In this document: positions 1-64,000 of the stretch, piece after piece
Layout of the letters: each line of letters begins with the position of its first letter
Position numbering within the stretch: the stretch's first letter is position 1
Source of the DNA: Martelella mediterranea
GTDB taxonomy: Bacteria > Pseudomonadota > Alphaproteobacteria > Rhizobiales > Rhizobiaceae
Direction of reading: 5' to 3'
Assembly: GCF_021021415.1 (NCBI RefSeq)
Contig: NZ_JAINWJ010000010.1
Location: 62,001 to 126,000 of the forward strand
Length of the DNA stretch: 64,000 bases
The notes under the pieces: generated by a model
Databases searched by the model: none
What the model was told of the DNA's origin: nothing
What the model saw: only the letters and a program-made list of their open reading frames with translations
Position numbers and translations under genes: made by a program

Positions 1-1177
1 CGTCGCTTTGCGGTCCTGCATTGTAATGGCACATGGCCGCATTGGCGCCCGAGGCCGAAATCGAACGGAAGCTGGCTTCGAGAAAACCCTTCCGCCGCGC
101 GCGAAAGGCCAGAAGCCGATCCTCCGCCTCGATCTCGCGGATCGGATTGCCGTTTGCGGCGCGCCCCGGCGCTTCGCGTTCCAGCCAGGCCAGAAATTCG
201 GTGAGCGCGATCCCGTCCTCGACATGGCAGGCGCGATAGCCGGCAAGTTCAGCGGGCGTCTTGCGCGCCTTGGCCAGCGTCAACGGGTTGTCGGCCGAGA
301 GAACCGTGCCGCCCGCGCCTTCCACCGCAAGCCGCAGGGCCACAGGCGCGAAGGATTGGTCGATCAGCACAGTCCTGCTCGCGGCGGCACTGTGCACGAA
401 AGGAATAAATTCCTCTGCCGGTCTGACGCTGACCTCCTCCAGCTCGAAAGCGGTAAGGTCATTCGGCAGTTTGCGGCTGTCGACGAACCAGACGACCGCG
501 CCATCGGCGTTCAGGACCATGAATGACTGGGGCACCGGGTTCATGGCGATATCGCTGCCGCGCAGATTGAGCAGCCAGGCGATATTGTCCGGCAGCGTCT
601 CCGCCATCATGTCGGCCCCGGCATCGGCAATCTTCCTGCCCAGGCGCGCCGTCTTCGCCGCAACGGTTTCGCCGGCAAGGGTAGGCGACATCGGGCGAAT
701 GCGACCGAGGGGCTTTTCGGGCCGGTCAGTCCAGATCGCGTCGAACGGGTCTTTCGAAATGGGCACCAGTGTGAAGCCGGCCCGTTCCGCCGAGGCTGCA
801 AGCCGGTCGTAAAGCGCGGTGTCGATCAGCATCGGATCGAAGCCGATCCGCCATCCCTTGCTTCCATGGGCTGCAAGCCAGCTGTCGATTGGATCGTTGT
901 GCAGGTGGTGAACCTCGTAAAGCGCAGCGCTGACCTCGTGGCGCACCTGGATTTCATAACGTCCATCGACGAAGATGAGCGCCTTGTCTTCCAGAACGAG
1001 CGCCAGCCCGGCGGAGCCGGTGAAGCCAGTGATGAAGGCCAGCCGGTCGTCGTGCGGGGCGGCGACCTCGCTTTGGTGGGCATCGGCGCGCGGCACGATT
1101 AGCCCGTCCAGCCCTTCGGATTTCAGCAGGGTTCTGAGTGCCGACAGGCGCGCGGCGATATCGGATTTTGAAGCCAT
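1..1177 (-). CDS. Aminopeptidase P (Xaa-Pro aminopeptidase, M24B), 3' part cut by window edge
   Basis: Removes the N-terminal residue from peptides with proline, or hydroxyproline, in position two; the family is cytosolic and uses two metal ions. The visible 392 codons cover the two creatinase-like N-terminal domains (IVPRADAHQSE near the start, ITGFTGSAG, FVDGRYEIQ) and run into SGANAAMCHY, the His-Tyr stretch that opens the catalytic pita-bread domain in the long (about 600 residue) form. The metal ligands lie beyond the edge. The ATG at 1177 follows GGGGAA. It is the last visible gene of the peptide importer operon, 15 bases after the permease, so it probably processes what the importer brings in. 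Confidence 0.9.
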   Translation of the reverse strand, partial: MASKSDIAARLSALRTLLKSEGLDGLIVPRADAHQSEVAAPHDDRLAFITGFTGSAGLALVLEDKALIFVDGRYEIQVRHEVSAALYEVHHLHNDPIDSWLAAHGSKGWRIGFDPMLIDTALYDRLAASAERAGFTLVPISKDPFDAIWTDRPEKPLGRIRPMSPTLAGETVAAKTARLGRKIADAGADMMAETLPDNIAWLLNLRGSDIAMNPVPQSFMVLNADGAVVWFVDSRKLPNDLTAFELEEVSVRPAEEFIPFVHSAAASRTVLIDQSFAPVALRLAVEGAGGTVLSADNPLTLAKARKTPAELAGYRACHVEDGIALTEFLAWLEREAPGRAANGNPIREIEAEDRLLAFRARRKGFLEASFRSISASGANAAMCHYNAGPQSD

Positions 1178-1192
1178 GGAATTCCCCGGCCG

Positions 1193-2152
1193 TCAGGCGC
1201 CGCGCACGCGCGGGTCGAGAACGGCGTAAAGCAGGTCGACAATGATATTGGTGATCACGATGAAGAAACCGCCCATCAGCACAACACCGATGATCACGGG
1301 CCGGTCGAGATTGCGCACCGACTGCACGGCCAGCGCGCCGACGCCCTGCAGCCCGTAGATCTGCTCGATGACGATGACGCCGCCCAGAAGCAGCGCGATA
1401 TCGGCGCCAAGCTGGGTGATCAGCGGCGTCAACGTGGCGCGCAGGCCGTGCTTGTAGACCACCTTCGCTTCCGAAAGCCCTTTGGCGCGAGCGGTGCGGA
1501 TATAATCCTCGCCCAGCACCTCGATCAGCTTTCCGCGGGTCAGACGGGCATAGATCGCGGCCGTGACCAGCGCCAGCGTCGTCCACGGCAGGAACAGGTG
1601 CCATGCCCATGTGACCGGATCGTCGAGAAACGGCTTGTAGCCGCCGGGCGGAAACAGCATGAAACCGGCCTTGCGCGGCAGGAAATAGAAGACATAGAGC
1701 GACAGCATGCCAAGCACGAAGGTCGGGAAGGACAGGCCCAGCAGGATGAAGCCTTGCCCCAGACGGTCGCGGAAGCCGCCGGGAAACCGCGCCGACATGA
1801 TGCCGATGGGAATGCCGAGCGCCAGCCAGAAAATAACGCCGCCGATGACCAGCGAGATGGTGGCGGGCAGGCGGCGCACGATCAGTTCCGTTACCGGCTG
1901 CTGGTTGCGGTAGGAAAAGCCGAGATCGCCGGTTGCCGCCTTGGCGATGAATTTACCGTACTGCAGGTAGATTGGCTGATCGAGCCCGAGATTGGAGCGG
2001 ATCTGCGCAAGCTGGGTTTCCGTCGCCTTGTCGCCGGCGATCATGCGCGCGGGATCTCCGGGTGCGACGAAGAACAGGACAAAGACGAAGACGCTCAGCG
2101 AAAACAGGATGAGCACGGCAAAGCCGATGCGCTGGATCAGATAACGGGTCAT
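1193..2152 (-). CDS. Peptide ABC transporter permease, DppB/OppB type
   Basis: A 319-residue inner-membrane permease of the dipeptide/oligopeptide/nickel family. It begins with the typical MTRYLIQRIG, followed by a first membrane helix and the APGDPAR segment. A long periplasmic loop is followed by about five more helices, and the cytoplasmic coupling (EAA) loop reads RTARAKGLSEAKVVYKHGLR. It ends VLDPRVRGA, as the family does. It overlaps the DppC-type gene by four bases, so translation is coupled. It should pair with that permease and the fused ATPase. Substrate cannot be read from the permease; the flanking X-Pro peptidases suggest proline- or hydroxyproline-containing peptides. Confidence 0.93.
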   Translation of the reverse strand: MTRYLIQRIGFAVLILFSLSVFVFVLFFVAPGDPARMIAGDKATETQLAQIRSNLGLDQPIYLQYGKFIAKAATGDLGFSYRNQQPVTELIVRRLPATISLVIGGVIFWLALGIPIGIMSARFPGGFRDRLGQGFILLGLSFPTFVLGMLSLYVFYFLPRKAGFMLFPPGGYKPFLDDPVTWAWHLFLPWTTLALVTAAIYARLTRGKLIEVLGEDYIRTARAKGLSEAKVVYKHGLRATLTPLITQLGADIALLLGGVIVIEQIYGLQGVGALAVQSVRNLDRPVIIGVVLMGGFFIVITNIIVDLLYAVLDPRVRGA

Positions 2153-3123
2153 GGGCGCGCCTCCTTCTTCAGCCGTTTGAGGAACGACCGGCGCACCGGC
2201 CGCGCTTTCGGATCAAGCGCATCGCGCAACCCGTCGCCGAGAATGTTGAAGGCAAGCGTGGTCAGAAGCAGCGCCAGCCCCGGAAACACCACCAGCCACC
2301 ACGCCACCAGATAGATCGAGTTGGCCGAGGCATCGGCCAGCATGCCGCCCCAGCTCGGCGTTGGCGGCACGATACCGAGACCGAGGAAGGAAAGCGTGGC
2401 CTCGAAGACGATGGCGGTCGGTATCATCATGGTCGTGTAGACGATGATCGGAACGGAAAGATTGGGCAGGATATCGCGCAGCACGATCGAAACCGGCCCG
2501 GCCCCGAGTGAGCGGCTGGCGGCGACGAATTCCCGGCGGCGCAGCGAGGTGACTTCGGCGCGGATCACGCGGCCCATTGTGGTCCAGGAGAAGAACACGA
2601 TCACACCGATGCTGAGCGACAGGCTCGGCCCGAAGACCGAGACGAGGGCCAGCGCGCACAGAAGAAACGGGACGCTCATCACCAGATCCATGATCCGGCT
2701 CAGCACCATATCGACCTTGCCGCCGGCGAAACCGGCAATCGTGCCGATGGTGATGCCGATCAGGGCGGCGGCGAGCGAGGCGACGACGCCGACAATCAGC
2801 GAGATGCGCGCGCCATAGGCAAGGCGCACCAGAACGTCGCGGCCGAGGTGATCGGCCCCAAGCCAGAAGTCATGGTTCGGGCCGACGGGAAGACCCATCG
2901 GGCTCATGCCGATCTGGCGATATTGCTCGATCGCCGAGTGTCCGGTGATGTCGGCCACGAGCGGTGCCGCAAGCGCAAAGGCGATCAGAAGCACGATGAA
3001 GCAGGCGGCGACAAGGCTGGCGCGGTCACGAACAAGCCGCCGGAGCGTCAGTTCCAACGGACCGCGTTGAACCACTGCGTCCTTGTCGTCGTCTTCGATA
3101 TCATGCTGCGTGACGGCGCTCAT
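2149..3123 (-). CDS. Peptide ABC transporter permease, DppC/OppC type
   Basis: A 324-residue partner permease. It has an N-terminal cytosolic stretch with ELTLRRLVRDRAS, a first helix, the diagnostic LGADHLGRDVLVRLAYGARISL, and the coupling loop AASRSLGAGPVSIVLRDILPN. About six membrane helices are expected. The start ATG overlaps the stop of the upstream ATPase gene (ATGA) and the end overlaps the next permease, giving a tightly coupled block. The gene carries out membrane translocation together with the DppB-type subunit. Confidence 0.93.
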   Translation of the reverse strand: MSAVTQHDIEDDDKDAVVQRGPLELTLRRLVRDRASLVAACFIVLLIAFALAAPLVADITGHSAIEQYRQIGMSPMGLPVGPNHDFWLGADHLGRDVLVRLAYGARISLIVGVVASLAAALIGITIGTIAGFAGGKVDMVLSRIMDLVMSVPFLLCALALVSVFGPSLSLSIGVIVFFSWTTMGRVIRAEVTSLRRREFVAASRSLGAGPVSIVLRDILPNLSVPIIVYTTMMIPTAIVFEATLSFLGLGIVPPTPSWGGMLADASANSIYLVAWWLVVFPGLALLLTTLAFNILGDGLRDALDPKARPVRRSFLKRLKKEARP

Positions 3124-4976
3124 GCGGACTCTCCTCCGATGCTGTCGATGAGCTTGCGCCCGGGCAATGCCCCGGCCGCAACCTCATGCATGGAGGCGGC
3201 CATCAGCTCGCGGGTATAGGGATCGCGCGGCGCGGCATAGATGTCTTCGGCCGCACCGAGTTCGACGATGCGCCCCTTGTTCATCACGGCAATCCGGTCG
3301 CAAACATGGCGGACCACGGACAGGTCATGCGAAATGAACAGGTAGGTGAGGCCCATGTCTTGTTGCAGATGGCGCATCAGGTTGAGGATCTGCGCCTGAA
3401 TCGAGACGTCGAGCGCGGAAACCGGTTCATCGAAGATGATGATGGCGGGATGAAGCGCAAGCGCGCGAGCGATGCCGATGCGCTGACGCTGGCCGCCGGA
3501 AAATTCCGAAGGATAGCGGTTGTAGTGTTCCGGGTTGAGGCCGACGCGCTCCATCAGCGCCTGGACGCGGCGCTTGCGTTCCGCGCCGGAACAGACGTTG
3601 TGGATACGGAACGGGTCGCCGATGATCGAACTCACCCGCCGGCGCGGATTGAGCGAGCCGAAGGGGTCCTGAAACACGAGCTGGATGCGTTTGCGCATGG
3701 CGCGCCAGTCGGCATGGGAGAGCTCGTCGAGCCTTTGGCCCTCGACCACGACATCGCCGGAACTGGCGGGGATAAGCCCTGCCAGCACCCGCGCGAAAGT
3801 CGATTTTCCGCAACCGGATTCGCCGACAAGACCAAGGGTCTCGCCCTTGCAGAGCGTCAGGTCGATGCCCTTGAGCACATGAAGCTCTTTCGGCAGGCCG
3901 CGCATGCCGCCGCCGGTTTCAAAGCTCAGATGCACATTGGCGGCCTCGATCATGGCCGTGCGTTCGCCGGGCGGCGCGACGGGTTCGCCGGCTTCGGCAG
4001 GTGCGCGGCTTTGCGCGCGATCCTCGCTCTCCTTCCAGCAGAGCGCTTCCGTGCCATCGTCGAACAACCTCAGCGGTGGCACCCGCGTACAGATATCCAT
4101 GGCGCTGGCGCAACGGGGGCGAAACACGCAACCCTTCGGCGGGGCGAGCAGGCTGGGCGGGCGCCCGGTGATCGGCTCGATCATGGAGCCGGGCGTGTAT
4201 CGCGCCGGCGACGAGTTCAGCAATCCAGCGGTATAGGGGTGCACGGGTGCGGAAAACAGGGTCGCGGACGGACCGAGCTCCATCCGGTTTCCGGCATACA
4301 TCACCATGACCCTGTCGGCGATCGATGACAGCAGCGACAGGTCGTGGGTGATCATGATCACCGTCGTGCCAAGCTCGCGGCGCATCTCGTCCAGCAGGGC
4401 GATGATCTGTGCCTGCACCGTGACATCGAGCGCGGTCGTGGGCTCGTCGGCGATGATCAGCGGCGGGTTGAGGATCAGCGCCATGGCGATCATCACCCGC
4501 TGGCGCATGCCGCCGGAAAACTGATGCGGATAATCGTCGTAACGGTGCTTGGCATCACGGATGCCGACGCGCGACAGCATCTCGATCACCCGTGCTTTGG
4601 CCTCCTTGTGGCTGACCTTTTCATGGGTATGGATCATTTCGGCGATCTGCGCGCCGATCGTGTAATAGGGGTGGAGGCTGGAGAGCGGATCCTGGAAGAT
4701 CATGCCGATGCGCGCGCCCCGCAGAGCGCGCAGCCGCCGCGATGAAAGCGTCAGAAGGTCGTCACTCTCAAATGTCGCCCGTCCGGAAATCGCGGCATTG
4801 GGCAGAAAGCCCATGATCGCCTGCGTCAGCACGCTTTTGCCCGAGCCGGATTCGCCGGCAATGCCAAAGAGCGTGCCCTTTTCGACGCGGAAGGAAACCT
4901 TGTTGACCGCATGAACGATGCCGTCCTCGGTCGGGATGTCGACGGTCAGGTCACGCACGTCGAGAATGGGTGTCAA
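3120..4976 (-). CDS. Fused DppD-DppF ATPase of peptide ABC transporter
   Basis: One 618-residue chain carries both ATPases of the importer. The first half has Walker A GESGSGKSV, signature FSGGMRQRV and Walker B LIIADEPTTALD, then the oligopeptide C-terminal domain with a Cys-rich CVFRPRCASAMDIC segment. The second half has Walker A GESGCGKST, signature FSGGQRQRI and Walker B IIIFDEPVSALD. Such fusions are common in alphaproteobacterial peptide importers. The start is a TTG at 4976, chosen because GGAGG lies just upstream and the reading frame opens directly into the first beta strand. It is the second gene of the operon, separated from the binding-protein gene by a hairpin. Confidence 0.92.
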   Translation of the reverse strand: MTPILDVRDLTVDIPTEDGIVHAVNKVSFRVEKGTLFGIAGESGSGKSVLTQAIMGFLPNAAISGRATFESDDLLTLSSRRLRALRGARIGMIFQDPLSSLHPYYTIGAQIAEMIHTHEKVSHKEAKARVIEMLSRVGIRDAKHRYDDYPHQFSGGMRQRVMIAMALILNPPLIIADEPTTALDVTVQAQIIALLDEMRRELGTTVIMITHDLSLLSSIADRVMVMYAGNRMELGPSATLFSAPVHPYTAGLLNSSPARYTPGSMIEPITGRPPSLLAPPKGCVFRPRCASAMDICTRVPPLRLFDDGTEALCWKESEDRAQSRAPAEAGEPVAPPGERTAMIEAANVHLSFETGGGMRGLPKELHVLKGIDLTLCKGETLGLVGESGCGKSTFARVLAGLIPASSGDVVVEGQRLDELSHADWRAMRKRIQLVFQDPFGSLNPRRRVSSIIGDPFRIHNVCSGAERKRRVQALMERVGLNPEHYNRYPSEFSGGQRQRIGIARALALHPAIIIFDEPVSALDVSIQAQILNLMRHLQQDMGLTYLFISHDLSVVRHVCDRIAVMNKGRIVELGAAEDIYAAPRDPYTRELMAASMHEVAAGALPGRKLIDSIGGESA

Positions 4977-5038
4977 TAAACTGCCTCCAATACGGAACGG
5001 GAACAGGCGGAGAGACCCCGCCTGCCGGTCTGCATAGG

Positions 5039-5059
5039 GCGGCCGCAGCGCGCGGCCGC
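5039..5059 (-). terminator. Intercistronic hairpin after binding-protein gene
   Basis: Inverted repeat GCGGCCGC / GCGGCCGC with a five-base loop, immediately downstream of the peptide-binding-protein stop. No U-tract follows, so it is more likely an mRNA 3'-end stabiliser or attenuator that gives more binding protein than membrane subunits. Confidence 0.5.
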
Positions 5060-5067
5060 GGCGAATG

Positions 5068-6810
5068 TCAGCGGTTCAGCCAGACATTGGTCCAGTCGCC
5101 CTGGGCGCCGAGCGCGTAGGGCTGGAAGTTTTCGACCGCTGGCCCGCGATAGAGTATCACGTTTTCTGTGGTGTAGGGCGCCACCGGCGAATCCTGCATC
5201 ACCAGTTCGTCGACCTGGCTCCAGAGCTCGGCCGCCTTTTCGGGCGTGGTCGCATTGATCGCCTGTGTGGCGATCTCGTTGGCCTCGGGGTTGTTGTAGT
5301 CGACATAGTTGTAGGTCTGGTGCGTGCCGTTATAGGTGAACTGCGGCTGGAACACCGAGCGCGCTGCGCCGCCGACCCAGTCCGGCGACCAGCCCACAGG
5401 CGCGATATCCCAGAGACCGGCCTTGGTGTTTTCCTGGTTGGTCATGAATTTCGAATAATAGTCCGACGGCGCGACCGGCGTCAGTTCCAGCTCGATGCCG
5501 GCCTTTTTCAGGCTGGCCTGAATGGTCTGGGCAATGGCCGGCTCGGCGTTCTGGTTGCGGAACGGCATTTTCAGCGTGATGCCATCCGGATAGCCGGCCT
5601 CTGTAAGCAGTTCCTTCGCCTTTTCAGGGTCGCCGGCGGCATTCTCGCTCGGATAGAGGTCGAATTCGTGGAAACCCAGCACGCCGGGGCCGAAAATGCC
5701 GTTTTGCGGCGCGGCCACCATCGGGCCGCCCATCTGCTGGACGATGGCTGCCTTGTCGAGGGCATATTGCACGGCCTGGCGGATGCGCAGGTCGCGCAGC
5801 GCGCCGTCATTATTGTCCGTCAGCGTGTTGAACCAGAGGAAGGACGTGCGACCGACCGACATGGTGGTCAGCTTGTCGTCGCCGGTTGCCGCCAGCATCT
5901 GCAGGATCGCCGGCGGAATGAGGATGTCATAGGTCATGTCGGCATCGCCGGCCTGAAGCTGCTGGATGGCCGCATCGGGCTGGATGCCGAAGGTGATGTC
6001 GATATTGTCGACATAACCGCCGCGCAGCGGATCGGATTCGGCGGTCCATGCGGGGTTGCGCGTCAGCTTGATGGTGCTGTCCGGCACGTAGGTTTCGACG
6101 GTGTAGGGGCCGGAGGCGATGAAGTTATCACGGTATTCCGGTCCGTCCGGCATATAATCCAGCACCTCGACGGGTGCGGGCGCCGCCGTCGGCAGCGAGA
6201 GCATGTAGACGAAATCGCCCGCCGTTTCGGTGAGGTTGATGACGATGGTCTTGTCATCCGGCGTCTCGATACCGGAAATATCGTTGTTTTCGATATAGTC
6301 CTTCATCGCGGCAGCCGTCGGCTCGACCTTGGCAAAACCGTCGCAGAACGTGCGCATGCCTTCGATCAGATCGATGAAATAGGTCAGCCCCGCCGAGCCG
6401 AGAGAGGGGTTGCACATGCGCTTCATGCCGCGCTCGAAATCGGCCGCGACAATCGGACGCGGGCCTTCCGGCGCATCCCAGGCAACGCCGTCGCGCAGGA
6501 TAAACGTGTAGGTCAGTCCGTCATTGGTGGGCTGGGGAACTTCTGTCGCCAGATCGCCCTTCGGCTGAAGGCGGGCATCGTCATCGGTCGAAGCCTCGTA
6601 GCTGATCAACTGGCGGCTGACGGCACGCAGGAAATTGTTGGAGGTGACGAGCGCCGCCGAGGTCGGATCGAAGTGGTCGATATCGGCGGTTCCGACGATC
6701 TTCAGCGTTCCGCCGGTCTGCGGGTCTGCCGCAAGCGCCGCCGTGGCGGTCGAGGCGGCAAGTAGTGAGACGGCGAGTTTCAACAGTTTTCGTTCTGTGA
6801 ATGCAGTCAT
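5068..6810 (-). CDS. Peptide-binding protein, SBP family 5 (DppA/OppA type)
   Basis: A 580-residue periplasmic binding protein that captures the imported peptide. A Sec signal peptide occupies about residues 1-28 (KLLKLAVSLLAASTATAALA followed by ADPQTGG). The mature part starts GGTLKIVGTADIDHFDP and ends in a C-terminal lobe with APVGWSPDWVGGAARS, typical of SBP_bac_5. It is the first gene of the minus-strand importer operon and faces the M24 peptidase across a 177-base intergenic region that holds a TTGTCGACAA palindrome. A GGGAA ribosome site lies before the ATG. The exact ligand is unknown; X-Pro or X-Hyp peptides are inferred from context. Confidence 0.9.
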   Translation of the reverse strand: MTAFTERKLLKLAVSLLAASTATAALAADPQTGGTLKIVGTADIDHFDPTSAALVTSNNFLRAVSRQLISYEASTDDDARLQPKGDLATEVPQPTNDGLTYTFILRDGVAWDAPEGPRPIVAADFERGMKRMCNPSLGSAGLTYFIDLIEGMRTFCDGFAKVEPTAAAMKDYIENNDISGIETPDDKTIVINLTETAGDFVYMLSLPTAAPAPVEVLDYMPDGPEYRDNFIASGPYTVETYVPDSTIKLTRNPAWTAESDPLRGGYVDNIDITFGIQPDAAIQQLQAGDADMTYDILIPPAILQMLAATGDDKLTTMSVGRTSFLWFNTLTDNNDGALRDLRIRQAVQYALDKAAIVQQMGGPMVAAPQNGIFGPGVLGFHEFDLYPSENAAGDPEKAKELLTEAGYPDGITLKMPFRNQNAEPAIAQTIQASLKKAGIELELTPVAPSDYYSKFMTNQENTKAGLWDIAPVGWSPDWVGGAARSVFQPQFTYNGTHQTYNYVDYNNPEANEIATQAINATTPEKAAELWSQVDELVMQDSPVAPYTTENVILYRGPAVENFQPYALGAQGDWTNVWLNR

Positions 6811-6885
6811 GGAACTGTTCCCTTTCTTTTGGTGTCACGTTCATGCTCGTCGGTATCCGATGCAATTTTTGCGATTGTGAAAAGC

Positions 6886-6918
6886 TTGTCAACGATATTG
6901 TCGACAAACTGACGACAA
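6886..6918. promoter_or_regulatory. Operator-like palindrome TTGTCGACAA with flanking half-sites
   Basis: The perfect palindrome TTGTCGACAA is at 6898-6907, flanked by outer half-sites TTGTC (6886-6890) and GACAA (6914-6918) that are almost symmetric about the same centre. It lies between the divergent peptide-importer and M24-peptidase genes. The TTGT-N2-ACAA form fits FadR-type GntR operators, and the same core recurs at 19521, 22853 and (one mismatch) 23718. Confidence 0.6.
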
Positions 6919-6987
6919 ATATGGTAGGCGGGTTGGTGAGTGAAAAATCTCGGTCATTGATCGAGTGAAGACGGAGAGACCGCTGCG

Positions 6988-8121
6988 ATGACCAACCGCC
7001 CCGAACCGATCAGCAAAGACGAACGCAAGGGCCGGATCGCACGGCTGCGCGCGGCCATGCAGGCCGCCGGCGCCGATGCGGTGCTACTGGGCTCGACCAC
7101 CAGTCTCACCTATTTCACCGGGCTTGTCTGGCATGCGAGCGAGCGACTGGTCGGCGCGCTGGTCACCGCCGACGGCCTGACCTATATCGCGCCCGCCTTC
7201 GAGGTCTCGAAGATCGAGACGCTCGATCGCCTCGACGGCGACATCGCCGCGTGGGACGAGCACGAAGATCCCGCGGCGCTGACGGCGAAGCTGCTCGGCC
7301 AGGGCCGGACGCTGGCGCTCGACGATGCGCTGCCGTTTGCCATCTATTCGGCGCTTGCCCGGCAGATCGCGCCGGAGCGGCTCGTTGACGGCGGGCCGAT
7401 GATCTCTTCGCTGAGAGCAGTGAAATCGCCCGCCGAGATCGCGCTGATGCAGTATGCGATGGATGCCACCCTTGAGGTGCACAAGCGCGTTCACGCGCTG
7501 ATCGAGCCGGGCATCCGCGCTTCCGAGGTCGTGCGCTTTATTGACGAGACCCACCGGGCGCTCAGCGGCTCGGGCAGCACCTTCGCGATCTGCTCCTTCG
7601 GCGCGGCGACATCGCTGCCGCATGGCGTCGATGGCGACCAGACCTATGCCGAGGGCGATGTCATTCTCGTCGACACCGGCACGATTGTCGGCGGTTACCA
7701 GTCGGACATGACGCGCACCTATGTGAAGGCGGAGCCTTCGCCCGAGTTTTCGCGGATCTGGATGATCGAACGCGAGGCGCAGCAGGCCGTGTTCGACGCG
7801 GCGAAGCCGGGCGTTGCGGCCGAAACCCTCGACGATGCGGCGCGCCGCGTGATCGCCGCCCATGGCCTCGGCCCGGATTACCGCCTGCCCGGCTTGCCGC
7901 ACAGGGCGGGGCACGGGCTCGGCATGGATATCCACGAAGCGCCGTTCATCGTGCGGGGCAATGCCACGCCGCTTCTGCCCGGCATGTGCTTTTCCAACGA
8001 GCCGATGATCGTCGTGCCCGAAAAATTCGGCGTCCGGCTGGAGGACATCATTCATATGGGCGATAACGGGCCGCTCTGGTTTACCACGCCCGGCAAGGGG
8101 CCGACCGAGCCCTTCGCCTGA
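6988..8121 (+). CDS. M24 family metallopeptidase, Xaa-Pro dipeptidase (prolidase)-like
   Basis: A 377-residue two-domain enzyme likely to cleave X-Pro or X-Hyp dipeptides in the cytosol. The N-terminal creatinase-like domain (about 1-145) contains SLTYFTGLVWHASER. The catalytic domain shows all five dimetal ligands: Asp229 (ILVDTGT), Asp240 (YQSDMTRT), His309 (HRAGHGLGMDIHE), Glu338 (FSNEPMI) and Glu352 (VRLEDII), plus His212 (LPHG). No signal peptide. GGAGAG precedes the ATG. It is transcribed away from the peptide importer and heads a block with an Ldh2-type oxidoreductase and a semialdehyde dehydrogenase. The family also includes creatinase, so substrate rests on context. Confidence 0.88.
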   Translation: MTNRPEPISKDERKGRIARLRAAMQAAGADAVLLGSTTSLTYFTGLVWHASERLVGALVTADGLTYIAPAFEVSKIETLDRLDGDIAAWDEHEDPAALTAKLLGQGRTLALDDALPFAIYSALARQIAPERLVDGGPMISSLRAVKSPAEIALMQYAMDATLEVHKRVHALIEPGIRASEVVRFIDETHRALSGSGSTFAICSFGAATSLPHGVDGDQTYAEGDVILVDTGTIVGGYQSDMTRTYVKAEPSPEFSRIWMIEREAQQAVFDAAKPGVAAETLDDAARRVIAAHGLGPDYRLPGLPHRAGHGLGMDIHEAPFIVRGNATPLLPGMCFSNEPMIVVPEKFGVRLEDIIHMGDNGPLWFTTPGKGPTEPFA

Positions 8122-8218
8122 GCGCCGGGCTACCCATCGACTTCATCCATGGGGCAGATTGCTTCCGGCGCGCTTTCAGCAAGGCGCGCATGCGACACCA
8201 CGCCTGAAGGGAGACGGC

Positions 8219-9259
8219 ATGAGCGACGATTTCGAAACGATTGCGATCGATGAGGCGCGGGCGCTGGGCGAGGGCCTGTTGCTGGCGGCCGGCTATTCCG
8301 AAGACCATGCCCGCACGATCACCGATTGCGTCATGCGCGCGCAGATGGACGAGTGCCATTCGCACGGGCTCTACCGGCTGATCAGTTGCCTGGAGCTGAT
8401 CGAGCGCGGCAAGGTCGATCCGACTGCCACGCCGGTGATCGAGGACCGCGCGCCGGCAATCGTCCGCGTCGATGCCCGCCGAGGCGTTTCGCTTGTCGCA
8501 TTCGAGGCCGGACTTCCCGTTCTCGCCGAAAAGGCGCGGCATTGCGGGCTCGCGGCGCTTGCGATCAACAATTGCTTTCATTTCTCCGCACTCTGGCCGG
8601 AGGTGGAAAGGATTGCCGATCAGGGTCTTGTCGCCATTGCCGTCACCGTCAGCCATGCCTGGGTCGCGCCGGCGGGCGGCAGCAGGCCGGTATTCGGCAC
8701 CAATCCGTTTTCATTCGGCTGGCCGCGGCCCGGCAAACACCCCTTCGTGTTCGATTTCGCCACCTCGGCGATCGCCCGCGGCGATATCGAGCTGCACCGG
8801 CGCACGAAAACGCCGCTGCCGGAAGGAACGGCGATCAATGCCGACGGCAAGCCCACGACCGATCCGGACAAAGCCGCAGAAGGCGCCATGCTCACCTTCG
8901 GCGGCCACAAGGGCTCGGCGCTTTCGGCGATGATCGAACTCTTGGCCGGGCCGCTGATCGGCGATCTCACCAGCGCCGAATCCATGGCGTTTGACGATGA
9001 CGCCAAGGTCACGCCGCTTCATGGGGAATTGATCATCGCGCTCGATCCCGCCTCCTTCCTGGGGCAGGCGGCGCTCGATAATCTGAAGCGCGGCGAGACG
9101 CTGTTCGACGCGATTGAAGGGCAGGGCGCGCGCCTTCCCTCCGCCAGGCGTTACCGGGCGCGGTCCCGCAATACCAAGGCCGGCGTTATGCCGGTGCGCA
9201 AGAATGTGCTCGACGAGTTGCGGACACGCGCCGCGGCTTCGTCACCGAAATCGAACTGA
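8219..9259 (+). CDS. Ldh2/malate-lactate dehydrogenase family oxidoreductase
   Basis: A 346-residue NAD(P)-dependent enzyme of the Ldh2 fold, unrelated to Rossmann dehydrogenases. Family landmarks visible are CHSHGLYRL (catalytic His region), [26 protein letters not shown] and the glycine-rich [17 protein letters not shown]. Members include malate, ureidoglycolate and diketogulonate dehydrogenases and the delta1-pyrroline-2-carboxylate/piperideine-2-carboxylate reductases. Next to hydroxyproline and X-Pro peptide genes, a cyclic-imine (pyrroline-2-carboxylate) reductase is the most sensible reading, but this is inference. The ATG at 8219 follows AAGGGAGA and fits the family N-terminus better than an upstream in-frame codon. 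Confidence 0.82.
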
Positions 9260-9281
9260 GAAACAGACTGAGGATGTACCA

Positions 9282-10805
9282 ATGAAGATCACCGGCGAAT
9301 TGCTGATCGGCAACCAGACGCGCATGGGCGCAAACGGAACACTGACAGCCGTGGAGGCGGCCACCGGCAAGGCGCTTTCCGGCGCGTTCGGCGGCGCGAG
9401 CGCGGCCGATCTCGACGAGGCGGTTCGGCTCGCCTGGCAGGCTTTCTTCGCCTATCGCGAGACGGCGCTGGAAGACCGGGCGGCGTTTCTTGAAAAGGCT
9501 GCCGCAAATATCCTCGCCATCGGCGAGCCGCTGATCGAGCGCGCCATGGCCGAAAGCGGCCTGCCGCGTGCGCGGCTCGAGGGCGAGCGCATGCGCACGG
9601 TCAACCAGTTGCGTCTCTTCGCCGGTGTGGTGCGCGAGGGCGCGTTTCAGGATCTGCGTTTCGACCCAGCCGATGCGGCGCGCACGCCGCCGAAGCCCGA
9701 CCTCAGGCTGCGCAAGGTCGGCCTCGGCCCGGTCGCCGTTTTCGGGGCATCGAATTTCCCGCTGGCGTTTTCGGTGGCCGGCGGCGATACCGCCTCGGCG
9801 CTGGCGGCCGGCTGCCCGGTCGTGGTCAAGGCCCATCCGGCCCATCCCGGCACATCGGAACTGGTCGCCCGCGCGGTACAGCAGGCGGTGATCGATTGCG
9901 GCATGCCGGCGGGCACGTTCTCGATGCTGCATGACACCGGCTATGAGATCGGCGGCGCGCTGGTGGCTCATCCGCTGATCCGCGCCGTCGGCTTCACCGG
10001 CTCGCGCCGGGGCGGGCTGGCGCTGGTGGATATCGCCGCAAAACGCGCCATGCCGATCCCCGTCTATGCCGAGATGAGCGCGATCAACCCGGTCCTCCTG
10101 TTTCCCGGAGCGCTGAAGGCGCGCGGCGGCAAGATCGGCGCGGCGTTCGCGGCATCGCTGACGCTCGGCGCAGGCCAGTTCTGCACCAATCCCGGGCTGA
10201 TCCTCGCCGTCGAAGGCGAAGGACTCGATGCCTTCAAGGCGAGCGCTGTCGAGGCGCTGAAGGCCGTGCCGGCCCAGACGATGCTGACCGCCGGCATCTG
10301 CAAGGCCTATCGCGACGGTGTTGCAAAACTGGTCGGCCACAGTGATGTCACGCAGCTTGCCGAAGGGCAGGCAGGCGACGAGTTTCACGGCCAGGCCGCG
10401 CTTTTCGAAACGGCTGCCGCGTCCTTCCTCAACGATAAGAGCCTGCATGACGAAGTCTTCGGCGGTGCGGGCCTGATCGTCAAATGCCGCGATCTGGCGG
10501 AGCTCGAAACCGTGGTCGATGGCATCGAGGGCCAGTTGACCGTCGCGCTTCACATCGACGAAGGCGACCATCCGGCGGCGGCGAAACTGATGCCGAAGCT
10601 CGAAATGCTGGCCGGCCGCCTGCTCGTCAACGGGTTTGGCACCGGCGTCGAGGTGTCGCCTGCCATGGTCCATGGCGGTCCCTATCCGGCAACCTCGGAC
10701 GTGCGCTCGACCTCGGTCGGCACGCTCGCGATCGACCGCTTCCTGCGCCCGATCTCCTATCAGGACATGCCGGCGGACCTGCTTCCGGACGCGTTGCGCG
10801 GGTAA
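9282..10805 (+). CDS. 2,5-dioxovalerate (alpha-ketoglutarate semialdehyde) dehydrogenase
   Basis: A 507-residue aldehyde dehydrogenase that oxidises 2-oxoglutarate semialdehyde to 2-oxoglutarate, the last step of hydroxyproline, L-arabinose and glucarate breakdown. Seen: the [20 protein letters not shown] segment characteristic of this subgroup, catalytic Glu264 ([10 protein letters not shown]) and Cys301 ([10 protein letters not shown]). The start at 9282 gives the usual [11 protein letters not shown]-terminus after AGGA. It follows the Ldh2-type gene by 22 bases and ends at a bidirectional terminator. Both hydroxyproline and arabinose genes are nearby, so it could serve both branches. Confidence 0.9.
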
Positions 10806-10870
10806 CGGCTGCCGGACCCTTCGAAAACCTGGCCGTGCTGCAAAGGCCAACGGTGATCGACAGCGCAAAA

Positions 10871-10894
10871 AAAGCCCGGCCGAAACCGGGCTTT
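10871..10894. terminator. Bidirectional terminator
   Basis: Perfect 9-bp stem AAAGCCCGG / CCGGGCTTT with a 6-base loop, flanked by A-rich sequence on the left and T-rich on the right. It lies between the convergent dehydrogenase and MFS genes and can serve both strands. Confidence 0.85.
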
Positions 10895-10917
10895 CTCGAC
10901 TTTCGGCGTGTCGACGC

Positions 10918-12117
10918 TCAGGCCGGGGCAGCGGCCGATGCGCGGATACGCACGCCGAACATCACCGTGGTCGCGGAGAGCAGCAGCAGGACGCCGCTTG
11001 CAAACACCGTCCCGGTGCCGCCCGCCGCGTCGAACACGATGCCGCCGAGGCCGGCTCCGAGCGCGATCGCGAGCTGGATCGTGGCGACGAACAGGCCGCC
11101 GGCGCTCTCGGCCTCGTCCGACACGGTGCGCGCGATCCAGCTCGACCAGGCCACCGGAACGCCGCCGAAGATCATGCCCCACAGTACGACCGAGACGGTG
11201 TCGCTCATCGGATTGCCGCCGAAGGCGACCATCACCATCGCCAGTGTCCCCATCGAAAGCGGCACGAGCACCAGGGTCAGGCGAAGGCTCAGCTGGGCCA
11301 TGCGGCCGGCCAGGACGGTGCCGAAGAAATTGGCGATGCCGAAACCGAGCAGGATGATGGCAATCGCCTCGATCGAAAACCCGCCCCGGGTTTCCAGATA
11401 GGCCCTGAGATAGGTGAAGAACACGAAGTGGCCGCCGAAGACCAGGAGGACCGCCATCATGCCGATGCCGATGCCGGGGCGCAGCAGCACCTCGCCAAGC
11501 GTTCTCAACCGGGCCATGCCGGCAGGCCGCATGCTGGGCAGGCTGCGCCACTGCGCGACCAGCGAAATCGCGCCGAGAAGCGATGCCAGCAGGAAAACGC
11601 CGCGCCACCCGATGATCTCGCCGAGATAGCTGCCGACCGGCGCGGCGAAAACCGTCGCGGCGGATACGCCGCTCATCAGGATGGAGAGCGCCCGCGGAAC
11701 CAGGCCCGGCGGAACGAGGCGCATGGTGACCGCCGTCGACATCGCCCAGAAGCCGCCGAGCGCGATGCCCAGCAGAACCCGGCCCGCCAGAAGCATATAG
11801 ACGCCCTGTGCGAAAGCGACCATCAGATTCGAGACAATCAGCAGAACGGAGAAGATCATCATCATGTGACGCCGGTCGGCGCCGCGCGCGGCGGCCGAGA
11901 TCAGCAGGCTCGCGGCAAAGCCGAACATCGCCGTCATCGTCACCGCCTGGCCGGCGGCGCCTTCGGAGATGCCGAGATCGGCGGCAATCGGCGTCAGCAG
12001 GCTCGCCGGCAGGAATTCGGCGGTGACAAGTCCGAAGACGCCCAGCGTCATCGCCGTCACGGCGCCCCATGCGGGCGCGCCGTCAGCGCCCGCCTTCTCG
12101 TTCATAACAGGGTTCAT
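10918..12117 (-). CDS. MFS efflux transporter (AraJ/DHA1-like)
   Basis: A 399-residue major facilitator with about 12 membrane helices. It opens WGAVTAMTLGVFGLVTAEFLPASLLTPIAADLGISEGAAGQAVT, the typical helix 1-2 layout of the drug/sugar-efflux (arabinose efflux permease-like) group, and has LISAAARGADRRHMM as its conserved cytoplasmic loop. It is transcribed divergently from an AraC regulator 86 bases away, a pairing usually meaning that the regulator controls the exporter. Substrate is unknown. It interrupts the otherwise coherent peptide/hydroxyproline block and may be unrelated to it. Confidence 0.88.
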   Translation of the reverse strand: MNPVMNEKAGADGAPAWGAVTAMTLGVFGLVTAEFLPASLLTPIAADLGISEGAAGQAVTMTAMFGFAASLLISAAARGADRRHMMMIFSVLLIVSNLMVAFAQGVYMLLAGRVLLGIALGGFWAMSTAVTMRLVPPGLVPRALSILMSGVSAATVFAAPVGSYLGEIIGWRGVFLLASLLGAISLVAQWRSLPSMRPAGMARLRTLGEVLLRPGIGIGMMAVLLVFGGHFVFFTYLRAYLETRGGFSIEAIAIILLGFGIANFFGTVLAGRMAQLSLRLTLVLVPLSMGTLAMVMVAFGGNPMSDTVSVVLWGMIFGGVPVAWSSWIARTVSDEAESAGGLFVATIQLAIALGAGLGGIVFDAAGGTGTVFASGVLLLLSATTVMFGVRIRASAAAPA

Positions 12118-12203
12118 TGCGATATCCTTCGCGATGGGAGGTGGAGGAGGATGGGCTGAAGTTAGGCTGGACAGGCCGGACTTTCTATGCCAGTAAATCC
12201 GCT

Positions 12204-13193
12204 ATGCATGATCATCCGTCCGAAACATCACCGCGTTCACGCGATGCCGATCTCGTCAGCGAGCTTCTGCTCGGCATGCGGCTTGTCGGCATCGACTATC
12301 GCCGCATCGAGCTTGCCGAACCGTTCTCCTATTCCTTCGGCGCTCAGGACGACCTGCGCGCGAAATTCATCTTCGTCGCGCGCGGCCGGACCGCGCTTCT
12401 CGCGTCGGGCGGCGAGGTCCATGTCATGGGCGCCGGCGATGCGGCTTTGTTGCCGCATGGCGGATTGCACCGGCTGGCGTCATCGCCCGACAATCCCGCG
12501 CCATGCGCCGACCTGACGGCCCTGCCGTCCTCCCCGATCTGCCCGAGCGTCAAGGAGATCAGGACCTGCGAGGCGACGCCGCCGGAAGAGCGGGTCGTGC
12601 TGTTTTCCGCGTGCATGGATTTTGACCTCGGCAGCATGCACCCGCTGGTGGCGATGATGCCGGAGGTGATGCGCGTCGGCACGCTGACCGACCGCTACCC
12701 GGAGATCCTGCCGATGCTGGAGGCGATGGCCCGGGAGGCCAGGGATGGCCGCGCCGGCTATGCCGGCATTCTCGCCCGGCTTGCGGATGTGGTCGCTGCC
12801 TGCATCGTCCGGGCATGGGTCGAATGCGGCTGCGGTGATGCCACCGGATGGATCGCGGCGCTGCGCGATCCGCGTCTGGGTCGCGTGCTCTTGGCGCTCC
12901 ACCGCGAGCCCGGGCGCAACTGGTCCGTGGCCGAACTCGCGCGCGAGATGGGTGTTTCGCGCTCGGTCTTCGCCGAGCGCTTCCTCGATGTCACCGGCGT
13001 GACGCCGGTGCGTTATCTCACCGAAATGCGCATGCGCCTTGCCGCCGACTGGATAAGCCGCGAGGGCGTGCCGATCGAAACCGCCGCTCATCGCCTGGGT
13101 TACGGCTCGCAGGCCGCGTTCAGCCGCGCCTTCAAGCGCATTACAGGCCAGCCGCCAAGCCGCATCGCCGCCGGCACCACCGCCCAGATTTAG
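12204..13193 (+). CDS. AraC family regulator with cupin-type sensor domain
   Basis: A 329-residue transcription factor. Residues about 20-200 form a cupin-like sensor (RAKFIFVARGRTALLASG, then GDAALLPHGGLHRL). The C-terminal 100 residues are the two-helix-turn-helix DNA-binding part (WSVAELAREMGVSRSVFAERFLDVTGVTPVRYLTEMRMRLAADWI and IETAAHRLGYGSQAAFSRAFKRITGQPPS). The ATG at 12204 gives the family-like N-terminus; no good ribosome site precedes it, so the start is less certain, and an in-frame TTG at 12117 would add 29 residues. Divergent from the MFS gene, which it probably regulates. Confidence 0.85.
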   Translation: MHDHPSETSPRSRDADLVSELLLGMRLVGIDYRRIELAEPFSYSFGAQDDLRAKFIFVARGRTALLASGGEVHVMGAGDAALLPHGGLHRLASSPDNPAPCADLTALPSSPICPSVKEIRTCEATPPEERVVLFSACMDFDLGSMHPLVAMMPEVMRVGTLTDRYPEILPMLEAMAREARDGRAGYAGILARLADVVAACIVRAWVECGCGDATGWIAALRDPRLGRVLLALHREPGRNWSVAELAREMGVSRSVFAERFLDVTGVTPVRYLTEMRMRLAADWISREGVPIETAAHRLGYGSQAAFSRAFKRITGQPPSRIAAGTTAQI

Positions 13194-13222
13194 ACGGTTA
13201 CGCGGCCTGAACCGCGCCTGCG

Positions 13223-14323
<1,101 letters not shown>

Positions 14324-14332
14324 GTCCGTCTC

Positions 14333-16279
14333 CTATCTTTCCGCCAGCCAGACCTGCATGGCGCCCGCTTCCCGATTGGCCCAGAGGTGGTAGGGAATGG
14401 CGCGGAACGGCTTCGGCTTGAGGGCAGGGGGCGCGGTCCGGTAAAGCCCGCCGTCAAAGCCGTCCGCCGCCGCCTCATAGCCTTCGCCCTCCAGCACCAC
14501 CGCGCCGCCGAGAAGATCGGCGTCATAGCGCGGCTCGAGGCGGGCATCGGGCGCGAGACGCAGGCGCTGCGGCTCGGTGCCGATATCGGCTTCCTCGACG
14601 CAGTAGACCACCGGACCGCGGCGAAGCGCCACCCGCCCGGCATCCTCGCCGACGGCCGGATGGGCATAGAGCCGCTCCACCGGCATGTCGAAGTGCAGGC
14701 GCAGTTCGTCGCCGTCCTTGAAAGTGCCGCTGACCTCGGCATAGCCCTTGACCGGGGCAAGCGGAATGTCGCGCCCGTTGAGCGTCGCCCGCGCCCCCCC
14801 CCCGCACCAGCCGGGAATGCGCAGTTTCAGCGTGAGGTCGGTCGGTTCGAAAAGGCCGAGCGCGATGCGGATGTCGCCGTCCCAGGGATAGGCCGTGTCC
14901 TGCCTGAGCCGCACGAAGGTGCCGTCGAGATCGAGTTCGGCGACATTGGCGCCGTAGAGATGCACCGCGATCTCGTTGCCCTTCGTGGTGTAGAAATACT
15001 TTCCGAGCGAGGTGATAAAGCGGGCGATATTGGTCGGGCAGCAGGGGCAGTAGTGCCATTTCCAGCGACGGTTCTGGCCGTGGCTTTCCAGCACGTTCTC
15101 GTAGAAATAATGTTCGCCATCGCGGGCGATGCCGGAGAGCGCGCCGTTGAACAGCACGGTTTCCAGCTGATCGGTATATTTGCCGTCGAGATCGATCTCG
15201 GCCATGCGCGAACACCAGAAGCCGAGCGCGACCGCCGCGCAGGTCTCGGCATAGGCGGTCTCATTGGGCAGGTCGAAGGCGCGGGTGAAGCCTTCGTTTG
15301 CGCCCGATGGTCCAAGTCCGCCGGTGACATAGAGCTGGCGACCGGTGAGATCGGCAAACAGCCGGTCGGCGGCGTCCTTCAGGGTCGGATCGTCGTTTTC
15401 AAACGCGAGGTCGGTCATCGCCGAGAGCAGATACATCGCGCGCACCGCATGGCCGACGACCTCGGTCTGCTCGCGCACTGGCTTGTGGGCCTGGCTGTAG
15501 GCATAAGTTTCGAACACGTAATCGGCCGGGTCTTCGCCGCGCCGGCGGGCTTCGTCATCGAAATAGGAGGGCATCTGGCCGCGTTCGTCGACCAGCCATG
15601 TCGCGAGCTTCAGATGGCGCGGATCGCCGGTCACCCGGTAGAGCTTGACGAGCGCCAGTTCGATTTCTTCATGCGCGTCATAGCCACGGAGCTTGCCGGG
15701 TTCGGGGCCGAAGGTGTCGATGATGTGGTCGACGGCGCGGATCATCACGTCGAGGAAGCGGCGCTTGCCAGTCGCCTCGAAATAGGCGACCGCGCCTTCC
15801 AGCAGGTGGCCCATCGAATACATCTCGTGCAGGTCGCGCAGATTGGTCCAACGCTTTTCCGGCTCGCGGCGGATGAACCAGCTGTTGAGATAGCCGTCCT
15901 GCATCTGGCCGTGTTCCAGCTTTTCAACGATGGCGTCGATCTTCGCCTCGATATCCGGGTTCGGATGGTTCTTCAAAGTGTAGCTTGCCGCCTCGATCCA
16001 CTTGCCGAAATCGGAATCGAAGAAATGCTGCATCGACAATCCGCTCGGCTGGATCGGCCGCGCCAGCGGGCCGGGCGGGTTGTCGAAATCCAGAACTTCG
16101 AGAAAGCCTTCCTCCTCCAGCCGCTTGTGCTGGGTCGGAATGGTGACGTCGCGGACCGTCTCCTGCCAGCTCTTCCAGAAACCGCCATCAAAGGCGACGC
16201 GGGTGTGATCGACGGGCACATAACGTTCGAAACTGCGCGCAGACGCGGGAGACGTCTTTTCCGACGCGGACGATGACAT
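14333..16279 (-). CDS. GH127 beta-L-arabinofuranosidase
   Basis: A 648-residue cytosolic glycosidase (no signal peptide) related to Bifidobacterium HypBA1, which releases L-arabinose from beta-1,2-arabinooligosaccharides attached to hydroxyproline. The Glu-x-Cys pair (AETC, about Glu345/Cys347) and the Cys cluster YCPCCPTN (about Cys411, 413, 414) match the zinc-thiolate catalytic site of the family. The N-terminal domain has FDGGFWKSWQETVRDVTIPTQ. ATG 16279 follows AAGGAG; in-frame ATGs at 16297 and 16306 would overlap the permease. A run of ten G residues on the coding strand (14794-14803, about codon 492) sits inside the gene. It shares an operon with its importer, so uptake precedes hydrolysis. 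Confidence 0.88.
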   Translation of the reverse strand: MSSSASEKTSPASARSFERYVPVDHTRVAFDGGFWKSWQETVRDVTIPTQHKRLEEEGFLEVLDFDNPPGPLARPIQPSGLSMQHFFDSDFGKWIEAASYTLKNHPNPDIEAKIDAIVEKLEHGQMQDGYLNSWFIRREPEKRWTNLRDLHEMYSMGHLLEGAVAYFEATGKRRFLDVMIRAVDHIIDTFGPEPGKLRGYDAHEEIELALVKLYRVTGDPRHLKLATWLVDERGQMPSYFDDEARRRGEDPADYVFETYAYSQAHKPVREQTEVVGHAVRAMYLLSAMTDLAFENDDPTLKDAADRLFADLTGRQLYVTGGLGPSGANEGFTRAFDLPNETAYAETCAAVALGFWCSRMAEIDLDGKYTDQLETVLFNGALSGIARDGEHYFYENVLESHGQNRRWKWHYCPCCPTNIARFITSLGKYFYTTKGNEIAVHLYGANVAELDLDGTFVRLRQDTAYPWDGDIRIALGLFEPTDLTLKLRIPGWCGGGARATLNGRDIPLAPVKGYAEVSGTFKDGDELRLHFDMPVERLYAHPAVGEDAGRVALRRGPVVYCVEEADIGTEPQRLRLAPDARLEPRYDADLLGGAVVLEGEGYEAAADGFDGGLYRTAPPALKPKPFRAIPYHLWANREAGAMQVWLAER

Positions 16280-16302
16280 GGAAACTCCTTGGGACATGGT
16301 AT

Positions 16303-17175
16303 TCATTTGACGGCCCCGGCGGTCAGCCCACGCACATAGTAGCGCTGCAGCGCCAGGAACATCACGATGCAGGGGATCATGGTGAGCGAGATACCGGCCT
16401 GGAGCGCGCCCCAGTCGATAATGCCGTAAATGCCGGAGGAGACGTTCACCAGCATGATCGGCAGGGTGAACTTGTTCTGGTCCGACAGGAAGATCAGCGC
16501 GGCCAGGAACTCGTTCCAGGAATTGAGGAAGGCGAACATCACGACCGTGGCCACACCCGGCAGCGCCAATGGCATCAGGATGCGCCGCACCAGCGTCCAT
16601 TGCGACGCGCCGTCGATCCGCGCGGCCTCGACCAGCGCCTTCGGGATGGCGTCGAAGGCATTGCGCATCATGAAGATCGAGAAGGGGAGCTGAAAGGTGG
16701 TGTAGATCAGCACCAGGCCCAGAAGGCTGTTCTGCAGATGCAGGAATTTCAGGATCAGGAACAGCGGCGTCAGGATCGACTGGAACGGGATCATCATCGT
16801 CGCCATGACGAGGACGAAGATCAGCGTCTGGCCGGGGAAGCGGAATTTGGAAAACCCGTAGCCCGCAGGCACCGCGACGGCCACGGTGAAGGCGATGGTG
16901 CCGAGCGCGATCAGCACCGAATTGGTCGCGTAGACATACCAGCCGGCGCCGACATTTTCGAGACGGCGGTAATTCTCCAGCGAAAACGCCTTGGAAAACA
17001 GCGCCACCGGATGGGCAAGCGCCTCGGCCGCCGGTTTGAAGGAATTGGCGAACGACCAGATGATCGGCATCAGGAAGAACACCGCCAGAATGATCATCGC
17101 CAGAAGCATGAGCAGACGGGTGGCAACCGCGCCATAGCCTTCATCGGCTTCCATGAACAGGCTTTTCACGCTCAT
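16303..17175 (-). CDS. Sugar ABC transporter permease (MalG/UgpE type)
   Basis: A 290-residue inner-membrane permease with six helices. The coupling loop reads EAARIDGASQWTLVRRILMPLALPG, the diagnostic EAA-G motif of the CUT1 family, and TNSVLIALGTIAFTVAVAVPAGYGFSKF precedes it. The start overlaps the stop of the partner permease by four bases. It lies just upstream of the GH127 gene, so the imported ligand is probably an arabinoside. Confidence 0.92.
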   Translation of the reverse strand: MSVKSLFMEADEGYGAVATRLLMLLAMIILAVFFLMPIIWSFANSFKPAAEALAHPVALFSKAFSLENYRRLENVGAGWYVYATNSVLIALGTIAFTVAVAVPAGYGFSKFRFPGQTLIFVLVMATMMIPFQSILTPLFLILKFLHLQNSLLGLVLIYTTFQLPFSIFMMRNAFDAIPKALVEAARIDGASQWTLVRRILMPLALPGVATVVMFAFLNSWNEFLAALIFLSDQNKFTLPIMLVNVSSGIYGIIDWGALQAGISLTMIPCIVMFLALQRYYVRGLTAGAVK

Positions 17176-18092
17176 CGTCCGTCCTCCGGCCGCTGGCGCA
17201 TGAAGGAAAGCTGGATCGAGCTGATGGCGACGAGAACGACCAGCAGGGCGAAGGACAGCGCGGAGCCGTAGCCCAGCCGATAGGACGAGAACGACGCGAG
17301 ATAGATGGTGAATACCGCCGAGATTGTGCTGTTGTTCGGCCCGCCCTGGGTGATGATGAAGAACTGATCGAAGGCAAGCATGGACGAGGTCACGTTCAGG
17401 ATCAGCGCCAGCAGAACCGAATTGCGCATCAGCGGCAGGATGATCCGTCGGAAGCGGCTGAAGGGGCTCGCACCATCGATCCGGGCGGCCTCGATCACGT
17501 CATTGGGGATGCTCTGCAGGCCGGTCAGAAGGATGACCATGGTGAAGCCGGCGGTTTTCCAGACCACCATGAGAATGATCACGGCGAGCGCCGGCCAGAA
17601 GCTTTCAAGCGGGCGCGGCGCATGATCGACAAGGCCAAGCCCGGTCAGAAGCCGCGCGAACACGCCGCTATCGGGATTGAGCAGCCAGAGCCACAGCGTG
17701 GAAGCAGCACCAAAGCCGATGACGACCGGCATGAAGAACACCGTGCGGAAGAAGCCGACGCTGCGCAGCGGCCGGTCGACCAGGAGCGCCAGGGGCAGGG
17801 CAACGGCCATGATCGCGGTGGTGACGAGCACCGTATAAAGCAGGGTGAAGCCGAAGGACTGCCAGAGCTGGGTATCGCCGAGAAGTTCGGCGTAATTTTC
17901 AATGCCGATGAACTTGCGGCGGCCGAGCAGCGGCCAGCGGAAGAAGCTCATCCACACCGTCATGACCAGCGGAATGATGAACAGTCCGATGATGAACACC
18001 ATGCTCGGCGCGATGAAGGCGAGGCCCAGCCAGCCATGCGGCTCATCGCTGCCCGCCTGCCGGCGTTTCTGTAACGCGCGCTTGAGAAACAA
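17172..18092 (-). CDS. Sugar ABC transporter permease (MalF/UgpA type)
   Basis: A 306-residue partner permease. It starts with a short cytosolic segment, then WLGLAFIAPSMVFIIGLFIIPLVMTVWMSFFRW (first helix) and the motif EAARIDGASPFSRFRRIILPLMRNSV. Six helices are expected. The gene lies 117 bases after the binding-protein gene, with a GC-rich hairpin between, and is translationally coupled to the MalG-type partner. Confidence 0.92.
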   Translation of the reverse strand: MFLKRALQKRRQAGSDEPHGWLGLAFIAPSMVFIIGLFIIPLVMTVWMSFFRWPLLGRRKFIGIENYAELLGDTQLWQSFGFTLLYTVLVTTAIMAVALPLALLVDRPLRSVGFFRTVFFMPVVIGFGAASTLWLWLLNPDSGVFARLLTGLGLVDHAPRPLESFWPALAVIILMVVWKTAGFTMVILLTGLQSIPNDVIEAARIDGASPFSRFRRIILPLMRNSVLLALILNVTSSMLAFDQFFIITQGGPNNSTISAVFTIYLASFSSYRLGYGSALSFALLVVLVAISSIQLSFMRQRPEDGR

Positions 18093-18178
18093 GACGTCAA
18101 ATCCCTGGGTTCGGTGATGTCTGCGGGTCCGCGCGGCGGCTTTCCCGAGGCTCTGCTATCCCCTGCGGGGGGAGGGAC

Positions 18179-18200
18179 GCGGGCGGCGCGGGCCGCCCGC
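18179..18200 (-). terminator. Intercistronic hairpin after sugar-binding-protein gene
   Basis: Perfect 9-bp stem GCGGGCGGC / GCCGCCCGC with a 4-base loop, ten bases downstream of the binding-protein stop and ahead of the first permease gene. There is no T-tract, so partial termination or 3'-end protection is likely. Confidence 0.55.
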
Positions 18201-18209
18201 AGCCGGGCG

Positions 18210-19454
18210 TCACGGATTGGTGCGGTCGAGGATCTTGGTGAAATCCTCCTGCGCGGTTTCGATCGCGCCATCCACATCATCGCCGAAGACCGCGCTCTGG
18301 ATCAGGTTCAGAAACGGACCGGTGCGGCTGACGAAAAGCTCGTCCGAGGCATAGGTGTAGGGCGTGCGCGCCTTCGACAGGATGTCATAGGCGATGAGGT
18401 TGCGCGGGTCGAAATTGGCATAGGCCTCTTCCGCCAGATCGGTGCGCGAGGGCATGCCGGCTTCCTGTGTGATGAAGACCTGCTGCTCGGGCTCCATGTA
18501 GAACTTCACGAAATCCTCGATCACCGCCTTCTTCTCAGGCGCGATGCCCTTGATCATGGCAAGCGTGTCGCCGCCTGCAAAGCTCGACTGACCGCCCGTC
18601 GGGCCGGGGATCGGAGCGACGGCGAAGTTGACGTCCGGATAGGTGCTGGTCAGCAGGTTGACGATGTAGGAGCCGGTCATCAGCACGCCGACCTTGCCCG
18701 AGGCGAAGGCTTCCACGGCATTGTTGCCGTTGCCGGAGCGCGACGTCGGATGGATCGTGCCGGCCTGCCACATCGTGCGGTAGTCTTCCAGCGTTTCGCG
18801 CATGGCCGGCGTATCGATGGTCGCTTCGCGGCCGTCATCGGTCAGGATATCGGCATCGGCCGCCCAGATATGCGGCAGGAAGTCGTAGATCAGCCAGCTT
18901 CCGGAATTGGCAACGAAATAGAAGCCGTAGATGTCGTCGCCGAGCGCGCTGATCTTCTCGGCCGCCGCGACGATCTCGTCGAGCGATGCGGGGGCCTTCT
19001 CGGGATCGAGGCCGGCCTGCTCGAACAGGTCGGTGTTATAGGCGATGATCGATGCGTCGGGCAGGGCGGGCACGCCGTAGATATTGCCGTCATAGGTGGC
19101 AAGCCGGATATGGGACGGGCTCAGCGCATCGGCATAGGGCAGGCCCTCGACGAAGCCGGTCATGTCTTCCAGCGTATCGTTGGCGGCAAATGTCGGCAGA
19201 TAGATCAGGTCGAGCACCGCGCCTTCGGGCGGCGCACCGCCGGCGATCGCGGCGCCGAGCTTCGGCACCATCTGTTCGGCGATCACCGCAGTGACGTTGA
19301 CGGTGTCGTCGTGGGCGGTGTTGTACTTCTCGGCGAGCGCCTGCAGCACGGCGGCCGACGAGGTGCGAACCCAGAGGTTTACCTCCTCCGCCTGGGCCCA
19401 TGAAGCGGATGCCGCCAGCGTGACTGCAGCAAGCATGAGTTTGGTTTTCAGCAT
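18210..19454 (-). CDS. Sugar-binding protein, SBP family 1 (CUT1)
   Basis: A 414-residue periplasmic binding protein. Signal peptide about 1-22 (MLKTKLMLAAVTLAASASWAQA), mature start EEVNLWVRTSS. The hinge and ligand segments YGVPALPDASIIAYNTDLFEQAGLDPEKAPASLDE and FASGKVGVLMTGSYIV are typical of the MalE/UgpB class. ATG 19454 is preceded by AAGGGGA; an earlier in-frame codon would place a non-signal stretch before the signal peptide. First gene of the operon that ends with GH127 and the ATPase. Its promoter region contains a TTGTCGACAA palindrome and an 18-bp LacI-type palindrome. Confidence 0.9.
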   Translation of the reverse strand: MLKTKLMLAAVTLAASASWAQAEEVNLWVRTSSAAVLQALAEKYNTAHDDTVNVTAVIAEQMVPKLGAAIAGGAPPEGAVLDLIYLPTFAANDTLEDMTGFVEGLPYADALSPSHIRLATYDGNIYGVPALPDASIIAYNTDLFEQAGLDPEKAPASLDEIVAAAEKISALGDDIYGFYFVANSGSWLIYDFLPHIWAADADILTDDGREATIDTPAMRETLEDYRTMWQAGTIHPTSRSGNGNNAVEAFASGKVGVLMTGSYIVNLLTSTYPDVNFAVAPIPGPTGGQSSFAGGDTLAMIKGIAPEKKAVIEDFVKFYMEPEQQVFITQEAGMPSRTDLAEEAYANFDPRNLIAYDILSKARTPYTYASDELFVSRTGPFLNLIQSAVFGDDVDGAIETAQEDFTKILDRTNP

Positions 19455-19520
19455 GTCATTCCCCTTCTCGTTTTCGTCATTCCTCTTGACGTTTGATAAC
19501 GGTATGGGAGAAAAATTTCG

Positions 19521-19530
19521 TTGTCGACAA
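19521..19530. promoter_or_regulatory. TTGTCGACAA palindrome in arabinoside promoter region
   Basis: Perfect 10-bp palindrome identical to those at 6898 and 22853, lying between the divergent sugar-binding-protein and LacI genes (67 bases before one start and 83 before the other). Probable site for the FadR-type GntR regulator encoded at 22918-23640. Confidence 0.6.
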
Positions 19531-19578
19531 TTTGTGTTCATCTGCTTGCAAAAACCTTTTTGCAACATTGTTTTTGTT

Positions 19579-19596
19579 TGATAAAAGCTTTTATCA
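19579..19596. promoter_or_regulatory. 18-bp palindrome, likely LacI-family operator
   Basis: TGATAAAAGCTTTTATCA is a perfect 18-bp inverted repeat 17 bases before the LacI gene start. A half-site-like TTTGATAA recurs at 19492-19499 near the binding-protein gene. The position suits autoregulation and control of the divergent arabinoside operon. Confidence 0.65.
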
Positions 19597-19612
19597 GCAA
19601 ACTGGAACCGTC

Positions 19613-20623
19613 ATGATAAAGCCCATTCAGCACCGCAGATGCACCCTCAGGGATGTCGCCAGGGCGGCCGATGTCAGCCTGTCGACGGCGTCGAATGCGC
19701 TGAACGGCGTCGGCCGTGTCAATGCCGAGACCCGGGAGCGGGTGCTGCGGGTGGCAACGGAAATCGGCTTCCGGCCGAACGCGCTCGCCCGCAGCCTTTT
19801 GAGCCGCCGAAGCCTCACCATAGGCATCATCACCGATGATACCTATGGCCGGCTGACCCTGCCGATCAGTTCCGGCGTGTCGGAGGTTCTGGTCGATCAC
19901 GGCGTCTCGGCGTTCCTCTGCGCCACCAGTGGCGACAAGCGGCTCGCCGAGCTCCATCTCCAGGCGCTGCTCGACAAGCAGGTCGACGGCATCATCCTGA
20001 CGGCGACACGCCTCGACGTCGATCCCCCCATCGATCTCACCGCGCTCAACATTCCTGTCGTCTATGCCTTCGCGGCCGGACCGCCGCACAGCACCAGTTT
20101 CGTTCCCGACGACGCCCACGGCGCGATGCTGGCAATCGCCTGTCTCGAGGAGGCCGGGTGCCGCGACATTCTCCACATTACCGGGCCTGAAAACTGGCTT
20201 GCGGCCCGACATCGCGCGGCGGCCTATCGTGCCCGATGCCGGCCGGCGTCACCGGTGATGTTCGGAGAATGGTCGGAAGAGTGGGGCCATGAGGCGATCG
20301 AGCAGGTGCTGGCCACGCGGAAAAAGCAGCCCGACGGCATCTTCTGCGGCAGCGATGAGATAGCGCGTGGTGTCCTCGACGGTCTGCGTGATCACGGCAT
20401 CTCGGTGCCGGATGATATCGCCGTGGTCGGTTTCGATAATTGGGAAGTCGTGTCGCGCCAGACCCGCCCGCCGCTGACAACCATCGACATGGAGCTCAAG
20501 GAAATCGGCCACCGCGCCGGGCTGGCGATGTTGCGGCTGACCCGGAACGAGCCTGTCGACAAGGGCATCATCCGGCTTCCGTGTTCGCTGGTTCAGCGCG
20601 AGAGCGTTGCCAAGCCTGCGTAG
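19613..20623 (+). CDS. LacI family transcriptional regulator
   Basis: A 336-residue repressor. The N-terminal helix-turn-helix and hinge read RDVARAADVSLSTASNALNGVGRVNAETRERVLRVATEIGFRPNALARSLL. A periplasmic-binding-protein-like sensor fold follows (TIGIITDDTYGRLTLPISSGVSEVL to RLPCSLVQRES). ATG 19613 places the HTH at the usual distance from the N-terminus. It is divergent from the GH127/sugar-importer operon and very likely its local regulator, with an arabinose-containing ligand as probable inducer (inferred). Confidence 0.9.
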   Translation: MIKPIQHRRCTLRDVARAADVSLSTASNALNGVGRVNAETRERVLRVATEIGFRPNALARSLLSRRSLTIGIITDDTYGRLTLPISSGVSEVLVDHGVSAFLCATSGDKRLAELHLQALLDKQVDGIILTATRLDVDPPIDLTALNIPVVYAFAAGPPHSTSFVPDDAHGAMLAIACLEEAGCRDILHITGPENWLAARHRAAAYRARCRPASPVMFGEWSEEWGHEAIEQVLATRKKQPDGIFCGSDEIARGVLDGLRDHGISVPDDIAVVGFDNWEVVSRQTRPPLTTIDMELKEIGHRAGLAMLRLTRNEPVDKGIIRLPCSLVQRESVAKPA

Positions 20624-20836
20624 ACAGAAGCCGCTTCAACCTCTGGCGACGCTCAGGCAGAGCTGTGCGGGGATGGTAAGATCACGCACGATCGCCGCGA
20701 CGCGCTCCGGCTTATAATGACGGGGCAAGCTTCGCCGAGGTCGGCATCAATTTCGACATCATTCCGGGGACCGGCGCGACCCGCAAACGGGGCGGCCTTT
20801 TTTCATTTCGTCTCGATGCCGCGGCAGCGTTGCGGG
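20624..20836. other. Intergenic region without recognised gene
   Basis: 213 bases between the convergent LacI and epimerase genes. No convincing reading frame or strong terminator was seen. Confidence 0.5.
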
Positions 20837-21769
20837 TCAAAGCACGATGCCGTTGCGGAAGGGGTCGTTGGGGTGGAATACCAGTTCGGCCACCGACATG
20901 ACATAGGCTTGGCCGGTGATTGACGGGATCACGCCGCCCTTCTCTCCCGCCTTGTAGGAGAGCCGATAGGTGGAGCCGATAATGCTCTCCTGCACGATTT
21001 CCTGTCCCTCTCCCAGTTGACCGGCGGCGGCAAGGCAGGCGAGCCGCGCCGAACAGCCGGTTCCGCAGGGGGAGCGGTCATAGGCATCGTCCGGGCAGAG
21101 CACGAAATTGCGGCTGTGCGCCGCCGTATCGCCGGCAGGACCGTAAAAGATGACATGGTCGACCGGCTCGCCGTTCTCGCCGCCGATCTTCTGTGCATTG
21201 AGCGCGGTCCGGGTGGCGACGGCGAGATCGGTAAGCTGGCGGATATTGTCCGGCGTCACCGGGATGGGGCTCGGGTCGACCAGGAAAAACCAGTTGCCGC
21301 CATAGGCGACGTCGCCTGTGAGGACGCCGAACTCCGGCACCTCGATCGTGACGCCCGCTGCGACCCGGCGGCTTTCTATATTGGTGACCGTGACCGTGCT
21401 TTCATCCTGCACATCGACGGTGACGACGCCGGCGGGCGTTTCGATGCGATGCAGACCCGTGCCGATCCGGCCCATATGGTAAAGCGTAACCGCGAGACCG
21501 ATCGTGCCATGGCCGCACATGCCGAGAACCGCGCCGACATCGAAATAGATGACGCCGGTGACGCAGGTCGGATCCACCGGCGGCACCAGCAGCGCGCCGA
21601 CCATGGCGACCTGGCCGCGCGGCTCCAGCACCACGGCGCGGTAGTCGTCGTAGTAGCGCGTCGCAAGCAGCGCCGCGCGTTCGGAAAGCGGGCCCGAACC
21701 GAGATCGGGAAAGCCGTCGAGGATGACCCGCGTCGGCTCGCCCGCAGTGTGGCTATCAATCACATGCAT
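20837..21769 (-). CDS. 4-hydroxyproline 2-epimerase (proline racemase family)
   Basis: A 310-residue cofactor-free epimerase that converts trans-4-hydroxy-L-proline to cis-4-hydroxy-D-proline, the first step of bacterial hydroxyproline catabolism. Both catalytic cysteines are present: Cys85 in GMCGHGTIG and Cys235 in SPCGTGCSARL. Two cysteines mark a racemase/epimerase rather than a trans-3-hydroxyproline dehydratase, which has Ser or Thr replacements. The N-terminus MHVIDSHTAGEPTRVI is typical. It lies 34 bases downstream of the DapA-family deaminase gene, in a pathway-consistent operon. Confidence 0.9.
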   Translation of the reverse strand: MHVIDSHTAGEPTRVILDGFPDLGSGPLSERAALLATRYYDDYRAVVLEPRGQVAMVGALLVPPVDPTCVTGVIYFDVGAVLGMCGHGTIGLAVTLYHMGRIGTGLHRIETPAGVVTVDVQDESTVTVTNIESRRVAAGVTIEVPEFGVLTGDVAYGGNWFFLVDPSPIPVTPDNIRQLTDLAVATRTALNAQKIGGENGEPVDHVIFYGPAGDTAAHSRNFVLCPDDAYDRSPCGTGCSARLACLAAAGQLGEGQEIVQESIIGSTYRLSYKAGEKGGVIPSITGQAYVMSVAELVFHPNDPFRNGIVL

Positions 21770-21803
21770 TCGCTGCTCCCTGGCAAGGCCCGCTCCGCCG
21801 GTT

Positions 21804-22736
21804 TCAGGCCGCCCAGTTGGCGTACCAGGTCTTGAACTGCCGGTACTGTTCCTCGACGAAGGCCTGCTGCGGCGCGGTCAACACATCGGTCTCGTTGAAG
21901 TGCAGGCTATATTCTTCGTCGCCGTTCAGCACCATCAGATATTTGTAGAACAGCACGAGATCGACGCCCTCGTCGAATTTCGACAGCACCATCAGGGCTT
22001 CCTCGAGTTCGCGCGCCTTGACGCGGGCCTCGCTGTCGCCTTCGGCGGCGGTCTTGCAGAGCGAAACGAGATGCAGAACCTCCTTCGGCAGCGCATTGCC
22101 GATGCCGGTGATCGCGCCGGTGGCCCCGCATTTGACGAAGCCGTGGAAGACCTGGGTATCGACGCCGACCATCAGGGTCAGATCGTCATTGCCGGAGGTG
22201 ATGTGCTCGGCTGCGTAGGAGAGGGAGGCCGCACCGCCGAATTCCTTGAAGCCGATCAGGTTGGGGTAATCGGCGCGCAGGGCGAAGAACAGGTCGGCGC
22301 GGGTTTCAAAGCCGTAATGCGGGCTGTTGTAGATCACGGCGGGCAGGCCGTCTGCCGCTTCGAGAATAGCCGAGAAATGCGCCTTCTGCGCAGCAACCGA
22401 ACTGCCGCGCGAGAGAACGCGGGGGATGACCATCAGGCCGGCGGCGCCGACGCGGGCGGCATGGGCCGTGATCGCCACGGCGGACTTGGTGTTGATCGCG
22501 CCGGTTCCCACGATCACCGGAACGCCGGCCTCGACCAGCGCCTCGACGCCCTGCATGCGCTGCTCGTCGGTCAGAAGCGGCCAGTCGCCCATCGATCCGC
22601 AATAGACCACGGCCGACATGCCCGCCTCCACAAGCTCGCGGCCCTTGCGCGCAAGCGCGGCAAAGTCGGGCGTGCAGTCAGCCTTGCAGGGGGTCATCAA
22701 AGCCGGAATACAGCCGGTGAAAATCGTGTCGCTCAT
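21804..22736 (-). CDS. DapA-family aldolase, probable 1-pyrroline-4-hydroxy-2-carboxylate deaminase
   Basis: A 310-residue TIM-barrel lyase of the dihydrodipicolinate synthase family. Schiff-base Lys164 (IGFKEFGG) and Tyr136 (VIYNSPHYG) are in place. In hydroxyproline operons this family deaminates delta1-pyrroline-4-hydroxy-2-carboxylate to 2-oxoglutarate semialdehyde, and its partner here is the epimerase downstream. ATG 22736 follows AAAGGACC with good spacing. A TTGTCGACAA palindrome lies 117 bases upstream. Other DapA-family lyases are possible on sequence alone; the neighbourhood makes the deaminase call strong. Confidence 0.85.
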   Translation of the reverse strand: MSDTIFTGCIPALMTPCKADCTPDFAALARKGRELVEAGMSAVVYCGSMGDWPLLTDEQRMQGVEALVEAGVPVIVGTGAINTKSAVAITAHAARVGAAGLMVIPRVLSRGSSVAAQKAHFSAILEAADGLPAVIYNSPHYGFETRADLFFALRADYPNLIGFKEFGGAASLSYAAEHITSGNDDLTLMVGVDTQVFHGFVKCGATGAITGIGNALPKEVLHLVSLCKTAAEGDSEARVKARELEEALMVLSKFDEGVDLVLFYKYLMVLNGDEEYSLHFNETDVLTAPQQAFVEEQYRQFKTWYANWAA

Positions 22737-22852
22737 CTGGGGTCCTTTCATAGGCACAAGGGATCGATCTCGGCGGGGCAACCTGCTGGCAATCTATGGC
22801 GCTGCGGCCCGGAGCCGGTCAGTTGCAAATTCAGTAGCATCGATGATTCATC

Positions 22853-22862
22853 TTGTCGACAA
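22853..22862. promoter_or_regulatory. TTGTCGACAA palindrome before hydroxyproline genes
   Basis: Perfect 10-bp palindrome in the 181-base gap between the GntR stop and the deaminase start, in a locally AT-rich stretch. It is identical to the sites at 6898 and 19521. Confidence 0.65.
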
Positions 22863-22917
22863 ATAAAATACTTAAAAGTGCGGCGCGCCTGTCCGTCCCT
22901 CGGGAAATTCGCGAACC

Positions 22918-23640
22918 CTACAGCGCGATTGAGGAAACGCTGCGGGAATCCGCGGAGATATAGGCCCGTATCTGGCGCACGATCTGGTCGGCATGCGCCG
23001 TTGCGAGCCGGTCGCATGCGTCTTGGTCACGCGCGATCATGGCGCTGACGATGTGCTCGTGCTCGGCCACATACTGGCGCGGCAGGTCGTCGTCATAGGA
23101 ACGGTAGTAAAGGCGAAGAATCCGGCGTCCGTCATCGAGCAGGCGCCGGAACAGGTCGGTATAGTATTTGTTGCGCCCGGCCTCGGCGATGGCGATGTGA
23201 AAATCGCGGTTGGCCGCGATCATGCCGAGCACGTCGCGAGCCTCGACCGCCTCGGCAAAACGCCTCTGGTGGGCGCGTATCCCGGCCAGATCGGCCTCGT
23301 TGTAATGAATGGCCGCAAGCCGCGCGGTGACGCGGTACATCAGCGTCAGGGCATCAAAAAATGCGCCGAGCTGCACGAAATCGATGTTGGAAACGATCGT
23401 CGTGCGATTGGTCAGCGCCGTGATCAGCCCTTCCGCGGCAAGCCGGACGAGCGCCTCCCGGATGGGCGTGCGCGACATTGCGAAGCGCTCGGAAAGCTCG
23501 GTTTCGTCGATCGGGCTGCCGGGCGCGAGCTTCAACTCGATGATTTCGTTGCGCAGCGTTTCATAGACATGCGCCACGCCGCCGCCGCGCCTGACGTGCT
23601 GGCTCTGGAGCCCGCCGCTCTCCAACGATGTCTTGACCAT
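22918..23640 (-). CDS. GntR family regulator, FadR/FCD subgroup
   Basis: A 240-residue regulator. The winged helix is at about 20-85 (AHVYETLRNEIIELKLAPGSPIDETELSERFAMSRTPIREALVRLAAEGLI). The C-terminal all-helical FCD domain has the metal-site pattern NRDFHIAIAEAGRN and EHEHIVSAM. FadR-type proteins bind short TTGT/ACAA-type palindromes; such palindromes flank this gene on both sides (22853 and 23718). By position it should control the hydroxyproline genes and itself. ATG 23640 follows GGAG. The effector is unknown but likely a hydroxyproline pathway compound. Confidence 0.88.
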   Translation of the reverse strand: MVKTSLESGGLQSQHVRRGGGVAHVYETLRNEIIELKLAPGSPIDETELSERFAMSRTPIREALVRLAAEGLITALTNRTTIVSNIDFVQLGAFFDALTLMYRVTARLAAIHYNEADLAGIRAHQRRFAEAVEARDVLGMIAANRDFHIAIAEAGRNKYYTDLFRRLLDDGRRILRLYYRSYDDDLPRQYVAEHEHIVSAMIARDQDACDRLATAHADQIVRQIRAYISADSRSVSSIAL

Positions 23641-23717
23641 GATGCTCCGCTCTCCGGTTATTTTCACCAATATGCAACACTCCATGCACACAATCCATCA
23701 CGCGATTTAAATTTTTT

Positions 23718-23727
23718 TTGTCGACAT
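23718..23727. promoter_or_regulatory. Near-palindrome TTGTCGACAT before GntR gene
   Basis: Nine of ten bases match the TTGTCGACAA core. It lies 78 bases before the GntR start and 70 bases before the divergent small ORF, inside an AT-rich stretch, so it could mediate autoregulation and control of the GAF/importer/hydantoinase operon. Confidence 0.5.
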
Positions 23728-23796
23728 AACAAATTTTCGGCATTAGTGTGACGACCTGTTCCACGATGATTGCCACCTGAAACGGACAGCGCCAAC

Positions 23797-23907
23797 ATGA
23801 AACCCGCCCGCATGAAAATCGCTCTGATCGCGCTTGCATCGGTCAAGTCTCCGCGCGGCGGCAGCGGGCCGGAGCGCTGTGGGCTCGCCATGAAGGGAGA
23901 AAGCTGA
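23797..23907 (+). CDS. 36-residue ORF translationally coupled to the GAF gene
   Basis: A short ORF starting ATG AAA CCC and ending with TGA that overlaps the next start as TGATG. The product begins MKPARMKIALIALASV and ends GLAMKGES; it has a short hydrophobic stretch and no recognised domain. It sits exactly where a leader peptide or a truncated first gene would be. It could be a coupling leader, a small protein or chance. Confidence 0.35.
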   Translation: MKPARMKIALIALASVKSPRGGSGPERCGLAMKGES

Positions 23908-24419
23908 TGCCGTGCGATACGGCAGAGATCTTTCGCCTTGCGGCGGAGCCGGACGCGGCGCGGCGGGTCTTTGCCTATCTGCTCGACGGCCTGAACGAAG
24001 ATGTCGGCAAGGGCCTGACCACCGCCTCAATCTACGATCTCCCGCGCATGCGTTCGCGCCGGGTATTTTCCGAGGATGTCGAGGCTTATGAGCCCGGCGG
24101 CTTCAAACCGCTTGAGCGCAATCGCTATTTCGAGACGGTGATTGCCGGCAACCGGCATTTCAGCACCACCAGCATCGATGAGATCGCCGAGGTTTTCTTC
24201 GACTGGGAAAAGATCCGCGATCTCGGCTTCGAATCCAACATGAACCTTCCGGCGGTCGCCGGCGGGCGCGTGATCGGAACGGTCAACATGCTGGGCCCGA
24301 AGGGCCATTTCACGCCAGAAACCGTCGCCCGGGCCCTCGCCTGGCAGCCGGCGGTGACCATGGCATTCCTTCTTTTGCATCTTGAAGACATCGAGACGGC
24401 CACATTTCACCCGGCATGA
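23907..24419 (+). CDS. GAF-domain protein, function unknown
   Basis: A 170-residue soluble protein. From about residue 20 the sequence runs LLDGLNEDVGKGLTTASIYDLPRMRSRRVFS to NLPAVAGGRVIGTVNMLGPKGHFTPETVARALAWQPAVTMAFLL, a stand-alone GAF fold (the V-G-T-V-N segment is the usual central strand). GAF domains bind small ligands. It is the first full-size gene ahead of an RbsABC-type importer and HyuA/HyuB, and similar lone GAF proteins occur beside hydantoinase genes, so a ligand-binding or regulatory role is plausible. No DNA-binding domain or catalytic residues were seen. Confidence 0.65.
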   Translation: MPCDTAEIFRLAAEPDAARRVFAYLLDGLNEDVGKGLTTASIYDLPRMRSRRVFSEDVEAYEPGGFKPLERNRYFETVIAGNRHFSTTSIDEIAEVFFDWEKIRDLGFESNMNLPAVAGGRVIGTVNMLGPKGHFTPETVARALAWQPAVTMAFLLLHLEDIETATFHPA

Positions 24420-24528
24420 CGGAAACAACCCGACCAAGGATGTCCAAGGGACCGGAGAGTCCCACTAAATGGCCCTCAAAGGGCCGCATAATCAAAATGA
24501 AAATATCTCAACCCGGAGAAACCGACCC

Positions 24529-25518
24529 ATGAAAACAGCACTCACAGCAGCAATCCTCGCCTCGGCGCTTGCCGCGCCGCTGGCCGCCGAGGCCGAGGAT
24601 TTCAACATCGCCTTCCTTGCCGCCTCGTCGCAGAACGGCTTCAACCAGGCGATCTATGATGGCATCAAGGAAGCCGCGTCCGGCTACGACAATGTCAGCA
24701 CCCAGATTTTCGACGGCGAGTTTTCCGCCACCGCGCAGTTCTCGCAGGTCGAGGACATCGTCGCCGGCGGCAAGTTCGACGCCATCATCATCACGCCCAA
24801 CGATACGGTCGGCATCGCAACAGCGCTGGAAGACGCGGTAAAGGCTGGCGTCAAGGTCGGCACGACGCTGTTTCCCGTCGGCCCCGAACTGACGGAAATG
24901 GAACCCCAGGTGCCGGGCCTCACCGTCACCGTCGCCTCCGATCCCGTCGTCGGCGCCACCGCCCAGGCCAATGCGGTGGTCGATTACTGCGCCGACAAGG
25001 ATCCGTGCAAGGTCGTGGTCCTGATCGGCCAGCTCGTCTTCCCCTTCGACAATGTGCGCAACGACACCTACAAGACAATCCTCGGCGAGCATGACAATAT
25101 CGAGATCGTCGCCACCGGCGAGGGCAATTACTCGCCCCAGGATTCGATGATTGCCATGCAGGACATCCTGCAGGCCAATCGCGATATCGACGTCGTGCTC
25201 TCCAATGCCGACCAGCATCTGATGGGCGCCGAAGTCGCGATTGCCGATGCCGGTCTCGACATCACGCAGATCTACACGCTGGGCGGCGGGCTGAACCAGA
25301 TCGCCGTCGACGCGATCAAGGCCGGCAGCTGGAGCGGCACGCTGGCGCAGTTCCCGAAATCCATGGGCGCGGCCGCGCTCGACGCCATGGTCGATACGCT
25401 CAACGGCGAAACCGTTCCGACCTGGATCGATGAATATTCGCTGCGCGAAACGCCGAAGATCATCACCCAGGAATGGCTGGACGAGAATCCGGACTTCGAA
25501 CCGGAATGGCAGGGCTGA
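24529..25518 (+). CDS. RbsB-type (SBP family 4) periplasmic binding protein
   Basis: A 329-residue binding protein of the ribose/CUT2 class. Signal peptide about 1-22 (MKTALTAAILASALAAPLAAEA); mature start EDFNIAFLAASSQNGFNQAIYDGIKEAA, with later FDAIIITPNDTVGIATALEDAVKAG and VVLSNADQHLMGAEVAIADAG, all typical of the fold. ATG 24529 follows GGAGA. The ligand may not be a sugar, as CUT2 importers also take up purines, autoinducers and cyclic compounds; the hydantoinase genes downstream point to a lactam, imide or hydantoin-like compound. Confidence 0.85.
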   Translation: MKTALTAAILASALAAPLAAEAEDFNIAFLAASSQNGFNQAIYDGIKEAASGYDNVSTQIFDGEFSATAQFSQVEDIVAGGKFDAIIITPNDTVGIATALEDAVKAGVKVGTTLFPVGPELTEMEPQVPGLTVTVASDPVVGATAQANAVVDYCADKDPCKVVVLIGQLVFPFDNVRNDTYKTILGEHDNIEIVATGEGNYSPQDSMIAMQDILQANRDIDVVLSNADQHLMGAEVAIADAGLDITQIYTLGGGLNQIAVDAIKAGSWSGTLAQFPKSMGAAALDAMVDTLNGETVPTWIDEYSLRETPKIITQEWLDENPDFEPEWQG

Positions 25519-25529
25519 TCCAGATATTC

Positions 25530-25592
25530 CCGGCGCGCATCTAACGCGCCGGAACCCGGCTTCACACGGCGCGCCGGCAAGGCTGGCGCGCC
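25530..25592 (+). terminator. Tandem hairpins after binding-protein gene
   Basis: First hairpin CCGGCGCG / CGCGCCGG (25530-25552, 7-base loop), then two copies of GGCGCGCC at 25568 and 25585 able to pair. They occupy the whole gap between the binding-protein and ATPase genes. No T-tract, so attenuation or mRNA protection rather than full termination. Confidence 0.5.
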
Positions 25593-25611
25593 GAAGATGA
25601 AAAGGAAAGCC

Positions 25612-27144
25612 ATGACCGATATCGCCATCCGGCTTCGGGGCGTCGCCAAGAGTTTTGGCGGCATGCGCATCCTGAATGACATCAATATCGACATTGAAAA
25701 AGGTTCGGTTCACGCGCTTGTCGGTGAAAACGGCGCCGGCAAGTCGTCGGTCGGCAAGATCATCGGCGGCTATTATTCGGCGGATGAAGGCGTCGTCGAG
25801 GTGTTCGGCGAGGCCGTCACCCGGTTTTCGCCGCGCGACGCCCTTGGCCGCGGCATTGCCATGATCCATCAGGAGCTTCAGCTCGTCCCGGAACTGACGG
25901 TTCTCGAAAACGTGTTTCTGGGGCTGGAAAGCAATACCGCGGGCTTCCTGCGCAAGGGCGATCTCGCCCGCTTCCACGCGCTTGAGGAGACCTGCGATTT
26001 CGGCCTCAACCCGCATACCCGGATCGCCGACATGCGGATCGCCGAGCGCCAGAAGGTCGAGATCATGCGCGCGATCGCCCGTGAGGCGCGGGTGATCATC
26101 ATGGACGAGCCGACCTCGTCGCTGACCGAAGACGAGGCCGAGCGCCTGCACCAGTTGATCGCCCGGCTGAAAGCGCGCGACGTCACCGTGATCTATGTCA
26201 GCCATTTTCTCGATCATATCCTCGCCAATTGCGACCGGGTCACGATCATGCGCGACGGCAAGGTGATCCGCACCGACGCCATTGCCGGCGAGACCAAGAA
26301 CAGCCTCGTCGATTCCATGCTGGGCGAGGCCTCTGAAATCAGCTGGCCCACCCTGCCGCCGCGCCCGTCCGAACAGGCGGCGCCGGTCGTAGAGATGGAG
26401 AATGTCGTTACGAGCACCGGCCTTTCCGATATCACCCTGAAGATTTTCCCCGGCGAGATCGTCGGGCTGATCGGCCTTGTCGGTTCCGGCCGCTCGGAGG
26501 TCGCGCGCGCGCTGTTCGGCGCCGATCCGATCGTCTCCGGTCGCTACGCCATAGGAGGCGTCGCGCAGAATCGCCGGCTTAAGGTGCCGCGCGCCATTGC
26601 CCAGGGCATTGCCTTTGTGCCCGAGGACCGGCGCAAGCAGGGCCTGGTACTCACCCAGACGACCCGTCCCAACATTTCGCTCGCCTCGCTCGGCAGCATC
26701 TCGCGTCACGGCTTCATCAATCACGGGCTGGAGCGCAGCCGGGCGCGCAAGATGATCGACCATTTCGGCATCGTCCCCTCCGCAACGGACGGCGAGGTCG
26801 CCTTTTACTCCGGCGGCAACCAGCAGAAGGTGCTGCTGTCGAAATGGGCGGTGGAAAAGCCGCGCCTGCTGATCCTCGATGAACCGAGCCGCGGCGTCGA
26901 TATCGGCGCCCGGCAGAGCATCCACGAATTCATCATTGAAATGGCTGAGAACGGCGTGGCCGTGCTTCTGATCTCCTCGGAACTCGAGGAGGTCATCAAC
27001 CTTTCCCATCGCGGCTATCTGATGAGCGACGGCCGCATCTTCGCGGAGACCGACTGCCGGGACACCACGGTCGACGAGGCACTGCACCGCATCTTTGAAG
27101 AACAAGGCGCCGTCTCCCGCGGCAAGGAGGTCACCCAACCATGA
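25612..27144 (+). CDS. RbsA-type dual ATPase of CUT2 ABC transporter
   Basis: A 510-residue protein with two nucleotide-binding domains. The first has Walker A GENGAGKSSVGK and Walker B IIMDEPTSSLTEDE, with the signature degenerate (RIAERQKVEIMRA). The second has the modified Walker A GLVGSGRSEVARA, signature YSGGNQQKVLLSK and Walker B LILDEPSRGVD. This asymmetry is normal for RbsA/MglA proteins. ATG 25612 follows AAGGAAA at good spacing; an in-frame ATG at 25597 is the alternative. The stop overlaps the permease start by four bases. Confidence 0.92.
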   Translation: MTDIAIRLRGVAKSFGGMRILNDINIDIEKGSVHALVGENGAGKSSVGKIIGGYYSADEGVVEVFGEAVTRFSPRDALGRGIAMIHQELQLVPELTVLENVFLGLESNTAGFLRKGDLARFHALEETCDFGLNPHTRIADMRIAERQKVEIMRAIAREARVIIMDEPTSSLTEDEAERLHQLIARLKARDVTVIYVSHFLDHILANCDRVTIMRDGKVIRTDAIAGETKNSLVDSMLGEASEISWPTLPPRPSEQAAPVVEMENVVTSTGLSDITLKIFPGEIVGLIGLVGSGRSEVARALFGADPIVSGRYAIGGVAQNRRLKVPRAIAQGIAFVPEDRRKQGLVLTQTTRPNISLASLGSISRHGFINHGLERSRARKMIDHFGIVPSATDGEVAFYSGGNQQKVLLSKWAVEKPRLLILDEPSRGVDIGARQSIHEFIIEMAENGVAVLLISSELEEVINLSHRGYLMSDGRIFAETDCRDTTVDEALHRIFEEQGAVSRGKEVTQP

Positions 27145-28106
27145 GCGACGTTCAGACACCTGCCCGGCGTTTTTCCATCACGCCCGGCGATTTCGCACGC
27201 GAATACGGCGTTCTCACCATCATCGTCATTTTGATGATCGGGCTCAGCCTGATTTCCGACAGTTTCCTGACGGCTCGCAACCTGCTCAACATCGTCAACC
27301 AGTCGGCGCCGCTGGCGATCATCGCCTGCGCGCTCACGCTGGTCATCATCGGCGGCGGGTTCGACCTGTCGACGGGGGCGATCTTTGGCGTGTCCTCGGT
27401 CGCGGCCGGCTGGATCGCCGTTCATGTCGATCCTTATACGGCCATTATCGCCGGACCATTGATCGGTTTTGCGCTCGGTACGCTGAACGGCGCGATCATC
27501 ACCGGTTTCGGCGTGCACTCCTTCCTCGTCACGCTCGCCACCAGTCTCGTCTATCGCGGCATCGCCATCCTGATCACTGGCGGCGCGCTGATCCCGGTCC
27601 GGATCGCCGAATTTTCCTGGATCGGCCGTGGCCGCATCGGCATGGTCAATATCGCCGTGATCGTGCTGATCATCTTTATGGTGATCTTCATGGTGCTGCT
27701 GAACCGGACCACATTCGGACGCCGCGTCTTCGCCGTCGGCGGCAATGAAGAGGCCGCGATCCTGTCGGGCATCCGCACCAATCTGATCAAGATCGTCACT
27801 TTCTCGCTGTCGGGCATGGCCGCCGGTCTTGCCGGCGTCATCGCGGTGTCGCGCATCTCCATGGCCTCCCCGCAGGCCGGCATCGGCATGGAGTTCGAGG
27901 CGATCGCGGCGGTGATCCTCGGCGGAACGTCGATCATGGGCGGTTCGGGCGCGATCTGGCGCTCGGTCGCGGGCGTGCTGTTGATGGCGCTGATCGGCAA
28001 CGGTTTCAACATTCTCAACGTGAACCCCTTCTTCAAGGACCTCACCACCGGCGTGATCATCGTGGTCGCGGTCGCGCTTGCCGCATCGGGCCGGCGCAGC
28101 CGTTGA
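27141..28106 (+). CDS. RbsC-type permease of CUT2 ABC transporter
   Basis: A 321-residue permease with eight to ten membrane helices. Family signatures are VIIGGGFDLSTGAIFGVSSV, NGAIITGFGVHSFLVTLATSLVYRG, FAVGGNEEAAILSGI and AAVILGGTSIMGGSGAIWRSVAGVLL. It overlaps the ATPase gene by four bases and precedes hyuA by 30 bases. With the RbsB- and RbsA-type proteins it completes a CUT2 importer. Confidence 0.92.
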   Translation: MSDVQTPARRFSITPGDFAREYGVLTIIVILMIGLSLISDSFLTARNLLNIVNQSAPLAIIACALTLVIIGGGFDLSTGAIFGVSSVAAGWIAVHVDPYTAIIAGPLIGFALGTLNGAIITGFGVHSFLVTLATSLVYRGIAILITGGALIPVRIAEFSWIGRGRIGMVNIAVIVLIIFMVIFMVLLNRTTFGRRVFAVGGNEEAAILSGIRTNLIKIVTFSLSGMAAGLAGVIAVSRISMASPQAGIGMEFEAIAAVILGGTSIMGGSGAIWRSVAGVLLMALIGNGFNILNVNPFFKDLTTGVIIVVAVALAASGRRSR

Positions 28107-28136
28107 TATTCCTCACGCATTGAACAGAGACTTTCC

Positions 28137-30206
28137 ATGACTGACAAAATCACGCGCGTCTCGACCGATGTCGGCGGCACCTTCACCGACCTCGTTTATT
28201 TCGAGACCGACCTTGAAACCGGCGTTCAGACCGTGCGCACGGAAAAATCCGACACCACGCCGCCGGATTTCGAAAAGGGCGTTCTCAACGTTCTGGAAAA
28301 GGCGAAGGTCGATGTCGGCTCGGTCGATTTCTTCGCCCACGGCACCACCGTCGTCATCAACGCGCTGACCGAGCGCAAGGGCGCGAAGGTCGGGCTGATC
28401 ACCACCAAGGGGTTTCGCGATTCCATCGAGATCGGTCGCGGCAACCGGCCGGACTTCTTCAATCTCAGATACAAGAAGCCGGCACCCTTCGTGGAGCGTT
28501 ACCTGCGCCGCGAGATCGTCGAGCGGATGGATTATCACGGCAACGAGGTCACGCCGCTGGACCTCGCCTCGCTCGACGAAACGCTGGAGCTGTTCCGCGC
28601 CGAAGGCATTGAGGCGATCGCGATCAGCCTGCTGCATGCCTATGCCAACCCCGAACACGAAATCCGCCTGAAGGCCGAGGTCGAGGCGCGCTGGCCCGAG
28701 GTGACGGTGGTCGCATCGCACCAGATCACCCGCGAATGGCGCGAATATGAGCGCACCAACACCGCCATCCTTTCGGCCTATGTTCAGCCCAAGGCCCAGC
28801 GTTATCTGGAGAAGCTGGAGGCCGGTTTGACCGGGAAGGGCTATTCCGGCCAGCTTTTCATCATGCAATCGAATTGCGGCGTCGATTCCCTCGATGCCAT
28901 CAAGGCCGTGCCGATCACCATGGTCGAAAGCGGCCCGGCCTCCGGCTTCTGGGGCGCGGCCGAGCTCGGCCGGATCATCGGCGAGCCGAACATCCTGGCG
29001 CTCGACATCGGCGGCACCACCGCCAAATGCTCGCTGATCGAAAACAACCAGGTGACGATCAAGACCGATTACTGGATCGAGCGCGACGGCAAATCGGCGG
29101 GTTACCCGATCATGGTGCCGGTGGTCGATCTCGTCGAGATCGGCAATGGCGGCGGGTCGATCGCCTGGGTCGACGATTTCGGCAAGCTGCATGTCGGCCC
29201 GCATTCGGCCGGCTCCACGCCCGGCCCCGCCTCATACGGACGTGGCGGCGAGGACGCGACCACCACGGACGCCAATCTCGCACTTGGCCGGATCAACAAG
29301 GACTATTTCTGCGGTGGCTCCGTCGAGGCGGATATCCCGGCGCTGGAAAACGCGCTTGGAAAGCTAGCCGAGCGCATGGGCAATTCGCCCGAGGACGTTG
29401 CGCGTGGCATCATCCGAATTGCAAATTCCAACATGGTCAACGCGCTGAAGCTGGTCTCCGTCAATCGTGGCTACGACCCGCGCGACTTCACCCTGGTGGT
29501 GTTCGGCGGCGGCGGGCCGATGCACGGCGTGGCGCTTGGCCAGGAACTGGGCGTGAAGAAGGTGGTCGTACCGCGCGGCGCGCCGGTGTTCTCCGCCTGG
29601 GGCATGATGATGTCGGACCTGCGCCGCGACTATTTCGTCACCCGCCTGATGGATAGCGCCGACCGCGAGGGCCTCGATGCCCTGCTTTCCCACACGATGG
29701 AGCGGGCGCGCGCCGAATATGCCCGCGAGGGTTTCGGCCCCGAAAAAGTTTCGCTGAAGCCGATGGTGCGCTGCCGCTACCAGAACCAGGAATTCGCCGT
29801 CGAGGTGCCGGTGCCCGCCGGCCCCGTGACCGATGAAACCCTGTCGAAGATGGTCGCGGAATTCCACGAGATCTATGAGCGCGAATATACCTATCGCCTT
29901 GCCGCCGGCGTCGAGGTTATCGGCCTGCATCTGGTCGCCGCCGCCGAGGTTGGCAAGCTCGAACTGGTGGCGCTGCCGAAAACCGGCGCAAAACTGGAGG
30001 ACGCGGTGAAGGGCAGGCGCATGGTCGACTACGCCACCGAGGGCCGGCATGAGGCCACCATCTATGACAGCACGAAATTCGAGCCGGGCATGCGGTTTAC
30101 CGGCCCCGCGGTAATCGAGGATCCGGGCACGACCATCGTTGTCCATCCCGGTAACCGCGTCTTCATCGACGATTTCGGCAACACGCATATCGAGACGAGG
30201 GGCTGA
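28137..30206 (+). CDS. Hydantoinase/oxoprolinase subunit A (HyuA)
   Basis: A 689-residue ATP-dependent amidohydrolase subunit. The N-terminal phosphate-binding segment STDVGGTFTDLVYF and the second at about residue 285 (LALDIGGTTAKCSLIE) mark the ASKHA-type ATPase of the Hydant_A family. The family opens cyclic amides with ATP hydrolysis (5-oxoproline, N-methylhydantoin, caprolactam) or, in relatives, carboxylates ketones. It works as a complex with HyuB, encoded three bases downstream. The substrate is not determined by sequence; an importer and a GAF protein in the same operon suggest an externally supplied cyclic compound. Confidence 0.9.
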   Translation: MTDKITRVSTDVGGTFTDLVYFETDLETGVQTVRTEKSDTTPPDFEKGVLNVLEKAKVDVGSVDFFAHGTTVVINALTERKGAKVGLITTKGFRDSIEIGRGNRPDFFNLRYKKPAPFVERYLRREIVERMDYHGNEVTPLDLASLDETLELFRAEGIEAIAISLLHAYANPEHEIRLKAEVEARWPEVTVVASHQITREWREYERTNTAILSAYVQPKAQRYLEKLEAGLTGKGYSGQLFIMQSNCGVDSLDAIKAVPITMVESGPASGFWGAAELGRIIGEPNILALDIGGTTAKCSLIENNQVTIKTDYWIERDGKSAGYPIMVPVVDLVEIGNGGGSIAWVDDFGKLHVGPHSAGSTPGPASYGRGGEDATTTDANLALGRINKDYFCGGSVEADIPALENALGKLAERMGNSPEDVARGIIRIANSNMVNALKLVSVNRGYDPRDFTLVVFGGGGPMHGVALGQELGVKKVVVPRGAPVFSAWGMMMSDLRRDYFVTRLMDSADREGLDALLSHTMERARAEYAREGFGPEKVSLKPMVRCRYQNQEFAVEVPVPAGPVTDETLSKMVAEFHEIYEREYTYRLAAGVEVIGLHLVAAAEVGKLELVALPKTGAKLEDAVKGRRMVDYATEGRHEATIYDSTKFEPGMRFTGPAVIEDPGTTIVVHPGNRVFIDDFGNTHIETRG

Positions 30207-30209
30207 ACC

Positions 30210-31868
30210 ATGACCGACAAGACCTTTGATCCCGTCACCTTCGACATCATCCAGAACGCGCTGGAAGCGATCGCCGACGAGATGTTCTATGCACAAGTAA
30301 AGACCTCGATGAGCGCGATCATCTACGAGGTGCTCGACCTCTCCACCTCGATCCTCAACCCGAAAGGCGAGATCGCCGCGTCGGGCGCAGGCATCCCGGC
30401 CTTCATCGGCGTACTGGACAAGGCGATCGCGGGCATTCTCGCCAAGTTCCCGCTCGAGGACATTCGCGAGGGCGATGTGTTCGCCTCAAACGACCCCTAT
30501 TTCGGCGGCGTCACACACCTCAACGACATGGTGCTGGCAGCGCCTGTCTTCCATGACGGCGTGATGGTCGCCTGGGTCGCCAATATCGCCCACTGGAACG
30601 ATGTCGGCGGCAATGTGCCCGGTTCGATGTCGGCTGAGGCCACGGAAATCTTCCAGGAAGGCATTCGCATTCCGGCGGTGAAACTGTTCACTGCGGGCGT
30701 CGAGAATTCCGCCGTCTTCGATATCATGAAGATCAATTCCCGCCTGCCGGATTACCTGAACGGCGATCTGTGGGCCGCGATCGCGGGTCTGCGCATCGGC
30801 GAGCGCCGGGTGCTGGAACTGGTCGCGAAATACGGCGCGGACACGTTCGCCGCGGCCGTGACCGACTATATGGACCTCGGCGAACGCCGCGCCCGGGCTG
30901 CACTCGCGAACATTCCCGAGGGCACTTACAGCTTTGCCGAGGAGCAGGACAGCGGCGTGGTCCACAAGGTCACGCTGACGGTCACCGCCGACGAATTCAT
31001 CGTCGACCTCACCGACAACCCGGCCCAGTCCGGTTCGCTCAACTGCTCGCGCGAGGGCACGGAGATCGCCGTGCAGCTCGCCTTCAAGGATTTCACCGAT
31101 GCCGACGCACCCGGCAATGGCGGCTTTTTCCGGCCGCTCAAGGTGGTGACCAAGCCCGGCACAATCTATCATGTCGAGGCCCCCGGCGCGCTCGGCTATT
31201 ATGCCGAGGTCGAGATCCGGCTGTTCGACATGCTGCTGCGGGCGATGGCGGAGCATTTTCCGGGCTCCGTGCCGGCCGGCAATTTCGCCTCGATCTGCGG
31301 CACCAATATCGGCGGTCCGCATCCCGATACCGGCCGCCACTACACTATCGTCGAGCCGCAGGTCGGCGGCTGGGGCGCGTGGGAAGGCTCCGACGGCGTG
31401 TCGGGCCAGTTCTCCGGCTTCCACGGCGAGACCTTCAACTGCCCGGCCGAGGTCGCCGAGGCCCGCTACGGGCTGGGGATCGAGCAGGTGGCGCTGAATT
31501 CCGAACCTGGTGGCGAGGGCCAGTGGCGCGGCGGCAAGGGCATCGAGGTGCATTACCGGGTCCGCGCCGACAACAACTTCCTCTCGGTCGGCTACACCCG
31601 CTCGCGCATGCCGCCCTGGGGCGCTTCCGGCGGGCTGGACGGCTCGGTCAACTACGTCGAGGTGATGCGCCGTGACGGGACCCGCGACCGCCATGCCTTC
31701 ACCACCAATCTCACGGTCAACGAAGGCGACATCATCCGCGTCGTCACCGGCAATGGCGGCGGGTACGGCGATCCGCGTGAGCGCAGCCGCGCCGATATCG
31801 AGCGTGACCTGAAGAATGACTACCTCACGCCCGAACGCGCCAAGGAAATCTACGGCTACGACGCCTGA
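30210..31868 (+). CDS. Hydantoinase/oxoprolinase subunit B (HyuB)
   Basis: A 552-residue partner of HyuA. Family motifs: FDIIQNALEAIADEMFYAQVKTSMSAIIYE, SNDPYFGGVTHLNDMVLAAPVFHDG (metal/active-site region) and the C-terminal GEGQWRGGKGIEVHYRV plus GNGGGYGDPRER. It is separated from hyuA by three bases and ends the operon. It probably supplies the amide-hydrolysing site while HyuA uses ATP. Confidence 0.92.
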   Translation: MTDKTFDPVTFDIIQNALEAIADEMFYAQVKTSMSAIIYEVLDLSTSILNPKGEIAASGAGIPAFIGVLDKAIAGILAKFPLEDIREGDVFASNDPYFGGVTHLNDMVLAAPVFHDGVMVAWVANIAHWNDVGGNVPGSMSAEATEIFQEGIRIPAVKLFTAGVENSAVFDIMKINSRLPDYLNGDLWAAIAGLRIGERRVLELVAKYGADTFAAAVTDYMDLGERRARAALANIPEGTYSFAEEQDSGVVHKVTLTVTADEFIVDLTDNPAQSGSLNCSREGTEIAVQLAFKDFTDADAPGNGGFFRPLKVVTKPGTIYHVEAPGALGYYAEVEIRLFDMLLRAMAEHFPGSVPAGNFASICGTNIGGPHPDTGRHYTIVEPQVGGWGAWEGSDGVSGQFSGFHGETFNCPAEVAEARYGLGIEQVALNSEPGGEGQWRGGKGIEVHYRVRADNNFLSVGYTRSRMPPWGASGGLDGSVNYVEVMRRDGTRDRHAFTTNLTVNEGDIIRVVTGNGGGYGDPRERSRADIERDLKNDYLTPERAKEIYGYDA

Positions 31869-31939
31869 CCGACCGGGCGGTGTACGCCTGCCATCCCGCG
31901 CCATTGTGGCAAGGGATGGTGCGGCTTGGACAGAGCTGC

Positions 31940-32784
31940 TGTCTTGCGCGGCTCCGGCATCCCTTCGATCGGGTCTCTTGTATTAGCATGCCGGGCATCT
32001 TCGAGACGCGTCATGCGAGCATTGTCGCGCCTTCGGTGGCAAGACGCCAATGAGATCGAGAGGACGAACGTCGCAGTCTCTCTGCTGGGTCTTGTTTTGC
32101 CGCTAAGGCCATTGCAGCTGTGCATTTTGAAGGCGAACTCCTTTGGAATCCTGGCTGCAAGTATTATGGCCTCGCTTCGAGGAGTGTGTCGGCCGCCGCG
32201 TCGGAGAGGGAACAGGCCGCATACATTTCTTCGGCGCGGACGGCGGACACGTCAGCGGCCCTCGAACTGGCCGGGTCGCACCTGGCCAGCGCCTCAAGGA
32301 GGTCGAGTTCGAGTGCCGGAAGTCTAATCTGCCGCACCTGCGACAGAGTGACCGTGATCGCTTGGAAATCGTAGCTGCCATTTTGAAGCAGCGACGCCAA
32401 CACGGGCGAGAATCGCGATGAGCGCATCGTTCCGAACGGAATCGTTCCCGATCTCCTGGCCGATGCGCGGGTCTTGTAGCGAACGAGAGACTGTGCCGTG
32501 ACCCTGGCACTAGCCTGATCGCAGGCGTCAAAGGGTGAGACTGGTAAGGACTGCATGGCAGCCAGATCGCGCTGCAGCCGTTCACCGATCGTCTCGCTCT
32601 CACCGCGCAGCCTGTCTCCATGGCGCTTGCGGCACTGTTCTTCCAGAAAGGCATTGAAAGCATCCCAGGTCGCAAACTGCGGGATGGGCACCATGACGTT
32701 ACGCCGGGCATAGCCCATGTGGCCCTCGACGAGGCAGTAGTGACCATAGACCTTATAATGCACATATGTGCATATTATCTCCAA
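31940..32784 (-). mobile_element. Decayed IS21-like element (istA relic, possible istB relic)
   Basis: On the minus strand 32164-32784 encodes a fragment with VEGHMGYARRNVMVPIPQF, WDAFNAFLEEQCRKRHGDRLRGESETIGERLQRDL and DACDQASARVTAQSLVRYKT, which read as the central part of an IS21-family IstA transposase. The N-terminus with the HTH and the catalytic core is missing, and after about residue 105 the sequence no longer follows the family. Further along (about 31946-32035) RRRDNARMTRLEDARHA resembles IstB, in the expected istA-istB order, but this is weak. No terminal repeats were found. Confidence 0.55.
32759..32772. promoter_or_regulatory. TGCACATATGTGCA palindrome, candidate operator 1
   Basis: Perfect 14-bp palindrome (16 bp with the flanking A/T pair) upstream of the phosphoester importer operon. 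It shares the GCAC-N4-GTGC pattern with 32846-32857 and, with one mismatch, with the LacI promoter at 44653-44664. Confidence 0.5.
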
Positions 32785-33066
32785 AAATTATTCTTGTTTT
32801 ATAAAATAGTATTTTAAATCAAAAAGTTATGACGATATAGAAGATGCACACAAGTGCTATATCTATCTTTTTCTCTTTGACATCGCCCGTTATTGCTGCG
32901 AATGTGAGGCCCAAATTGTCGGGTAGCAGCCGCATGGCTTTCAGGGATGCAAGGGAGTGCATCGAATTAGAACGGTCAGATGGCCTGCTCGATCCGTCAT
33001 GCTTGGGAGGAAATAGATGAAACAAAACCTTTTGCCGCACACACTTGCGCATGCGAGGTTTGCTCG
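32785..33066. other. AT-rich promoter region of the phosphoester operon
   Basis: 282 bases before the importer permease. The first 100 bases are strikingly AT-rich for this window. A GCAC-N4-GTGC repeat (32846-32857) and a TTGACA -35-like hexamer (32877-32882) are present; the matching -10 is poor. No gene seen. Confidence 0.5.
32845..32858. promoter_or_regulatory. TGCACACAAGTGCT, candidate operator 2
   Basis: Second GCAC-N4-GTGC site, 86 bases (about eight helical turns) from the palindrome at 32759-32772, in the same promoter region. Confidence 0.45.
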
Positions 33067-34899
33067 ATGAGCCACGCCGCAGAACCCGTAGGCCGGCCGG
33101 TCAAAACGAGTTGGGTGACGAGGCTGAAATACCGCACCCGGATCGCGATGCGGGAGCCGACCACGGTGATCGGCCTGCTGATGGCGGCCCTGTTCACCTA
33201 TCTGATCGTCGTTCCGATCATCTCGATCCTGCTCGACGCCGTGCAGACGCAGTTCGGCGATGCGCGTCGCACCGGAACCGCCGTCGGCGAGTGGACCTCC
33301 TACTACCTGCACAGGACATTCTTCTCCCCTGTCGCCCGCGACATGTTCTGGGAGCCGTTGCGCAACACGCTCAGCGTCGCCTTCGGCGCGATCATCGTAT
33401 CGGTAATCGTCGGCGGCATCCTCGCCTGGCTGATCAGCCGCACCGACATGTTCGCAAGGCGCTGGTTCGCGACCGCGCTGATCGTGCCCTACATGCTGCC
33501 GGCCTGGACCTTCGCGCTGGCCTGGACCACGCTGTTCAAGAACCGCACGGTCGGCGGCCAGCAGGGCTGGGTCGAGGCGATGGGTTTCTCGCCGCCGGAC
33601 TGGCTGGCCTATGGCCAGGTGCCGATCACCATCATTCTGGCGCTGCATTATACGCCCTTCATCATCCTGCTGTTCGGCAGCGCGCTGCGCCGCTTCGACA
33701 GCCAGCTCGAGGACAGCGCGCGCATGCTCGGCGCCAGCCGCGGCCGGATCGCCTGGTCGATCGTGCTGCCGCTGATGAAACCGGCGCTGATCTCGGCGAT
33801 CGTGCTGATCTTCGCAAAATGCCTCGGCGAGTTCGGCGTCGCCTATGTGCTGGGCCTGCCGGTGAAGTTCGACGTGCTCGCCACCTCGCTCTACCGCAAC
33901 CTCGGCTCGCGCCAGACCGGCGTTGCCGGCGTTCTCGCCGCATCGATCATGATCCTCGGCATCATGACGCTGCTGATCGACGCCTATCTGATCCGCGAGG
34001 CGCGCCGGTTCGTCACCGTCGGCTCCAAGGGGTCGATGAACCGGCTGAGCCGGCTGCGCGGCCTGCGGCTGCCGGCAACCGGCTTCGCCGCCTTCATCTT
34101 CCTGATCAGCGTCGGCCTGCCGGTCCTGACCCTGTTCCTGTCCACCGTCATGCACGTTCCGGCGCGCTTTACCTGGGACAATTTCACGCTGGATTACTGG
34201 CTCGGCACCAATCTGGACACGGTCGCGCTGCAGCAGGGCATCCTGTTGACGCCGGAGCTCTGGAGCGCTGCCTGGAACACACTTTGGATCGTCGGCTCGG
34301 CCTCGGTCGTGTCGGGCCTGCTTGGCCTGTTGGTCGGCTATGCCGTGGTGCGCACGCCGCTGCGCCCGCTCGGCACTTTCCTCAGGCAGGTGACCTTCTT
34401 CCCCTATCTGGTGCCGGGCATCGCGTTTGCCGCCGCCTATCTGTCGCTGTTTGCCGTGCAGCGCGGCCCGATACCGGCGCTTTACGGCACGATGGCGATC
34501 CTGATCCTCGCGCTGATCGCCGATCAGATGCCCTATGCCTCGCGCGCCGGCATCTCGGCGATGATGCAGCTCGGCAAGGAGCCGGAGGAGGCCGCGCAGG
34601 TCGCGGGATCGGGCTGGTTCCACCGGATGACCCGCATCGTGGTGCCGATCCAGAAGGGATCGCTGGTCACCGGCGTGCTGCTGCCGTTCATCTCGGGCAT
34701 CAAGGGCCTCAGCCTGTTCGTGGTGCTGGCCGTCCCTTCCACCGACGTGCTGACGACCTATTCGCTGCGGCTCGTCGACTACAACTACACCCAGGCCGCC
34801 AATGCGGTGGTCCTGATCGTCGCGGGGCTCGCCTATTTCGGCACGCTCGCGGCACAGAAACTCACCAAGACAAATCTCGCCGAAGGCCTGGGAGGATAA
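33067..34899 (+). CDS. Fused ABC transporter permease (ferric/phosphonate type, two permease domains)
   Basis: A 610-residue membrane protein holding two six-helix permease domains, as in FbpB, ThiP and aminoethylphosphonate importers. Each half has its own coupling loop: DSARMLGASRGRIAWSIVLPLMKP in the first and EAAQVAGSGWFHRMTRIVVPIQKG in the second. ATG 33067 follows GAGG at eight bases and puts about 30 residues before the first helix; an in-frame ATG at 32980 would add an unlikely Cys-rich stretch. First gene of an operon containing three binding proteins and four phosphatases, so the substrate is probably a phosphorylated organic compound rather than iron. Confidence 0.88.
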   Translation: MSHAAEPVGRPVKTSWVTRLKYRTRIAMREPTTVIGLLMAALFTYLIVVPIISILLDAVQTQFGDARRTGTAVGEWTSYYLHRTFFSPVARDMFWEPLRNTLSVAFGAIIVSVIVGGILAWLISRTDMFARRWFATALIVPYMLPAWTFALAWTTLFKNRTVGGQQGWVEAMGFSPPDWLAYGQVPITIILALHYTPFIILLFGSALRRFDSQLEDSARMLGASRGRIAWSIVLPLMKPALISAIVLIFAKCLGEFGVAYVLGLPVKFDVLATSLYRNLGSRQTGVAGVLAASIMILGIMTLLIDAYLIREARRFVTVGSKGSMNRLSRLRGLRLPATGFAAFIFLISVGLPVLTLFLSTVMHVPARFTWDNFTLDYWLGTNLDTVALQQGILLTPELWSAAWNTLWIVGSASVVSGLLGLLVGYAVVRTPLRPLGTFLRQVTFFPYLVPGIAFAAAYLSLFAVQRGPIPALYGTMAILILALIADQMPYASRAGISAMMQLGKEPEEAAQVAGSGWFHRMTRIVVPIQKGSLVTGVLLPFISGIKGLSLFVVLAVPSTDVLTTYSLRLVDYNYTQAANAVVLIVAGLAYFGTLAAQKLTKTNLAEGLGG

Positions 34900-34902
34900 G
34901 CC

Positions 34903-36021
34903 ATGCCGGGAATTACGCTGAAGAACATCAAGAAGAGTTACGGCGCCTATGAGGCGATCCACAAGCTGGACCTTTCGGTGGCGGACGGAGAGTTCCTCTG
35001 CCTGCTCGGCCCCTCGGGCTGCGGCAAGACCACGACGCTCAGAATGATCGCGGGTCTGGAGAACCTGTCCAGCGGCGAACTTGCCGTGGGCGACCGCGTG
35101 GTCGACTGCCCCGAAACCGCCACCTTCGTCGCGCCCGAAAAGCGCGGCATGGGCCTGGTGTTCCAGAGCTACGCGCTGTGGCCGCACCTGACCATCGAGC
35201 AGAATGTCGAGTTTGGCCTCAAGCTGCGCAAAGTGGCCAAGGCCGAGCGCCAGAAACGCACCGCCGAGGTGATGGAGGCGCTCGGCATCGGCAAATACGG
35301 CAAACGCTACCCCTCGCAGCTTTCGGGCGGCCAGCAGCAGCGCGTGGCGCTCGCCCGCATGCTGGCGGTGAACCCGAGCGTGCTGCTTCTCGATGAACCG
35401 CTGTCGAACCTCGACGCCCGCCTGCGTCTTGAAATGCGGGCGGAACTGAAACGCATCCACACCCAGTTCTCGACCACCATCGTGTTCGTCACCCACGACC
35501 AGTGGGAGGCGATGACGCTTGCCGACACGATCGCGGTGATGAACGAGGGCACGCTGCAGCAACTCGGCACGCCCGACGACATATACGAGCGGCCCGCCAA
35601 CCGCTTCGTCGCGGAATTCGTCGGCTCGCCGCCGATCAACATCCTCGATTTCGAGCGCAAGGATGAACTGGTCCAGACCGTGATGCGCTTTCTTGCCAGG
35701 CGCCATCCGGAGATTTCGGGCATCGGCTCCGTCGGCATCCGTCCCGAGGCGATTTCGCTGGTCGCCGGCAAGGACGACCTCGCCGACAGCGATTTCGGCG
35801 CGCCGGCGCGGGTGGCCGCGATCCTGCCCACCGGCGGAAGCTGGATCATCGAGCTCGAGACCGGCAACGAGGTGATCTTCATGAACACGCATGTGGCGCC
35901 CACCGTGCGCGAGGGCGACCGGATGTATTTCCGCGTTCCGGCGCGCGCGCTCAACGTCTTCGACGCCAAGGGCGACCGCATCCGCGCGGCGGACGAAGTT
36001 CTGGCCGCGGCCGCCGCTTAA
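34903..36021 (+). CDS. ABC transporter ATPase (FbpC/PotA type)
   Basis: A 372-residue ATPase. Walker A GPSGCGKTTT, Q-loop FQSYALWPHL, signature LSGGQQQRVALARM and Walker B LLLDEPLSNLDARLR. An OB-fold regulatory C-terminus (about 240-372) includes VGIRPEAISL. It lies three bases after the permease gene. It powers the importer served by the three tandem binding proteins. Confidence 0.92.
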   Translation: MPGITLKNIKKSYGAYEAIHKLDLSVADGEFLCLLGPSGCGKTTTLRMIAGLENLSSGELAVGDRVVDCPETATFVAPEKRGMGLVFQSYALWPHLTIEQNVEFGLKLRKVAKAERQKRTAEVMEALGIGKYGKRYPSQLSGGQQQRVALARMLAVNPSVLLLDEPLSNLDARLRLEMRAELKRIHTQFSTTIVFVTHDQWEAMTLADTIAVMNEGTLQQLGTPDDIYERPANRFVAEFVGSPPINILDFERKDELVQTVMRFLARRHPEISGIGSVGIRPEAISLVAGKDDLADSDFGAPARVAAILPTGGSWIIELETGNEVIFMNTHVAPTVREGDRMYFRVPARALNVFDAKGDRIRAADEVLAAAAA

Positions 36022-36049
36022 ACCACTGTTTCAAAGGGAGGAGAAACAT

Positions 36050-37171
36050 TTGACCATCAAACTGAAAACCGCCACCGCGCTCGCGACGTTGGCCATCGGG
36101 GTCGCGCTTGGCGGCGCGGCTGAGGCCCAGGAGAGCGAGTTCAATCTCGACGCGCTTGTCGAGGCCGCACGGGCCGAGCCGCCGATCACCGTCTATGCGG
36201 TCACCGGCAAGATCGTGCGCACCGCCGAGGCCTTCACCGCGCTCTACGGCGTGGAGGCCACCGGCAAGAAGGTGAACGAGGCCGACCAGATCGACCTGAT
36301 GATCCGCGAATATCAGGCCGGCAACATCGTCGGCGATCTGAGCGTGGCCGCCGATGTCGGCTCGATCATGGCGCAGCTGATCCCGGAAGGGATCGTCACA
36401 AGCTGGCTGCCGCCGGACCTTGCGGGCAACATTCCAGAAGGCCAGCAGGACCCGCTGGTCGTGGTCTCGGACCCGCATGTCTGGGCCTATTCAACGGAGG
36501 CTTATGACACCTGCCCGGTCGACAACATCTGGGCCCTGACCGAGCCGGAATGGCACGGCAAGGTCGCCATGCTCGACCCGCTGGTGAAACCCAATTACGC
36601 CGACTGGTTCAACCAGCTCGAAACCCATCACGACGACGCCATGGCGGAAGCCTACGAGGCCCATTTCGGCAAACCGATCGATCGGTCGGAGGAAAGCGCA
36701 ACCCAACAATGGGTGCGGATGTATGGCGAGAACGCGCCGCTTCTTGGCGACAGCACCTCGGTGGCCGAAGCCGTGGGCGCGGTCGGGCAGGCAGAACCGT
36801 TCTTCGGCATCATGTCCACAGCCAAGTTCCGCTCCAATGAGAGCGGCGAAACCGCGCTCGGCATCTGCGGCGGCATGCAGCCCTTTGCCGGCTGGCTCTA
36901 TCCGGGTCTCGCCGTGATGGCTTCCGGCACCGACAGCCCGAACGCGGCGAAGCTCTTCGTCCACTACCTGCTCAGCGAAGAGGGCATCGCGCCGATGTCG
37001 GTCGACGGCAAGGTCTCGTCCAACGCCGCCGTGCCGGCCAATCCGGATGAAGTATCGGGCGTGGCCGACTACATGGACGAACTGATGGTCTACGACACCG
37101 CCACCGCGGCGGAAGACTTCGACAAGCGCCAGGACTGGCAGGATTTCTGGCGCATTCACTACAGCCGATAA
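36050..37171 (+). CDS. Substrate-binding protein 1 of tandem triplet
   Basis: A 373-residue periplasmic protein. Start is TTG 36050, preceded by a strong GGGAGGAG; no ATG lies at a suitable place. Signal peptide about 1-27 (ATALATLAIGVALGGAAEAQ). The body follows the ferric-type (SBP_bac_6-like) fold: PPITVYAVTGKIVRTAEAFTALYGVEA, YDTCPVDNIWALTEPEWHGKVAMLDP, DSPNAAKLFVHYLLSEEGIAP, ending RQDWQDFWRIHYSR. It is clearly paralogous to the two genes after it but the most divergent at the N-terminal ligand side (AVTGKIVRT instead of DSTGKIV). Confidence 0.85.
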   Translation: MTIKLKTATALATLAIGVALGGAAEAQESEFNLDALVEAARAEPPITVYAVTGKIVRTAEAFTALYGVEATGKKVNEADQIDLMIREYQAGNIVGDLSVAADVGSIMAQLIPEGIVTSWLPPDLAGNIPEGQQDPLVVVSDPHVWAYSTEAYDTCPVDNIWALTEPEWHGKVAMLDPLVKPNYADWFNQLETHHDDAMAEAYEAHFGKPIDRSEESATQQWVRMYGENAPLLGDSTSVAEAVGAVGQAEPFFGIMSTAKFRSNESGETALGICGGMQPFAGWLYPGLAVMASGTDSPNAAKLFVHYLLSEEGIAPMSVDGKVSSNAAVPANPDEVSGVADYMDELMVYDTATAAEDFDKRQDWQDFWRIHYSR

Positions 37172-37176
37172 ATGCC

Positions 37177-37197
37177 GGCCCGCCGGAGGAGCGGGCC
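37177..37197 (+). terminator. Intercistronic hairpin after binding protein 1
   Basis: Stem GGCCCGC / GCGGGCC with a 7-base loop between the first and second binding-protein genes. No T-tract. Confidence 0.5.
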
Positions 37198-37228
37198 GCA
37201 ACCATTTCAACGGGAGGAGAGGAAAGAC

Positions 37229-38338
37229 ATGAGACTGATGATGTTGAAAGCCACCGGCGCGCTCGCCCTTTGCCTGATGGCGACAGGCGTTCAGGCCGAG
37301 GAATTCGATCTCGACGTGCTGATCGAGGCGGCGAAGGGAGAGCCGCAACTGACCGTGTTCGACAGCACCGGCAAGATCGTGACCATGGCGGAGAATTTTT
37401 CCGCGAAATACGGCGTCGACGCGGTCGGCCAGAAGGTCAAGGCCCACGCCCAGCTCGAGATGATGGCGCGCGAGGCGATGGCCGGAAACGTGCAGGGCGA
37501 CGTCTCGATCATCTCGGACGCGCCGGCGGCGATCGCCGAGCTTCTGCCGAACGACTTCGCCGTCAGCTGGGTGCCGCCGGACCTCGCCGACGTGATCGAG
37601 GCGCGTTACCAGGACCCGCTGGTCGTGGTCACCATGGCCAATGTCTGGACCTATAATACCGAGCTCTATGATACCTGCCCGGTCTCGAATGTCTGGGAAC
37701 TGACCCAGCCGGAATGGCACGGCAAGGTCGCCATGCAGGACCCGCTGAACAAGTCGGTTTACACCGACTGGTTCAACCAGATGGAATCCCATGGCAATGA
37801 CGCGCTCGCCGCCGCCTATGAGGACTTCTTCGGCAAGCCGCTTGACACGTCCGAGCAGAGCGCGACGGAACAATGGGTCGCCATGCTTGCGGCCAATGCG
37901 CCGCTTCTGGGCAGCTCTGACAGCAACGCGGCAGAAGCCGTGGGCGCGCCGGGCCAGAAGGAAGGCTTCATGGGCCTGATGAGTTCGGCCAAGTACCGCG
38001 ACAATGCGGACTCGGACTACAAGTTAGGCCTTTGCGAGGGCATTGAGCCCTGGCTCGGTTTCACCAATGCCGGCGTCGGCCTGATCGCCACCGGTACCGA
38101 CAGCCCGAACGCGGCCAAGCTTTTCATCCACTACGTGATGACCGCGGAAGGCATCGCTCCGCAGGCCGATGACGGCAAGAAATCCGCCAACACCGAGGTC
38201 AGCCTTCCTGAGGACGAGCCGTCCGGCATCGGCGCCGCCTGGGACCAGCTGCTGACCTACGACCTTTCCACCGCCATCGATGACTATGACACGCGGCAGG
38301 ATTGGCAGGATTTCTGGCGCCTGAACTACGAGCGGTGA
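37229..38338 (+). CDS. Substrate-binding protein 2 of tandem triplet
   Basis: A 369-residue periplasmic protein with signal peptide about 1-23 (LKATGALALCLMATGVQA, then EEFDLDVL). It shares with its neighbours EAAKGEPQLTVFDSTGKIV, TDWFNQMESHGND, DSPNAAKLFIHYVMTAEGIAP and the C-terminus DTRQDWQDFWRLNYER. ATG 37229 follows GGGAGGAGAGGAAAG. Three binding proteins for one permease/ATPase pair suggests different but related ligands or tuned affinities. Confidence 0.87.
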   Translation: MRLMMLKATGALALCLMATGVQAEEFDLDVLIEAAKGEPQLTVFDSTGKIVTMAENFSAKYGVDAVGQKVKAHAQLEMMAREAMAGNVQGDVSIISDAPAAIAELLPNDFAVSWVPPDLADVIEARYQDPLVVVTMANVWTYNTELYDTCPVSNVWELTQPEWHGKVAMQDPLNKSVYTDWFNQMESHGNDALAAAYEDFFGKPLDTSEQSATEQWVAMLAANAPLLGSSDSNAAEAVGAPGQKEGFMGLMSSAKYRDNADSDYKLGLCEGIEPWLGFTNAGVGLIATGTDSPNAAKLFIHYVMTAEGIAPQADDGKKSANTEVSLPEDEPSGIGAAWDQLLTYDLSTAIDDYDTRQDWQDFWRLNYER

Positions 38339-38344
38339 ACGTTC

Positions 38345-38371
38345 TGGCCGGGCGGACCAACCGCCCGGCCA
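38345..38371 (+). terminator. Intercistronic hairpin after binding protein 2
   Basis: Perfect 10-bp stem TGGCCGGGCG / CGCCCGGCCA, 7-base loop, between binding-protein genes 2 and 3. Confidence 0.55.
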
Positions 38372-38393
38372 TCTCAAGGGGAGGAGACCCGAA

Positions 38394-39512
38394 ATGAAGA
38401 GATTGACGCAGATGCAAACAAGCATGTCAGCCCTGGCCCTCGTCGCCGCGTTAGCGACGCCGGCCCTTGCACAGGATTTCAACCTCGATGCGCTGGTCGA
38501 GGCGGCAAAGGGAGAGCCGCAGCTCACCGTCTATGACAGCACCGGCAAGATCGTGGAGATGGTAGAGGCCTTTTCCGACAAATACGGCATCGATGCCATC
38601 GGCCAGAAGGTCAGCGCGACCTCGCAGCTCGAAATGGTGATCCGGGAATCGCAGGCCGGCAATGTGCAGGGCGATGTGCTGATGATCACCGACGCGCCCG
38701 CAGCGCTTGCCCAGCTTATTCCCGAGGACTTCGTCTACAGCTACCTGCCGCCTGACATGGCCGACGTGATCCCGGCAAGCTATCAGGATCCGCTGACGGC
38801 GACCACCAACGCCAACGTCTTCGCCTATAACACCGAGGTCTATGATGCCTGCCCGGTGGACAATATCTGGGCGTTGACCGATCCGGAATGGAACCGGCGC
38901 TTCGCCATGATCGACCCCTTGTCGAAGTCGAGCTACACCGACTGGTTCAGCCAGATGGAAAGCCATCACGACAACGAGATCCGCGCCGCCTACGAGGCAC
39001 ACTACGGCAAGCCGCTCGAAACCGAGTTCGACAGCGCCACCAAGGCCTGGGTCGCGGCCATCGGGGCGAACGCGCCGCTGGTGACCGAGGGCGACGACAA
39101 CACCTCCGCCGCCGTCGGCGCGCCCGGCCAGAAGGAGCCGTTCTTCGGGCTGATGTCGTCCGCCAAGTTCCGCGATATCGAGGACAAGGGCCACAAGATG
39201 GCGATCTGCGACACGCTGGAGCCCTGGGTTGGCTGGACCTACTCGAAGCTGGCGCTGATCGCGACCGGCACGGACAGCCCGAACGCAGCCAAGCTGTTCG
39301 TCCATTACGTCCTGACGGAAGAAGGCATCGCGCCGCAGATGGTTGACGGCAAGGTGCCGACCAACACCACGATCGCCATGCCCTCCGACGAGCCATCCGG
39401 CATTGTCGATCTCTGGGACAATTTGCAGGCCTATGATTCCACAACCGGCCTGGAAGACTGGGACACCCGCCAGGACTGGCAGGATTTCTGGCGCATCCAC
39501 TACAGCCGCTGA
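38394..39512 (+). CDS. Substrate-binding protein 3 of tandem triplet
   Basis: A 372-residue periplasmic protein. Signal peptide about 1-26 (MSALALVAALATPALA followed by QDFNLDAL). Motifs parallel the two copies before it: EAAKGEPQLTVYDSTGKIVEM, SSYTDWFSQMESHHDNE, DSPNAAKLFVHYVLTEEGIAP, ending DTRQDWQDFWRIHYSR. ATG 38394 follows GGGGAGGAG. Proteins 2 and 3 look closer to each other than to protein 1. The next genes are phosphatases, so a phosphate-bearing ligand is inferred. Confidence 0.87.
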   Translation: MKRLTQMQTSMSALALVAALATPALAQDFNLDALVEAAKGEPQLTVYDSTGKIVEMVEAFSDKYGIDAIGQKVSATSQLEMVIRESQAGNVQGDVLMITDAPAALAQLIPEDFVYSYLPPDMADVIPASYQDPLTATTNANVFAYNTEVYDACPVDNIWALTDPEWNRRFAMIDPLSKSSYTDWFSQMESHHDNEIRAAYEAHYGKPLETEFDSATKAWVAAIGANAPLVTEGDDNTSAAVGAPGQKEPFFGLMSSAKFRDIEDKGHKMAICDTLEPWVGWTYSKLALIATGTDSPNAAKLFVHYVLTEEGIAPQMVDGKVPTNTTIAMPSDEPSGIVDLWDNLQAYDSTTGLEDWDTRQDWQDFWRIHYSR

Positions 39513-39529
39513 CCTCCCGAGCCGCGAAA

Positions 39530-39554
39530 CCCCGGGCCTCGAAAGGGCCCGGGG
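39530..39554 (+). terminator. Intercistronic hairpin after binding protein 3
   Basis: Stem CCCCGGGCC / GGCCCGGGG with a 7-base loop, 18 bases after the stop and ahead of the first phosphatase gene. Confidence 0.55.
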
Positions 39555-39579
39555 ACAGGACAATGAAGGACAAACCCCA

Positions 39580-40449
39580 ATGACCGCCATCGCCGATCCC
39601 GCGATCCCCTCCCCCGCCCGCCTGCGCGAGGTCGCCGAGGCCGTGGCGCGCGCGGCCGGAACACCGTTGACCCAGGTGTTTCGCGCCGACATGGCCGTGG
39701 ACTACAAGGTCGACCTGCACGATCCGGTGACGGTGCATGACAAGCGCACCGAGGCAACAATCCGCGAGCATCTTCTGGCCGAAGTCCCGCAGTCGGCCAT
39801 TGTCGGCGAGGAAGGCGGCGAGATCGGCAAGGGGCCGGTCAAATGGTTCGTCGATCCGATCGACGGCACCTCGAATTTCGCCGCAGGGCTTGCCTTCTGG
39901 TGCGTCTCGATCGGGGCCGTGGTCGATGGCCGGATCGTCGCCGGCGCTGTCTATGACCCGATGTCAGACACGATGTTTTCCGCAGACAGCGACGGCGCCT
40001 TTGTCAACGGCGCGCCGCTCAGTTGCCCGCAAGCCCGCGACGAGGCGCGGGCGACGCTGATTACCGGCTATCCGGTCCAGCGCGACTTCCGCCTTGAAGG
40101 CCGCGAGGCGGCATTGGCCGGGCTCGGCGACCTCATCTCCGCCTTCTCCTGCCTGCGCCGCCCGGGCAGCGCGGCGCTCAGCCTTTGCCATGTCGCGGCC
40201 GGCTGGGCGGATGCAGCAGCCGGTTTCGGCGTCAACGCCTGGGACGTCACCGCCGCGATCCTGATCCTGGAGCGCGCTGGCGGCATCTACCGCCCGCTGA
40301 CGCTGGGCAAGCAGCCGGACGGCGCGCCGGCGCATCATTGCCCGGGCTACGTCGCCCACGGCCCCGGCGGCCGGTTTCCGACGCTCGACCGGGTCGCAGA
40401 CGCCATCGATTTCCGCCGCCGCGCCAGCGCGCTCGCCCCCGCCCTATGA
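39580..40449 (+). CDS. Inositol monophosphatase family protein 1
   Basis: A 289-residue Mg/Li-sensitive-type phosphatase. Metal-binding motifs are intact: Glu77/78 (VGEEGGE), WFVDPIDGTSNF (Asp92, Asp95) and GVNAWDVTAAILILERAGG. The family hydrolyses inositol phosphates, histidinol phosphate, PAP or sugar phosphates such as the arabinose phosphate handled by AccG in agrocinopine use. ATG 39580 gives a normal N-terminus. It follows the third binding protein in the same operon and probably acts on the imported ligand or its first product. Confidence 0.9.
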   Translation: MTAIADPAIPSPARLREVAEAVARAAGTPLTQVFRADMAVDYKVDLHDPVTVHDKRTEATIREHLLAEVPQSAIVGEEGGEIGKGPVKWFVDPIDGTSNFAAGLAFWCVSIGAVVDGRIVAGAVYDPMSDTMFSADSDGAFVNGAPLSCPQARDEARATLITGYPVQRDFRLEGREAALAGLGDLISAFSCLRRPGSAALSLCHVAAGWADAAAGFGVNAWDVTAAILILERAGGIYRPLTLGKQPDGAPAHHCPGYVAHGPGGRFPTLDRVADAIDFRRRASALAPAL

Positions 40450-40512
40450 GGGGCCAGCACATACCGAAACACTGGCGCCCGCGCGCCGCTTCTTGAACGG
40501 AGTTACTCCTGC

Positions 40513-41358
40513 ATGAACCAAGCAGCCAAACCCGCAGACCAGCAGATCATCGATCGCGCCGAGCTGTGCCTTTCCATTGCCCAAAGCGCGGGCCGGATCG
40601 CGCTCGACGGTTTCCGCCGCCGCGAATCCGAAGAGATCGCGATGAAGGGATCGCAGGACTTCCTGACCGAGACCGACGCCGCCGTTGAAGCCCACCTGAA
40701 GGCACGGCTCGCGGAAGCCTTGCCGGATGACGAATTCCTCGGCGAGGAAACCGGCGGCGCGGTCTCCGGCCGCTCGGTCTGGGTCGTCGATCCGATCGAC
40801 GGCACCGCCAATTTCGCCCGCGGCATCCCGCATTTCTGCATTTCGATCGCCTATGTGCGTGACGGCATCACCGAGATCGGCGCGATCTACGCTCCGGCGA
40901 CGAAGGAACTGTGGTTTGCTCGGCGCGGCGCGGGCGCGACCTGCAACGACCGGCCGATCCATGTCGCCGGAACCCGCAGCTTCTCCGCCGCCTGCCTGGA
41001 GCTCGGCTGGAGCAACCGCCGCCCGCAGAAGGATTATCTGACTGTCATGAACCGCTTGCTCGACTACGGCGCGAATGTCCGCCGCGCCGCCTCCGGCGCG
41101 CTGGGGCTGGCCTATGTTGCCGATGGCCGCTCGGACGGTTATGCCGAACTGCACATGAATGCCTGGGATTGCCTCGCCGGCCTGCTTCTGGTCGAAGAGG
41201 CCGGAGGCCGCGTCAGCGACCTGCCGGCAGATGGCCTCGGCCAGGGCGGGCCCGTGCTGGCCGTCGTGCCGGCGCTGGCCTCGGAAGTCAGCGCCGCGAC
41301 CGGCATTCCGCTGGCGTCGCTTTCCAATGAAACAGATCGCGCAAGGATGATCGCATGA
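40513..41358 (+). CDS. Inositol monophosphatase family protein 2
   Basis: A 281-residue second family member, not a recent duplicate (only motifs are shared). Glu78 (LGEETGG), WVVDPIDGTANFARG (Asp93, Asp96) and MNAWDCLAGLLLVEEAGGRVSDL are all present. The stop overlaps the next start (ATGA). Two different IMPases in one operon suggest two phosphates removed in sequence or two related substrates. Confidence 0.9.
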   Translation: MNQAAKPADQQIIDRAELCLSIAQSAGRIALDGFRRRESEEIAMKGSQDFLTETDAAVEAHLKARLAEALPDDEFLGEETGGAVSGRSVWVVDPIDGTANFARGIPHFCISIAYVRDGITEIGAIYAPATKELWFARRGAGATCNDRPIHVAGTRSFSAACLELGWSNRRPQKDYLTVMNRLLDYGANVRRAASGALGLAYVADGRSDGYAELHMNAWDCLAGLLLVEEAGGRVSDLPADGLGQGGPVLAVVPALASEVSAATGIPLASLSNETDRARMIA

Positions 41359-42002
41359 ACCACGCCAGCCCGATGCCCAAGTCGCCCCGCTATGACCGTC
41401 CCGAAATCAGCCTGATCGAGGAGCGGCTGGAGCCCTATGGCATCGCCGTCTATGTCGGCGGCCGCGAAGGCATGTCGAACCTGCCGCTGCTGCGCAAACA
41501 TAACATCACCACCGTGGTGAACTGCGCCGTCAATCTCGACATCAACGTCGTCGACGCCCCTGATCCGGAGGTGGAAGAAGGCCATCTGACCTATGGCCAC
41601 GGCGCCTACCGCTACTACAAGCTCGGCCTTGTCGATGGCGCCGGCAATGCCGAAACCATGATCCTTGCCGGCTACTACCAGTTGCTCGGGGCACTGTCGC
41701 AGATCCTGCCGAACCGGGCCTCCTATCCGCTGCGCGAACGCGGCAACCTTTTGGTGAACTGCCGCGGCGGGCGCAGCCGCTCGGTGGCGCTGGTGGCGCT
41801 GCTGCTGCACAAGCAGATGCCCGACCGCTACCCCACGCTGGAAGTCGCGCTCGACCATGTCCGTACAAGGCGCGAACTGCGCCCCGACGAATGGTTCGAG
41901 GCGCCGAAGCCGATGCTGGTCGAGGCGACGCGCAAGGCTTCCGCCTGGATCGACCGGATCGACCATCGCGATCCTGAACAAGCGGACAAGGAGCCGCGAT
42001 GA
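41355..42002 (+). CDS. Cys-based (dual-specificity/PTP-like) phosphatase
   Basis: A 215-residue protein with the C-X5-R loop NCRGGRSRS (Cys136, Arg142) and a possible general acid Asp94. The residue before Cys is Asn instead of the usual His, which may change the nucleophile's pKa. No signal peptide. The early segment EERLEPYGIAVYVGGREGMSNLPLLRKHNITTVVNC matches the dual-specificity fold. Some PTP-like enzymes are inositol-polyphosphate phosphatases, a fit to the IMPase partners, but protein phosphatase activity is also possible. Coupled by four-base overlaps at both ends. Confidence 0.8.
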   Translation: MNHASPMPKSPRYDRPEISLIEERLEPYGIAVYVGGREGMSNLPLLRKHNITTVVNCAVNLDINVVDAPDPEVEEGHLTYGHGAYRYYKLGLVDGAGNAETMILAGYYQLLGALSQILPNRASYPLRERGNLLVNCRGGRSRSVALVALLLHKQMPDRYPTLEVALDHVRTRRELRPDEWFEAPKPMLVEATRKASAWIDRIDHRDPEQADKEPR

Positions 42003-43576
42003 TCCGCATCGCCGTCCTCGCCGATCCGCATCTGCATGACGTCCGCTTCGGCAGCGCCGCCGCCGAAGCGCCGTTCGTGCGCTCGCTTGCCGACAGCCTG
42101 CACTCCACGCGCGTCTTCAATGAAAGCGAGGCGGCGTTTCGCGCGGCGCTCGATGCCGTGGCCGCCGAGGGGATCAGGCTCTGCATCATCGCCGGCGATC
42201 TGACGGATGACGGCCAGCCCGCCAACTGGCAGGCCGTCTCGGACCTTCTGGCAGACTACAGCCGGCGTCACGGCATCCGCTTCTTCGCCACGCCCGGAAA
42301 CCACGACCAGTGGTCGATGACCGGCAAGCCGCTGGCGAAGAATTTCGTCGACCCGGTCGGAAATGTCGAAGCGTACGCTGCCCCGGGGGCTGCGCCCGGA
42401 AAGGAAACGCGTTCCTGCCCCGGCATGCGCATGGTCGGTTACGACGAGACCCTGCCCTATGCCGGCCAGTTCGGCTATCGCCCCCAGCCGTCAGACCTCT
42501 ACTGGGAAACGCCCTTCGGCGCATCGCCCGACATGGCGGATCGCAGGGCGCGGACCGCCGTTGAAGGCGGCGAGAGCGCCCTTATCAGCGACATGTCCTA
42601 TCTGGTCGAGCCGGTCGAGGGGCTGTGGCTGCTTTCCATCGACGCCAATGTCTATCTGCCGAATGCGGATGGCGGCTATGACGACTGCAGCAAGGAGGGC
42701 TGGAACGCGACGGTGCGGCACAAGCCCTACCTGCTCGCCTGGATGCGCGACGTCGCGCGCCGGGCCGAGGCCAAAAACAAGCGGCTCATAGCCTTTTCGC
42801 ACTACCCCGTCGCGGATATCTTTCGCGGGCTGACGGCGGCGCTCGAAACCCTGCCCGGCTCGCGCGCCGGCGCGCGCCGGATGCCGACGCCCGATGTCGC
42901 CGCCGCCATAGCAGCCACCGGCATTCCGCTCCACTTCAGCGGCCACTGGCATGTGGAAGCCACCGCCGCCGAAGCCGGGCTTGTGAACGTCTCCGTTCCC
43001 TCGACGGTCGCCTATCCGGCCGGCTGGAAGTGCCTCGAGATCGGCTCCGAGGGCATGGACATATCGGACCGCGCCGTTTGCGACGCCCCCGGTTTCGACG
43101 CCTGGTTCGCCCGCTATGTCGCCGAGGCCGACCGCACGGGACAGGACGGTTCTGTCCTGGCTGTCGCGAATTACCGGCAGTTCCTCAATCGTCACTTCCG
43201 CGCCGTTGTCGCCCGCCGACTGCCCGAGGACTGGCCGCCCCGCATGCAGGCCATGGTGAAGACCGCGCGCCTCTCCGAAATTGCCGACCTTCTGTCGCTC
43301 CCGCAAATCGGGCTCCCCGACATTGCCCTCGCCGATATCCTCGTCGATTGGTACCGCCTGCGCGAGGCCGGTGGAGGTGCTGCGGCCGGCGTCTCGAAAG
43401 AGCGCCGCGCGCTTTATGCCGAACTTGCGCGAAACTGCGCCGGGATGGATTTTCCGGAAGGCTCAGACGCCGCGATCCTCGCCGTTTTCCTGCGCACGCT
43501 CGGCCTACTTCTGACCGGAAATGACGCGAAAAGGACGGCGCTCGACCGGCTAAGGGAGGCCTTCGTGCCGTGCTAG
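41999..43576 (+). CDS. Calcineurin-like metallophosphoesterase
   Basis: A 525-residue phosphoesterase. Dimetal motifs in order: DPH (Asp9, His11), GDLTDDG (Asp67), GNHDQW (Asn101, His102), FSHYP and GHWH. Length exceeds simple CpdA/GpdQ-type enzymes (about 275) because of an extra C-terminal helical region of about 200 residues. The N-terminus MIRIAVLADPHLHDVRF excludes a signal peptide, so it acts in the cytosol. A likely role is splitting a phosphodiester before or after the monophosphatases act. Last gene of the operon; the start overlaps the previous stop by four bases. Confidence 0.88.
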   Translation: MIRIAVLADPHLHDVRFGSAAAEAPFVRSLADSLHSTRVFNESEAAFRAALDAVAAEGIRLCIIAGDLTDDGQPANWQAVSDLLADYSRRHGIRFFATPGNHDQWSMTGKPLAKNFVDPVGNVEAYAAPGAAPGKETRSCPGMRMVGYDETLPYAGQFGYRPQPSDLYWETPFGASPDMADRRARTAVEGGESALISDMSYLVEPVEGLWLLSIDANVYLPNADGGYDDCSKEGWNATVRHKPYLLAWMRDVARRAEAKNKRLIAFSHYPVADIFRGLTAALETLPGSRAGARRMPTPDVAAAIAATGIPLHFSGHWHVEATAAEAGLVNVSVPSTVAYPAGWKCLEIGSEGMDISDRAVCDAPGFDAWFARYVAEADRTGQDGSVLAVANYRQFLNRHFRAVVARRLPEDWPPRMQAMVKTARLSEIADLLSLPQIGLPDIALADILVDWYRLREAGGGAAAGVSKERRALYAELARNCAGMDFPEGSDAAILAVFLRTLGLLLTGNDAKRTALDRLREAFVPC

Positions 43577-43611
43577 AGCGACTACGCCTATGCGTTAACG
43601 GCGCCCTCGCT

Positions 43612-44631
43612 CTATCCCATGCGCACCGTCTTGCGCCAGACCGGCAGGGCCTCGAAAGCGGAATCGCTGCCGCTGGTATCAGACGTCAGGATCTCGGCAA
43701 TGCGCGCCACCATCTCGTCCATGGGCTGGCGGAACGTGGTGAGTTCATAGCCCGACCAGCGCGCCTGCGGCACGTCGTCGAACCCGATCACGCAAAGATC
43801 GCGCGGGATTTCGACGCCGAATATGGTGCGGGCGGCATCGATGAAGCCGAAGGCCAGCAGGTCGGTCACGCAGAACACGCCGTCGGGCGGGTTGGACCGC
43901 CCGAGCAGCACGCGCGCGGCCTCCTGCCCGGTGTCATAGCTGGTGGGCCCGACCCGGACGACATCGATCTCGACGCCGATCTCGGCGGCAGCGGCGGCAA
44001 AGGCGCTTTCGCGCGTGGTCATGGACGAGGTGCGCGCCTGCGAGGACACACAGGCCAGACGCGTACAGCCCGCCCGCCTGAGCAACGCCAGGGCCTCCCG
44101 ACACGCCGTGGCGTTATCGATGCGGATGCGCTCGGCGCCCTCGGCATCGTCATCGCGGTTGACCAGCACCACGCGCTGCCCGTTCGAAAGGCAGCTCTGC
44201 ACCAGTTTCGCCGGCGGCGACCCGCTGAGCACGACCGAAGCCTCTGCACGGAAGTGCAAACTTTGCCTCAGCGCCTGGCTGACGCTATCATCGTCGCCGG
44301 CGGTATTGATCATCATCGCCACCTTGCCGTGAAGCTGAAGCTGGCGGGTGACCTTGTCGATCATCGCACTATGATAAGGCTGACCGACATCGGCTGCGAT
44401 CAGGCACACGATCCGGGAGGGCTCGCCGACCAGACCACGCGCAAGGAGATTAGCATGATAGCCCAGTTCCTCCGCCGCTTTCAGCACCTTGCGCCGCGTG
44501 GCCGGGGCCACGCTGCCTGCGCCGGAAAAGGTGCGCGACACGGCCGAGCGGGAGACCCCGGCGCGTTCCGCCACCTCGTTGGCGCTGACGTAGGAAACCC
44601 TGTCCGCGCGCGGCGTCGTCGATCCAGTCAT
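43612..44631 (-). CDS. LacI family transcriptional regulator
   Basis: A 339-residue repressor convergent with the phosphoester operon. HTH and hinge: VSANEVAERAGVSRSAVSRTFSGAGSVAPATRRKVLKAAEELGYHANLLARGL. The sensor domain starts RIVCLIAADVGQPYHSAMIDKVTRQL. ATG 44631 follows AAAGG. A LacI-type regulator rather than a PHO box suggests the operon is induced by its substrate as a carbon source. The promoter holds TGCACTCATGTTCA, close to the two GCAC-N4-GTGC sites of the importer operon. Confidence 0.9.
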   Translation of the reverse strand: MTGSTTPRADRVSYVSANEVAERAGVSRSAVSRTFSGAGSVAPATRRKVLKAAEELGYHANLLARGLVGEPSRIVCLIAADVGQPYHSAMIDKVTRQLQLHGKVAMMINTAGDDDSVSQALRQSLHFRAEASVVLSGSPPAKLVQSCLSNGQRVVLVNRDDDAEGAERIRIDNATACREALALLRRAGCTRLACVSSQARTSSMTTRESAFAAAAAEIGVEIDVVRVGPTSYDTGQEAARVLLGRSNPPDGVFCVTDLLAFGFIDAARTIFGVEIPRDLCVIGFDDVPQARWSGYELTTFRQPMDEMVARIAEILTSDTSGSDSAFEALPVWRKTVRMG

Positions 44632-44651
44632 GCACAACCTTTGAAAATATC

Positions 44652-44665
44652 TGCACTCATGTTCA
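44652..44665. promoter_or_regulatory. TGCACTCATGTTCA, candidate operator 3
   Basis: Differs by one base from the TGCAC-N4-GTGCA pattern of the sites at 32759 and, apart from its final base, 32845. It lies 21 bases upstream of the LacI start, suiting autoregulation. Confidence 0.4.
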
Positions 44666-44667
44666 TT

Positions 44668-44680
44668 CATTACCGTAATG
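44668..44680. promoter_or_regulatory. CATTACCGTAATG inverted repeat
   Basis: Perfect 6-bp arms CATTAC / GTAATG around one base, between the divergent LacI and Na/Pi cotransporter genes. Possible operator or chance palindrome. Confidence 0.35.
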
Positions 44681-44750
44681 CCTTGCCCCGCGCCGCTCAA
44701 GCAAAAGCTGAGAAAGGCGCGCCGCCCGCGAAATGGCGGGGAGGCGCGGC

Positions 44751-46406
44751 ATGAACTCGACCATCCAGCTCATCGATCTTCTCGGCGCAGGCGCGCTGGT
44801 TCTGTGGGCACTCCGCATGATCAAGTCGGGCATCCTGTCGGGCTTCGGCGCCTCGCTCCGGCAGGGCATCGCGAAGGGCACCGGCAACAGGGTTTTCGCG
44901 GCGATCTCCGGCATGCTCGTCACCATCGCGGTGCAATCCTCGACCGCGACCGCGGTGATTGCCGGCTCCTTCGTGTCACGCAACATCATTGCGCCCCGCA
45001 TGGCGCAGGCGGTGCTATTGGGCGCCAATCTCGGCACCGCGCTCACCGCCGCGATCCTGGTGCGCGATCTGCACTGGCTGGCCCCGGCGCTCATTCTCTG
45101 CGGCGTCGTGACCCATGGCCGCAGCCGGCTGGCGCGCGGGCGCGGCATCGGCAAGGCGTTGATCGGCCTCGGCCTGATGCTGCTGGCGCTGGAACTGCTC
45201 GGCGCCGCGACGGAACCGCTGCGCGAGGCGGAGGTGACCGGCGCGATCCTGTCCGCGCTCGATCAGGGGCTGATCTTCGGCCTGTTGCTTGCCGCCGTGC
45301 TCGCCTTCGCCTCGTCCTCCAGCCTTGCCGTCGTGCTGTTCATTTCGATGCTCGCCCAGAGCGGCGCGGTCACGCCCGCGCTGGTGCTGGTGCTGGTGGC
45401 AGGCGCCAATCTCGGCGGCGCGGTGCCGCCGTGCCTCGCGGTTGCCGGCGATGGACCCAAGGCGCGCCGGCTTGTGCGCGGCAATCTGGCGGTGCGCGGC
45501 ATCGGCGCGCTGCTGGTGCTGGCGACCGCCGGCATTGCCGGACCATATCTCGCCAACCTGATGCCGCCGGACGCCCGGCTTGCCATTGCCACGCATCTGG
45601 CCTTCAACGCCATTCTTCTGGCGCTGTTCCTGCCGCTGCTCGGCCCGCTCGACCGCCTCTGCCACCTGCTATGGCCCGATCCCGCCACGGAGCGGGGCGA
45701 GATCTCCTATCTGGATGACGCGGCGCTTGAAACCCCTGCTCTCGCCCTCGGCGGCGCGGCACGCGAAGTGCTGCGCATCGGGGACAAGGTGGCGCTGATG
45801 ATGGAGCTGAACCTGCGCTCGCTGCTGGTGGACGACCCTGATGCCGGGCGCGACATCTCCAAGCTCGACGACCGGGTCGACGCCGCGCTCACCGACCTGA
45901 AGCTCTATTTCGCCCGCCTCGGCCGCACCGAGCTCAGCAAGGACGAGAACGCCCGCATGCGCGAAATCCTGTCCTACGCCATCAATCTGGAGCATATCGG
46001 CGATATCATCGACCGGGACCTTTCGGAAATGGCGCGCAAGAAGACCGACCGGCAGGTGAAATTCTCCACCGCCGGCGAGGAGGAGATCGGCGAGCTCTAC
46101 CGCCAGACGCTGCTGAACCTCGAACTGGCGCAATCGGTGTTTCTCAGCCGCGACGTGAACCTCGCCCGCCGCCTGACCGCCGAAAAGGTGCATGTCCGCC
46201 AGATCGAGGAACGCTCGCAGAAGAAACATATCGAGCGCCTGCAGGATGGACGGCCGGAAACGCTCGGCTCCTCCACGCTCCATCTCGACATCCTGCGCGA
46301 CCTGAAACGCATCAATGCCCACATCGCGGCCGTGTCCTATCCCATCCTGTCCGAAGCCGGTGAATTGTCGGCCAGCCGCGTGACCTCGCTGCAGGATGCG
46401 AGCTAA
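44751..46406 (+). CDS. Na/Pi cotransporter family protein with PhoU-like domain
   Basis: A 551-residue membrane protein of the PNaS family. Two inverted repeats carry the QSS-type motifs (VQSSTATAVIAGSFV and FASSSSLAVVLFISML). A cytosolic C-terminal PhoU-like helical domain follows from about 340 (LRIGDKVALMMELNLRSLLVDD to LKRINAHIAAVSYPILSEAGELS). Bacterial members with PhoU domains can export phosphate. Next to a phosphoester-degrading operon this suggests disposal of surplus phosphate. ATG 44751 follows GGGGAGG. The stop codon lies inside the CTAA target site of the IS701-type element that follows. Confidence 0.88.
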   Translation: MNSTIQLIDLLGAGALVLWALRMIKSGILSGFGASLRQGIAKGTGNRVFAAISGMLVTIAVQSSTATAVIAGSFVSRNIIAPRMAQAVLLGANLGTALTAAILVRDLHWLAPALILCGVVTHGRSRLARGRGIGKALIGLGLMLLALELLGAATEPLREAEVTGAILSALDQGLIFGLLLAAVLAFASSSSLAVVLFISMLAQSGAVTPALVLVLVAGANLGGAVPPCLAVAGDGPKARRLVRGNLAVRGIGALLVLATAGIAGPYLANLMPPDARLAIATHLAFNAILLALFLPLLGPLDRLCHLLWPDPATERGEISYLDDAALETPALALGGAAREVLRIGDKVALMMELNLRSLLVDDPDAGRDISKLDDRVDAALTDLKLYFARLGRTELSKDENARMREILSYAINLEHIGDIIDRDLSEMARKKTDRQVKFSTAGEEEIGELYRQTLLNLELAQSVFLSRDVNLARRLTAEKVHVRQIEERSQKKHIERLQDGRPETLGSSTLHLDILRDLKRINAHIAAVSYPILSEAGELSASRVTSLQDAS

Positions 46407-47047
46407 CACTACTTTGGCAGAAATATATTTTTTGGAATCCCCGTGACGCTGATTGCGTGATTCATGGGGAGCCAGCTTTGACGGAGGCTGGCGATGGACG
46501 AGGACTGGCATGCGGATCTTGAGCGGTGGCTGGCGCCGTAACTGGAGGATCTGGGCAACAAAACGCGTCGTCGGATGTGCCCGGCCTATATCGCAGGCCT
46601 GATCGGGCCAGGTGATCGCAAGAGCATCCAGCCCATGGAGGCTCGCTCGGACGCGATACCCGATGACCGGCTGCATCATTTCATCGGGGCGGGCCTGTGG
46701 GACAGTCGCCCGCTGGAAGCAAACTTGTGGAAGCTCGCTGGCGCGATCAAGGCGCGCTGGATTTGCGAACAGGCCCATCAGCAACTCAAGGAAGACCTTG
46801 AACTCGATCACTTCGAGCGGCGATTCTGGACTGGATTTTACCGCCATGCCTTGATGTCGACGATGGCCTACGCCTTCCTGCAATCCCGAAGGCTTGCTCA
46901 GGCGGGCGGAAAAGGAGACTTCGGCCCTCCTCCTCAACACAACCTGCCAGCAGCGCGCCACGCGATCCTTGCCCGCCTGGCGCGCTCACCGACGGGACAT
47001 TGCCCTCACTGTCGATGCAGGCTCACCAAACTTCTGCCAAAGGAGTG
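46407..47047 (+). mobile_element. IS701-family deletion derivative (641 bp) with intact ends
   Basis: Terminal inverted repeats CACTACTTTGGCAGAA (46407-46422) and its complement at 47032-47047 match at 15 of 16 positions. Both sides carry CTAA (46403-46406 and 47048-47051), a 4-bp duplication of the YTAR type expected for IS701. Inside is a broken transposase. A full element of this family is about 1.4 kb, so more than half has been deleted while both ends remain, giving a MITE-like structure. Confidence 0.8.
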
Positions 47048-47051
47048 CTAA
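46494..47051 (+). pseudogene. IS701-family transposase, nonsense mutation plus internal deletion
   Basis: The frame opens at 46494 with MDEDWHADLERWLAP, hits TAA at 46539-46541 where the family continues, then reads on in the same frame as LEDLGNKTRRRMCPAYIAGLIGPGDRKSIQPM. After LHHFIGAGLWDSRPLEANL it jumps directly to the C-terminal IKARWICEQAHQQLKEDLELDHF. The DDE core of roughly 250 residues is missing. The C-terminal Cys pair region CPHC is kept, and the frame closes on the TAA of the target duplication. It cannot encode an active transposase. Confidence 0.8.
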
Positions 47052-47332
47052 GCCAGAAAGCGGTCCTCAGGCCCGAAAAGAGAATGCCTCGCTGACAGGG
47101 GGCGTTCGCCTGCATTCATGGCGCGGCCCGTAATGTCCACGCAATTCTTCCGTTCCATCGTTGCTCGCGAACCACCCGCCGCAGCCCGCGGCGGCGTCAA
47201 AAAGAGAGCAAACTTTATGAGAACCGACAATCGCACATCATGGGCAGGAGGCCGGTCGGCTTCGCCGATAGCCAAGAACCTCGCGCTCATCTCAATCGCA
47301 CCTTCCGCTACCCGTTACCGGAGGCTGTCCTC
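47052..47332. other. Intergenic region without recognised gene
   Basis: 281 bases between the IS derivative and the crotonase gene. No supported reading frame; GGAGG of the crotonase ribosome site lies at its right end. Confidence 0.5.
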
Positions 47333-48181
47333 ATGACCTGGGATCCGAGCGCGGAATGGAAGGGCTATGCCGCACCAACATCGTTCGATGACTACGCGAA
47401 GCGTTATGAGAGTTTTTTCAGGATGCGGCGCGAGGGCGGCATCATCGAGCTACGCATGCACACCGACGACGGCCCCTACAAACATACCCATGCCGCCCAC
47501 AACGCATGGGCCCGCGTCTGGCAGGATGTCGGCAATGATCCCGAGAACCAGGTGCTGATCCTGACCGGCACAGGGGACAAGTGGATGATGGGCGATCCGA
47601 AAGGGCTCAATCCGAAACCGGCGGCGGAGCTGGACCCGGACCATATCTTCCAGCGGATGATGGACGGGTGGAAGCACATCGAAAGCTTCATCTACGGCAT
47701 CGACATGCCCACCATTGCAGCCGTCAACGGTCCCGGCGTCCATACGGAATTCGCGCTTTTGTCCGACGTCACTTTTTCAGCGCCGGACGCGGATTTCATG
47801 GACCCCCACTTCTGGCTGGGAAGCCCTCCGGGCGACGGGCAAGGCATGGCGCTGCAAGCCCTGATGGGCCCAAAACGCGCCGCCTACTATATCTACGCGG
47901 CCAAGTCCATTCCCGCGCCAATGGCCCTCGAACGCGGTCTCGTCAACGAGATTTTTCCGCGTGAAGAGCTTCTCGATAGGGCCTGGGATCTGGCCCGCTA
48001 CATGATGAAAAGACCGCGCTACACGCGCTGGGCGACCCACAACATCCTGTCGCGACACTGGAAGAAGGCGATCTCCGAAGATTTCGGCTTCCACATGGCG
48101 CACCAGATGCTGGCAAATGTGGCGAGCAAATCGGTTGTACCGGACCCGGCGCTGCTGGCCGATCCCCGCAACCCCTTTTAA
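47333..48181 (+). CDS. Crotonase-superfamily protein, 6-oxocamphor hydrolase-like
   Basis: A 282-residue protein of the enoyl-CoA hydratase/isomerase fold. The run FDDYAKRYESFFRMRREGGIIELRMHTDDG, VLILTGTGDKWM, TIAAVNGPGVHTEFALLSDVTFSAPDADFMDPHFWLGSPPGDGQG resembles 6-oxocamphor hydrolase, a C-C hydrolase acting on cyclic beta-diketones, more than a CoA-thioester hydratase: His in DPHF and Asp in PPGDG align with its active-site region. ATG 47333 follows GGAGG. It stands alone, with no CoA-pathway neighbours. Function by homology recalled from memory; a generic enoyl-CoA hydratase remains possible. Confidence 0.7.
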   Translation: MTWDPSAEWKGYAAPTSFDDYAKRYESFFRMRREGGIIELRMHTDDGPYKHTHAAHNAWARVWQDVGNDPENQVLILTGTGDKWMMGDPKGLNPKPAAELDPDHIFQRMMDGWKHIESFIYGIDMPTIAAVNGPGVHTEFALLSDVTFSAPDADFMDPHFWLGSPPGDGQGMALQALMGPKRAAYYIYAAKSIPAPMALERGLVNEIFPREELLDRAWDLARYMMKRPRYTRWATHNILSRHWKKAISEDFGFHMAHQMLANVASKSVVPDPALLADPRNPF

Positions 48182-48197
48182 CCAGACATCGGGTTGT

Positions 48198-48240
48198 CCT
48201 GCCGAGCAGCCGAAGCCGCCCGCTTTGATTGCTCGGCAGG
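48198..48240 (+). terminator. Inverted repeat after crotonase gene
   Basis: Perfect 11-bp arms CCTGCCGAGCA / TGCTCGGCAGG with a 21-base loop, 16 bases past the stop. No T-tract follows. Confidence 0.5.
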
Positions 48241-48263
48241 GCGCACCTCTTTTCGGAGTGAGC

Positions 48264-48467
48264 ATGATTGACGATCACGTAGGTCCCGTCACCGTGCAAA
48301 GACGCGGACCATTCCCATTGACACGCCGCGCACTGCTCGCTGCCTCATTGGCGACAATTGCCGCCGCCCCGGTCTCGAAAGCCTTTGGCGGTAGCGCGCG
48401 GCCCTTGGCGGAGCAGACCGACCCCGAATGCGCCTACCCGTATGCCTATGTCTATGTCCTGGAGTAG
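48264..48467 (+). CDS. 67-residue ORF with Tat-type signal and aromatic tail
   Basis: A small ORF after GGAG. Its product has LTRRALLAASLATIAAAPVSKAFGG, a twin-arginine signal-like region, and a short tail ending CAYPYAYVYVLE. There is no room for a folded exported domain, so it is either the truncated start of a Tat-exported enzyme, a real small exported peptide, or debris. It lies among degenerate sequences, which favours truncation. No domain was recognised. Confidence 0.4.
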   Translation: MIDDHVGPVTVQRRGPFPLTRRALLAASLATIAAAPVSKAFGGSARPLAEQTDPECAYPYAYVYVLE

Positions 48468-48748
48468 CCGGGAATGAGCATCATCGGTCCCTGCCGATCC
48501 CAGGTGCGCGGAATGGCACGAGACATCCAATGGAATGCAACTTTTCCGCTCGCAGGGGGCGGATGGGGCTTCCTGACCAGCATTTGGCCAGACAACCGCA
48601 GAGGAAATCAGGTGCATCGGCTTATCACTCGATGCAGACCGTCGGCGCGTTGCCGGATGCATGAGCAGCTCATCCGCATCGTAACGCATTCCACCGCCTG
48701 CTGGCTTTCGCCCAAGCTGCTGACCTCGCAAGGGCGCGGGGTCGCCAA
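48468..48748. other. Gene-poor stretch before ABC ATPase relic
   Basis: 281 bases. An open frame from 48474 has no recognisable similarity and runs into the ABC ATPase relic out of its frame, so it is probably not a gene. Confidence 0.45.
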
Positions 48749-48985
48749 GTCCTGGATCTGGCAGGCAACACGAGCGCCGCTCTCACCGGGGTGGAATCTT
48801 CTCCCTCGGGATGAACCAACGGCTCGGGATTGCGACTGCTTTGCTTGGCGGTTCGCGCATTCTCGCCCTTGAGGGAACCGCTCGACGGGCTTGCCCCGGA
48901 AGGAATCCGCTGGATGCGGGCCTTGTTTCGAACTCTGGTGAATGACGGACGTACCAGCCTGTTTTCGAGCCACCTGATGTCCGGG
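48749..48985 (+). pseudogene. Relic of an ABC-2 type transporter ATPase
   Basis: Two pieces in different frames join into one ATPase fragment. First FSLGMNQRLGIATALLGGSRILAL (signature motif and start of Walker B), then in another frame EPLDGLAPEGIRWMRALFRTLVNDGRTSLFSSHLMS (D-loop and switch-His region of BcrA-like ATPases). The Walker A half is missing, and a small indel sits at the Walker B Asp-Glu. It cannot make a working protein. Confidence 0.7.
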
Positions 48986-49387
48986 TCCGATCCGCCACCC
49001 CGGCGATCTCGTATCGACTGAGTCTATTGATTTCGCCGATTTTGGCTGTCGCGGCTTGGCTGCGGTTGCCGCACCGCTTGCATGTGGTATCGAAGTTGGT
49101 AATGCCGATTCATGGTGCTATGAAGGATTGCAGATAGCACGCTGCTTGATAGAGCGCGGTAACGGAGACCCGATGAAGCCGTCTGAGATCATCAATCCTA
49201 AGCCACGCCTGAGCATAGCATACCTTCTGGTTTCTCGCATTGCTCGACAGTGTACGATCCACGCCGGGCGGCTGGAAGAGATTTTTCTTGCCCCTTTGCC
49301 GCTGGTCTGCCGTTTGAGGCGTTCCAGGATGCAGCTCGCCGAGGAAATCCGCGCCGAGGTGATTGCTGCGGCGAGCCGGGGCTGAGA
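48986..49387. other. Intergenic region without supported gene
   Basis: 402 bases between the ATPase relic and the UTRA regulator. Open frames exist (for example 49056-49385) but show no family resemblance, odd composition and no ribosome site. Likely decayed DNA plus the regulator's promoter. Confidence 0.5.
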
Positions 49388-50119
49388 ATGGGCGAGGATA
49401 GTCGTCCGCTGGCGCTGCATGCCCGTATCGAGCGGGAGGTGGAGGATCGCATTCTCTCCGGCGAGTGGCCGCCCGGCACCCGTATCCCGTTCGAGCATGA
49501 ACTGACGGCGCATTACGGCTGCTCGCGCATGACGGTCAACAAGGCGCTGTCGCAGCTCGTGAAAAAGGGCCTGATCGAGCGCCGGCGCAAATCGGGCTCC
49601 TATGTGCGTCAGCCGGAAGTGCTCTCCGCCGTCATGGAGATCCACCAGCTCGAGCGCGAGGTGCGCGCACTTGGCCTTGCCTATGCCTTTCGGCTGATCG
49701 AGGCCACGGAGCGCAGCGCCGGCGAGGCCGATCGCAAGCGGCTCCTGCTGTCCGCTCCGGCGGCGGTGATGCATATACGCGGCATCCACAGCGCCGGCAG
49801 CCGCCCCTTCTGCCTGGAAGATCGGCTGATCAGCCTTGCGGAAGTGCCGCAGGCGCGGGAGGCGGATTTTTCGAAGTATCCGCCAGGCTCCTGGCTCCTG
49901 GAACAGGTGCCGTGGAGCGCCGCCGAACATCGCATCAACGCCGTCGCCGCGGGGCGCGCCGAGGCCGAGCTGCTCGATCTGCGCGAGGGCGCGCCCTGCC
50001 TGGTGATTGCCCGGCGGACATGGAATGCCAGCGGGTCGATCACCCAGGTCAATCTTACCTATCCCGGCGATATGCACACGCTCGTCGCCGAGTTTTCGCC
50101 GTCGGGCCGGGCGGGGTAA
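49388..50119 (+). CDS. GntR family regulator, HutC/UTRA subgroup
   Basis: A 243-residue regulator. The winged helix (about 8-75) reads LHARIEREVEDRILSGEWPPGTRIPFEHELTAHYGCSRMTVNKALSQLVKKGLIERRRKSGSYV. A UTRA ligand domain follows, ending VIARRTWNASGSITQVNLTYPGDMHTLVAEFSP, closest in feel to HutC, the histidine-utilisation repressor. No hut genes are in the window, so the target is unclear. ATG 49388 gives the standard N-terminus. Convergent with gpmA, 28 bases apart. Confidence 0.85.
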   Translation: MGEDSRPLALHARIEREVEDRILSGEWPPGTRIPFEHELTAHYGCSRMTVNKALSQLVKKGLIERRRKSGSYVRQPEVLSAVMEIHQLEREVRALGLAYAFRLIEATERSAGEADRKRLLLSAPAAVMHIRGIHSAGSRPFCLEDRLISLAEVPQAREADFSKYPPGSWLLEQVPWSAAEHRINAVAAGRAEAELLDLREGAPCLVIARRTWNASGSITQVNLTYPGDMHTLVAEFSPSGRAG

Positions 50120-50147
50120 AACCAGTGGGGACAGCGGCGATCGCTTG

Positions 50148-50783
50148 TCAGTGCGCGGCCGACATGTCGCCCAGCACGGTCTTGTCGGCGACCGTGGAAT
50201 CCGGGTTGAGCGTGTAGACGATGGGAACACCGGTCGCGAGATTGAGCTTCAGGATCTCCTCCTTGCTCATCCTGTCGAGGATCATGATCAGCGCGCGCAG
50301 CGAATTTCCATGGGCCGCGACCAGCACCTTCTCACCCCTGAGAACGCGCGGCAGGATGTCGGTCAGGTAATAGGGCCAGACCCGCGCGCCGGTGTCCTTC
50401 AGGCTTTCGCCTCCGGGCGGCGGCACGTCATAGGACCGGCGCCAGATATGGACCTGTTCCTCGCCCCACTTCTTGCGGGCGTCATCCTTGTTGAGGCCGG
50501 CGAGATCGCCATAGTCGCGCTCGTTGATCGCCTCGTCCTTGATGGTCTCAAGGTCGGATTGTCCGATCTCGTCGAGAATGATCTGGCAGGTGTTCTGGGC
50601 GCGGATGAGGTTCGAGGTGAAGGCGATGTCGAACTTGATCCCGGTTTCGGCCAGCGCCTTGGCGCCGGCAAGGGCCTCGGCTCTGCCCTGATCGGTGAGA
50701 TCAGGGTCCTTCCAGCCGGTGAAAAGGTTCTTCAGGTTCCATTCGCTTTGGCCGTGACGGACCAGAACCAGCGTTCCGCTCAT
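50148..50783 (-). CDS. gpmA: 2,3-bisphosphoglycerate-dependent phosphoglycerate mutase
   Basis: A 211-residue glycolytic enzyme that interconverts 3- and 2-phosphoglycerate through a phosphohistidine. Catalytic His10 lies in [12 protein letters not shown]; further motifs are [13 protein letters not shown] and the second His in [12 protein letters not shown]. The length matches the short alphaproteobacterial form. It follows dapB by 19 bases on the same strand, a synteny common in rhizobia. Confidence 0.97.
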
Positions 50784-50802
50784 TTAATCAGTTCCTTCGT
50801 TG

Positions 50803-51624
50803 CTATTTGGAAAGCCCGAGCACATCGAGCATGGAATAAAGTCCGGGTTTCTGGTCGCGCGCCCAAAGTGCTGCCGCGACCGCGCCGCGGGCGAAGATGC
50901 TGCGGTCGGTGGCCTTGTGCGACAGGCTCACGGTTTCACCCTCGCCGGCAAGAAGCACGGAATGTTCGCCGACCACCGAGCCGCCGCGCAGCGTGGCAAA
51001 GCCGATCGTGCCTTCCTCGCGCGCGCCGGTATGGCCGTCGCGCACCTTCACCGCCTTGTCCTTCAGCGAGACGCCGCGCCCTTCGGCGGCGGCCTCGCCC
51101 AGAAGAAGGGCGGTGCCGGATGGCGCGTCGACCTTGTGGCGATGGTGCATTTCCAGCACCTCGATATCCCAGCCCCTGGCCGACAATGCCGCAGCCGCCT
51201 CTTTCACCAGAACCCCGAGAAGATTGACGCCGAGGCTCATATTGCCGGATTTGACGATCCGGGCGTGGCGGCTTGCAGCCTTCACTTTTGCCTCATCCTC
51301 CTCCGACATGCCGGTGGTGCCGATAATGTGGACGATGCGCGCCTGGGCGGCCAGTTCCGCATATTCGACGGAGGCGGCGGGTACTGTGAAATCAAGCACG
51401 CCATCGGCATCGACAAAGGCCTTCAGCGGATCGTCGGTGATCGCCACGCCAAGCTCGCCGACGCCGGCAAGAACGCCGGCATCCTTGCCAAGCGCCGGAC
51501 TGTCGGGCCGGTCGATCGCGGCGTGCAGCACGGCGCCTTCGGTTTCGCAGATGACGCGGATGAGGGTCTGACCCATCCGTCCGCTGGCGCCCACGACGAC
51601 AAGCTTCATTGCCGGAGAATTCAT
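50803..51624 (-). CDS. dapB: 4-hydroxy-tetrahydrodipicolinate reductase
   Basis: A 273-residue enzyme of lysine and diaminopimelate synthesis. Nucleotide-binding [14 protein letters not shown] at the N-terminus, [14 protein letters not shown], and the catalytic signature [16 protein letters not shown] are all present. Start at 51624 (MNSPAMKL) follows AGGAAG; a second ATG at 51609 is possible. Upstream of gpmA in a two-gene operon. Confidence 0.97.
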
Positions 51625-51691
51625 ATGTCTTCCTGGTATTTTCGATTTACGGCGACCCCGCCGCAGGTGAATGCGGCGGGGCAGGCAGACC

Positions 51692-52561
51692 TTATTGCAA
51701 GCGCTCCAGGAAGGAAAGATCGGCATCGGCGAAATCCGTCGAACGCGAGACCGCTTCCCATTCGGCATCGACCTTCAGGCGGTTCTCCTCGGTGCTTGTG
51801 ACCAGTTCGAAGGCATCGCTGCCAAGCAGGAGATGTGCCGGCAGGTCGGCGCGGTTGGAAAGGTCGACAAGGACGGCCGCGATCTTGTCCGGATCGCCGA
51901 CCTCGTTGCCGGCCACGGCCTGCAGCATCTCCTCCAGGTTTTGCATGCCCGGCGCGTAATCCTCCATCAGTTCGGGCGTGCTGCTGCCTGCAATTTGGGC
52001 CCATTCGGTGCGCATGCCGCCCGGTTCGATGGCAACGCAGTTTATGCCGAATTCACGCACTTCGCTCGCAACCGCTTCGGAAAAGCCGCTGACGGCCCAT
52101 TTGGAGGCATGATAGGCCACCATTCCGGGAATCGTCAGACGGCCGCCCATCGAGGAAATGTTGAAGATGTGACCGGCGCGCTGGCGGCGCATCAGCGGCA
52201 GCGCGGCGCGCATCAGGTAGACGACGCCGAAGAAATTGGTTTCGATCTGGGCGCGGAAAATGCCGGGGTCGGCCTGTTCGAACGGGGCGAAGTGGCCGAA
52301 GCCGGCATTGTTGACCAGCACGTCGAGGCGACCGAAGCTTTCGATCGCGAAATCGACGGCGGCCCGGGCCTGCGTCTCATCCGAGACGTCGAGCTGGAAG
52401 GGTTTTACACGATCGCCGAATGCTTCCACCAGCGGCTGGAGCTGTTCGGGCCTTCGGGCGGTAGCGACGACATTATGACCGGCTTCGAGAGCCGCGCGCG
52501 CGATATTGAGGCCGAGCCCGTGGGCGCTGCCGGTGATGAGCCAGGTCTTGTTGGATGTCAC
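51692..52561 (-). CDS. Short-chain dehydrogenase/reductase (classical SDR)
   Basis: A 289-residue NAD(P)-dependent oxidoreductase. Cofactor motif [12 protein letters not shown], catalytic SS...YHASK (Tyr-x-x-x-Lys) and EPGGMRTEW. The start is GTG 52561, with GGAGA at seven bases. An operator-like TTGAGTGAGTAGGCACTCAA lies 20 bases upstream and recurs before the TetR gene, so TetR very likely represses this gene. Substrate unknown. Confidence 0.9.
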
Positions 52562-52580
52562 AGTCGTTCTCCATAATTTA

Positions 52581-52600
52581 TTGAGTGAGTAGGCACTCAA
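52581..52600. promoter_or_regulatory. TetR operator before SDR gene
   Basis: TTGAGTGAGTAGGCACTCAA has 7-bp inverted arms TTGAGTG / CACTCAA. The last 17 bases recur at 53330-53346 before the TetR gene. Confidence 0.75.
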
Positions 52601-52703
52601 TTTTTTGAATAAAACAGGCGATCATAATGCCTGCGGTGGGACCGGTGTTCGACACCGGAATAGGGTTGAAGTCCTTGTTTGCCGGAGGGCGGTTGATTCT
52701 TCC

Positions 52704-53312
52704 TCAAGCCGGCCGCATCGAAACCTCGGCTTGGTCAGTTTTTCCTGCGGCAATGCCGTTCCAGAACAGTTCGAACCCGAGCTCGGTATAGTGCCGTTCG
52801 CGGCTCGGTTCGGCGGCGATGCATTCGAATGTCACTTCGGCCAGCGCATTCAGGACAAGGGCGGCATAATCGACGGTCACGCCCTTATGCGCATGGTTGC
52901 GGAGCGCCTTCGCCAGGGCCGTATGGACATCGCCGAACAGCGCGTCCATCTGCTGGCGTCCGGCGTCGGTCAGAAACTCCGATGCTTTGAGGCGTTTTAT
53001 GGCGCGCCATTTCGCCGAGTGAGTGGCGCCGAAGGCGATCATCCGCTCCCATGCATGGCGGATATCCTCGCGTCCGCCATCGCCGGGCATGGCATCGACC
53101 TTAAATGCCGCCGCAAGTTGCTGCTCCAGCTCACTGAGCAGTGCGGCCATAAGCGCGGCCTTGGTTTCGAAGTAGACGAACACGGTGCCTTCGGCGACGC
53201 CCGCAGCCTTGGCAATCCGGGCGGTGGACACGCCGGTGCCGGTCTCGGCAACCAGCTTTTCGGCGGCTGCGAGGATCGCCTTGCGTTTTTCTTCACTGAT
53301 GGGGCGTGCCAT
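52704..53312 (-). CDS. TetR family transcriptional regulator
   Basis: A 202-residue repressor. N-terminal HTH: KRKAILAAAEKLVAETGTGVSTARIAKAAGVAEGTVFVYFETKAALMAALL. The C-terminal helical ligand domain is unassigned. ATG 53312 gives the standard MARPISEEKR start. A copy of the SDR-gene operator lies 15 bases upstream, indicating autoregulation and joint control of the SDR gene downstream on the same strand. Confidence 0.92.
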   Translation of the reverse strand: MARPISEEKRKAILAAAEKLVAETGTGVSTARIAKAAGVAEGTVFVYFETKAALMAALLSELEQQLAAAFKVDAMPGDGGREDIRHAWERMIAFGATHSAKWRAIKRLKASEFLTDAGRQQMDALFGDVHTALAKALRNHAHKGVTVDYAALVLNALAEVTFECIAAEPSRERHYTELGFELFWNGIAAGKTDQAEVSMRPA

Positions 53313-53326
53313 GTCGCTCGTCAATA

Positions 53327-53346
53327 ATAAGTGAGTAGGCACTCAA
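53327..53346. promoter_or_regulatory. TetR operator before its own gene
   Basis: ATAAGTGAGTAGGCACTCAA matches the SDR-promoter operator at its last 17 positions and partly retains the inverted arms. Confidence 0.7.
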
Positions 53347-53417
53347 TATAGCGAGCCGCCGCCGCCGTGCAAGGGGCAGCCCTGAGAATTCAGCCGTGTG
53401 GCGAGGTCGCCATGCGG

Positions 53418-54440
53418 CTACACCCGCCAGCGGCGGCCGTCGAGGGCGAGGCCGAAGCGGGTGGGGGTGCGGGCGAAGCTGGAAAGGCCGGCAAGGGCTG
53501 CCAGCGGATGGGTCACGACATAGGTCGGGATCGCTTGCAGAAGCTTGGTGTGCGGGGCCTTGTCCTCGAAGGCGGCCCGGAATTCCGGCTTTTTCAGCGC
53601 CGGCAGGATTTTCTGCGAAATGCCGCCGGCGAGATAGACGCCGCCGCGCGCCATGAACACCATGGCCATGTCGCCGGCAAGGCGGCCGAGATAGGTGGAA
53701 AACAGCGTGAGGGTTTCGACCGCTTGGCGGTCGGCGCCGTCGAGCCCGTGCTGGCTGACATCCTTCGGCTCATAGGGTTTCGGCTCGATGCCGTCGGCGG
53801 CGCAGATGGCGTTATAGAGGTTCACCATGCCGCGGCCACACAGGATCTGCTCGGCCGCCACCCGTCCCTCGATCGTCTTGATATGGGGGAAAACCTCGTA
53901 GTCGCGCGCGGTGCGCGGGCCGACATCGATATGCCCGCCTTCGCCGGGAACCGGAATCCAGCGCTCCTCGGCATGGACGAGGCCGGCCACGCCGAGCCCG
54001 GTGCCGGGGCCGAGCACGACCCGCGAGGCGAGCATCTTGTCCGGCCGGTCGCCGATCGGCTCGCGAAACTCGTCGGGCATGTTGGCGATCGCCAGCGCCT
54101 GGGCCTCGAAATCATTGATGACGATGACGTCGACAAGGCCGAGATGGGCGATCATGTCGCGCGGCTTCACCACCCAGTCGCAATTGGTCAGCGGAATTTC
54201 ATCGCCCCGGATCGGTCCGGCGACCGCGAGGATCGCGCTTCTCGGCTGCAGCGAGGACTTGTCCATCACCGCGGCCTGGATCGCGTCGCCGATCGTGGCG
54301 AAATCGGCGGTATGCACGATCGGGAAGTCGCGCGGCTCGGCATAGGGATCGACCAGCAGCGAGAACCGGGCGTTGGTTCCCCCGATGTCGCCGATCAGGA
54401 TGGGGAAGGCGAGCGGTTGTTCGAGCGGTATTCTGGCCAT
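53418..54440 (-). CDS. glk: Glucokinase
   Basis: A 340-residue ATP-dependent glucose kinase (Glk family of the ROK/hexokinase clan). ATP/sugar motifs: [15 protein letters not shown] near the N-terminus, [14 protein letters not shown] (catalytic Asp), [12 protein letters not shown] and [17 protein letters not shown] 54440 follows AAGGGGAGA. Transcribed alone on the minus strand. It feeds glucose into the Entner-Doudoroff or pentose pathway, as usual in rhizobia. Confidence 0.96.
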
Positions 54441-54577
54441 GGTGTCTCCCCTTGCGATCGGCAAAGCGCTTCTGCTTCTGGCGGTTCCGGACGGTGCGGT
54501 GATATCAACGCGAAAGTAAGATCCGCAAGCCGGTTGGCGTTTCCTACATCAGTTCAAACCGCTTTGAAAGGGCCGGC

Positions 54578-55594
54578 TCACCCTCTCGGCCTTTGCGTCG
54601 GCACGGGGCCGATCTCGGGCCATGGCGCCAGCGGCGGCAGCGGGATTACCGGCGTCAGCGCGGCCTGCGGCAGCTCGGCCGGCGCCGGCGCATCGAGCAC
54701 GGCCGTGCAGGCCGCCGGCAGGTCCGACATGATGGTGTAGCTCGGCCGGGTCGGCTTCGGCGGCGGCTTTTCGGGCTTTTCGGGCGGTTTTTCAGGCTTT
54801 GCGGGCGCCCAGGGTTCGTCGGAAAGCCACCAGGCGAGGTTCGCGCCGCAGCCGTCATCGGCCATGTCCACCCGGTTCTGCGGGTCGCAGTCGGGCGAGC
54901 CGGGGCGGCAGAACAGGCGGATATGGAAATGGTAGTGATGGCCGTAATAGGGCCGCACCTTGGCAAGGTTTGTGCGCTCGCCCTTCCAGTCGTCGCACAG
55001 CGCCTTCTTGATGCCGGGATGGACGAAGATCCGCTGCACCTCCGGGTAGCTCGCCGCCCGCATGATCAGGCGTTCGTGGGCGGGGGTGAATTTCTCCGGG
55101 TCGACGAACAGCGTGCCGTCGTTCTTCAGCACGGACTGAGCGGAGATGTCTTCCCGCTCGCGTAGCGTCAGTCGCCGGTCGGGCATCGGGTTCAGCCAGA
55201 TATCGGCGTCGAGCCCCACCTGATGCGAGGCGTGGCCGGAAAGCATCGGTCCGCCGCGCGGTTGGGAGATATCGCCGACCAGCAGTCCCGGCCAGCCATC
55301 ATACTGGGCGGCCTCGCGCGACAGTTTCTTGATCAGCGCGATCGTGTCGGGGTGGCCGAAGCGACGGTTGCGCGAAAGCCGCATCGCCTGCCATGTCGGC
55401 CCGTCGATCGGCAGCGCCTCGGCGCCGGCGAGGCAGCCCTTGGAATAAAAGCCGATCGATTGCGGCTTGCCGGCGCTCGGCGCGGCTTCCGACGCGAACA
55501 GCACCTTGGCGGGCGGCGGAAAGTCCTCGGCAACGGCGGAAGATGCCGCCATCGCAAGGGCGAGGACCGCGGACAGGGTTTTGATCCACCGCAT
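54578..55594 (-). CDS. mepA: Penicillin-insensitive murein endopeptidase
   Basis: A 338-residue periplasmic peptidase (M74/LAS metallopeptidase) that cuts D-Ala-mDAP crosslinks in peptidoglycan. Signal peptide about 1-22 (MRWIKTLSAVLALAMAASSAVA). Zinc and catalytic motifs: HASHQVGLDADIWL and YGHHYHFHIRLFC. A Pro/Lys-rich linker (PEKPPEKPEKPPPKPTRP) near the C-terminus is longer than in the E. coli protein. ATG 55594 follows GGAGGGAG; upstream in-frame codons are rejected because the signal peptide starts here. Confidence 0.93.
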   Translation of the reverse strand: MRWIKTLSAVLALAMAASSAVAEDFPPPAKVLFASEAAPSAGKPQSIGFYSKGCLAGAEALPIDGPTWQAMRLSRNRRFGHPDTIALIKKLSREAAQYDGWPGLLVGDISQPRGGPMLSGHASHQVGLDADIWLNPMPDRRLTLREREDISAQSVLKNDGTLFVDPEKFTPAHERLIMRAASYPEVQRIFVHPGIKKALCDDWKGERTNLAKVRPYYGHHYHFHIRLFCRPGSPDCDPQNRVDMADDGCGANLAWWLSDEPWAPAKPEKPPEKPEKPPPKPTRPSYTIMSDLPAACTAVLDAPAPAELPQAALTPVIPLPPLAPWPEIGPVPTQRPRG

Positions 55595-55753
55595 GCTGTT
55601 GCTCCCTCCACGCCGCGCGTTCTGGCCGAAAACGACAGGCGCAAAACCCGCTGCCACCATGTTTTCACGAAATGGCCACTTGTGCACCCATGCCGATATT
55701 TGCTTATTCTTGTTGATGAAACGAGAAAAGCAAGCACGCAGAAGGCAAAAACC

Positions 55754-57583
55754 ATGTGGATAAAGGCTGCTTGGGCGATCGTGATCGCAGTTGCGGGGCT
55801 TTCCGCCCCCGCTGTTCTGGCTGAGGACAATGGCGGTGGCGATTGGCATTATGCCACGGCGCTGACCGGGAGCCCGCAATACGCCGCGGATTTCGCGCAT
55901 TTCGACTATGCCAATCCGGATGCGCCGAAGGGCGGCGAGTTGAAGCTTTCGGCGACCGGCACCTTCGATTCGCTCAATCCTGTGCCCTATGGCGGCAACA
56001 AGGCGATCGGTCTCGGGCTGGTGTTCGAAACGCTGATGACCTCGTCTCAGGACGAGATCAACGCGATGTACGGCCTTCTGGCCGAGGCTTTCCGCTATCC
56101 CGAAGACCTCTCCTCGGTCACCTACAGGCTGAACCCGGAAGCGAAATTCTCCGATGGCGAACCGGTGACAGCGGAAGACGTCGTGTTCTCCTTCGACAGC
56201 TTCAAGAAGCTGAACGCCCAATATGCCAATTATTATCGCCACGTGACCAGCGCTGAAGCGACCGGAGAGCGGGAGGTGACGTTCCATTTCGACGAGACGG
56301 GAAACCGCGAACTCCCGCAGATCGTCGGGCAGCTTCTCGTCCTGCCCAAACACTGGTTCGAGGATGAAAGCGGCAATGTCGTGCACGATATTTCGGCAAG
56401 CACGCTCGAAAAGGTGGTCGGTTCCGGCCCCTATGTGGTCGACACCGTCAATCCGGGTTCGTCGATCACCTATCGCCTCAACGACGACTATTGGGGCAGG
56501 GACCTGAACGTCAATGTCGGGCGCAATAATTTCGGCACGGTGAAATATCTTTATTTCTCCGATCTCGACGTCGCCTTCGAGGCCTTCCGCGCCGGCACGT
56601 TCGATTTCTGGGTCGAGACCCGGGCCAAACGCTGGGCGACGGGCTATAATTTTCCGGCGGTGAAGGATGGTGACGTCACCCGTGAGGCCGTGCCCAATCC
56701 GCTGCGCACCGCCGGCATCATGCAGGCGCTGGTGCCCAACAACCGCCGCGCGCCGTTCGACGACAAGCGGGTGCGCGAGGCACTGATCTATGCCTTCGAT
56801 TTCGAGACCATCAACAAGAACCAGTTGAGCGACGCCTATGCGCGCGACAATTCCTTCTGGTTCGGAACCGAGCTTGCCTCATCCGGACTGCCGAAGGGCG
56901 AGGAGCTGCAGATCCTCGAATCCGTGCGCGATCTGGTGTCGCCGGACGTGTTCAACAAGGCCAACAAGCTGCCCGTGGGCGGCACGCAGGAGGAGGCGCG
57001 CGCCAACCTGCAAAAGGCGTTCGAACTCCTGCGGGAGGCCGGATATGAAAGGCAGGGCGGCAAGCTAGTCAACAGCGAAACCGGCGAACCCTTCGCCTTC
57101 GAAATCCTGCTCGACAATCCCTCGCTTCAGGTGGTCGTGTTGCCCTATGTCGAAAACCTGCGCAAGCTTGGCATTGATGCTTCGGTTCGCGTTGTCGACA
57201 CTTCGCAATATCAGAACCGCGTGAATGATTTCGACTACGACATGATCTGGGAACTCTGGGCGCAGTCGCTGAGCCCGGGCAATGAGCAGTTCAACTACTG
57301 GGGCTCGCAATCGGCCGACCAGCCGGGCTCGGAAAACTATGCCGGCATTTCCGACCCCGGCGTCGACGCGCTGATCCAGAAAATCGTGTTCGCCGATGAC
57401 CGCGACACGCTGGTCGCCGCCACCAAGGCGCTCGACCGGGTGCTGCTCGCCAATGACTATATCATCCCGCTCTATTATTCGAGGGACTACCGCATCGCCT
57501 ACTGGAACGGGATCACCCACGGCGAATTCCCCGAATACGGCCTCGACTTCCCCGCCGGCTGGTGGTCGACGGAGGCGGAATGA
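55754..57583 (+). CDS. yejA: Peptide-binding protein YejA (SBP family 5)
   Basis: A 609-residue periplasmic protein of the YejABEF importer (microcin C and related peptides in enterics). Signal peptide about 1-23 (MWIKAAWAIVIAVAGLSAPAVLA). YejA-type features: YANPDAPKGGELKLSATGTFDSLNP, FVETRAKRWATGYNFPAV-like segment, and the ending YGLDFPAGWW. The three following genes are yejB, yejE and yejF. A 140-base inverted-repeat element separates it from yejB. Confidence 0.93.
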   Translation: MWIKAAWAIVIAVAGLSAPAVLAEDNGGGDWHYATALTGSPQYAADFAHFDYANPDAPKGGELKLSATGTFDSLNPVPYGGNKAIGLGLVFETLMTSSQDEINAMYGLLAEAFRYPEDLSSVTYRLNPEAKFSDGEPVTAEDVVFSFDSFKKLNAQYANYYRHVTSAEATGEREVTFHFDETGNRELPQIVGQLLVLPKHWFEDESGNVVHDISASTLEKVVGSGPYVVDTVNPGSSITYRLNDDYWGRDLNVNVGRNNFGTVKYLYFSDLDVAFEAFRAGTFDFWVETRAKRWATGYNFPAVKDGDVTREAVPNPLRTAGIMQALVPNNRRAPFDDKRVREALIYAFDFETINKNQLSDAYARDNSFWFGTELASSGLPKGEELQILESVRDLVSPDVFNKANKLPVGGTQEEARANLQKAFELLREAGYERQGGKLVNSETGEPFAFEILLDNPSLQVVVLPYVENLRKLGIDASVRVVDTSQYQNRVNDFDYDMIWELWAQSLSPGNEQFNYWGSQSADQPGSENYAGISDPGVDALIQKIVFADDRDTLVAATKALDRVLLANDYIIPLYYSRDYRIAYWNGITHGEFPEYGLDFPAGWWSTEAE

Positions 57584-57643
57584 GCGTGCGGTTTGGCGGC
57601 GGCGTAGTGGATTTTTTGCGCAAGAACATCCAAGACCTCCAAA

Positions 57644-57783
57644 CAATCTCCCCCCTTGAGGGGGAGATGTCGCGAACGCGACAGAGAGGGGTAATGGGCG
57701 TAAGCCGCTCGCTCCGAATTTGCCGAAACGGTTCACCCCTCTCTGCCCCTGTCGGGGCATCTCCCCCTCAAGGGGGGAGATTG
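57644..57783. repeat. Large inverted repeat between yejA and yejB
   Basis: Two arms: 57644-57669 and 57758-57783 match perfectly over 26 bases as reverse complements, and the similarity continues inwards imperfectly (ACAGAGAGGGG and CCCCTCTCTG). Each arm also has its own small CTCCCCC/GGGGGAG hairpin. The CTCCCC-TT-GAGGGGGAG core resembles rhizobial intergenic repeats. It may act as an mRNA stem between yejA and yejB. Confidence 0.85.
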
Positions 57784-57824
57784 GCGGAGGCTATGCGGTC
57801 AGGTTCCGTCAGAGGATACGCCTG

Positions 57825-58922
57825 ATGGGCTCCTATATCCTTCGCCGCATCCTGCTGATGATACCGACGCTGATCGGGATCATGACGATTTCCTTCGTCA
57901 TCGTGCAGTTCGCGCCGGGCGGGCCGGTGGAGCAGGTGATTGCCGAGATCAACGGCCAGGGCGGCGGCGCGGAAAGCCGGATTTCCGGCGGCTCGGATGC
58001 CGGCATGTCGATGGACAGTTTCGACAGCGCGTCGTCGTCCAGCTATCGCGGCGCCCAAGGGCTCGATCCTGAGCTGATCGCCGATCTCGAGCGCCAGTTC
58101 GGCTTCGACAAGCCGCCGCTGACCCGCTACCTGCTGATGATGCGGGATTTCGCCACCTTCGATTTCGGCGACAGTTTCTTCCGCAATTCCTCGGTGATCG
58201 ATCTGATCATCGACAAGCTGCCGGTGTCGATCTCGCTTGGCGTCTGGGTGCTGATCCTGTCCTACGGCATCTCGATCCCGCTCGGCATCCGCAAGGCGGT
58301 GAAGGACGGATCGCGCTTCGATGTCTGGACCTCGGGCGTGATCGTGATCGGTTACGCCATTCCGGGCTTCCTGCTCGGCATCCTCTTGATCATCCTTTTT
58401 GCCGGCGGCTCGTTCTTCAACTGGTTTCCGCTGCGCGGCCTGGTCTCCGACAATTTCGCGCAACTGCCCTTGTGGCAGAAGCCGCTCGACTATTTCTGGC
58501 ATCTGGCCCTCCCGCTGATCGCGCTGTCGGTGTCGTCCTTCGCCACGACCACGCTTTTGACCAAGAACTCGTTCATCGACGAGATCGGCAAGCAATATGT
58601 CGTCACCGCCCGCGCCAAGGGGCTGACCGAGAACAAGGTGCTCTACGGCCACGTGTTTCGCAATGCGATGCTGATCGTGATCGCGGGCTTCCCGGGCTCG
58701 TTCATCCTGGCCTTCTTCACCGGGTCGCTGCTGATCGAGAACGTGTTCTCGCTCGATGGCCTCGGCCGGCTCGGCTATCTCTCGCTGGTCAACCGCGATT
58801 ATCCGGTGGTGTTCGCCACGCTCTACATCTTCTCGCTTCTCGGCCTGGTAATCGGGCTCGTCTCCGACCTGATCTACACCTGGATCGATCCGCGCATCGA
58901 TTTCGAAAAGAGGGATGTGTGA
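57825..58922 (+). CDS. yejB: YejB peptide transporter permease
   Basis: A 365-residue inner-membrane permease. It begins [37 protein letters not shown]. The YejB-type Gly/Ser-rich insertion ([17 protein letters not shown]) comes before the main permease domain, and the coupling loop is [22 protein letters not shown]. It ends [12 protein letters not shown]. yejE starts one base after its stop. Confidence 0.95.
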
Positions 58923-58923
58923 G

Positions 58924-60066
58924 ATGAGTGAGCTCGCATCCCCCGACGTGGCGGCGAACGTGCCGAAATCCGGCATATTGTCGCCGATGAACGCCAGGCG
59001 CTGGCAGAACTTCAAGGCGAACCGGCGCGGCTTCTGGTCGCTGTGGATCTTCCTGTTCCTGTTCATCATCAGCCTCGGCGCGGAATTCGTGGCCAACGAC
59101 AAGCCGCTGGTCGCCTCCTATAATGGCGAGATCCTGTTTCCGGTTCTGGTCGATTATCCGGAGGAGAAATTCGGGGGCTTTCTGGCCGTCACCGATTACC
59201 GCTCCGGCTTTATTCAGGAGGAGATCGAGGCCAATGGCTGGATGATCTGGCCGCCGGTGCGCTATTCCTATCGCACGATCAACGCCAATGTGCCCTATTC
59301 CGCGCCGACGCCGCCCTTCTGGCTGATGAGCAAGGAGGAGCGCTGCGCCGGCTATCCGCAGGGCGTTGACGATCCGGGCTGCGTACTCGGCAACATGAAC
59401 TGGCTCGGCACCGACGATCTGGCGCGCGATGTGCTGGCGCGGGTGATCTACGGCTTCCGCGTCTCCGTGTTGTTCGGCCTGCTGCTCACCGGCTTTTCCG
59501 CCGTGATCGGCGTCAGCGCGGGCGCGGTTCAGGGGTATTTCGGCGGCTGGGTCGATCTTTTGATGCAGCGGTTCATCGAGATCTGGTCGTCGCTTCCGAC
59601 GCTGTACATTCTGCTGATTATTGCCGCGATCCTGCCGCCCGGATTCTGGGTGCTGCTCGGCGTGATGCTGGTGTTCTCCTGGGTCAGTTTCGTGGCGGTG
59701 GTGCGCGCGGAATTTCTCAGGGCGCGCAATTTCGAATATGTCCGCGCCGCCCGCGCGCTCGGCGTCGGCAATGGCACGATCATGTTCCGCCATCTGCTGC
59801 CGAACGCGATGGTGGCGACTCTGACCTTCGTGCCCTTCATCCTGTCGGGGGCGATCGTGACGCTGACCTCGCTCGATTTCCTGGGCTTCGGCATGCCGCC
59901 GGGCTCGCCCTCGCTCGGCGAGCTGGTCAATCAGGGCAAGAGCAATCTGCAGGCCCCCTGGCTCGGCATCACCGCCTTTATGACGCTGTCGATCATGCTG
60001 TCGCTGCTGGTGTTTGTCGGCGAAGCGGTGCGCGATGCCTTTGATCCGAGGAAGACCTTCCAATGA
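58924..60066 (+). CDS. yejE: YejE peptide transporter permease
   Basis: A 380-residue partner permease. It has the N-terminal RRWQNFKANRRGFWSLWIFLFLF helix, a long periplasmic domain with the YejE-typical RCAGYPQGVDDPGCVLGN, WLGTDDLARDVLARVIYGFRVS, and the coupling loop RAARALGVGNGTIMFRHLLPNA. The stop overlaps yejF by four bases. Confidence 0.95.
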   Translation: MSELASPDVAANVPKSGILSPMNARRWQNFKANRRGFWSLWIFLFLFIISLGAEFVANDKPLVASYNGEILFPVLVDYPEEKFGGFLAVTDYRSGFIQEEIEANGWMIWPPVRYSYRTINANVPYSAPTPPFWLMSKEERCAGYPQGVDDPGCVLGNMNWLGTDDLARDVLARVIYGFRVSVLFGLLLTGFSAVIGVSAGAVQGYFGGWVDLLMQRFIEIWSSLPTLYILLIIAAILPPGFWVLLGVMLVFSWVSFVAVVRAEFLRARNFEYVRAARALGVGNGTIMFRHLLPNAMVATLTFVPFILSGAIVTLTSLDFLGFGMPPGSPSLGELVNQGKSNLQAPWLGITAFMTLSIMLSLLVFVGEAVRDAFDPRKTFQ

Positions 60067-61682
60067 CAAAGACGCCGCTTCTTTCCGTCAAGGGCCTTTC
60101 CGTCGCGTTCCGCCAGGGCGGGGCGGAAAGCCTTGCCGTCGACCGGGTGTCGTTCGACATCATGCCGGGCGAGGTGGTCGCGCTGGTGGGCGAATCGGGC
60201 TCCGGCAAGTCCGTGACCGCCGCCTCCGTGCTGCGGTTGCTGCCCTATCCGGCGGCAAGCCATCCGAGCGGGGAAATCCTGTTCGAAGGCCGCGACCTGC
60301 TGAAGGCCGATGACCGCACGCTGCGCCATGTGCGTGGCGGCGATATCACCCAGATATTCCAGGAGCCGATGACTTCGCTCAACCCGCTCCACACCGTCGA
60401 GCGCCAGGTGGGCGAGACGCTGGCGCTGCATGCCGGGCTGACCGGGGCCGCCGCGCGCAAGCGGGTACTGGAGCTCCTGAACGAGGTCGGCATCCGCGAG
60501 GCGGAAAAACGTCTCGGCGCCTTCCCGCACGAGCTTTCCGGCGGACAGCGCCAACGCGTGATGATCGCAATGGCGCTCGCCAACCGTCCGAAACTCCTGA
60601 TCGCCGACGAGCCGACGACCGCGCTCGACGTCACCGTGCAGGCGCAGATCCTGAAGCTGCTGAAGTCGCTCCAGCGCGACCACGGCATGTCGATGCTGTT
60701 CATCACCCATGATCTCGGCATTGTGCGCAAATTCGCCGATCGGGTCTGCGTCATGACCAAGGGCAAGATCGTCGAACACGGCCCCGTTGCCGAGATTTTC
60801 GACGATCCGCAGCATGATTACACCAAACACCTGCTCGCTGCAGAGCCGAAGGGCACGCCGCCGGCGCATGATCCGGCGCGCGAAGTGGTGATGGAGGCGG
60901 ACAATCTGAAGGTCTGGTTCCCGGTCAAGGTCGGCCTGCTGCGCAAGACCGTCGATCATGTGAAGGCCGTCAACGGCATCTCGCTGAAGCTGAGGGCCGG
61001 CGAGACGCTCGGCGTCGTCGGCGAGAGCGGGTCGGGAAAGACAACGCTCGGCCTGGCGCTGACGCGGATGATCTCGTCGGAAGGCCGGATCGCCTTCATC
61101 GGCAAGGACATCGACGCTTACAGTTTCAAGGCGATGAAGCCGCTGCGCGAACAGATGCAGATCGTGTTTCAGGACCCCTACGGCTCGCTCTCCCCGCGCA
61201 TGTCGATCGGCGAGATCATCGCCGAGGGGCTGAAGATCCACGAGCGCGGCCTTTCCGCCGCCGAACGGGAGGCCCGCGTCGGCGCGGCGCTGGAGGAGGT
61301 CGGCCTCGATGCCGCCACCCGCTGGCGCTACCCGCACGAATTTTCCGGCGGCCAGCGCCAGCGCGTCGCGATCGCCCGCGCAATGGTGCTGAAACCCCGC
61401 TTCGTGATGCTGGACGAGCCGACCTCGGCGCTCGACATGAGCGTGCAGGCGCAGGTGGTCGACCTGCTCTCCGCGCTGCAGAAGAAGCATAATCTCGCCT
61501 ATCTGTTCATCAGCCACGACCTGAAGGTGGTGCGGGCGCTGGCGAACGAGATCATCGTCATGCGGCTTGGCGAGGTGGTGGAGCGGGGGCCGGCCAAGGA
61601 CGTGTTCGAGAACCCGCAGGCCGAGTACACCAGGGCGCTGCTCGCCGCCGCCTTCGATATCGAACCGGTCGAGGCGGACTGA
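60063..61682 (+). CDS. yejF: YejF dual ATPase
   Basis: A 539-residue protein with two ABC ATPase domains. First: GESGSGKSVTAAS, LSGGQRQRVMIAMA, LLIADEPTTALD. Second: GESGSGKTTLGLA, FSGGQRQRVAIARA, FVMLDEPTSALD. It completes the YejABEF importer. A large palindromic hairpin begins 11 bases after its stop. Confidence 0.95.
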   Translation: MTKTPLLSVKGLSVAFRQGGAESLAVDRVSFDIMPGEVVALVGESGSGKSVTAASVLRLLPYPAASHPSGEILFEGRDLLKADDRTLRHVRGGDITQIFQEPMTSLNPLHTVERQVGETLALHAGLTGAAARKRVLELLNEVGIREAEKRLGAFPHELSGGQRQRVMIAMALANRPKLLIADEPTTALDVTVQAQILKLLKSLQRDHGMSMLFITHDLGIVRKFADRVCVMTKGKIVEHGPVAEIFDDPQHDYTKHLLAAEPKGTPPAHDPAREVVMEADNLKVWFPVKVGLLRKTVDHVKAVNGISLKLRAGETLGVVGESGSGKTTLGLALTRMISSEGRIAFIGKDIDAYSFKAMKPLREQMQIVFQDPYGSLSPRMSIGEIIAEGLKIHERGLSAAEREARVGAALEEVGLDAATRWRYPHEFSGGQRQRVAIARAMVLKPRFVMLDEPTSALDMSVQAQVVDLLSALQKKHNLAYLFISHDLKVVRALANEIIVMRLGEVVERGPAKDVFENPQAEYTRALLAAAFDIEPVEAD

Positions 61683-61692
61683 TCCTTCCGGA

Positions 61693-61737
61693 GCGTCGGG
61701 CGAAAAAGTGGAATCCGGTTTTTCGATAACCCGACGC
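61693..61737. repeat. Palindromic repeat/terminator-like hairpin after yejF
   Basis: Nested inverted repeat: outer GCGTCGGG / CCCGACGC, inner CGAAAAA / TTTTTCG around an 11-base loop GTGGAATCCGG. The GTGGAATCCGG-type loop is familiar from dispersed palindromic elements in rhizobial genomes. Here it probably ends the yej transcript. Confidence 0.7.
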
Positions 61738-61894
61738 GGCAAAAGAGCCGGGCCCGTCGCCTTTCCCCCTGAACTACGTCAAATGACGTATGTGGGGTTT
61801 TCCCGCCCTCAACGATAGTTGGTCGAGGCGCTGCTTTAGCGGCGTCGCGAAATCCAAAGCCATTCAGGCGATAGTCGTTGAGGGGAATAAAACG

Positions 61895-63190
61895 ATGAAT
61901 TTCAAAAAGGGATTGACCAGCGCCGCGCTTCTCGCCGCGCTCACCACCGCCGGCATCGGCGGCATGGCTTATGCCCAGGAAGACACGATCAAGGTCGGCA
62001 TCCTGCATTCGCTGTCCGGCACGATGGCGATTTCGGAAACCACGCTGAAGGACGCCATGCTGATGCTGATCGAACAGCAGAACGAGAAGGGCGGCCTGCT
62101 CGGCAAGCAGCTCGAGGCGGTCGTCGTCGACCCGGCGTCCGACTGGCCGCTGTTCGCCGAAAAGGCGCGCGAGCTGATCGAGGGCGACAATGTCGCCGCC
62201 GTGTTCGGCTGCTGGACCTCGGTGTCGCGCAAGTCCGTGCTGCCGGTGTTCGAGGAACTCGACAACATCCTGTTCTACCCCGTTCAGTATGAGGGCGAGG
62301 AAAGCCAGCGCAACGTGTTCTACACGGGTGCCGCGCCGAACCAGCAGGCGATCCCCGCCGTCGACTACCTGATGGAGAATGACGGCGTCGAGCGCTGGGT
62401 GCTGGCCGGTACCGACTATGTCTATCCGCGCACCACCAACAAGATCCTCGAAGCCTATCTCAAGGATCACGGCGTTGCCGAAGAAGACATCATGATCAAC
62501 TACACGCCGTTCGGCTTCTCCGACTGGCAGACGATCGTGTCCGACATCAAGAACTTCGGTTCGGAAGGCAAGAAGACCGCCGTCGTCTCCACCATCAATG
62601 GTGACGCCAACGTGCCGTTCTACAAGGAACTCGCCAATCAGGGCATCTCGGCTTCCGATATTCCGGTCGTCGCCTTCTCGGTCGGCGAGGAAGAACTTGC
62701 CGGTCTCGACACCGCGCCGCTGGTCGGCCATCTCGCCGCCTGGAACTACTTCCAGTCCGTCGACACCGATGCGAATTACGACTTCATCGACGCCTGGCAT
62801 GCCTTCACCGGCGATGACGCCCGCGTGACCAACGACCCGATGGAAGCCCATTACATCGGCTTCAACATGTGGGTGAAGGCCGTTGAAAAGGCCGGCACAA
62901 CCGATCCTGATGCCGTGATCGACGCGCTGATCGGCGTTTCGGTGCCGAACCTTTCCGGCGGCTATTCCGCGATGATGCCGAACCACCACATCACCAAGCC
63001 GGTTCTGATCGGCGAAATTCAGGACGATGGCCAGTTCGACATCGTCTACGAAACGCCCGGCCTCGTCGCCGGCGATGCATGGTCCGACTTCCTGCCGGAC
63101 TCGAAGAACCTGATTGCCGACTGGCGCGCTCCGATGTCGTGCGGCAACTTCAATGTCGAGACCGGCAAATGCGGCGGTATGGCTGAATAA
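61895..63190 (+). CDS. urtA: Urea ABC transporter binding protein UrtA
   Basis: A 431-residue periplasmic protein of the branched-chain/urea class. Signal peptide about 1-27 (LTSAALLAALTTAGIGGMAYA). The UrtA hallmarks are IKVGILHSLSGTMAISETTLKDAMLM, AAVFGCWTSVSRKSVLPVFEE, LFYPVQYEGEESQRNVFYTGAAPNQQ and EAHYIGFNMWVKAVEKAG. It binds urea or short amides and passes them to UrtBC. ATG 61895 follows AGGGGA. A GG-N10-GC element (61821-61834) is weakly sigma54-like. urtB follows. Confidence 0.95.
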   Translation: MNFKKGLTSAALLAALTTAGIGGMAYAQEDTIKVGILHSLSGTMAISETTLKDAMLMLIEQQNEKGGLLGKQLEAVVVDPASDWPLFAEKARELIEGDNVAAVFGCWTSVSRKSVLPVFEELDNILFYPVQYEGEESQRNVFYTGAAPNQQAIPAVDYLMENDGVERWVLAGTDYVYPRTTNKILEAYLKDHGVAEEDIMINYTPFGFSDWQTIVSDIKNFGSEGKKTAVVSTINGDANVPFYKELANQGISASDIPVVAFSVGEEELAGLDTAPLVGHLAAWNYFQSVDTDANYDFIDAWHAFTGDDARVTNDPMEAHYIGFNMWVKAVEKAGTTDPDAVIDALIGVSVPNLSGGYSAMMPNHHITKPVLIGEIQDDGQFDIVYETPGLVAGDAWSDFLPDSKNLIADWRAPMSCGNFNVETGKCGGMAE

Positions 63191-63203
63191 TCCAGGCTCG
63201 ACG

Positions 63204-63232
63204 CCGGGCGCGGTCAACGTGATCGCGCCCGG
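63204..63232 (+). terminator. Hairpin between urtA and urtB
   Basis: Perfect 9-bp stem CCGGGCGCG / CGCGCCCGG with an 11-base loop, 13 bases after the urtA stop; only TTAA follows, so likely partial termination or mRNA stabilisation. Confidence 0.55.
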
Positions 63233-63282
63233 TTAACAGGGGGGCGGCCGGATATTTCGAGGGCCGTCAATTGGGGGCGCAT

Positions 63283-64000
63283 ATGTCCAAAATATTCCAG
63301 ATGCACTGTTTCAGAGCATTCGTTTTAGTAGCCATTTTGTTTCTGACATATGCGCCCTCGTCTTCTTTTGCACAGACCGACCTTGCCGGCACGATCGACC
63401 GGTTCGGTTCCTCCCGCGGCTTCGGCCAGACCGAAACCCTGGTCAACGAACTGGCCGCCACCGGCGATGATGCCGCCGTGCCCGCCCTGAAGGCGCTTGC
63501 CGCCGGCGATCTCTACACCCGCAAGAGCGATGGCAAGGTGTTCATCACCCGCAAGGGGTCTTCCAGCCGCGACCTTCTGCTGATCGATCCGGTGACCGGC
63601 GAGGAGGCCGGCGAACTTTCCAAACGCGACCTCGACAAGGTCAAGGTCAACAATAATCTGCGCTCCACAATCGATGCCGCCCTTGCCGGCATGACGCTGA
63701 TGAGCCCCAATCGCGCCACAAGGCTTTCCGCCGCGCAGTCGCTGCTGAAGGCGCCGAGCGAGGACAATCTGATCCTGATCGAGCAGGCGCTCGAAAAGGA
63801 AGAGGATGGCGAGGTTGCCTCGGTTCTGGCGCAGGCGCGCGCCGTCTCGGTGCTGAATTCCGACCGTAGCCCGGATGAAAAGGCTGAAGCCATTTCCGAT
63901 ATCGCCGATATCGGCGGACGCGAGGCGATCTCGATCCTGCTCTCGGCCCGTTCCAGCGTCGGCCCCGATCTCCAGGACGAGATCGACGCGGCGCAGGCGA
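63283..64000 (+). CDS. urtB: Urea ABC transporter permease UrtB, 5' part
   Basis: The visible 239 codons cover a hydrophobic signal-like N-terminus (FRAFVLVAILFLTYAPSSSFAQ) and the periplasmic pre-domain of UrtB (GQTETLVNELAATGDDAAVPALKALAAGDLY, RKSDGKVFI, NNNLRSTIDAALAGMTLMSPNRATRLSAAQSLL). The helices of the LivH-type permease lie beyond the window edge. The long N-terminal extension distinguishes UrtB from LivH. Confidence 0.9.
   Translation, partial: MSKIFQMHCFRAFVLVAILFLTYAPSSSFAQTDLAGTIDRFGSSRGFGQTETLVNELAATGDDAAVPALKALAAGDLYTRKSDGKVFITRKGSSSRDLLLIDPVTGEEAGELSKRDLDKVKVNNNLRSTIDAALAGMTLMSPNRATRLSAAQSLLKAPSEDNLILIEQALEKEEDGEVASVLAQARAVSVLNSDRSPDEKAEAISDIADIGGREAISILLSARSSVGPDLQDEIDAAQA

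What the first reader, a model, noticed from the sequence alone, without database searches (positions are those of the whole stretch)
1..23640. Candidate locus for arabinosylated hydroxyproline-rich glycopeptide (extensin-type) use
Within 24 kb are a peptide importer with two X-Pro peptidases (aminopeptidase P, M24 dipeptidase), a GH127 beta-L-arabinofuranosidase with its own sugar importer, a hydroxyproline epimerase with both catalytic Cys, a DapA-family deaminase and an alpha-ketoglutarate semialdehyde dehydrogenase. GH127 enzymes (HypBA1) are known to act on beta-arabinooligosaccharides carried on hydroxyproline in plant extensins. Put together they form a route from glycopeptide to L-arabinose plus 2-oxoglutarate. 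That combined pathway in one locus is inference and I know of no description of it.
Basis: partly seen in the sequence, partly recalled or inferred. Interest (0 to 1): 0.85.

Follow-up and report, generated by a model that had tools for sequence, protein, structure and literature searches.

The report
Plant hydroxyproline-arabinose glycopeptide utilisation locus
A Martelella-like bacterium appears to carry one co-controlled gene set for eating the sugar-coated hydroxyproline peptides of plant cell walls, using both the arabinose and the hydroxyproline, and related bacteria, including nodulating rhizobia, keep versions of the same set together.

Summary
By gene identity the genome is nearest Martelella. 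(1) The GH127 keeps the catalytic and zinc residues of HypBA1; its sugar-binding protein is nearest 6LCE, the beta-arabinobiose-binding protein of the Bifidobacterium hydroxyproline-rich-glycoprotein system. (3) Of 79 loci with this GH127 subfamily, 54 have proline-specific peptidases, the peptide importer or hydroxyproline-catabolism genes within 10 kb; 0 of 50 sister-subfamily loci do. (4) TTGTCGACAA occurs 14 times in the 5.4 Mb genome, four of them in the promoters of this locus's four transcription units, and fits the published HypR spacing. Its core lies between lacI and the GH127 importer gene in 54 of 63 same-subfamily loci against 0 of 42 controls, and in 20 of 22 loci where the other genes are not nearby. 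Substrates are inferred; nothing was assayed. Across genomes, hydroxyproline epimerase and GH127 co-occur no more than expected. My searches of an open-licence library listed no description of GH127 in a hydroxyproline regulon.

The parts
2..1177 (-). aminopeptidase P (Xaa-Pro aminopeptidase); C-terminal part lies outside the window (whole gene 598 aa, contig C2:61384-63177)
   Evidence: Pfam Creatinase_N, Creatinase_N_2, Peptidase_M24; 54% to the Devosia neptuniae APP that lies in the GH127 locus
1193..2152 (-). DppB peptide permease
   Evidence: BPD_transp_1; orthologues at 77-97% in the case loci that have this importer
2149..3123 (-). DppC peptide permease
   Evidence: BPD_transp_1, OppC_N
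3120..4976 (-). DppDF fused ATPase
   Evidence: two ABC_tran stretches, oligo_HPY
5068..6810 (-). DppA peptide-binding protein
   Evidence: SBP_bac_5 226 bits; nearest solved chain 2wok, 188 bits
6898..6907 (.). operator TTGTCGACAA between dppA (88 bp) and the M24 gene (81 bp)
6988..8121 (+). M24 Xaa-Pro dipeptidase-like
   Evidence: Peptidase_M24 175 bits, Creatinase_N; 61% to the Xaa-Pro peptidase that is the fifth gene after GH127 on R. johnstonii 3841 pRL10
8219..9259 (+). delta1-piperideine/pyrroline-2-carboxylate-reductase-like (HypS-like) enzyme
   Evidence: Ldh_2; best solved match 1wtj (also 2cwf, 2cwh), 234 bits; relatives at 55-56% in hyp clusters (L145, L146; Ruegeria)
9282..10805 (+). 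aldehyde dehydrogenase of the V. harveyi type, candidate alpha-ketoglutarate semialdehyde dehydrogenase (HypH)
   Evidence: best solved matches 3v4c 478 bits and 1eyy 423 bits, next 79; Cys301; a 51% relative lies in the HypE-DAO-HypD cluster of L161, but 0 of 16 stretches around its closest relatives hold HypE or HypD
13223..14323 (-). MalK/UgpC-type ATPase of the sugar importer
   Evidence: ABC_tran, OB_MalK, TOBE_2
14333..16279 (-). GH127 beta-L-arabinofuranosidase, predicted intracellular (no signal peptide seen in the first residues)
   Evidence: GH127 catalytic, middle and C-terminal domains; 608 bits to 4qjy, 391 to HypBA1; E329, E345, C347, C413, C414 align to HypBA1 E322, E338, C340, C417, C418, counted by hand on the printed alignment
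16303..17175 (-). sugar importer permease 2
   Evidence: BPD_transp_1
17172..18092 (-). sugar importer permease 1
   Evidence: BPD_transp_1
18210..19568 (-). sugar-binding protein (real start is probably an internal Met, near 19454)
   Evidence: best solved match 6lce 173 bits, next 97; 6LCE is the beta-arabinobiose-binding protein of B. longum
19521..19530 (.). operator TTGTCGACAA in the GH127-operon/lacI promoter region
19493..20623 (+). LacI regulator (likely start near 19613)
   Evidence: LacI and Peripla_BP_3; first Met
20837..21769 (-). 4-hydroxyproline epimerase HypE
   Evidence: NF052296 552 bits against cut-off 450; Cys85 and Cys235
21804..22781 (-). HypD, Pyr4H2C deaminase (likely start near 22736)
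   Evidence: 2hmc, 4mpq, 5czj at 492-504 bits, next 83; a HypD lies within about 2.5 kb of HypE in 18 of the 20 HypE stretches fetched (of 27 matches)
22853..22862 (.). operator TTGTCGACAA upstream of hypD
22918..23691 (-). GntR/FCD regulator, HypR candidate
   Evidence: GntR and FCD; 70% to the GntR beside HypD in Sinorhizobium sp. B11
23718..23727 (.). one-mismatch operator TTGTCGACAT upstream of the GntR gene

Best explanation
A co-regulated system for the whole use of plant hydroxyproline-O-arabinosides and small hydroxyproline-rich (glyco)peptides. Proposed route: the CUT1 importer takes up beta-L-arabinobiose or short Hyp-arabinosides and the Dpp importer takes up Hyp/Pro-rich peptides (inferred). 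Inside the cell GH127 removes beta-L-arabinofuranose (family chemistry; substrate inferred). Aminopeptidase P and the M24 dipeptidase, and in relatives a prolyl-iminopeptidase-like hydrolase, cut the imino-acid bonds. HypE makes cis-4-hydroxy-D-proline, the neighbouring FAD oxidase makes Pyr4H2C, HypD makes alpha-ketoglutarate semialdehyde, and an aldehyde dehydrogenase makes 2-oxoglutarate. A HypR-type GntR/FCD regulator acting at TTGTCGACAA ties the four transcription units together; LacI adds sugar-specific control of the GH127 operon. Shown here: gene identities, conserved catalytic residues, subfamily-specific clustering, the shared palindrome. Inferred: substrates, regulator-site pairing, inducer.
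For: GH127 catalytic and zinc residues intact. Binding protein nearest 6LCE, the beta-arabinobiose-binding protein of the B. longum system. HypE over its curated cut-off; HypD at about 500 bits to three chains, next 83. DAO candidate beside the window, with relatives in hyp clusters. Linkage in 54 of 79 same-subfamily loci (49 with peptidase/importer genes, 22 with Hyp-catabolism genes, 17 with both) against 0 of 50 sister-subfamily loci. All 54 linked tree rows (53 loci and the window, which I labelled linked by hand) fall among the 78 rows on one side of a branch, SH-aLRT 99. In Marinibacterium profundimaris GntR, HypD, HypE, DAO, binding protein, permeases, GH127, MalK and a prolyl-iminopeptidase-like gene run on one strand (L246). 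Operator: 14 exact copies genome-wide against 2 for the reversed control, 4 of the 14 inside 25.7 kb in the promoters of the four units (P about 5e-7, post hoc). Core TGTCGACA upstream of dppA 12 of 13, M24 25 of 27, HypD 4 of 5, DapA2 11 of 12, GntR 15 of 19, against 3.1% of random windows. Between lacI and the binding-protein gene: 34 of 41 linked and 20 of 22 unlinked same-subfamily loci, 0 of 42 controls. HypR sites are TKGT/ACMA boxes with a 2-nt gap (PMC4494728, passages).
Against: No activity, binding or expression data. 25 of 79 same-subfamily loci have none of the linked genes within 10 kb, including the close Martelella mediterranea USBA-857 and M. alba. In M. mediterranea DSM 17316 no GH127 or hyp gene is listed near the Dpp-APP operon. 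HypE and GH127 genomes overlap no more than by chance (4 against 4.4 expected of 347), and in the three other genomes with both, the two share a contig in only one, about 1 Mb apart. Several linked loci carry a different proline-racemase-family protein, Cys/Cys in Kaistia and Ser/Cys in Devosia. The ALDH's closest relatives lie without HypE or HypD (0 of 16 stretches), so its KGSA role rests on family and on position here. The core is rare right upstream of DAO (0 of 7), HypE/proline racemase (1 of 8) and aminopeptidase P (3 of 11), and a fixed window upstream of the binding-protein match finds it in only 31 of 65 cases (1 of 42 controls). The exact palindrome also lies near two other GntR/FCD genes in this genome, so it may not be HypR-exclusive, and LacI could be what binds the copy in the GH127 promoter. 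Control loci were trimmed a little shorter (8 of 50 with at least 9 kb on both sides, against 69 of 79 cases), and their lacI is not divergent (0 of 42). The cases are the best 80 of 81 found through two short peptide patterns and share ancestry, so the counts are not independent.
Confidence: 0.72

Rival explanations
1. Two separate plant-nutrient modules, beta-arabino-oligosaccharide use and proline/hydroxyproline peptide use, placed side by side and induced together because both substrates come from decaying extensin, without one glycopeptide passing through both.
For: The sugar importer is a separate operon with its own LacI. The nearest relative of its binding protein binds beta-Ara2 exclusively. 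25 of 79 loci have the GH127 operon unlinked. In the annotated stretches of Shinella and Arthrobacter the Dpp module stands with an alpha/beta hydrolase and APP and no GH127 is listed (these gene tables are incomplete).
Against: In Devosia (L238, L259), Martelella mediterranea 175.2 (L234) and Cohaesibacter (L245, L247) the GH127 gene lies in one stretch with Dpp/APP genes and the panel found no CUT1 importer of this kind there, as if sugar and peptide enter as one molecule (an importer of another family would have been missed). The GH127 operon keeps the operator even where unlinked (20 of 22).
Confidence: 0.2
2. The GH127 acts on another beta-L-arabinofuranoside (RG-II side chains, aceric-acid-type substrates) and the link to hyp genes reflects regulation only.
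For: The single NCBIfam model hit is aceric acid hydrolase at 369 bits.
Against: That hit is far under its cut-off of 950. The closest solved relatives are named beta-L-arabinofuranosidases, 4qjy 608 and HypBA1 391 bits, against 277 for 5mqo (that 5mqo is the aceric acid hydrolase BT1003 is recalled). The importer is nearest the beta-arabinobiose-binding protein.
Confidence: 0.06
3. The palindrome in the GH127 promoter belongs to LacI, not to a HypR, so the GH127 operon is not in the hydroxyproline regulon.
For: LacI operators are often palindromes with a central CG (recalled), and the site lies beside lacI.
Against: The same core lies upstream of dppA, M24, hypD and dapA2/gntR genes, also in loci where the panel found no lacI such as L234, L238, L246 and L259. 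It fits the published HypR spacing. The sister-subfamily lacI-binding-protein regions lack it (0 of 42).
Confidence: 0.15

Closest known systems
[quoted passage not shown] PMC7263609 and PMC8106489, passages seen)
   Same: Binding protein, two permeases and an intracellular GH127 in one cluster; binding protein and GH127 are homologous, with catalytic residues conserved.
   Different: In the passages seen only the sugar is used, after extracellular GH43 and GH121 enzymes. Here GH127 is tied to proline-specific peptidases, a peptide importer, Hyp catabolism and a HypR-type operator. No GH121 is named in the annotated stretches read, but it was not searched for genome-wide.
hyp/lhp hydroxyproline catabolism of Sinorhizobium meliloti, Pseudomonas and Streptomyces (PMC6608401, PMC5144071, passages seen; White 2012 and Chen 2016 not held, cited through them)
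   Same: HypE, D-Hyp oxidase candidate, HypD, KGSA dehydrogenase candidate, GntR-type HypR.
   Different: S. meliloti imports free Hyp through HypMNPQ and the Streptomyces HypR set includes a putative collagenase; no glycosidase is mentioned in the passages seen. Here a peptide importer and GH127 are joined to the pathway.
HypR regulons of Proteobacteria (PMC5343134, section 11 read)
   Same: HypR control of hypE/O/D/H and, in Alteromonadales and Aeromonas, of prolyl (di)peptidases; secreted collagenases in Alteromonadales: upstream steps drawn into the regulon.
   Different: The upstream source there is collagen or proline peptides. No GH127 or arabinose gene is mentioned in that section. Here the upstream source is inferred to be plant Hyp-arabinosides.

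Membership tests
GH127 beta-L-arabinofuranosidase | GH127 catalytic domain over the curated cut-off | tested here: met
   PF07944 330 bits against 24.9
GH127 beta-L-arabinofuranosidase | nucleophile Cys417, acid/base Glu322 and zinc ligands Glu338, Cys340, Cys418 of HypBA1 (Cys417 and Glu322 named; the others are recalled) | tested here: met
   aligned to identical residues C413, E329, E345, C347, C414 (columns counted by hand)
GH127 beta-L-arabinofuranosidase | hydrolysis of beta-L-Araf from beta-Ara2 or Ara-Hyp | not testable with these tools
   needs enzyme assay
Aceric acid hydrolase (NF049879) | NCBIfam cut-off 950 bits | tested here: not met
   369 bits
4-hydroxyproline epimerase (NF052296) | curated cut-off and both catalytic Cys | tested here: met
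   552 against 450 bits; Cys85, Cys235
HypD / Pyr4H2C deaminase | closest to HypD-type chains, with the Schiff-base Lys | tested here: met
   2hmc, 4mpq, 5czj 492-504 bits, next 83; Lys179 in GFKE. That 5czj is S. meliloti HypD, and that this Lys is the Schiff-base residue, is recalled
Alpha-ketoglutarate semialdehyde dehydrogenase | substrate specificity, or a KGSADH equivalog model over its cut-off | tested here: inconclusive
   NF042993 84 bits against 770; nearest chains are 3v4c and V. harveyi-type 1eyy; a 51% relative lies in a hyp cluster, but 0 of 16 stretches of its closest relatives hold HypE or HypD
HypR regulon | operator TKGT-N2-ACMA upstream of hyp genes | tested here: met
   TTGTCGACAA upstream of hypD, the GntR-DAO unit, dppA/M24 and the GH127 operon
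HypR regulon | binding by the GntR protein and induction by Hyp | not testable with these tools
   needs EMSA and expression data
B. longum HRGP arabino-oligosaccharide system | extracellular GH43 and GH121 front end | not tested
   none named in the annotated stretches read; not searched genome-wide

The most novel reading that the evidence does not exclude
In nodulating rhizobia, where this GH127-LacI-peptidase cluster lies on the symbiotic plasmid (R. johnstonii 3841 pRL10), the system may do more than feed. By stripping arabinose from, and digesting, Hyp-arabinosylated signalling peptides of the CLE type it would let bacteria edit the plant's peptide signals in the rhizosphere or nodule.
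Probability: 0.06. Interest if true: 0.92.

Novelty: new variant of a known kind. Interest (0 to 1): 0.72.

Why it matters
Hydroxyprolines of plant extensins and of small peptide hormones are O-arabinosylated (PMC8012813, start of abstract). The bacterial systems seen in the papers use either the arabinose (Bifidobacterium, Xanthomonas) or the hydroxyproline (hyp/lhp clusters). This locus and its relatives join the two halves under one operator, give a GH127 subfamily a specific prediction (action on Ara-Hyp or short glycopeptides inside the cell), and make the question of how root and nodule bacteria reach glycosylated hydroxyproline testable in a standard strain such as R. johnstonii 3841.

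Tried and rejected
Genome-wide co-occurrence of HypE and GH127: rejected as a general link, at expectation. It misled at first because the proline-racemase-family genes near GH127 are often paralogues below its E-value limit; I then looked at neighbourhoods directly.

ALDH neighbourhoods: 0 of 16 stretches around the close ALDH relatives of other genomes hold HypE or HypD, so the ALDH alone is no marker.

Aceric acid hydrolase for GH127: rejected, under cut-off. DapA as the L-arabinose-pathway dehydratase: rejected for the window's HypD and by its place beside HypE. The second DapA family (R. johnstonii pRL10, 30% to HypD) stays unassigned: one search gave only generic DapA chains.

Literature: searches (open-licence PMC only; titles and starts of abstracts seen) listed no paper that describes GH127 in a hydroxyproline regulon or this combined locus; most subscription papers are not held. 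No structure was predicted; sequence alignment to solved enzymes was judged enough. Arabinose catabolism and a GH121 front end were not searched in the genome. The GntR gene before the DAO (C2:59341-60054) was recognised only late, through the operator search.


Full report
WHAT IS THERE. The window is G000:C2:62001-126000 of a 5.41 Mb genome. Its GH127 is 91% identical to those of Martelella radicis and M. mediterranea USBA-857 and its DppA 97% to that of M. mediterranea DSM 17316, so the organism is Martelella or near it. On the left, leftward: DppA, DppDF, DppC, DppB and aminopeptidase P. Divergent from them, rightward: an M24 Xaa-Pro dipeptidase-like gene, an Ldh_2-family gene nearest delta1-piperideine-2-carboxylate reductase and an aldehyde dehydrogenase of the Vibrio harveyi type. 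Then an MFS gene and an AraC gene with no evident part. Then, leftward, a CUT1 sugar importer with GH127, with a divergent LacI. Then HypE, HypD and a GntR/FCD regulator, leftward.

THE MISSING STEP. The route needs an oxidase for cis-4-hydroxy-D-proline, and none was found in the hyp region of the window. Reading the contig leftward showed a DAO-family gene ending about 0.6 kb before the window and convergent with aminopeptidase P, preceded by its own GntR/FCD gene. Relatives of this DAO lie in hydroxyproline clusters: 49% identical, beside a HypD, a HypE and an Ldh_2 gene 56% identical to the window's, in Ruegeria; and in 8 of the 20 HypE stretches fetched. A 58% relative lies between a GntR gene and an Xaa-Pro peptidase gene in Neorhizobium petrolearium. 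The genome has many other DAO-family genes, so this assignment is by neighbourhood and kinship, not proof.

IS THE GH127 THE RIGHT KIND. Its best solved relatives are 4qjy (608 bits) and HypBA1 (391 bits). Residues aligned with HypBA1 Glu322, Glu338, Cys340, Cys417 and Cys418 are identical (columns counted by hand). Cys417 and Glu322 are named in a figure legend of PMC8106489; the others are recalled. The binding protein of the same operon is nearest 6lce, 173 bits against 97 for the next. PMC8106489 gives 6LCE as the beta-arabinobiose-binding protein of the B. longum system for hydroxyproline-rich glycoproteins (passages). The order binding protein, two permeases, GH127 is that of BLLJ_0208-0211 (PMC7263609, passages).

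DOES THE NEIGHBOURHOOD MEAN ANYTHING. In 347 genomes of the order, 56 have a GH127 match and 27 a HypE match at E <= 1e-60; 4 have both, 4.4 being expected. So presence of the two is not associated. Neighbourhoods say otherwise. A scan of genome contigs with nine close GH127s kept the best 80 of 81 loci. One (L260, 50% identity) was dropped; 79 at 60-91% remained. Controls were 50 of the 55 GH127 matches under 60% identity. Within 10 kb, 49 of 79 cases have an M24 peptidase, prolyl-iminopeptidase-like hydrolase, aminopeptidase P or Dpp orthologue; 22 of 79 have HypD, the second DapA family, a proline-racemase-family gene or the DAO; 17 have both, 54 either, 25 neither (7 of the 25 with a cut flank). 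Controls have 0 of 50 for each of these, though 42 of 50 carry the same kind of sugar importer. Control flanks are slightly shorter (8 of 50 with at least 9 kb on both sides, against 69 of 79), which is unlikely to make 54 of 79 against 0 of 50. By genus the linked cases are Martelella 2 of 5, Rhizobium 21 of 29, Devosia 5 of 6, Kaistia 3 of 3, Cohaesibacter 2 of 2, Brucella 1 of 2, and 1 of 1 in each of Marinibacterium, Agrobacterium, Ensifer, Sinorhizobium, Aurantimonas and Aureimonas; unnamed 14 of 20; none in Xaviernesmea (2) and in one locus each of Ciceribacter, Alsobacter, Ferranicluibacter and Antarcticirhabdus. In a GH127 tree of 129 rows all 54 linked rows (53 loci and the window, labelled linked by hand) fall among 78 rows on one side of a branch (SH-aLRT 99); the 50 controls lie on the other.

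TELLING EXAMPLES. Marinibacterium profundimaris (L246): GntR, HypD, HypE (78%), DAO, binding protein, two permeases, GH127, MalK and a prolyl-iminopeptidase-like gene, all on one strand. Martelella radicis (L187): HypE, HypD, LacI, importer with GH127, ALDH, M24, Dpp operon: the window's plan without the Ldh_2, MFS and AraC genes. Devosia sp. FKR38 (L238): Dpp operon, DAO, GntR, aminopeptidase P, GH127, proline-racemase-family gene, no CUT1 importer found. Devosia neptuniae from a root nodule: alpha/beta hydrolase, Dpp operon, aminopeptidase P, LacI, importer with GH127. R. [quoted passage not shown] The alpha/beta hydrolase (R. daejeonense copy) is nearest 8jgm and Arabidopsis At3g61540 (8jgn), 354 bits, then proline iminopeptidase at 29 bits; that At3g61540 is a prolyl aminopeptidase is recalled.

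ONE OPERATOR. The perfect palindrome TTGTCGACAA lies 88 bp from dppA and 81 bp from the M24 gene, in the GH127-operon/lacI promoter region, and upstream of hypD, with a one-mismatch copy upstream of the GntR gene. Up to one mismatch the window has 8 sites, against a mean of 1.28 and a maximum of 5 in 100 shuffles. In the whole genome the exact word occurs 14 times, its reversed control 2 times; 4 of the 14 fall in C2:59204-84862, the fourth upstream of the GntR-DAO unit. The binomial chance is about 5e-7, computed after the fact. Of the other ten, several lie inside genes and some beside other GntR/FCD genes or an M17 peptidase, so the word is probably read by more than one FCD regulator. Across the 79 cases the core TGTCGACA lies upstream of dppA 12 of 13, M24 25 of 27, HypD 4 of 5, DapA2 11 of 12, GntR 15 of 19 and the prolyl-iminopeptidase-like gene 19 of 34; random windows 3.1% in cases and 1.1% in controls; DAO 0 of 7, HypE/proline racemase 1 of 8, aminopeptidase P 3 of 11, MalK 0 of 84, permease 1 of 66. 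By a fixed window upstream of the binding-protein match the count is 31 of 65 cases against 1 of 42 controls; that window misses sites where the match starts before the true gene, as in L187 and L188. Taking the whole stretch between lacI and that gene it is 54 of 63 cases against 0 of 42 controls. Split by linkage it is 34 of 41 linked and 20 of 22 unlinked loci; the next 8-bp palindrome reaches 14 of 41 and 5 of 22. So the GH127 operon keeps the site even where the hyp and peptidase genes are not close. PMC4494728 (passages) puts HypR among FadR-subfamily regulators whose GT and AC are 2 nt apart in TKGT/ACMA boxes, which TTGT-CG-ACAA fits. The Streptomyces HypR consensus is different, CTNTGC(A/C)ATGTCAC (PMC6608401, abstract passage).

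HOW IT PROBABLY WORKS. Importers bring in beta-arabinobiose or Hyp-arabinosides and Hyp-rich peptides; GH127 frees L-arabinose; aminopeptidase P and the M24 enzyme open Xaa-Hyp/Pro bonds; HypE, DAO, HypD and an aldehyde dehydrogenase carry Hyp to 2-oxoglutarate; the Ldh_2 enzyme may return D-proline-derived Pyr2C to L-proline (a role recalled from S. meliloti work not held here). Gene identities and the shared operator are shown; transport and enzyme substrates, the regulator-site pairing and the inducer are inferred.

KNOWN AND NEW. The sugar half is known from B. longum, the Hyp half from hyp/lhp clusters, and HypR regulons that reach up to prolyl peptidases and collagenases are known in gammaproteobacteria (PMC5343134, section 11). 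That section names no glycosidase, and eight searches of the open-licence library listed no description of the joined system. I therefore call it a new variant of a known kind, with confidence 0.72 in the integrated reading.

Noticed in passing
window 24469-31868: Right of the hyp genes lie a CUT2-type importer (binding protein, ATPase, permease) and hydantoinase/oxoprolinase A and B genes. Hydantoinase/oxoprolinase genes also stand near the Dpp operon in M. mediterranea DSM 17316 and Arthrobacter sp. Rue61a, perhaps a link to 5-oxoproline or other cyclic imides.
   Followed up: no
window 34903-46406: An ABC ATPase, three SBP_bac_11 binding-protein-like ORFs in a row, two inositol-monophosphatase-family ORFs, a metallophosphoesterase and a Na/Pi cotransporter with PhoU domains: looks like organophosphate uptake with unusual triplicate binding proteins.
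   Followed up: no
L183 17101-18012 (R. johnstonii 3841 pRL10): A second DapA-family protein, 30% to HypD, recurs near GH127 in 12 of 79 loci; a DapA-family gene with the same annotation follows a DAO and an Xaa-Pro peptidase in Neorhizobium (identity not computed). It may be an alternative Pyr4H2C deaminase.
   Followed up: partly
L238 12003, L240 13183, L259 12003: Proline-racemase-family proteins near GH127 with Ser in place of the first catalytic Cys (MSGSN...SPCGTG), unlike the Cys/Cys HypE of the window.
   Followed up: partly
G000:C18:77371 and G000:C56:15157: The exact operator word also lies at a GntR/FCD gene next to a CUT2-type importer (about 6 kb from a GH127 paralogue) and between a GntR/FCD gene and a DapA-family gene.
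   Followed up: partly
window 2-6810 against L338 (Arthrobacter sp. Rue61a p232): An actinobacterial plasmid carries the Dpp importer (57% DppA) with an alpha/beta hydrolase, aminopeptidase P, an NADP+ aldehyde dehydrogenase and a DapA-family gene: the peptide half may have moved between phyla.
   Followed up: no
PMC3333776 (R. [quoted passage not shown] passages). By its tags it is not the pRL10 cluster; whether it is related is unknown.
   Followed up: no
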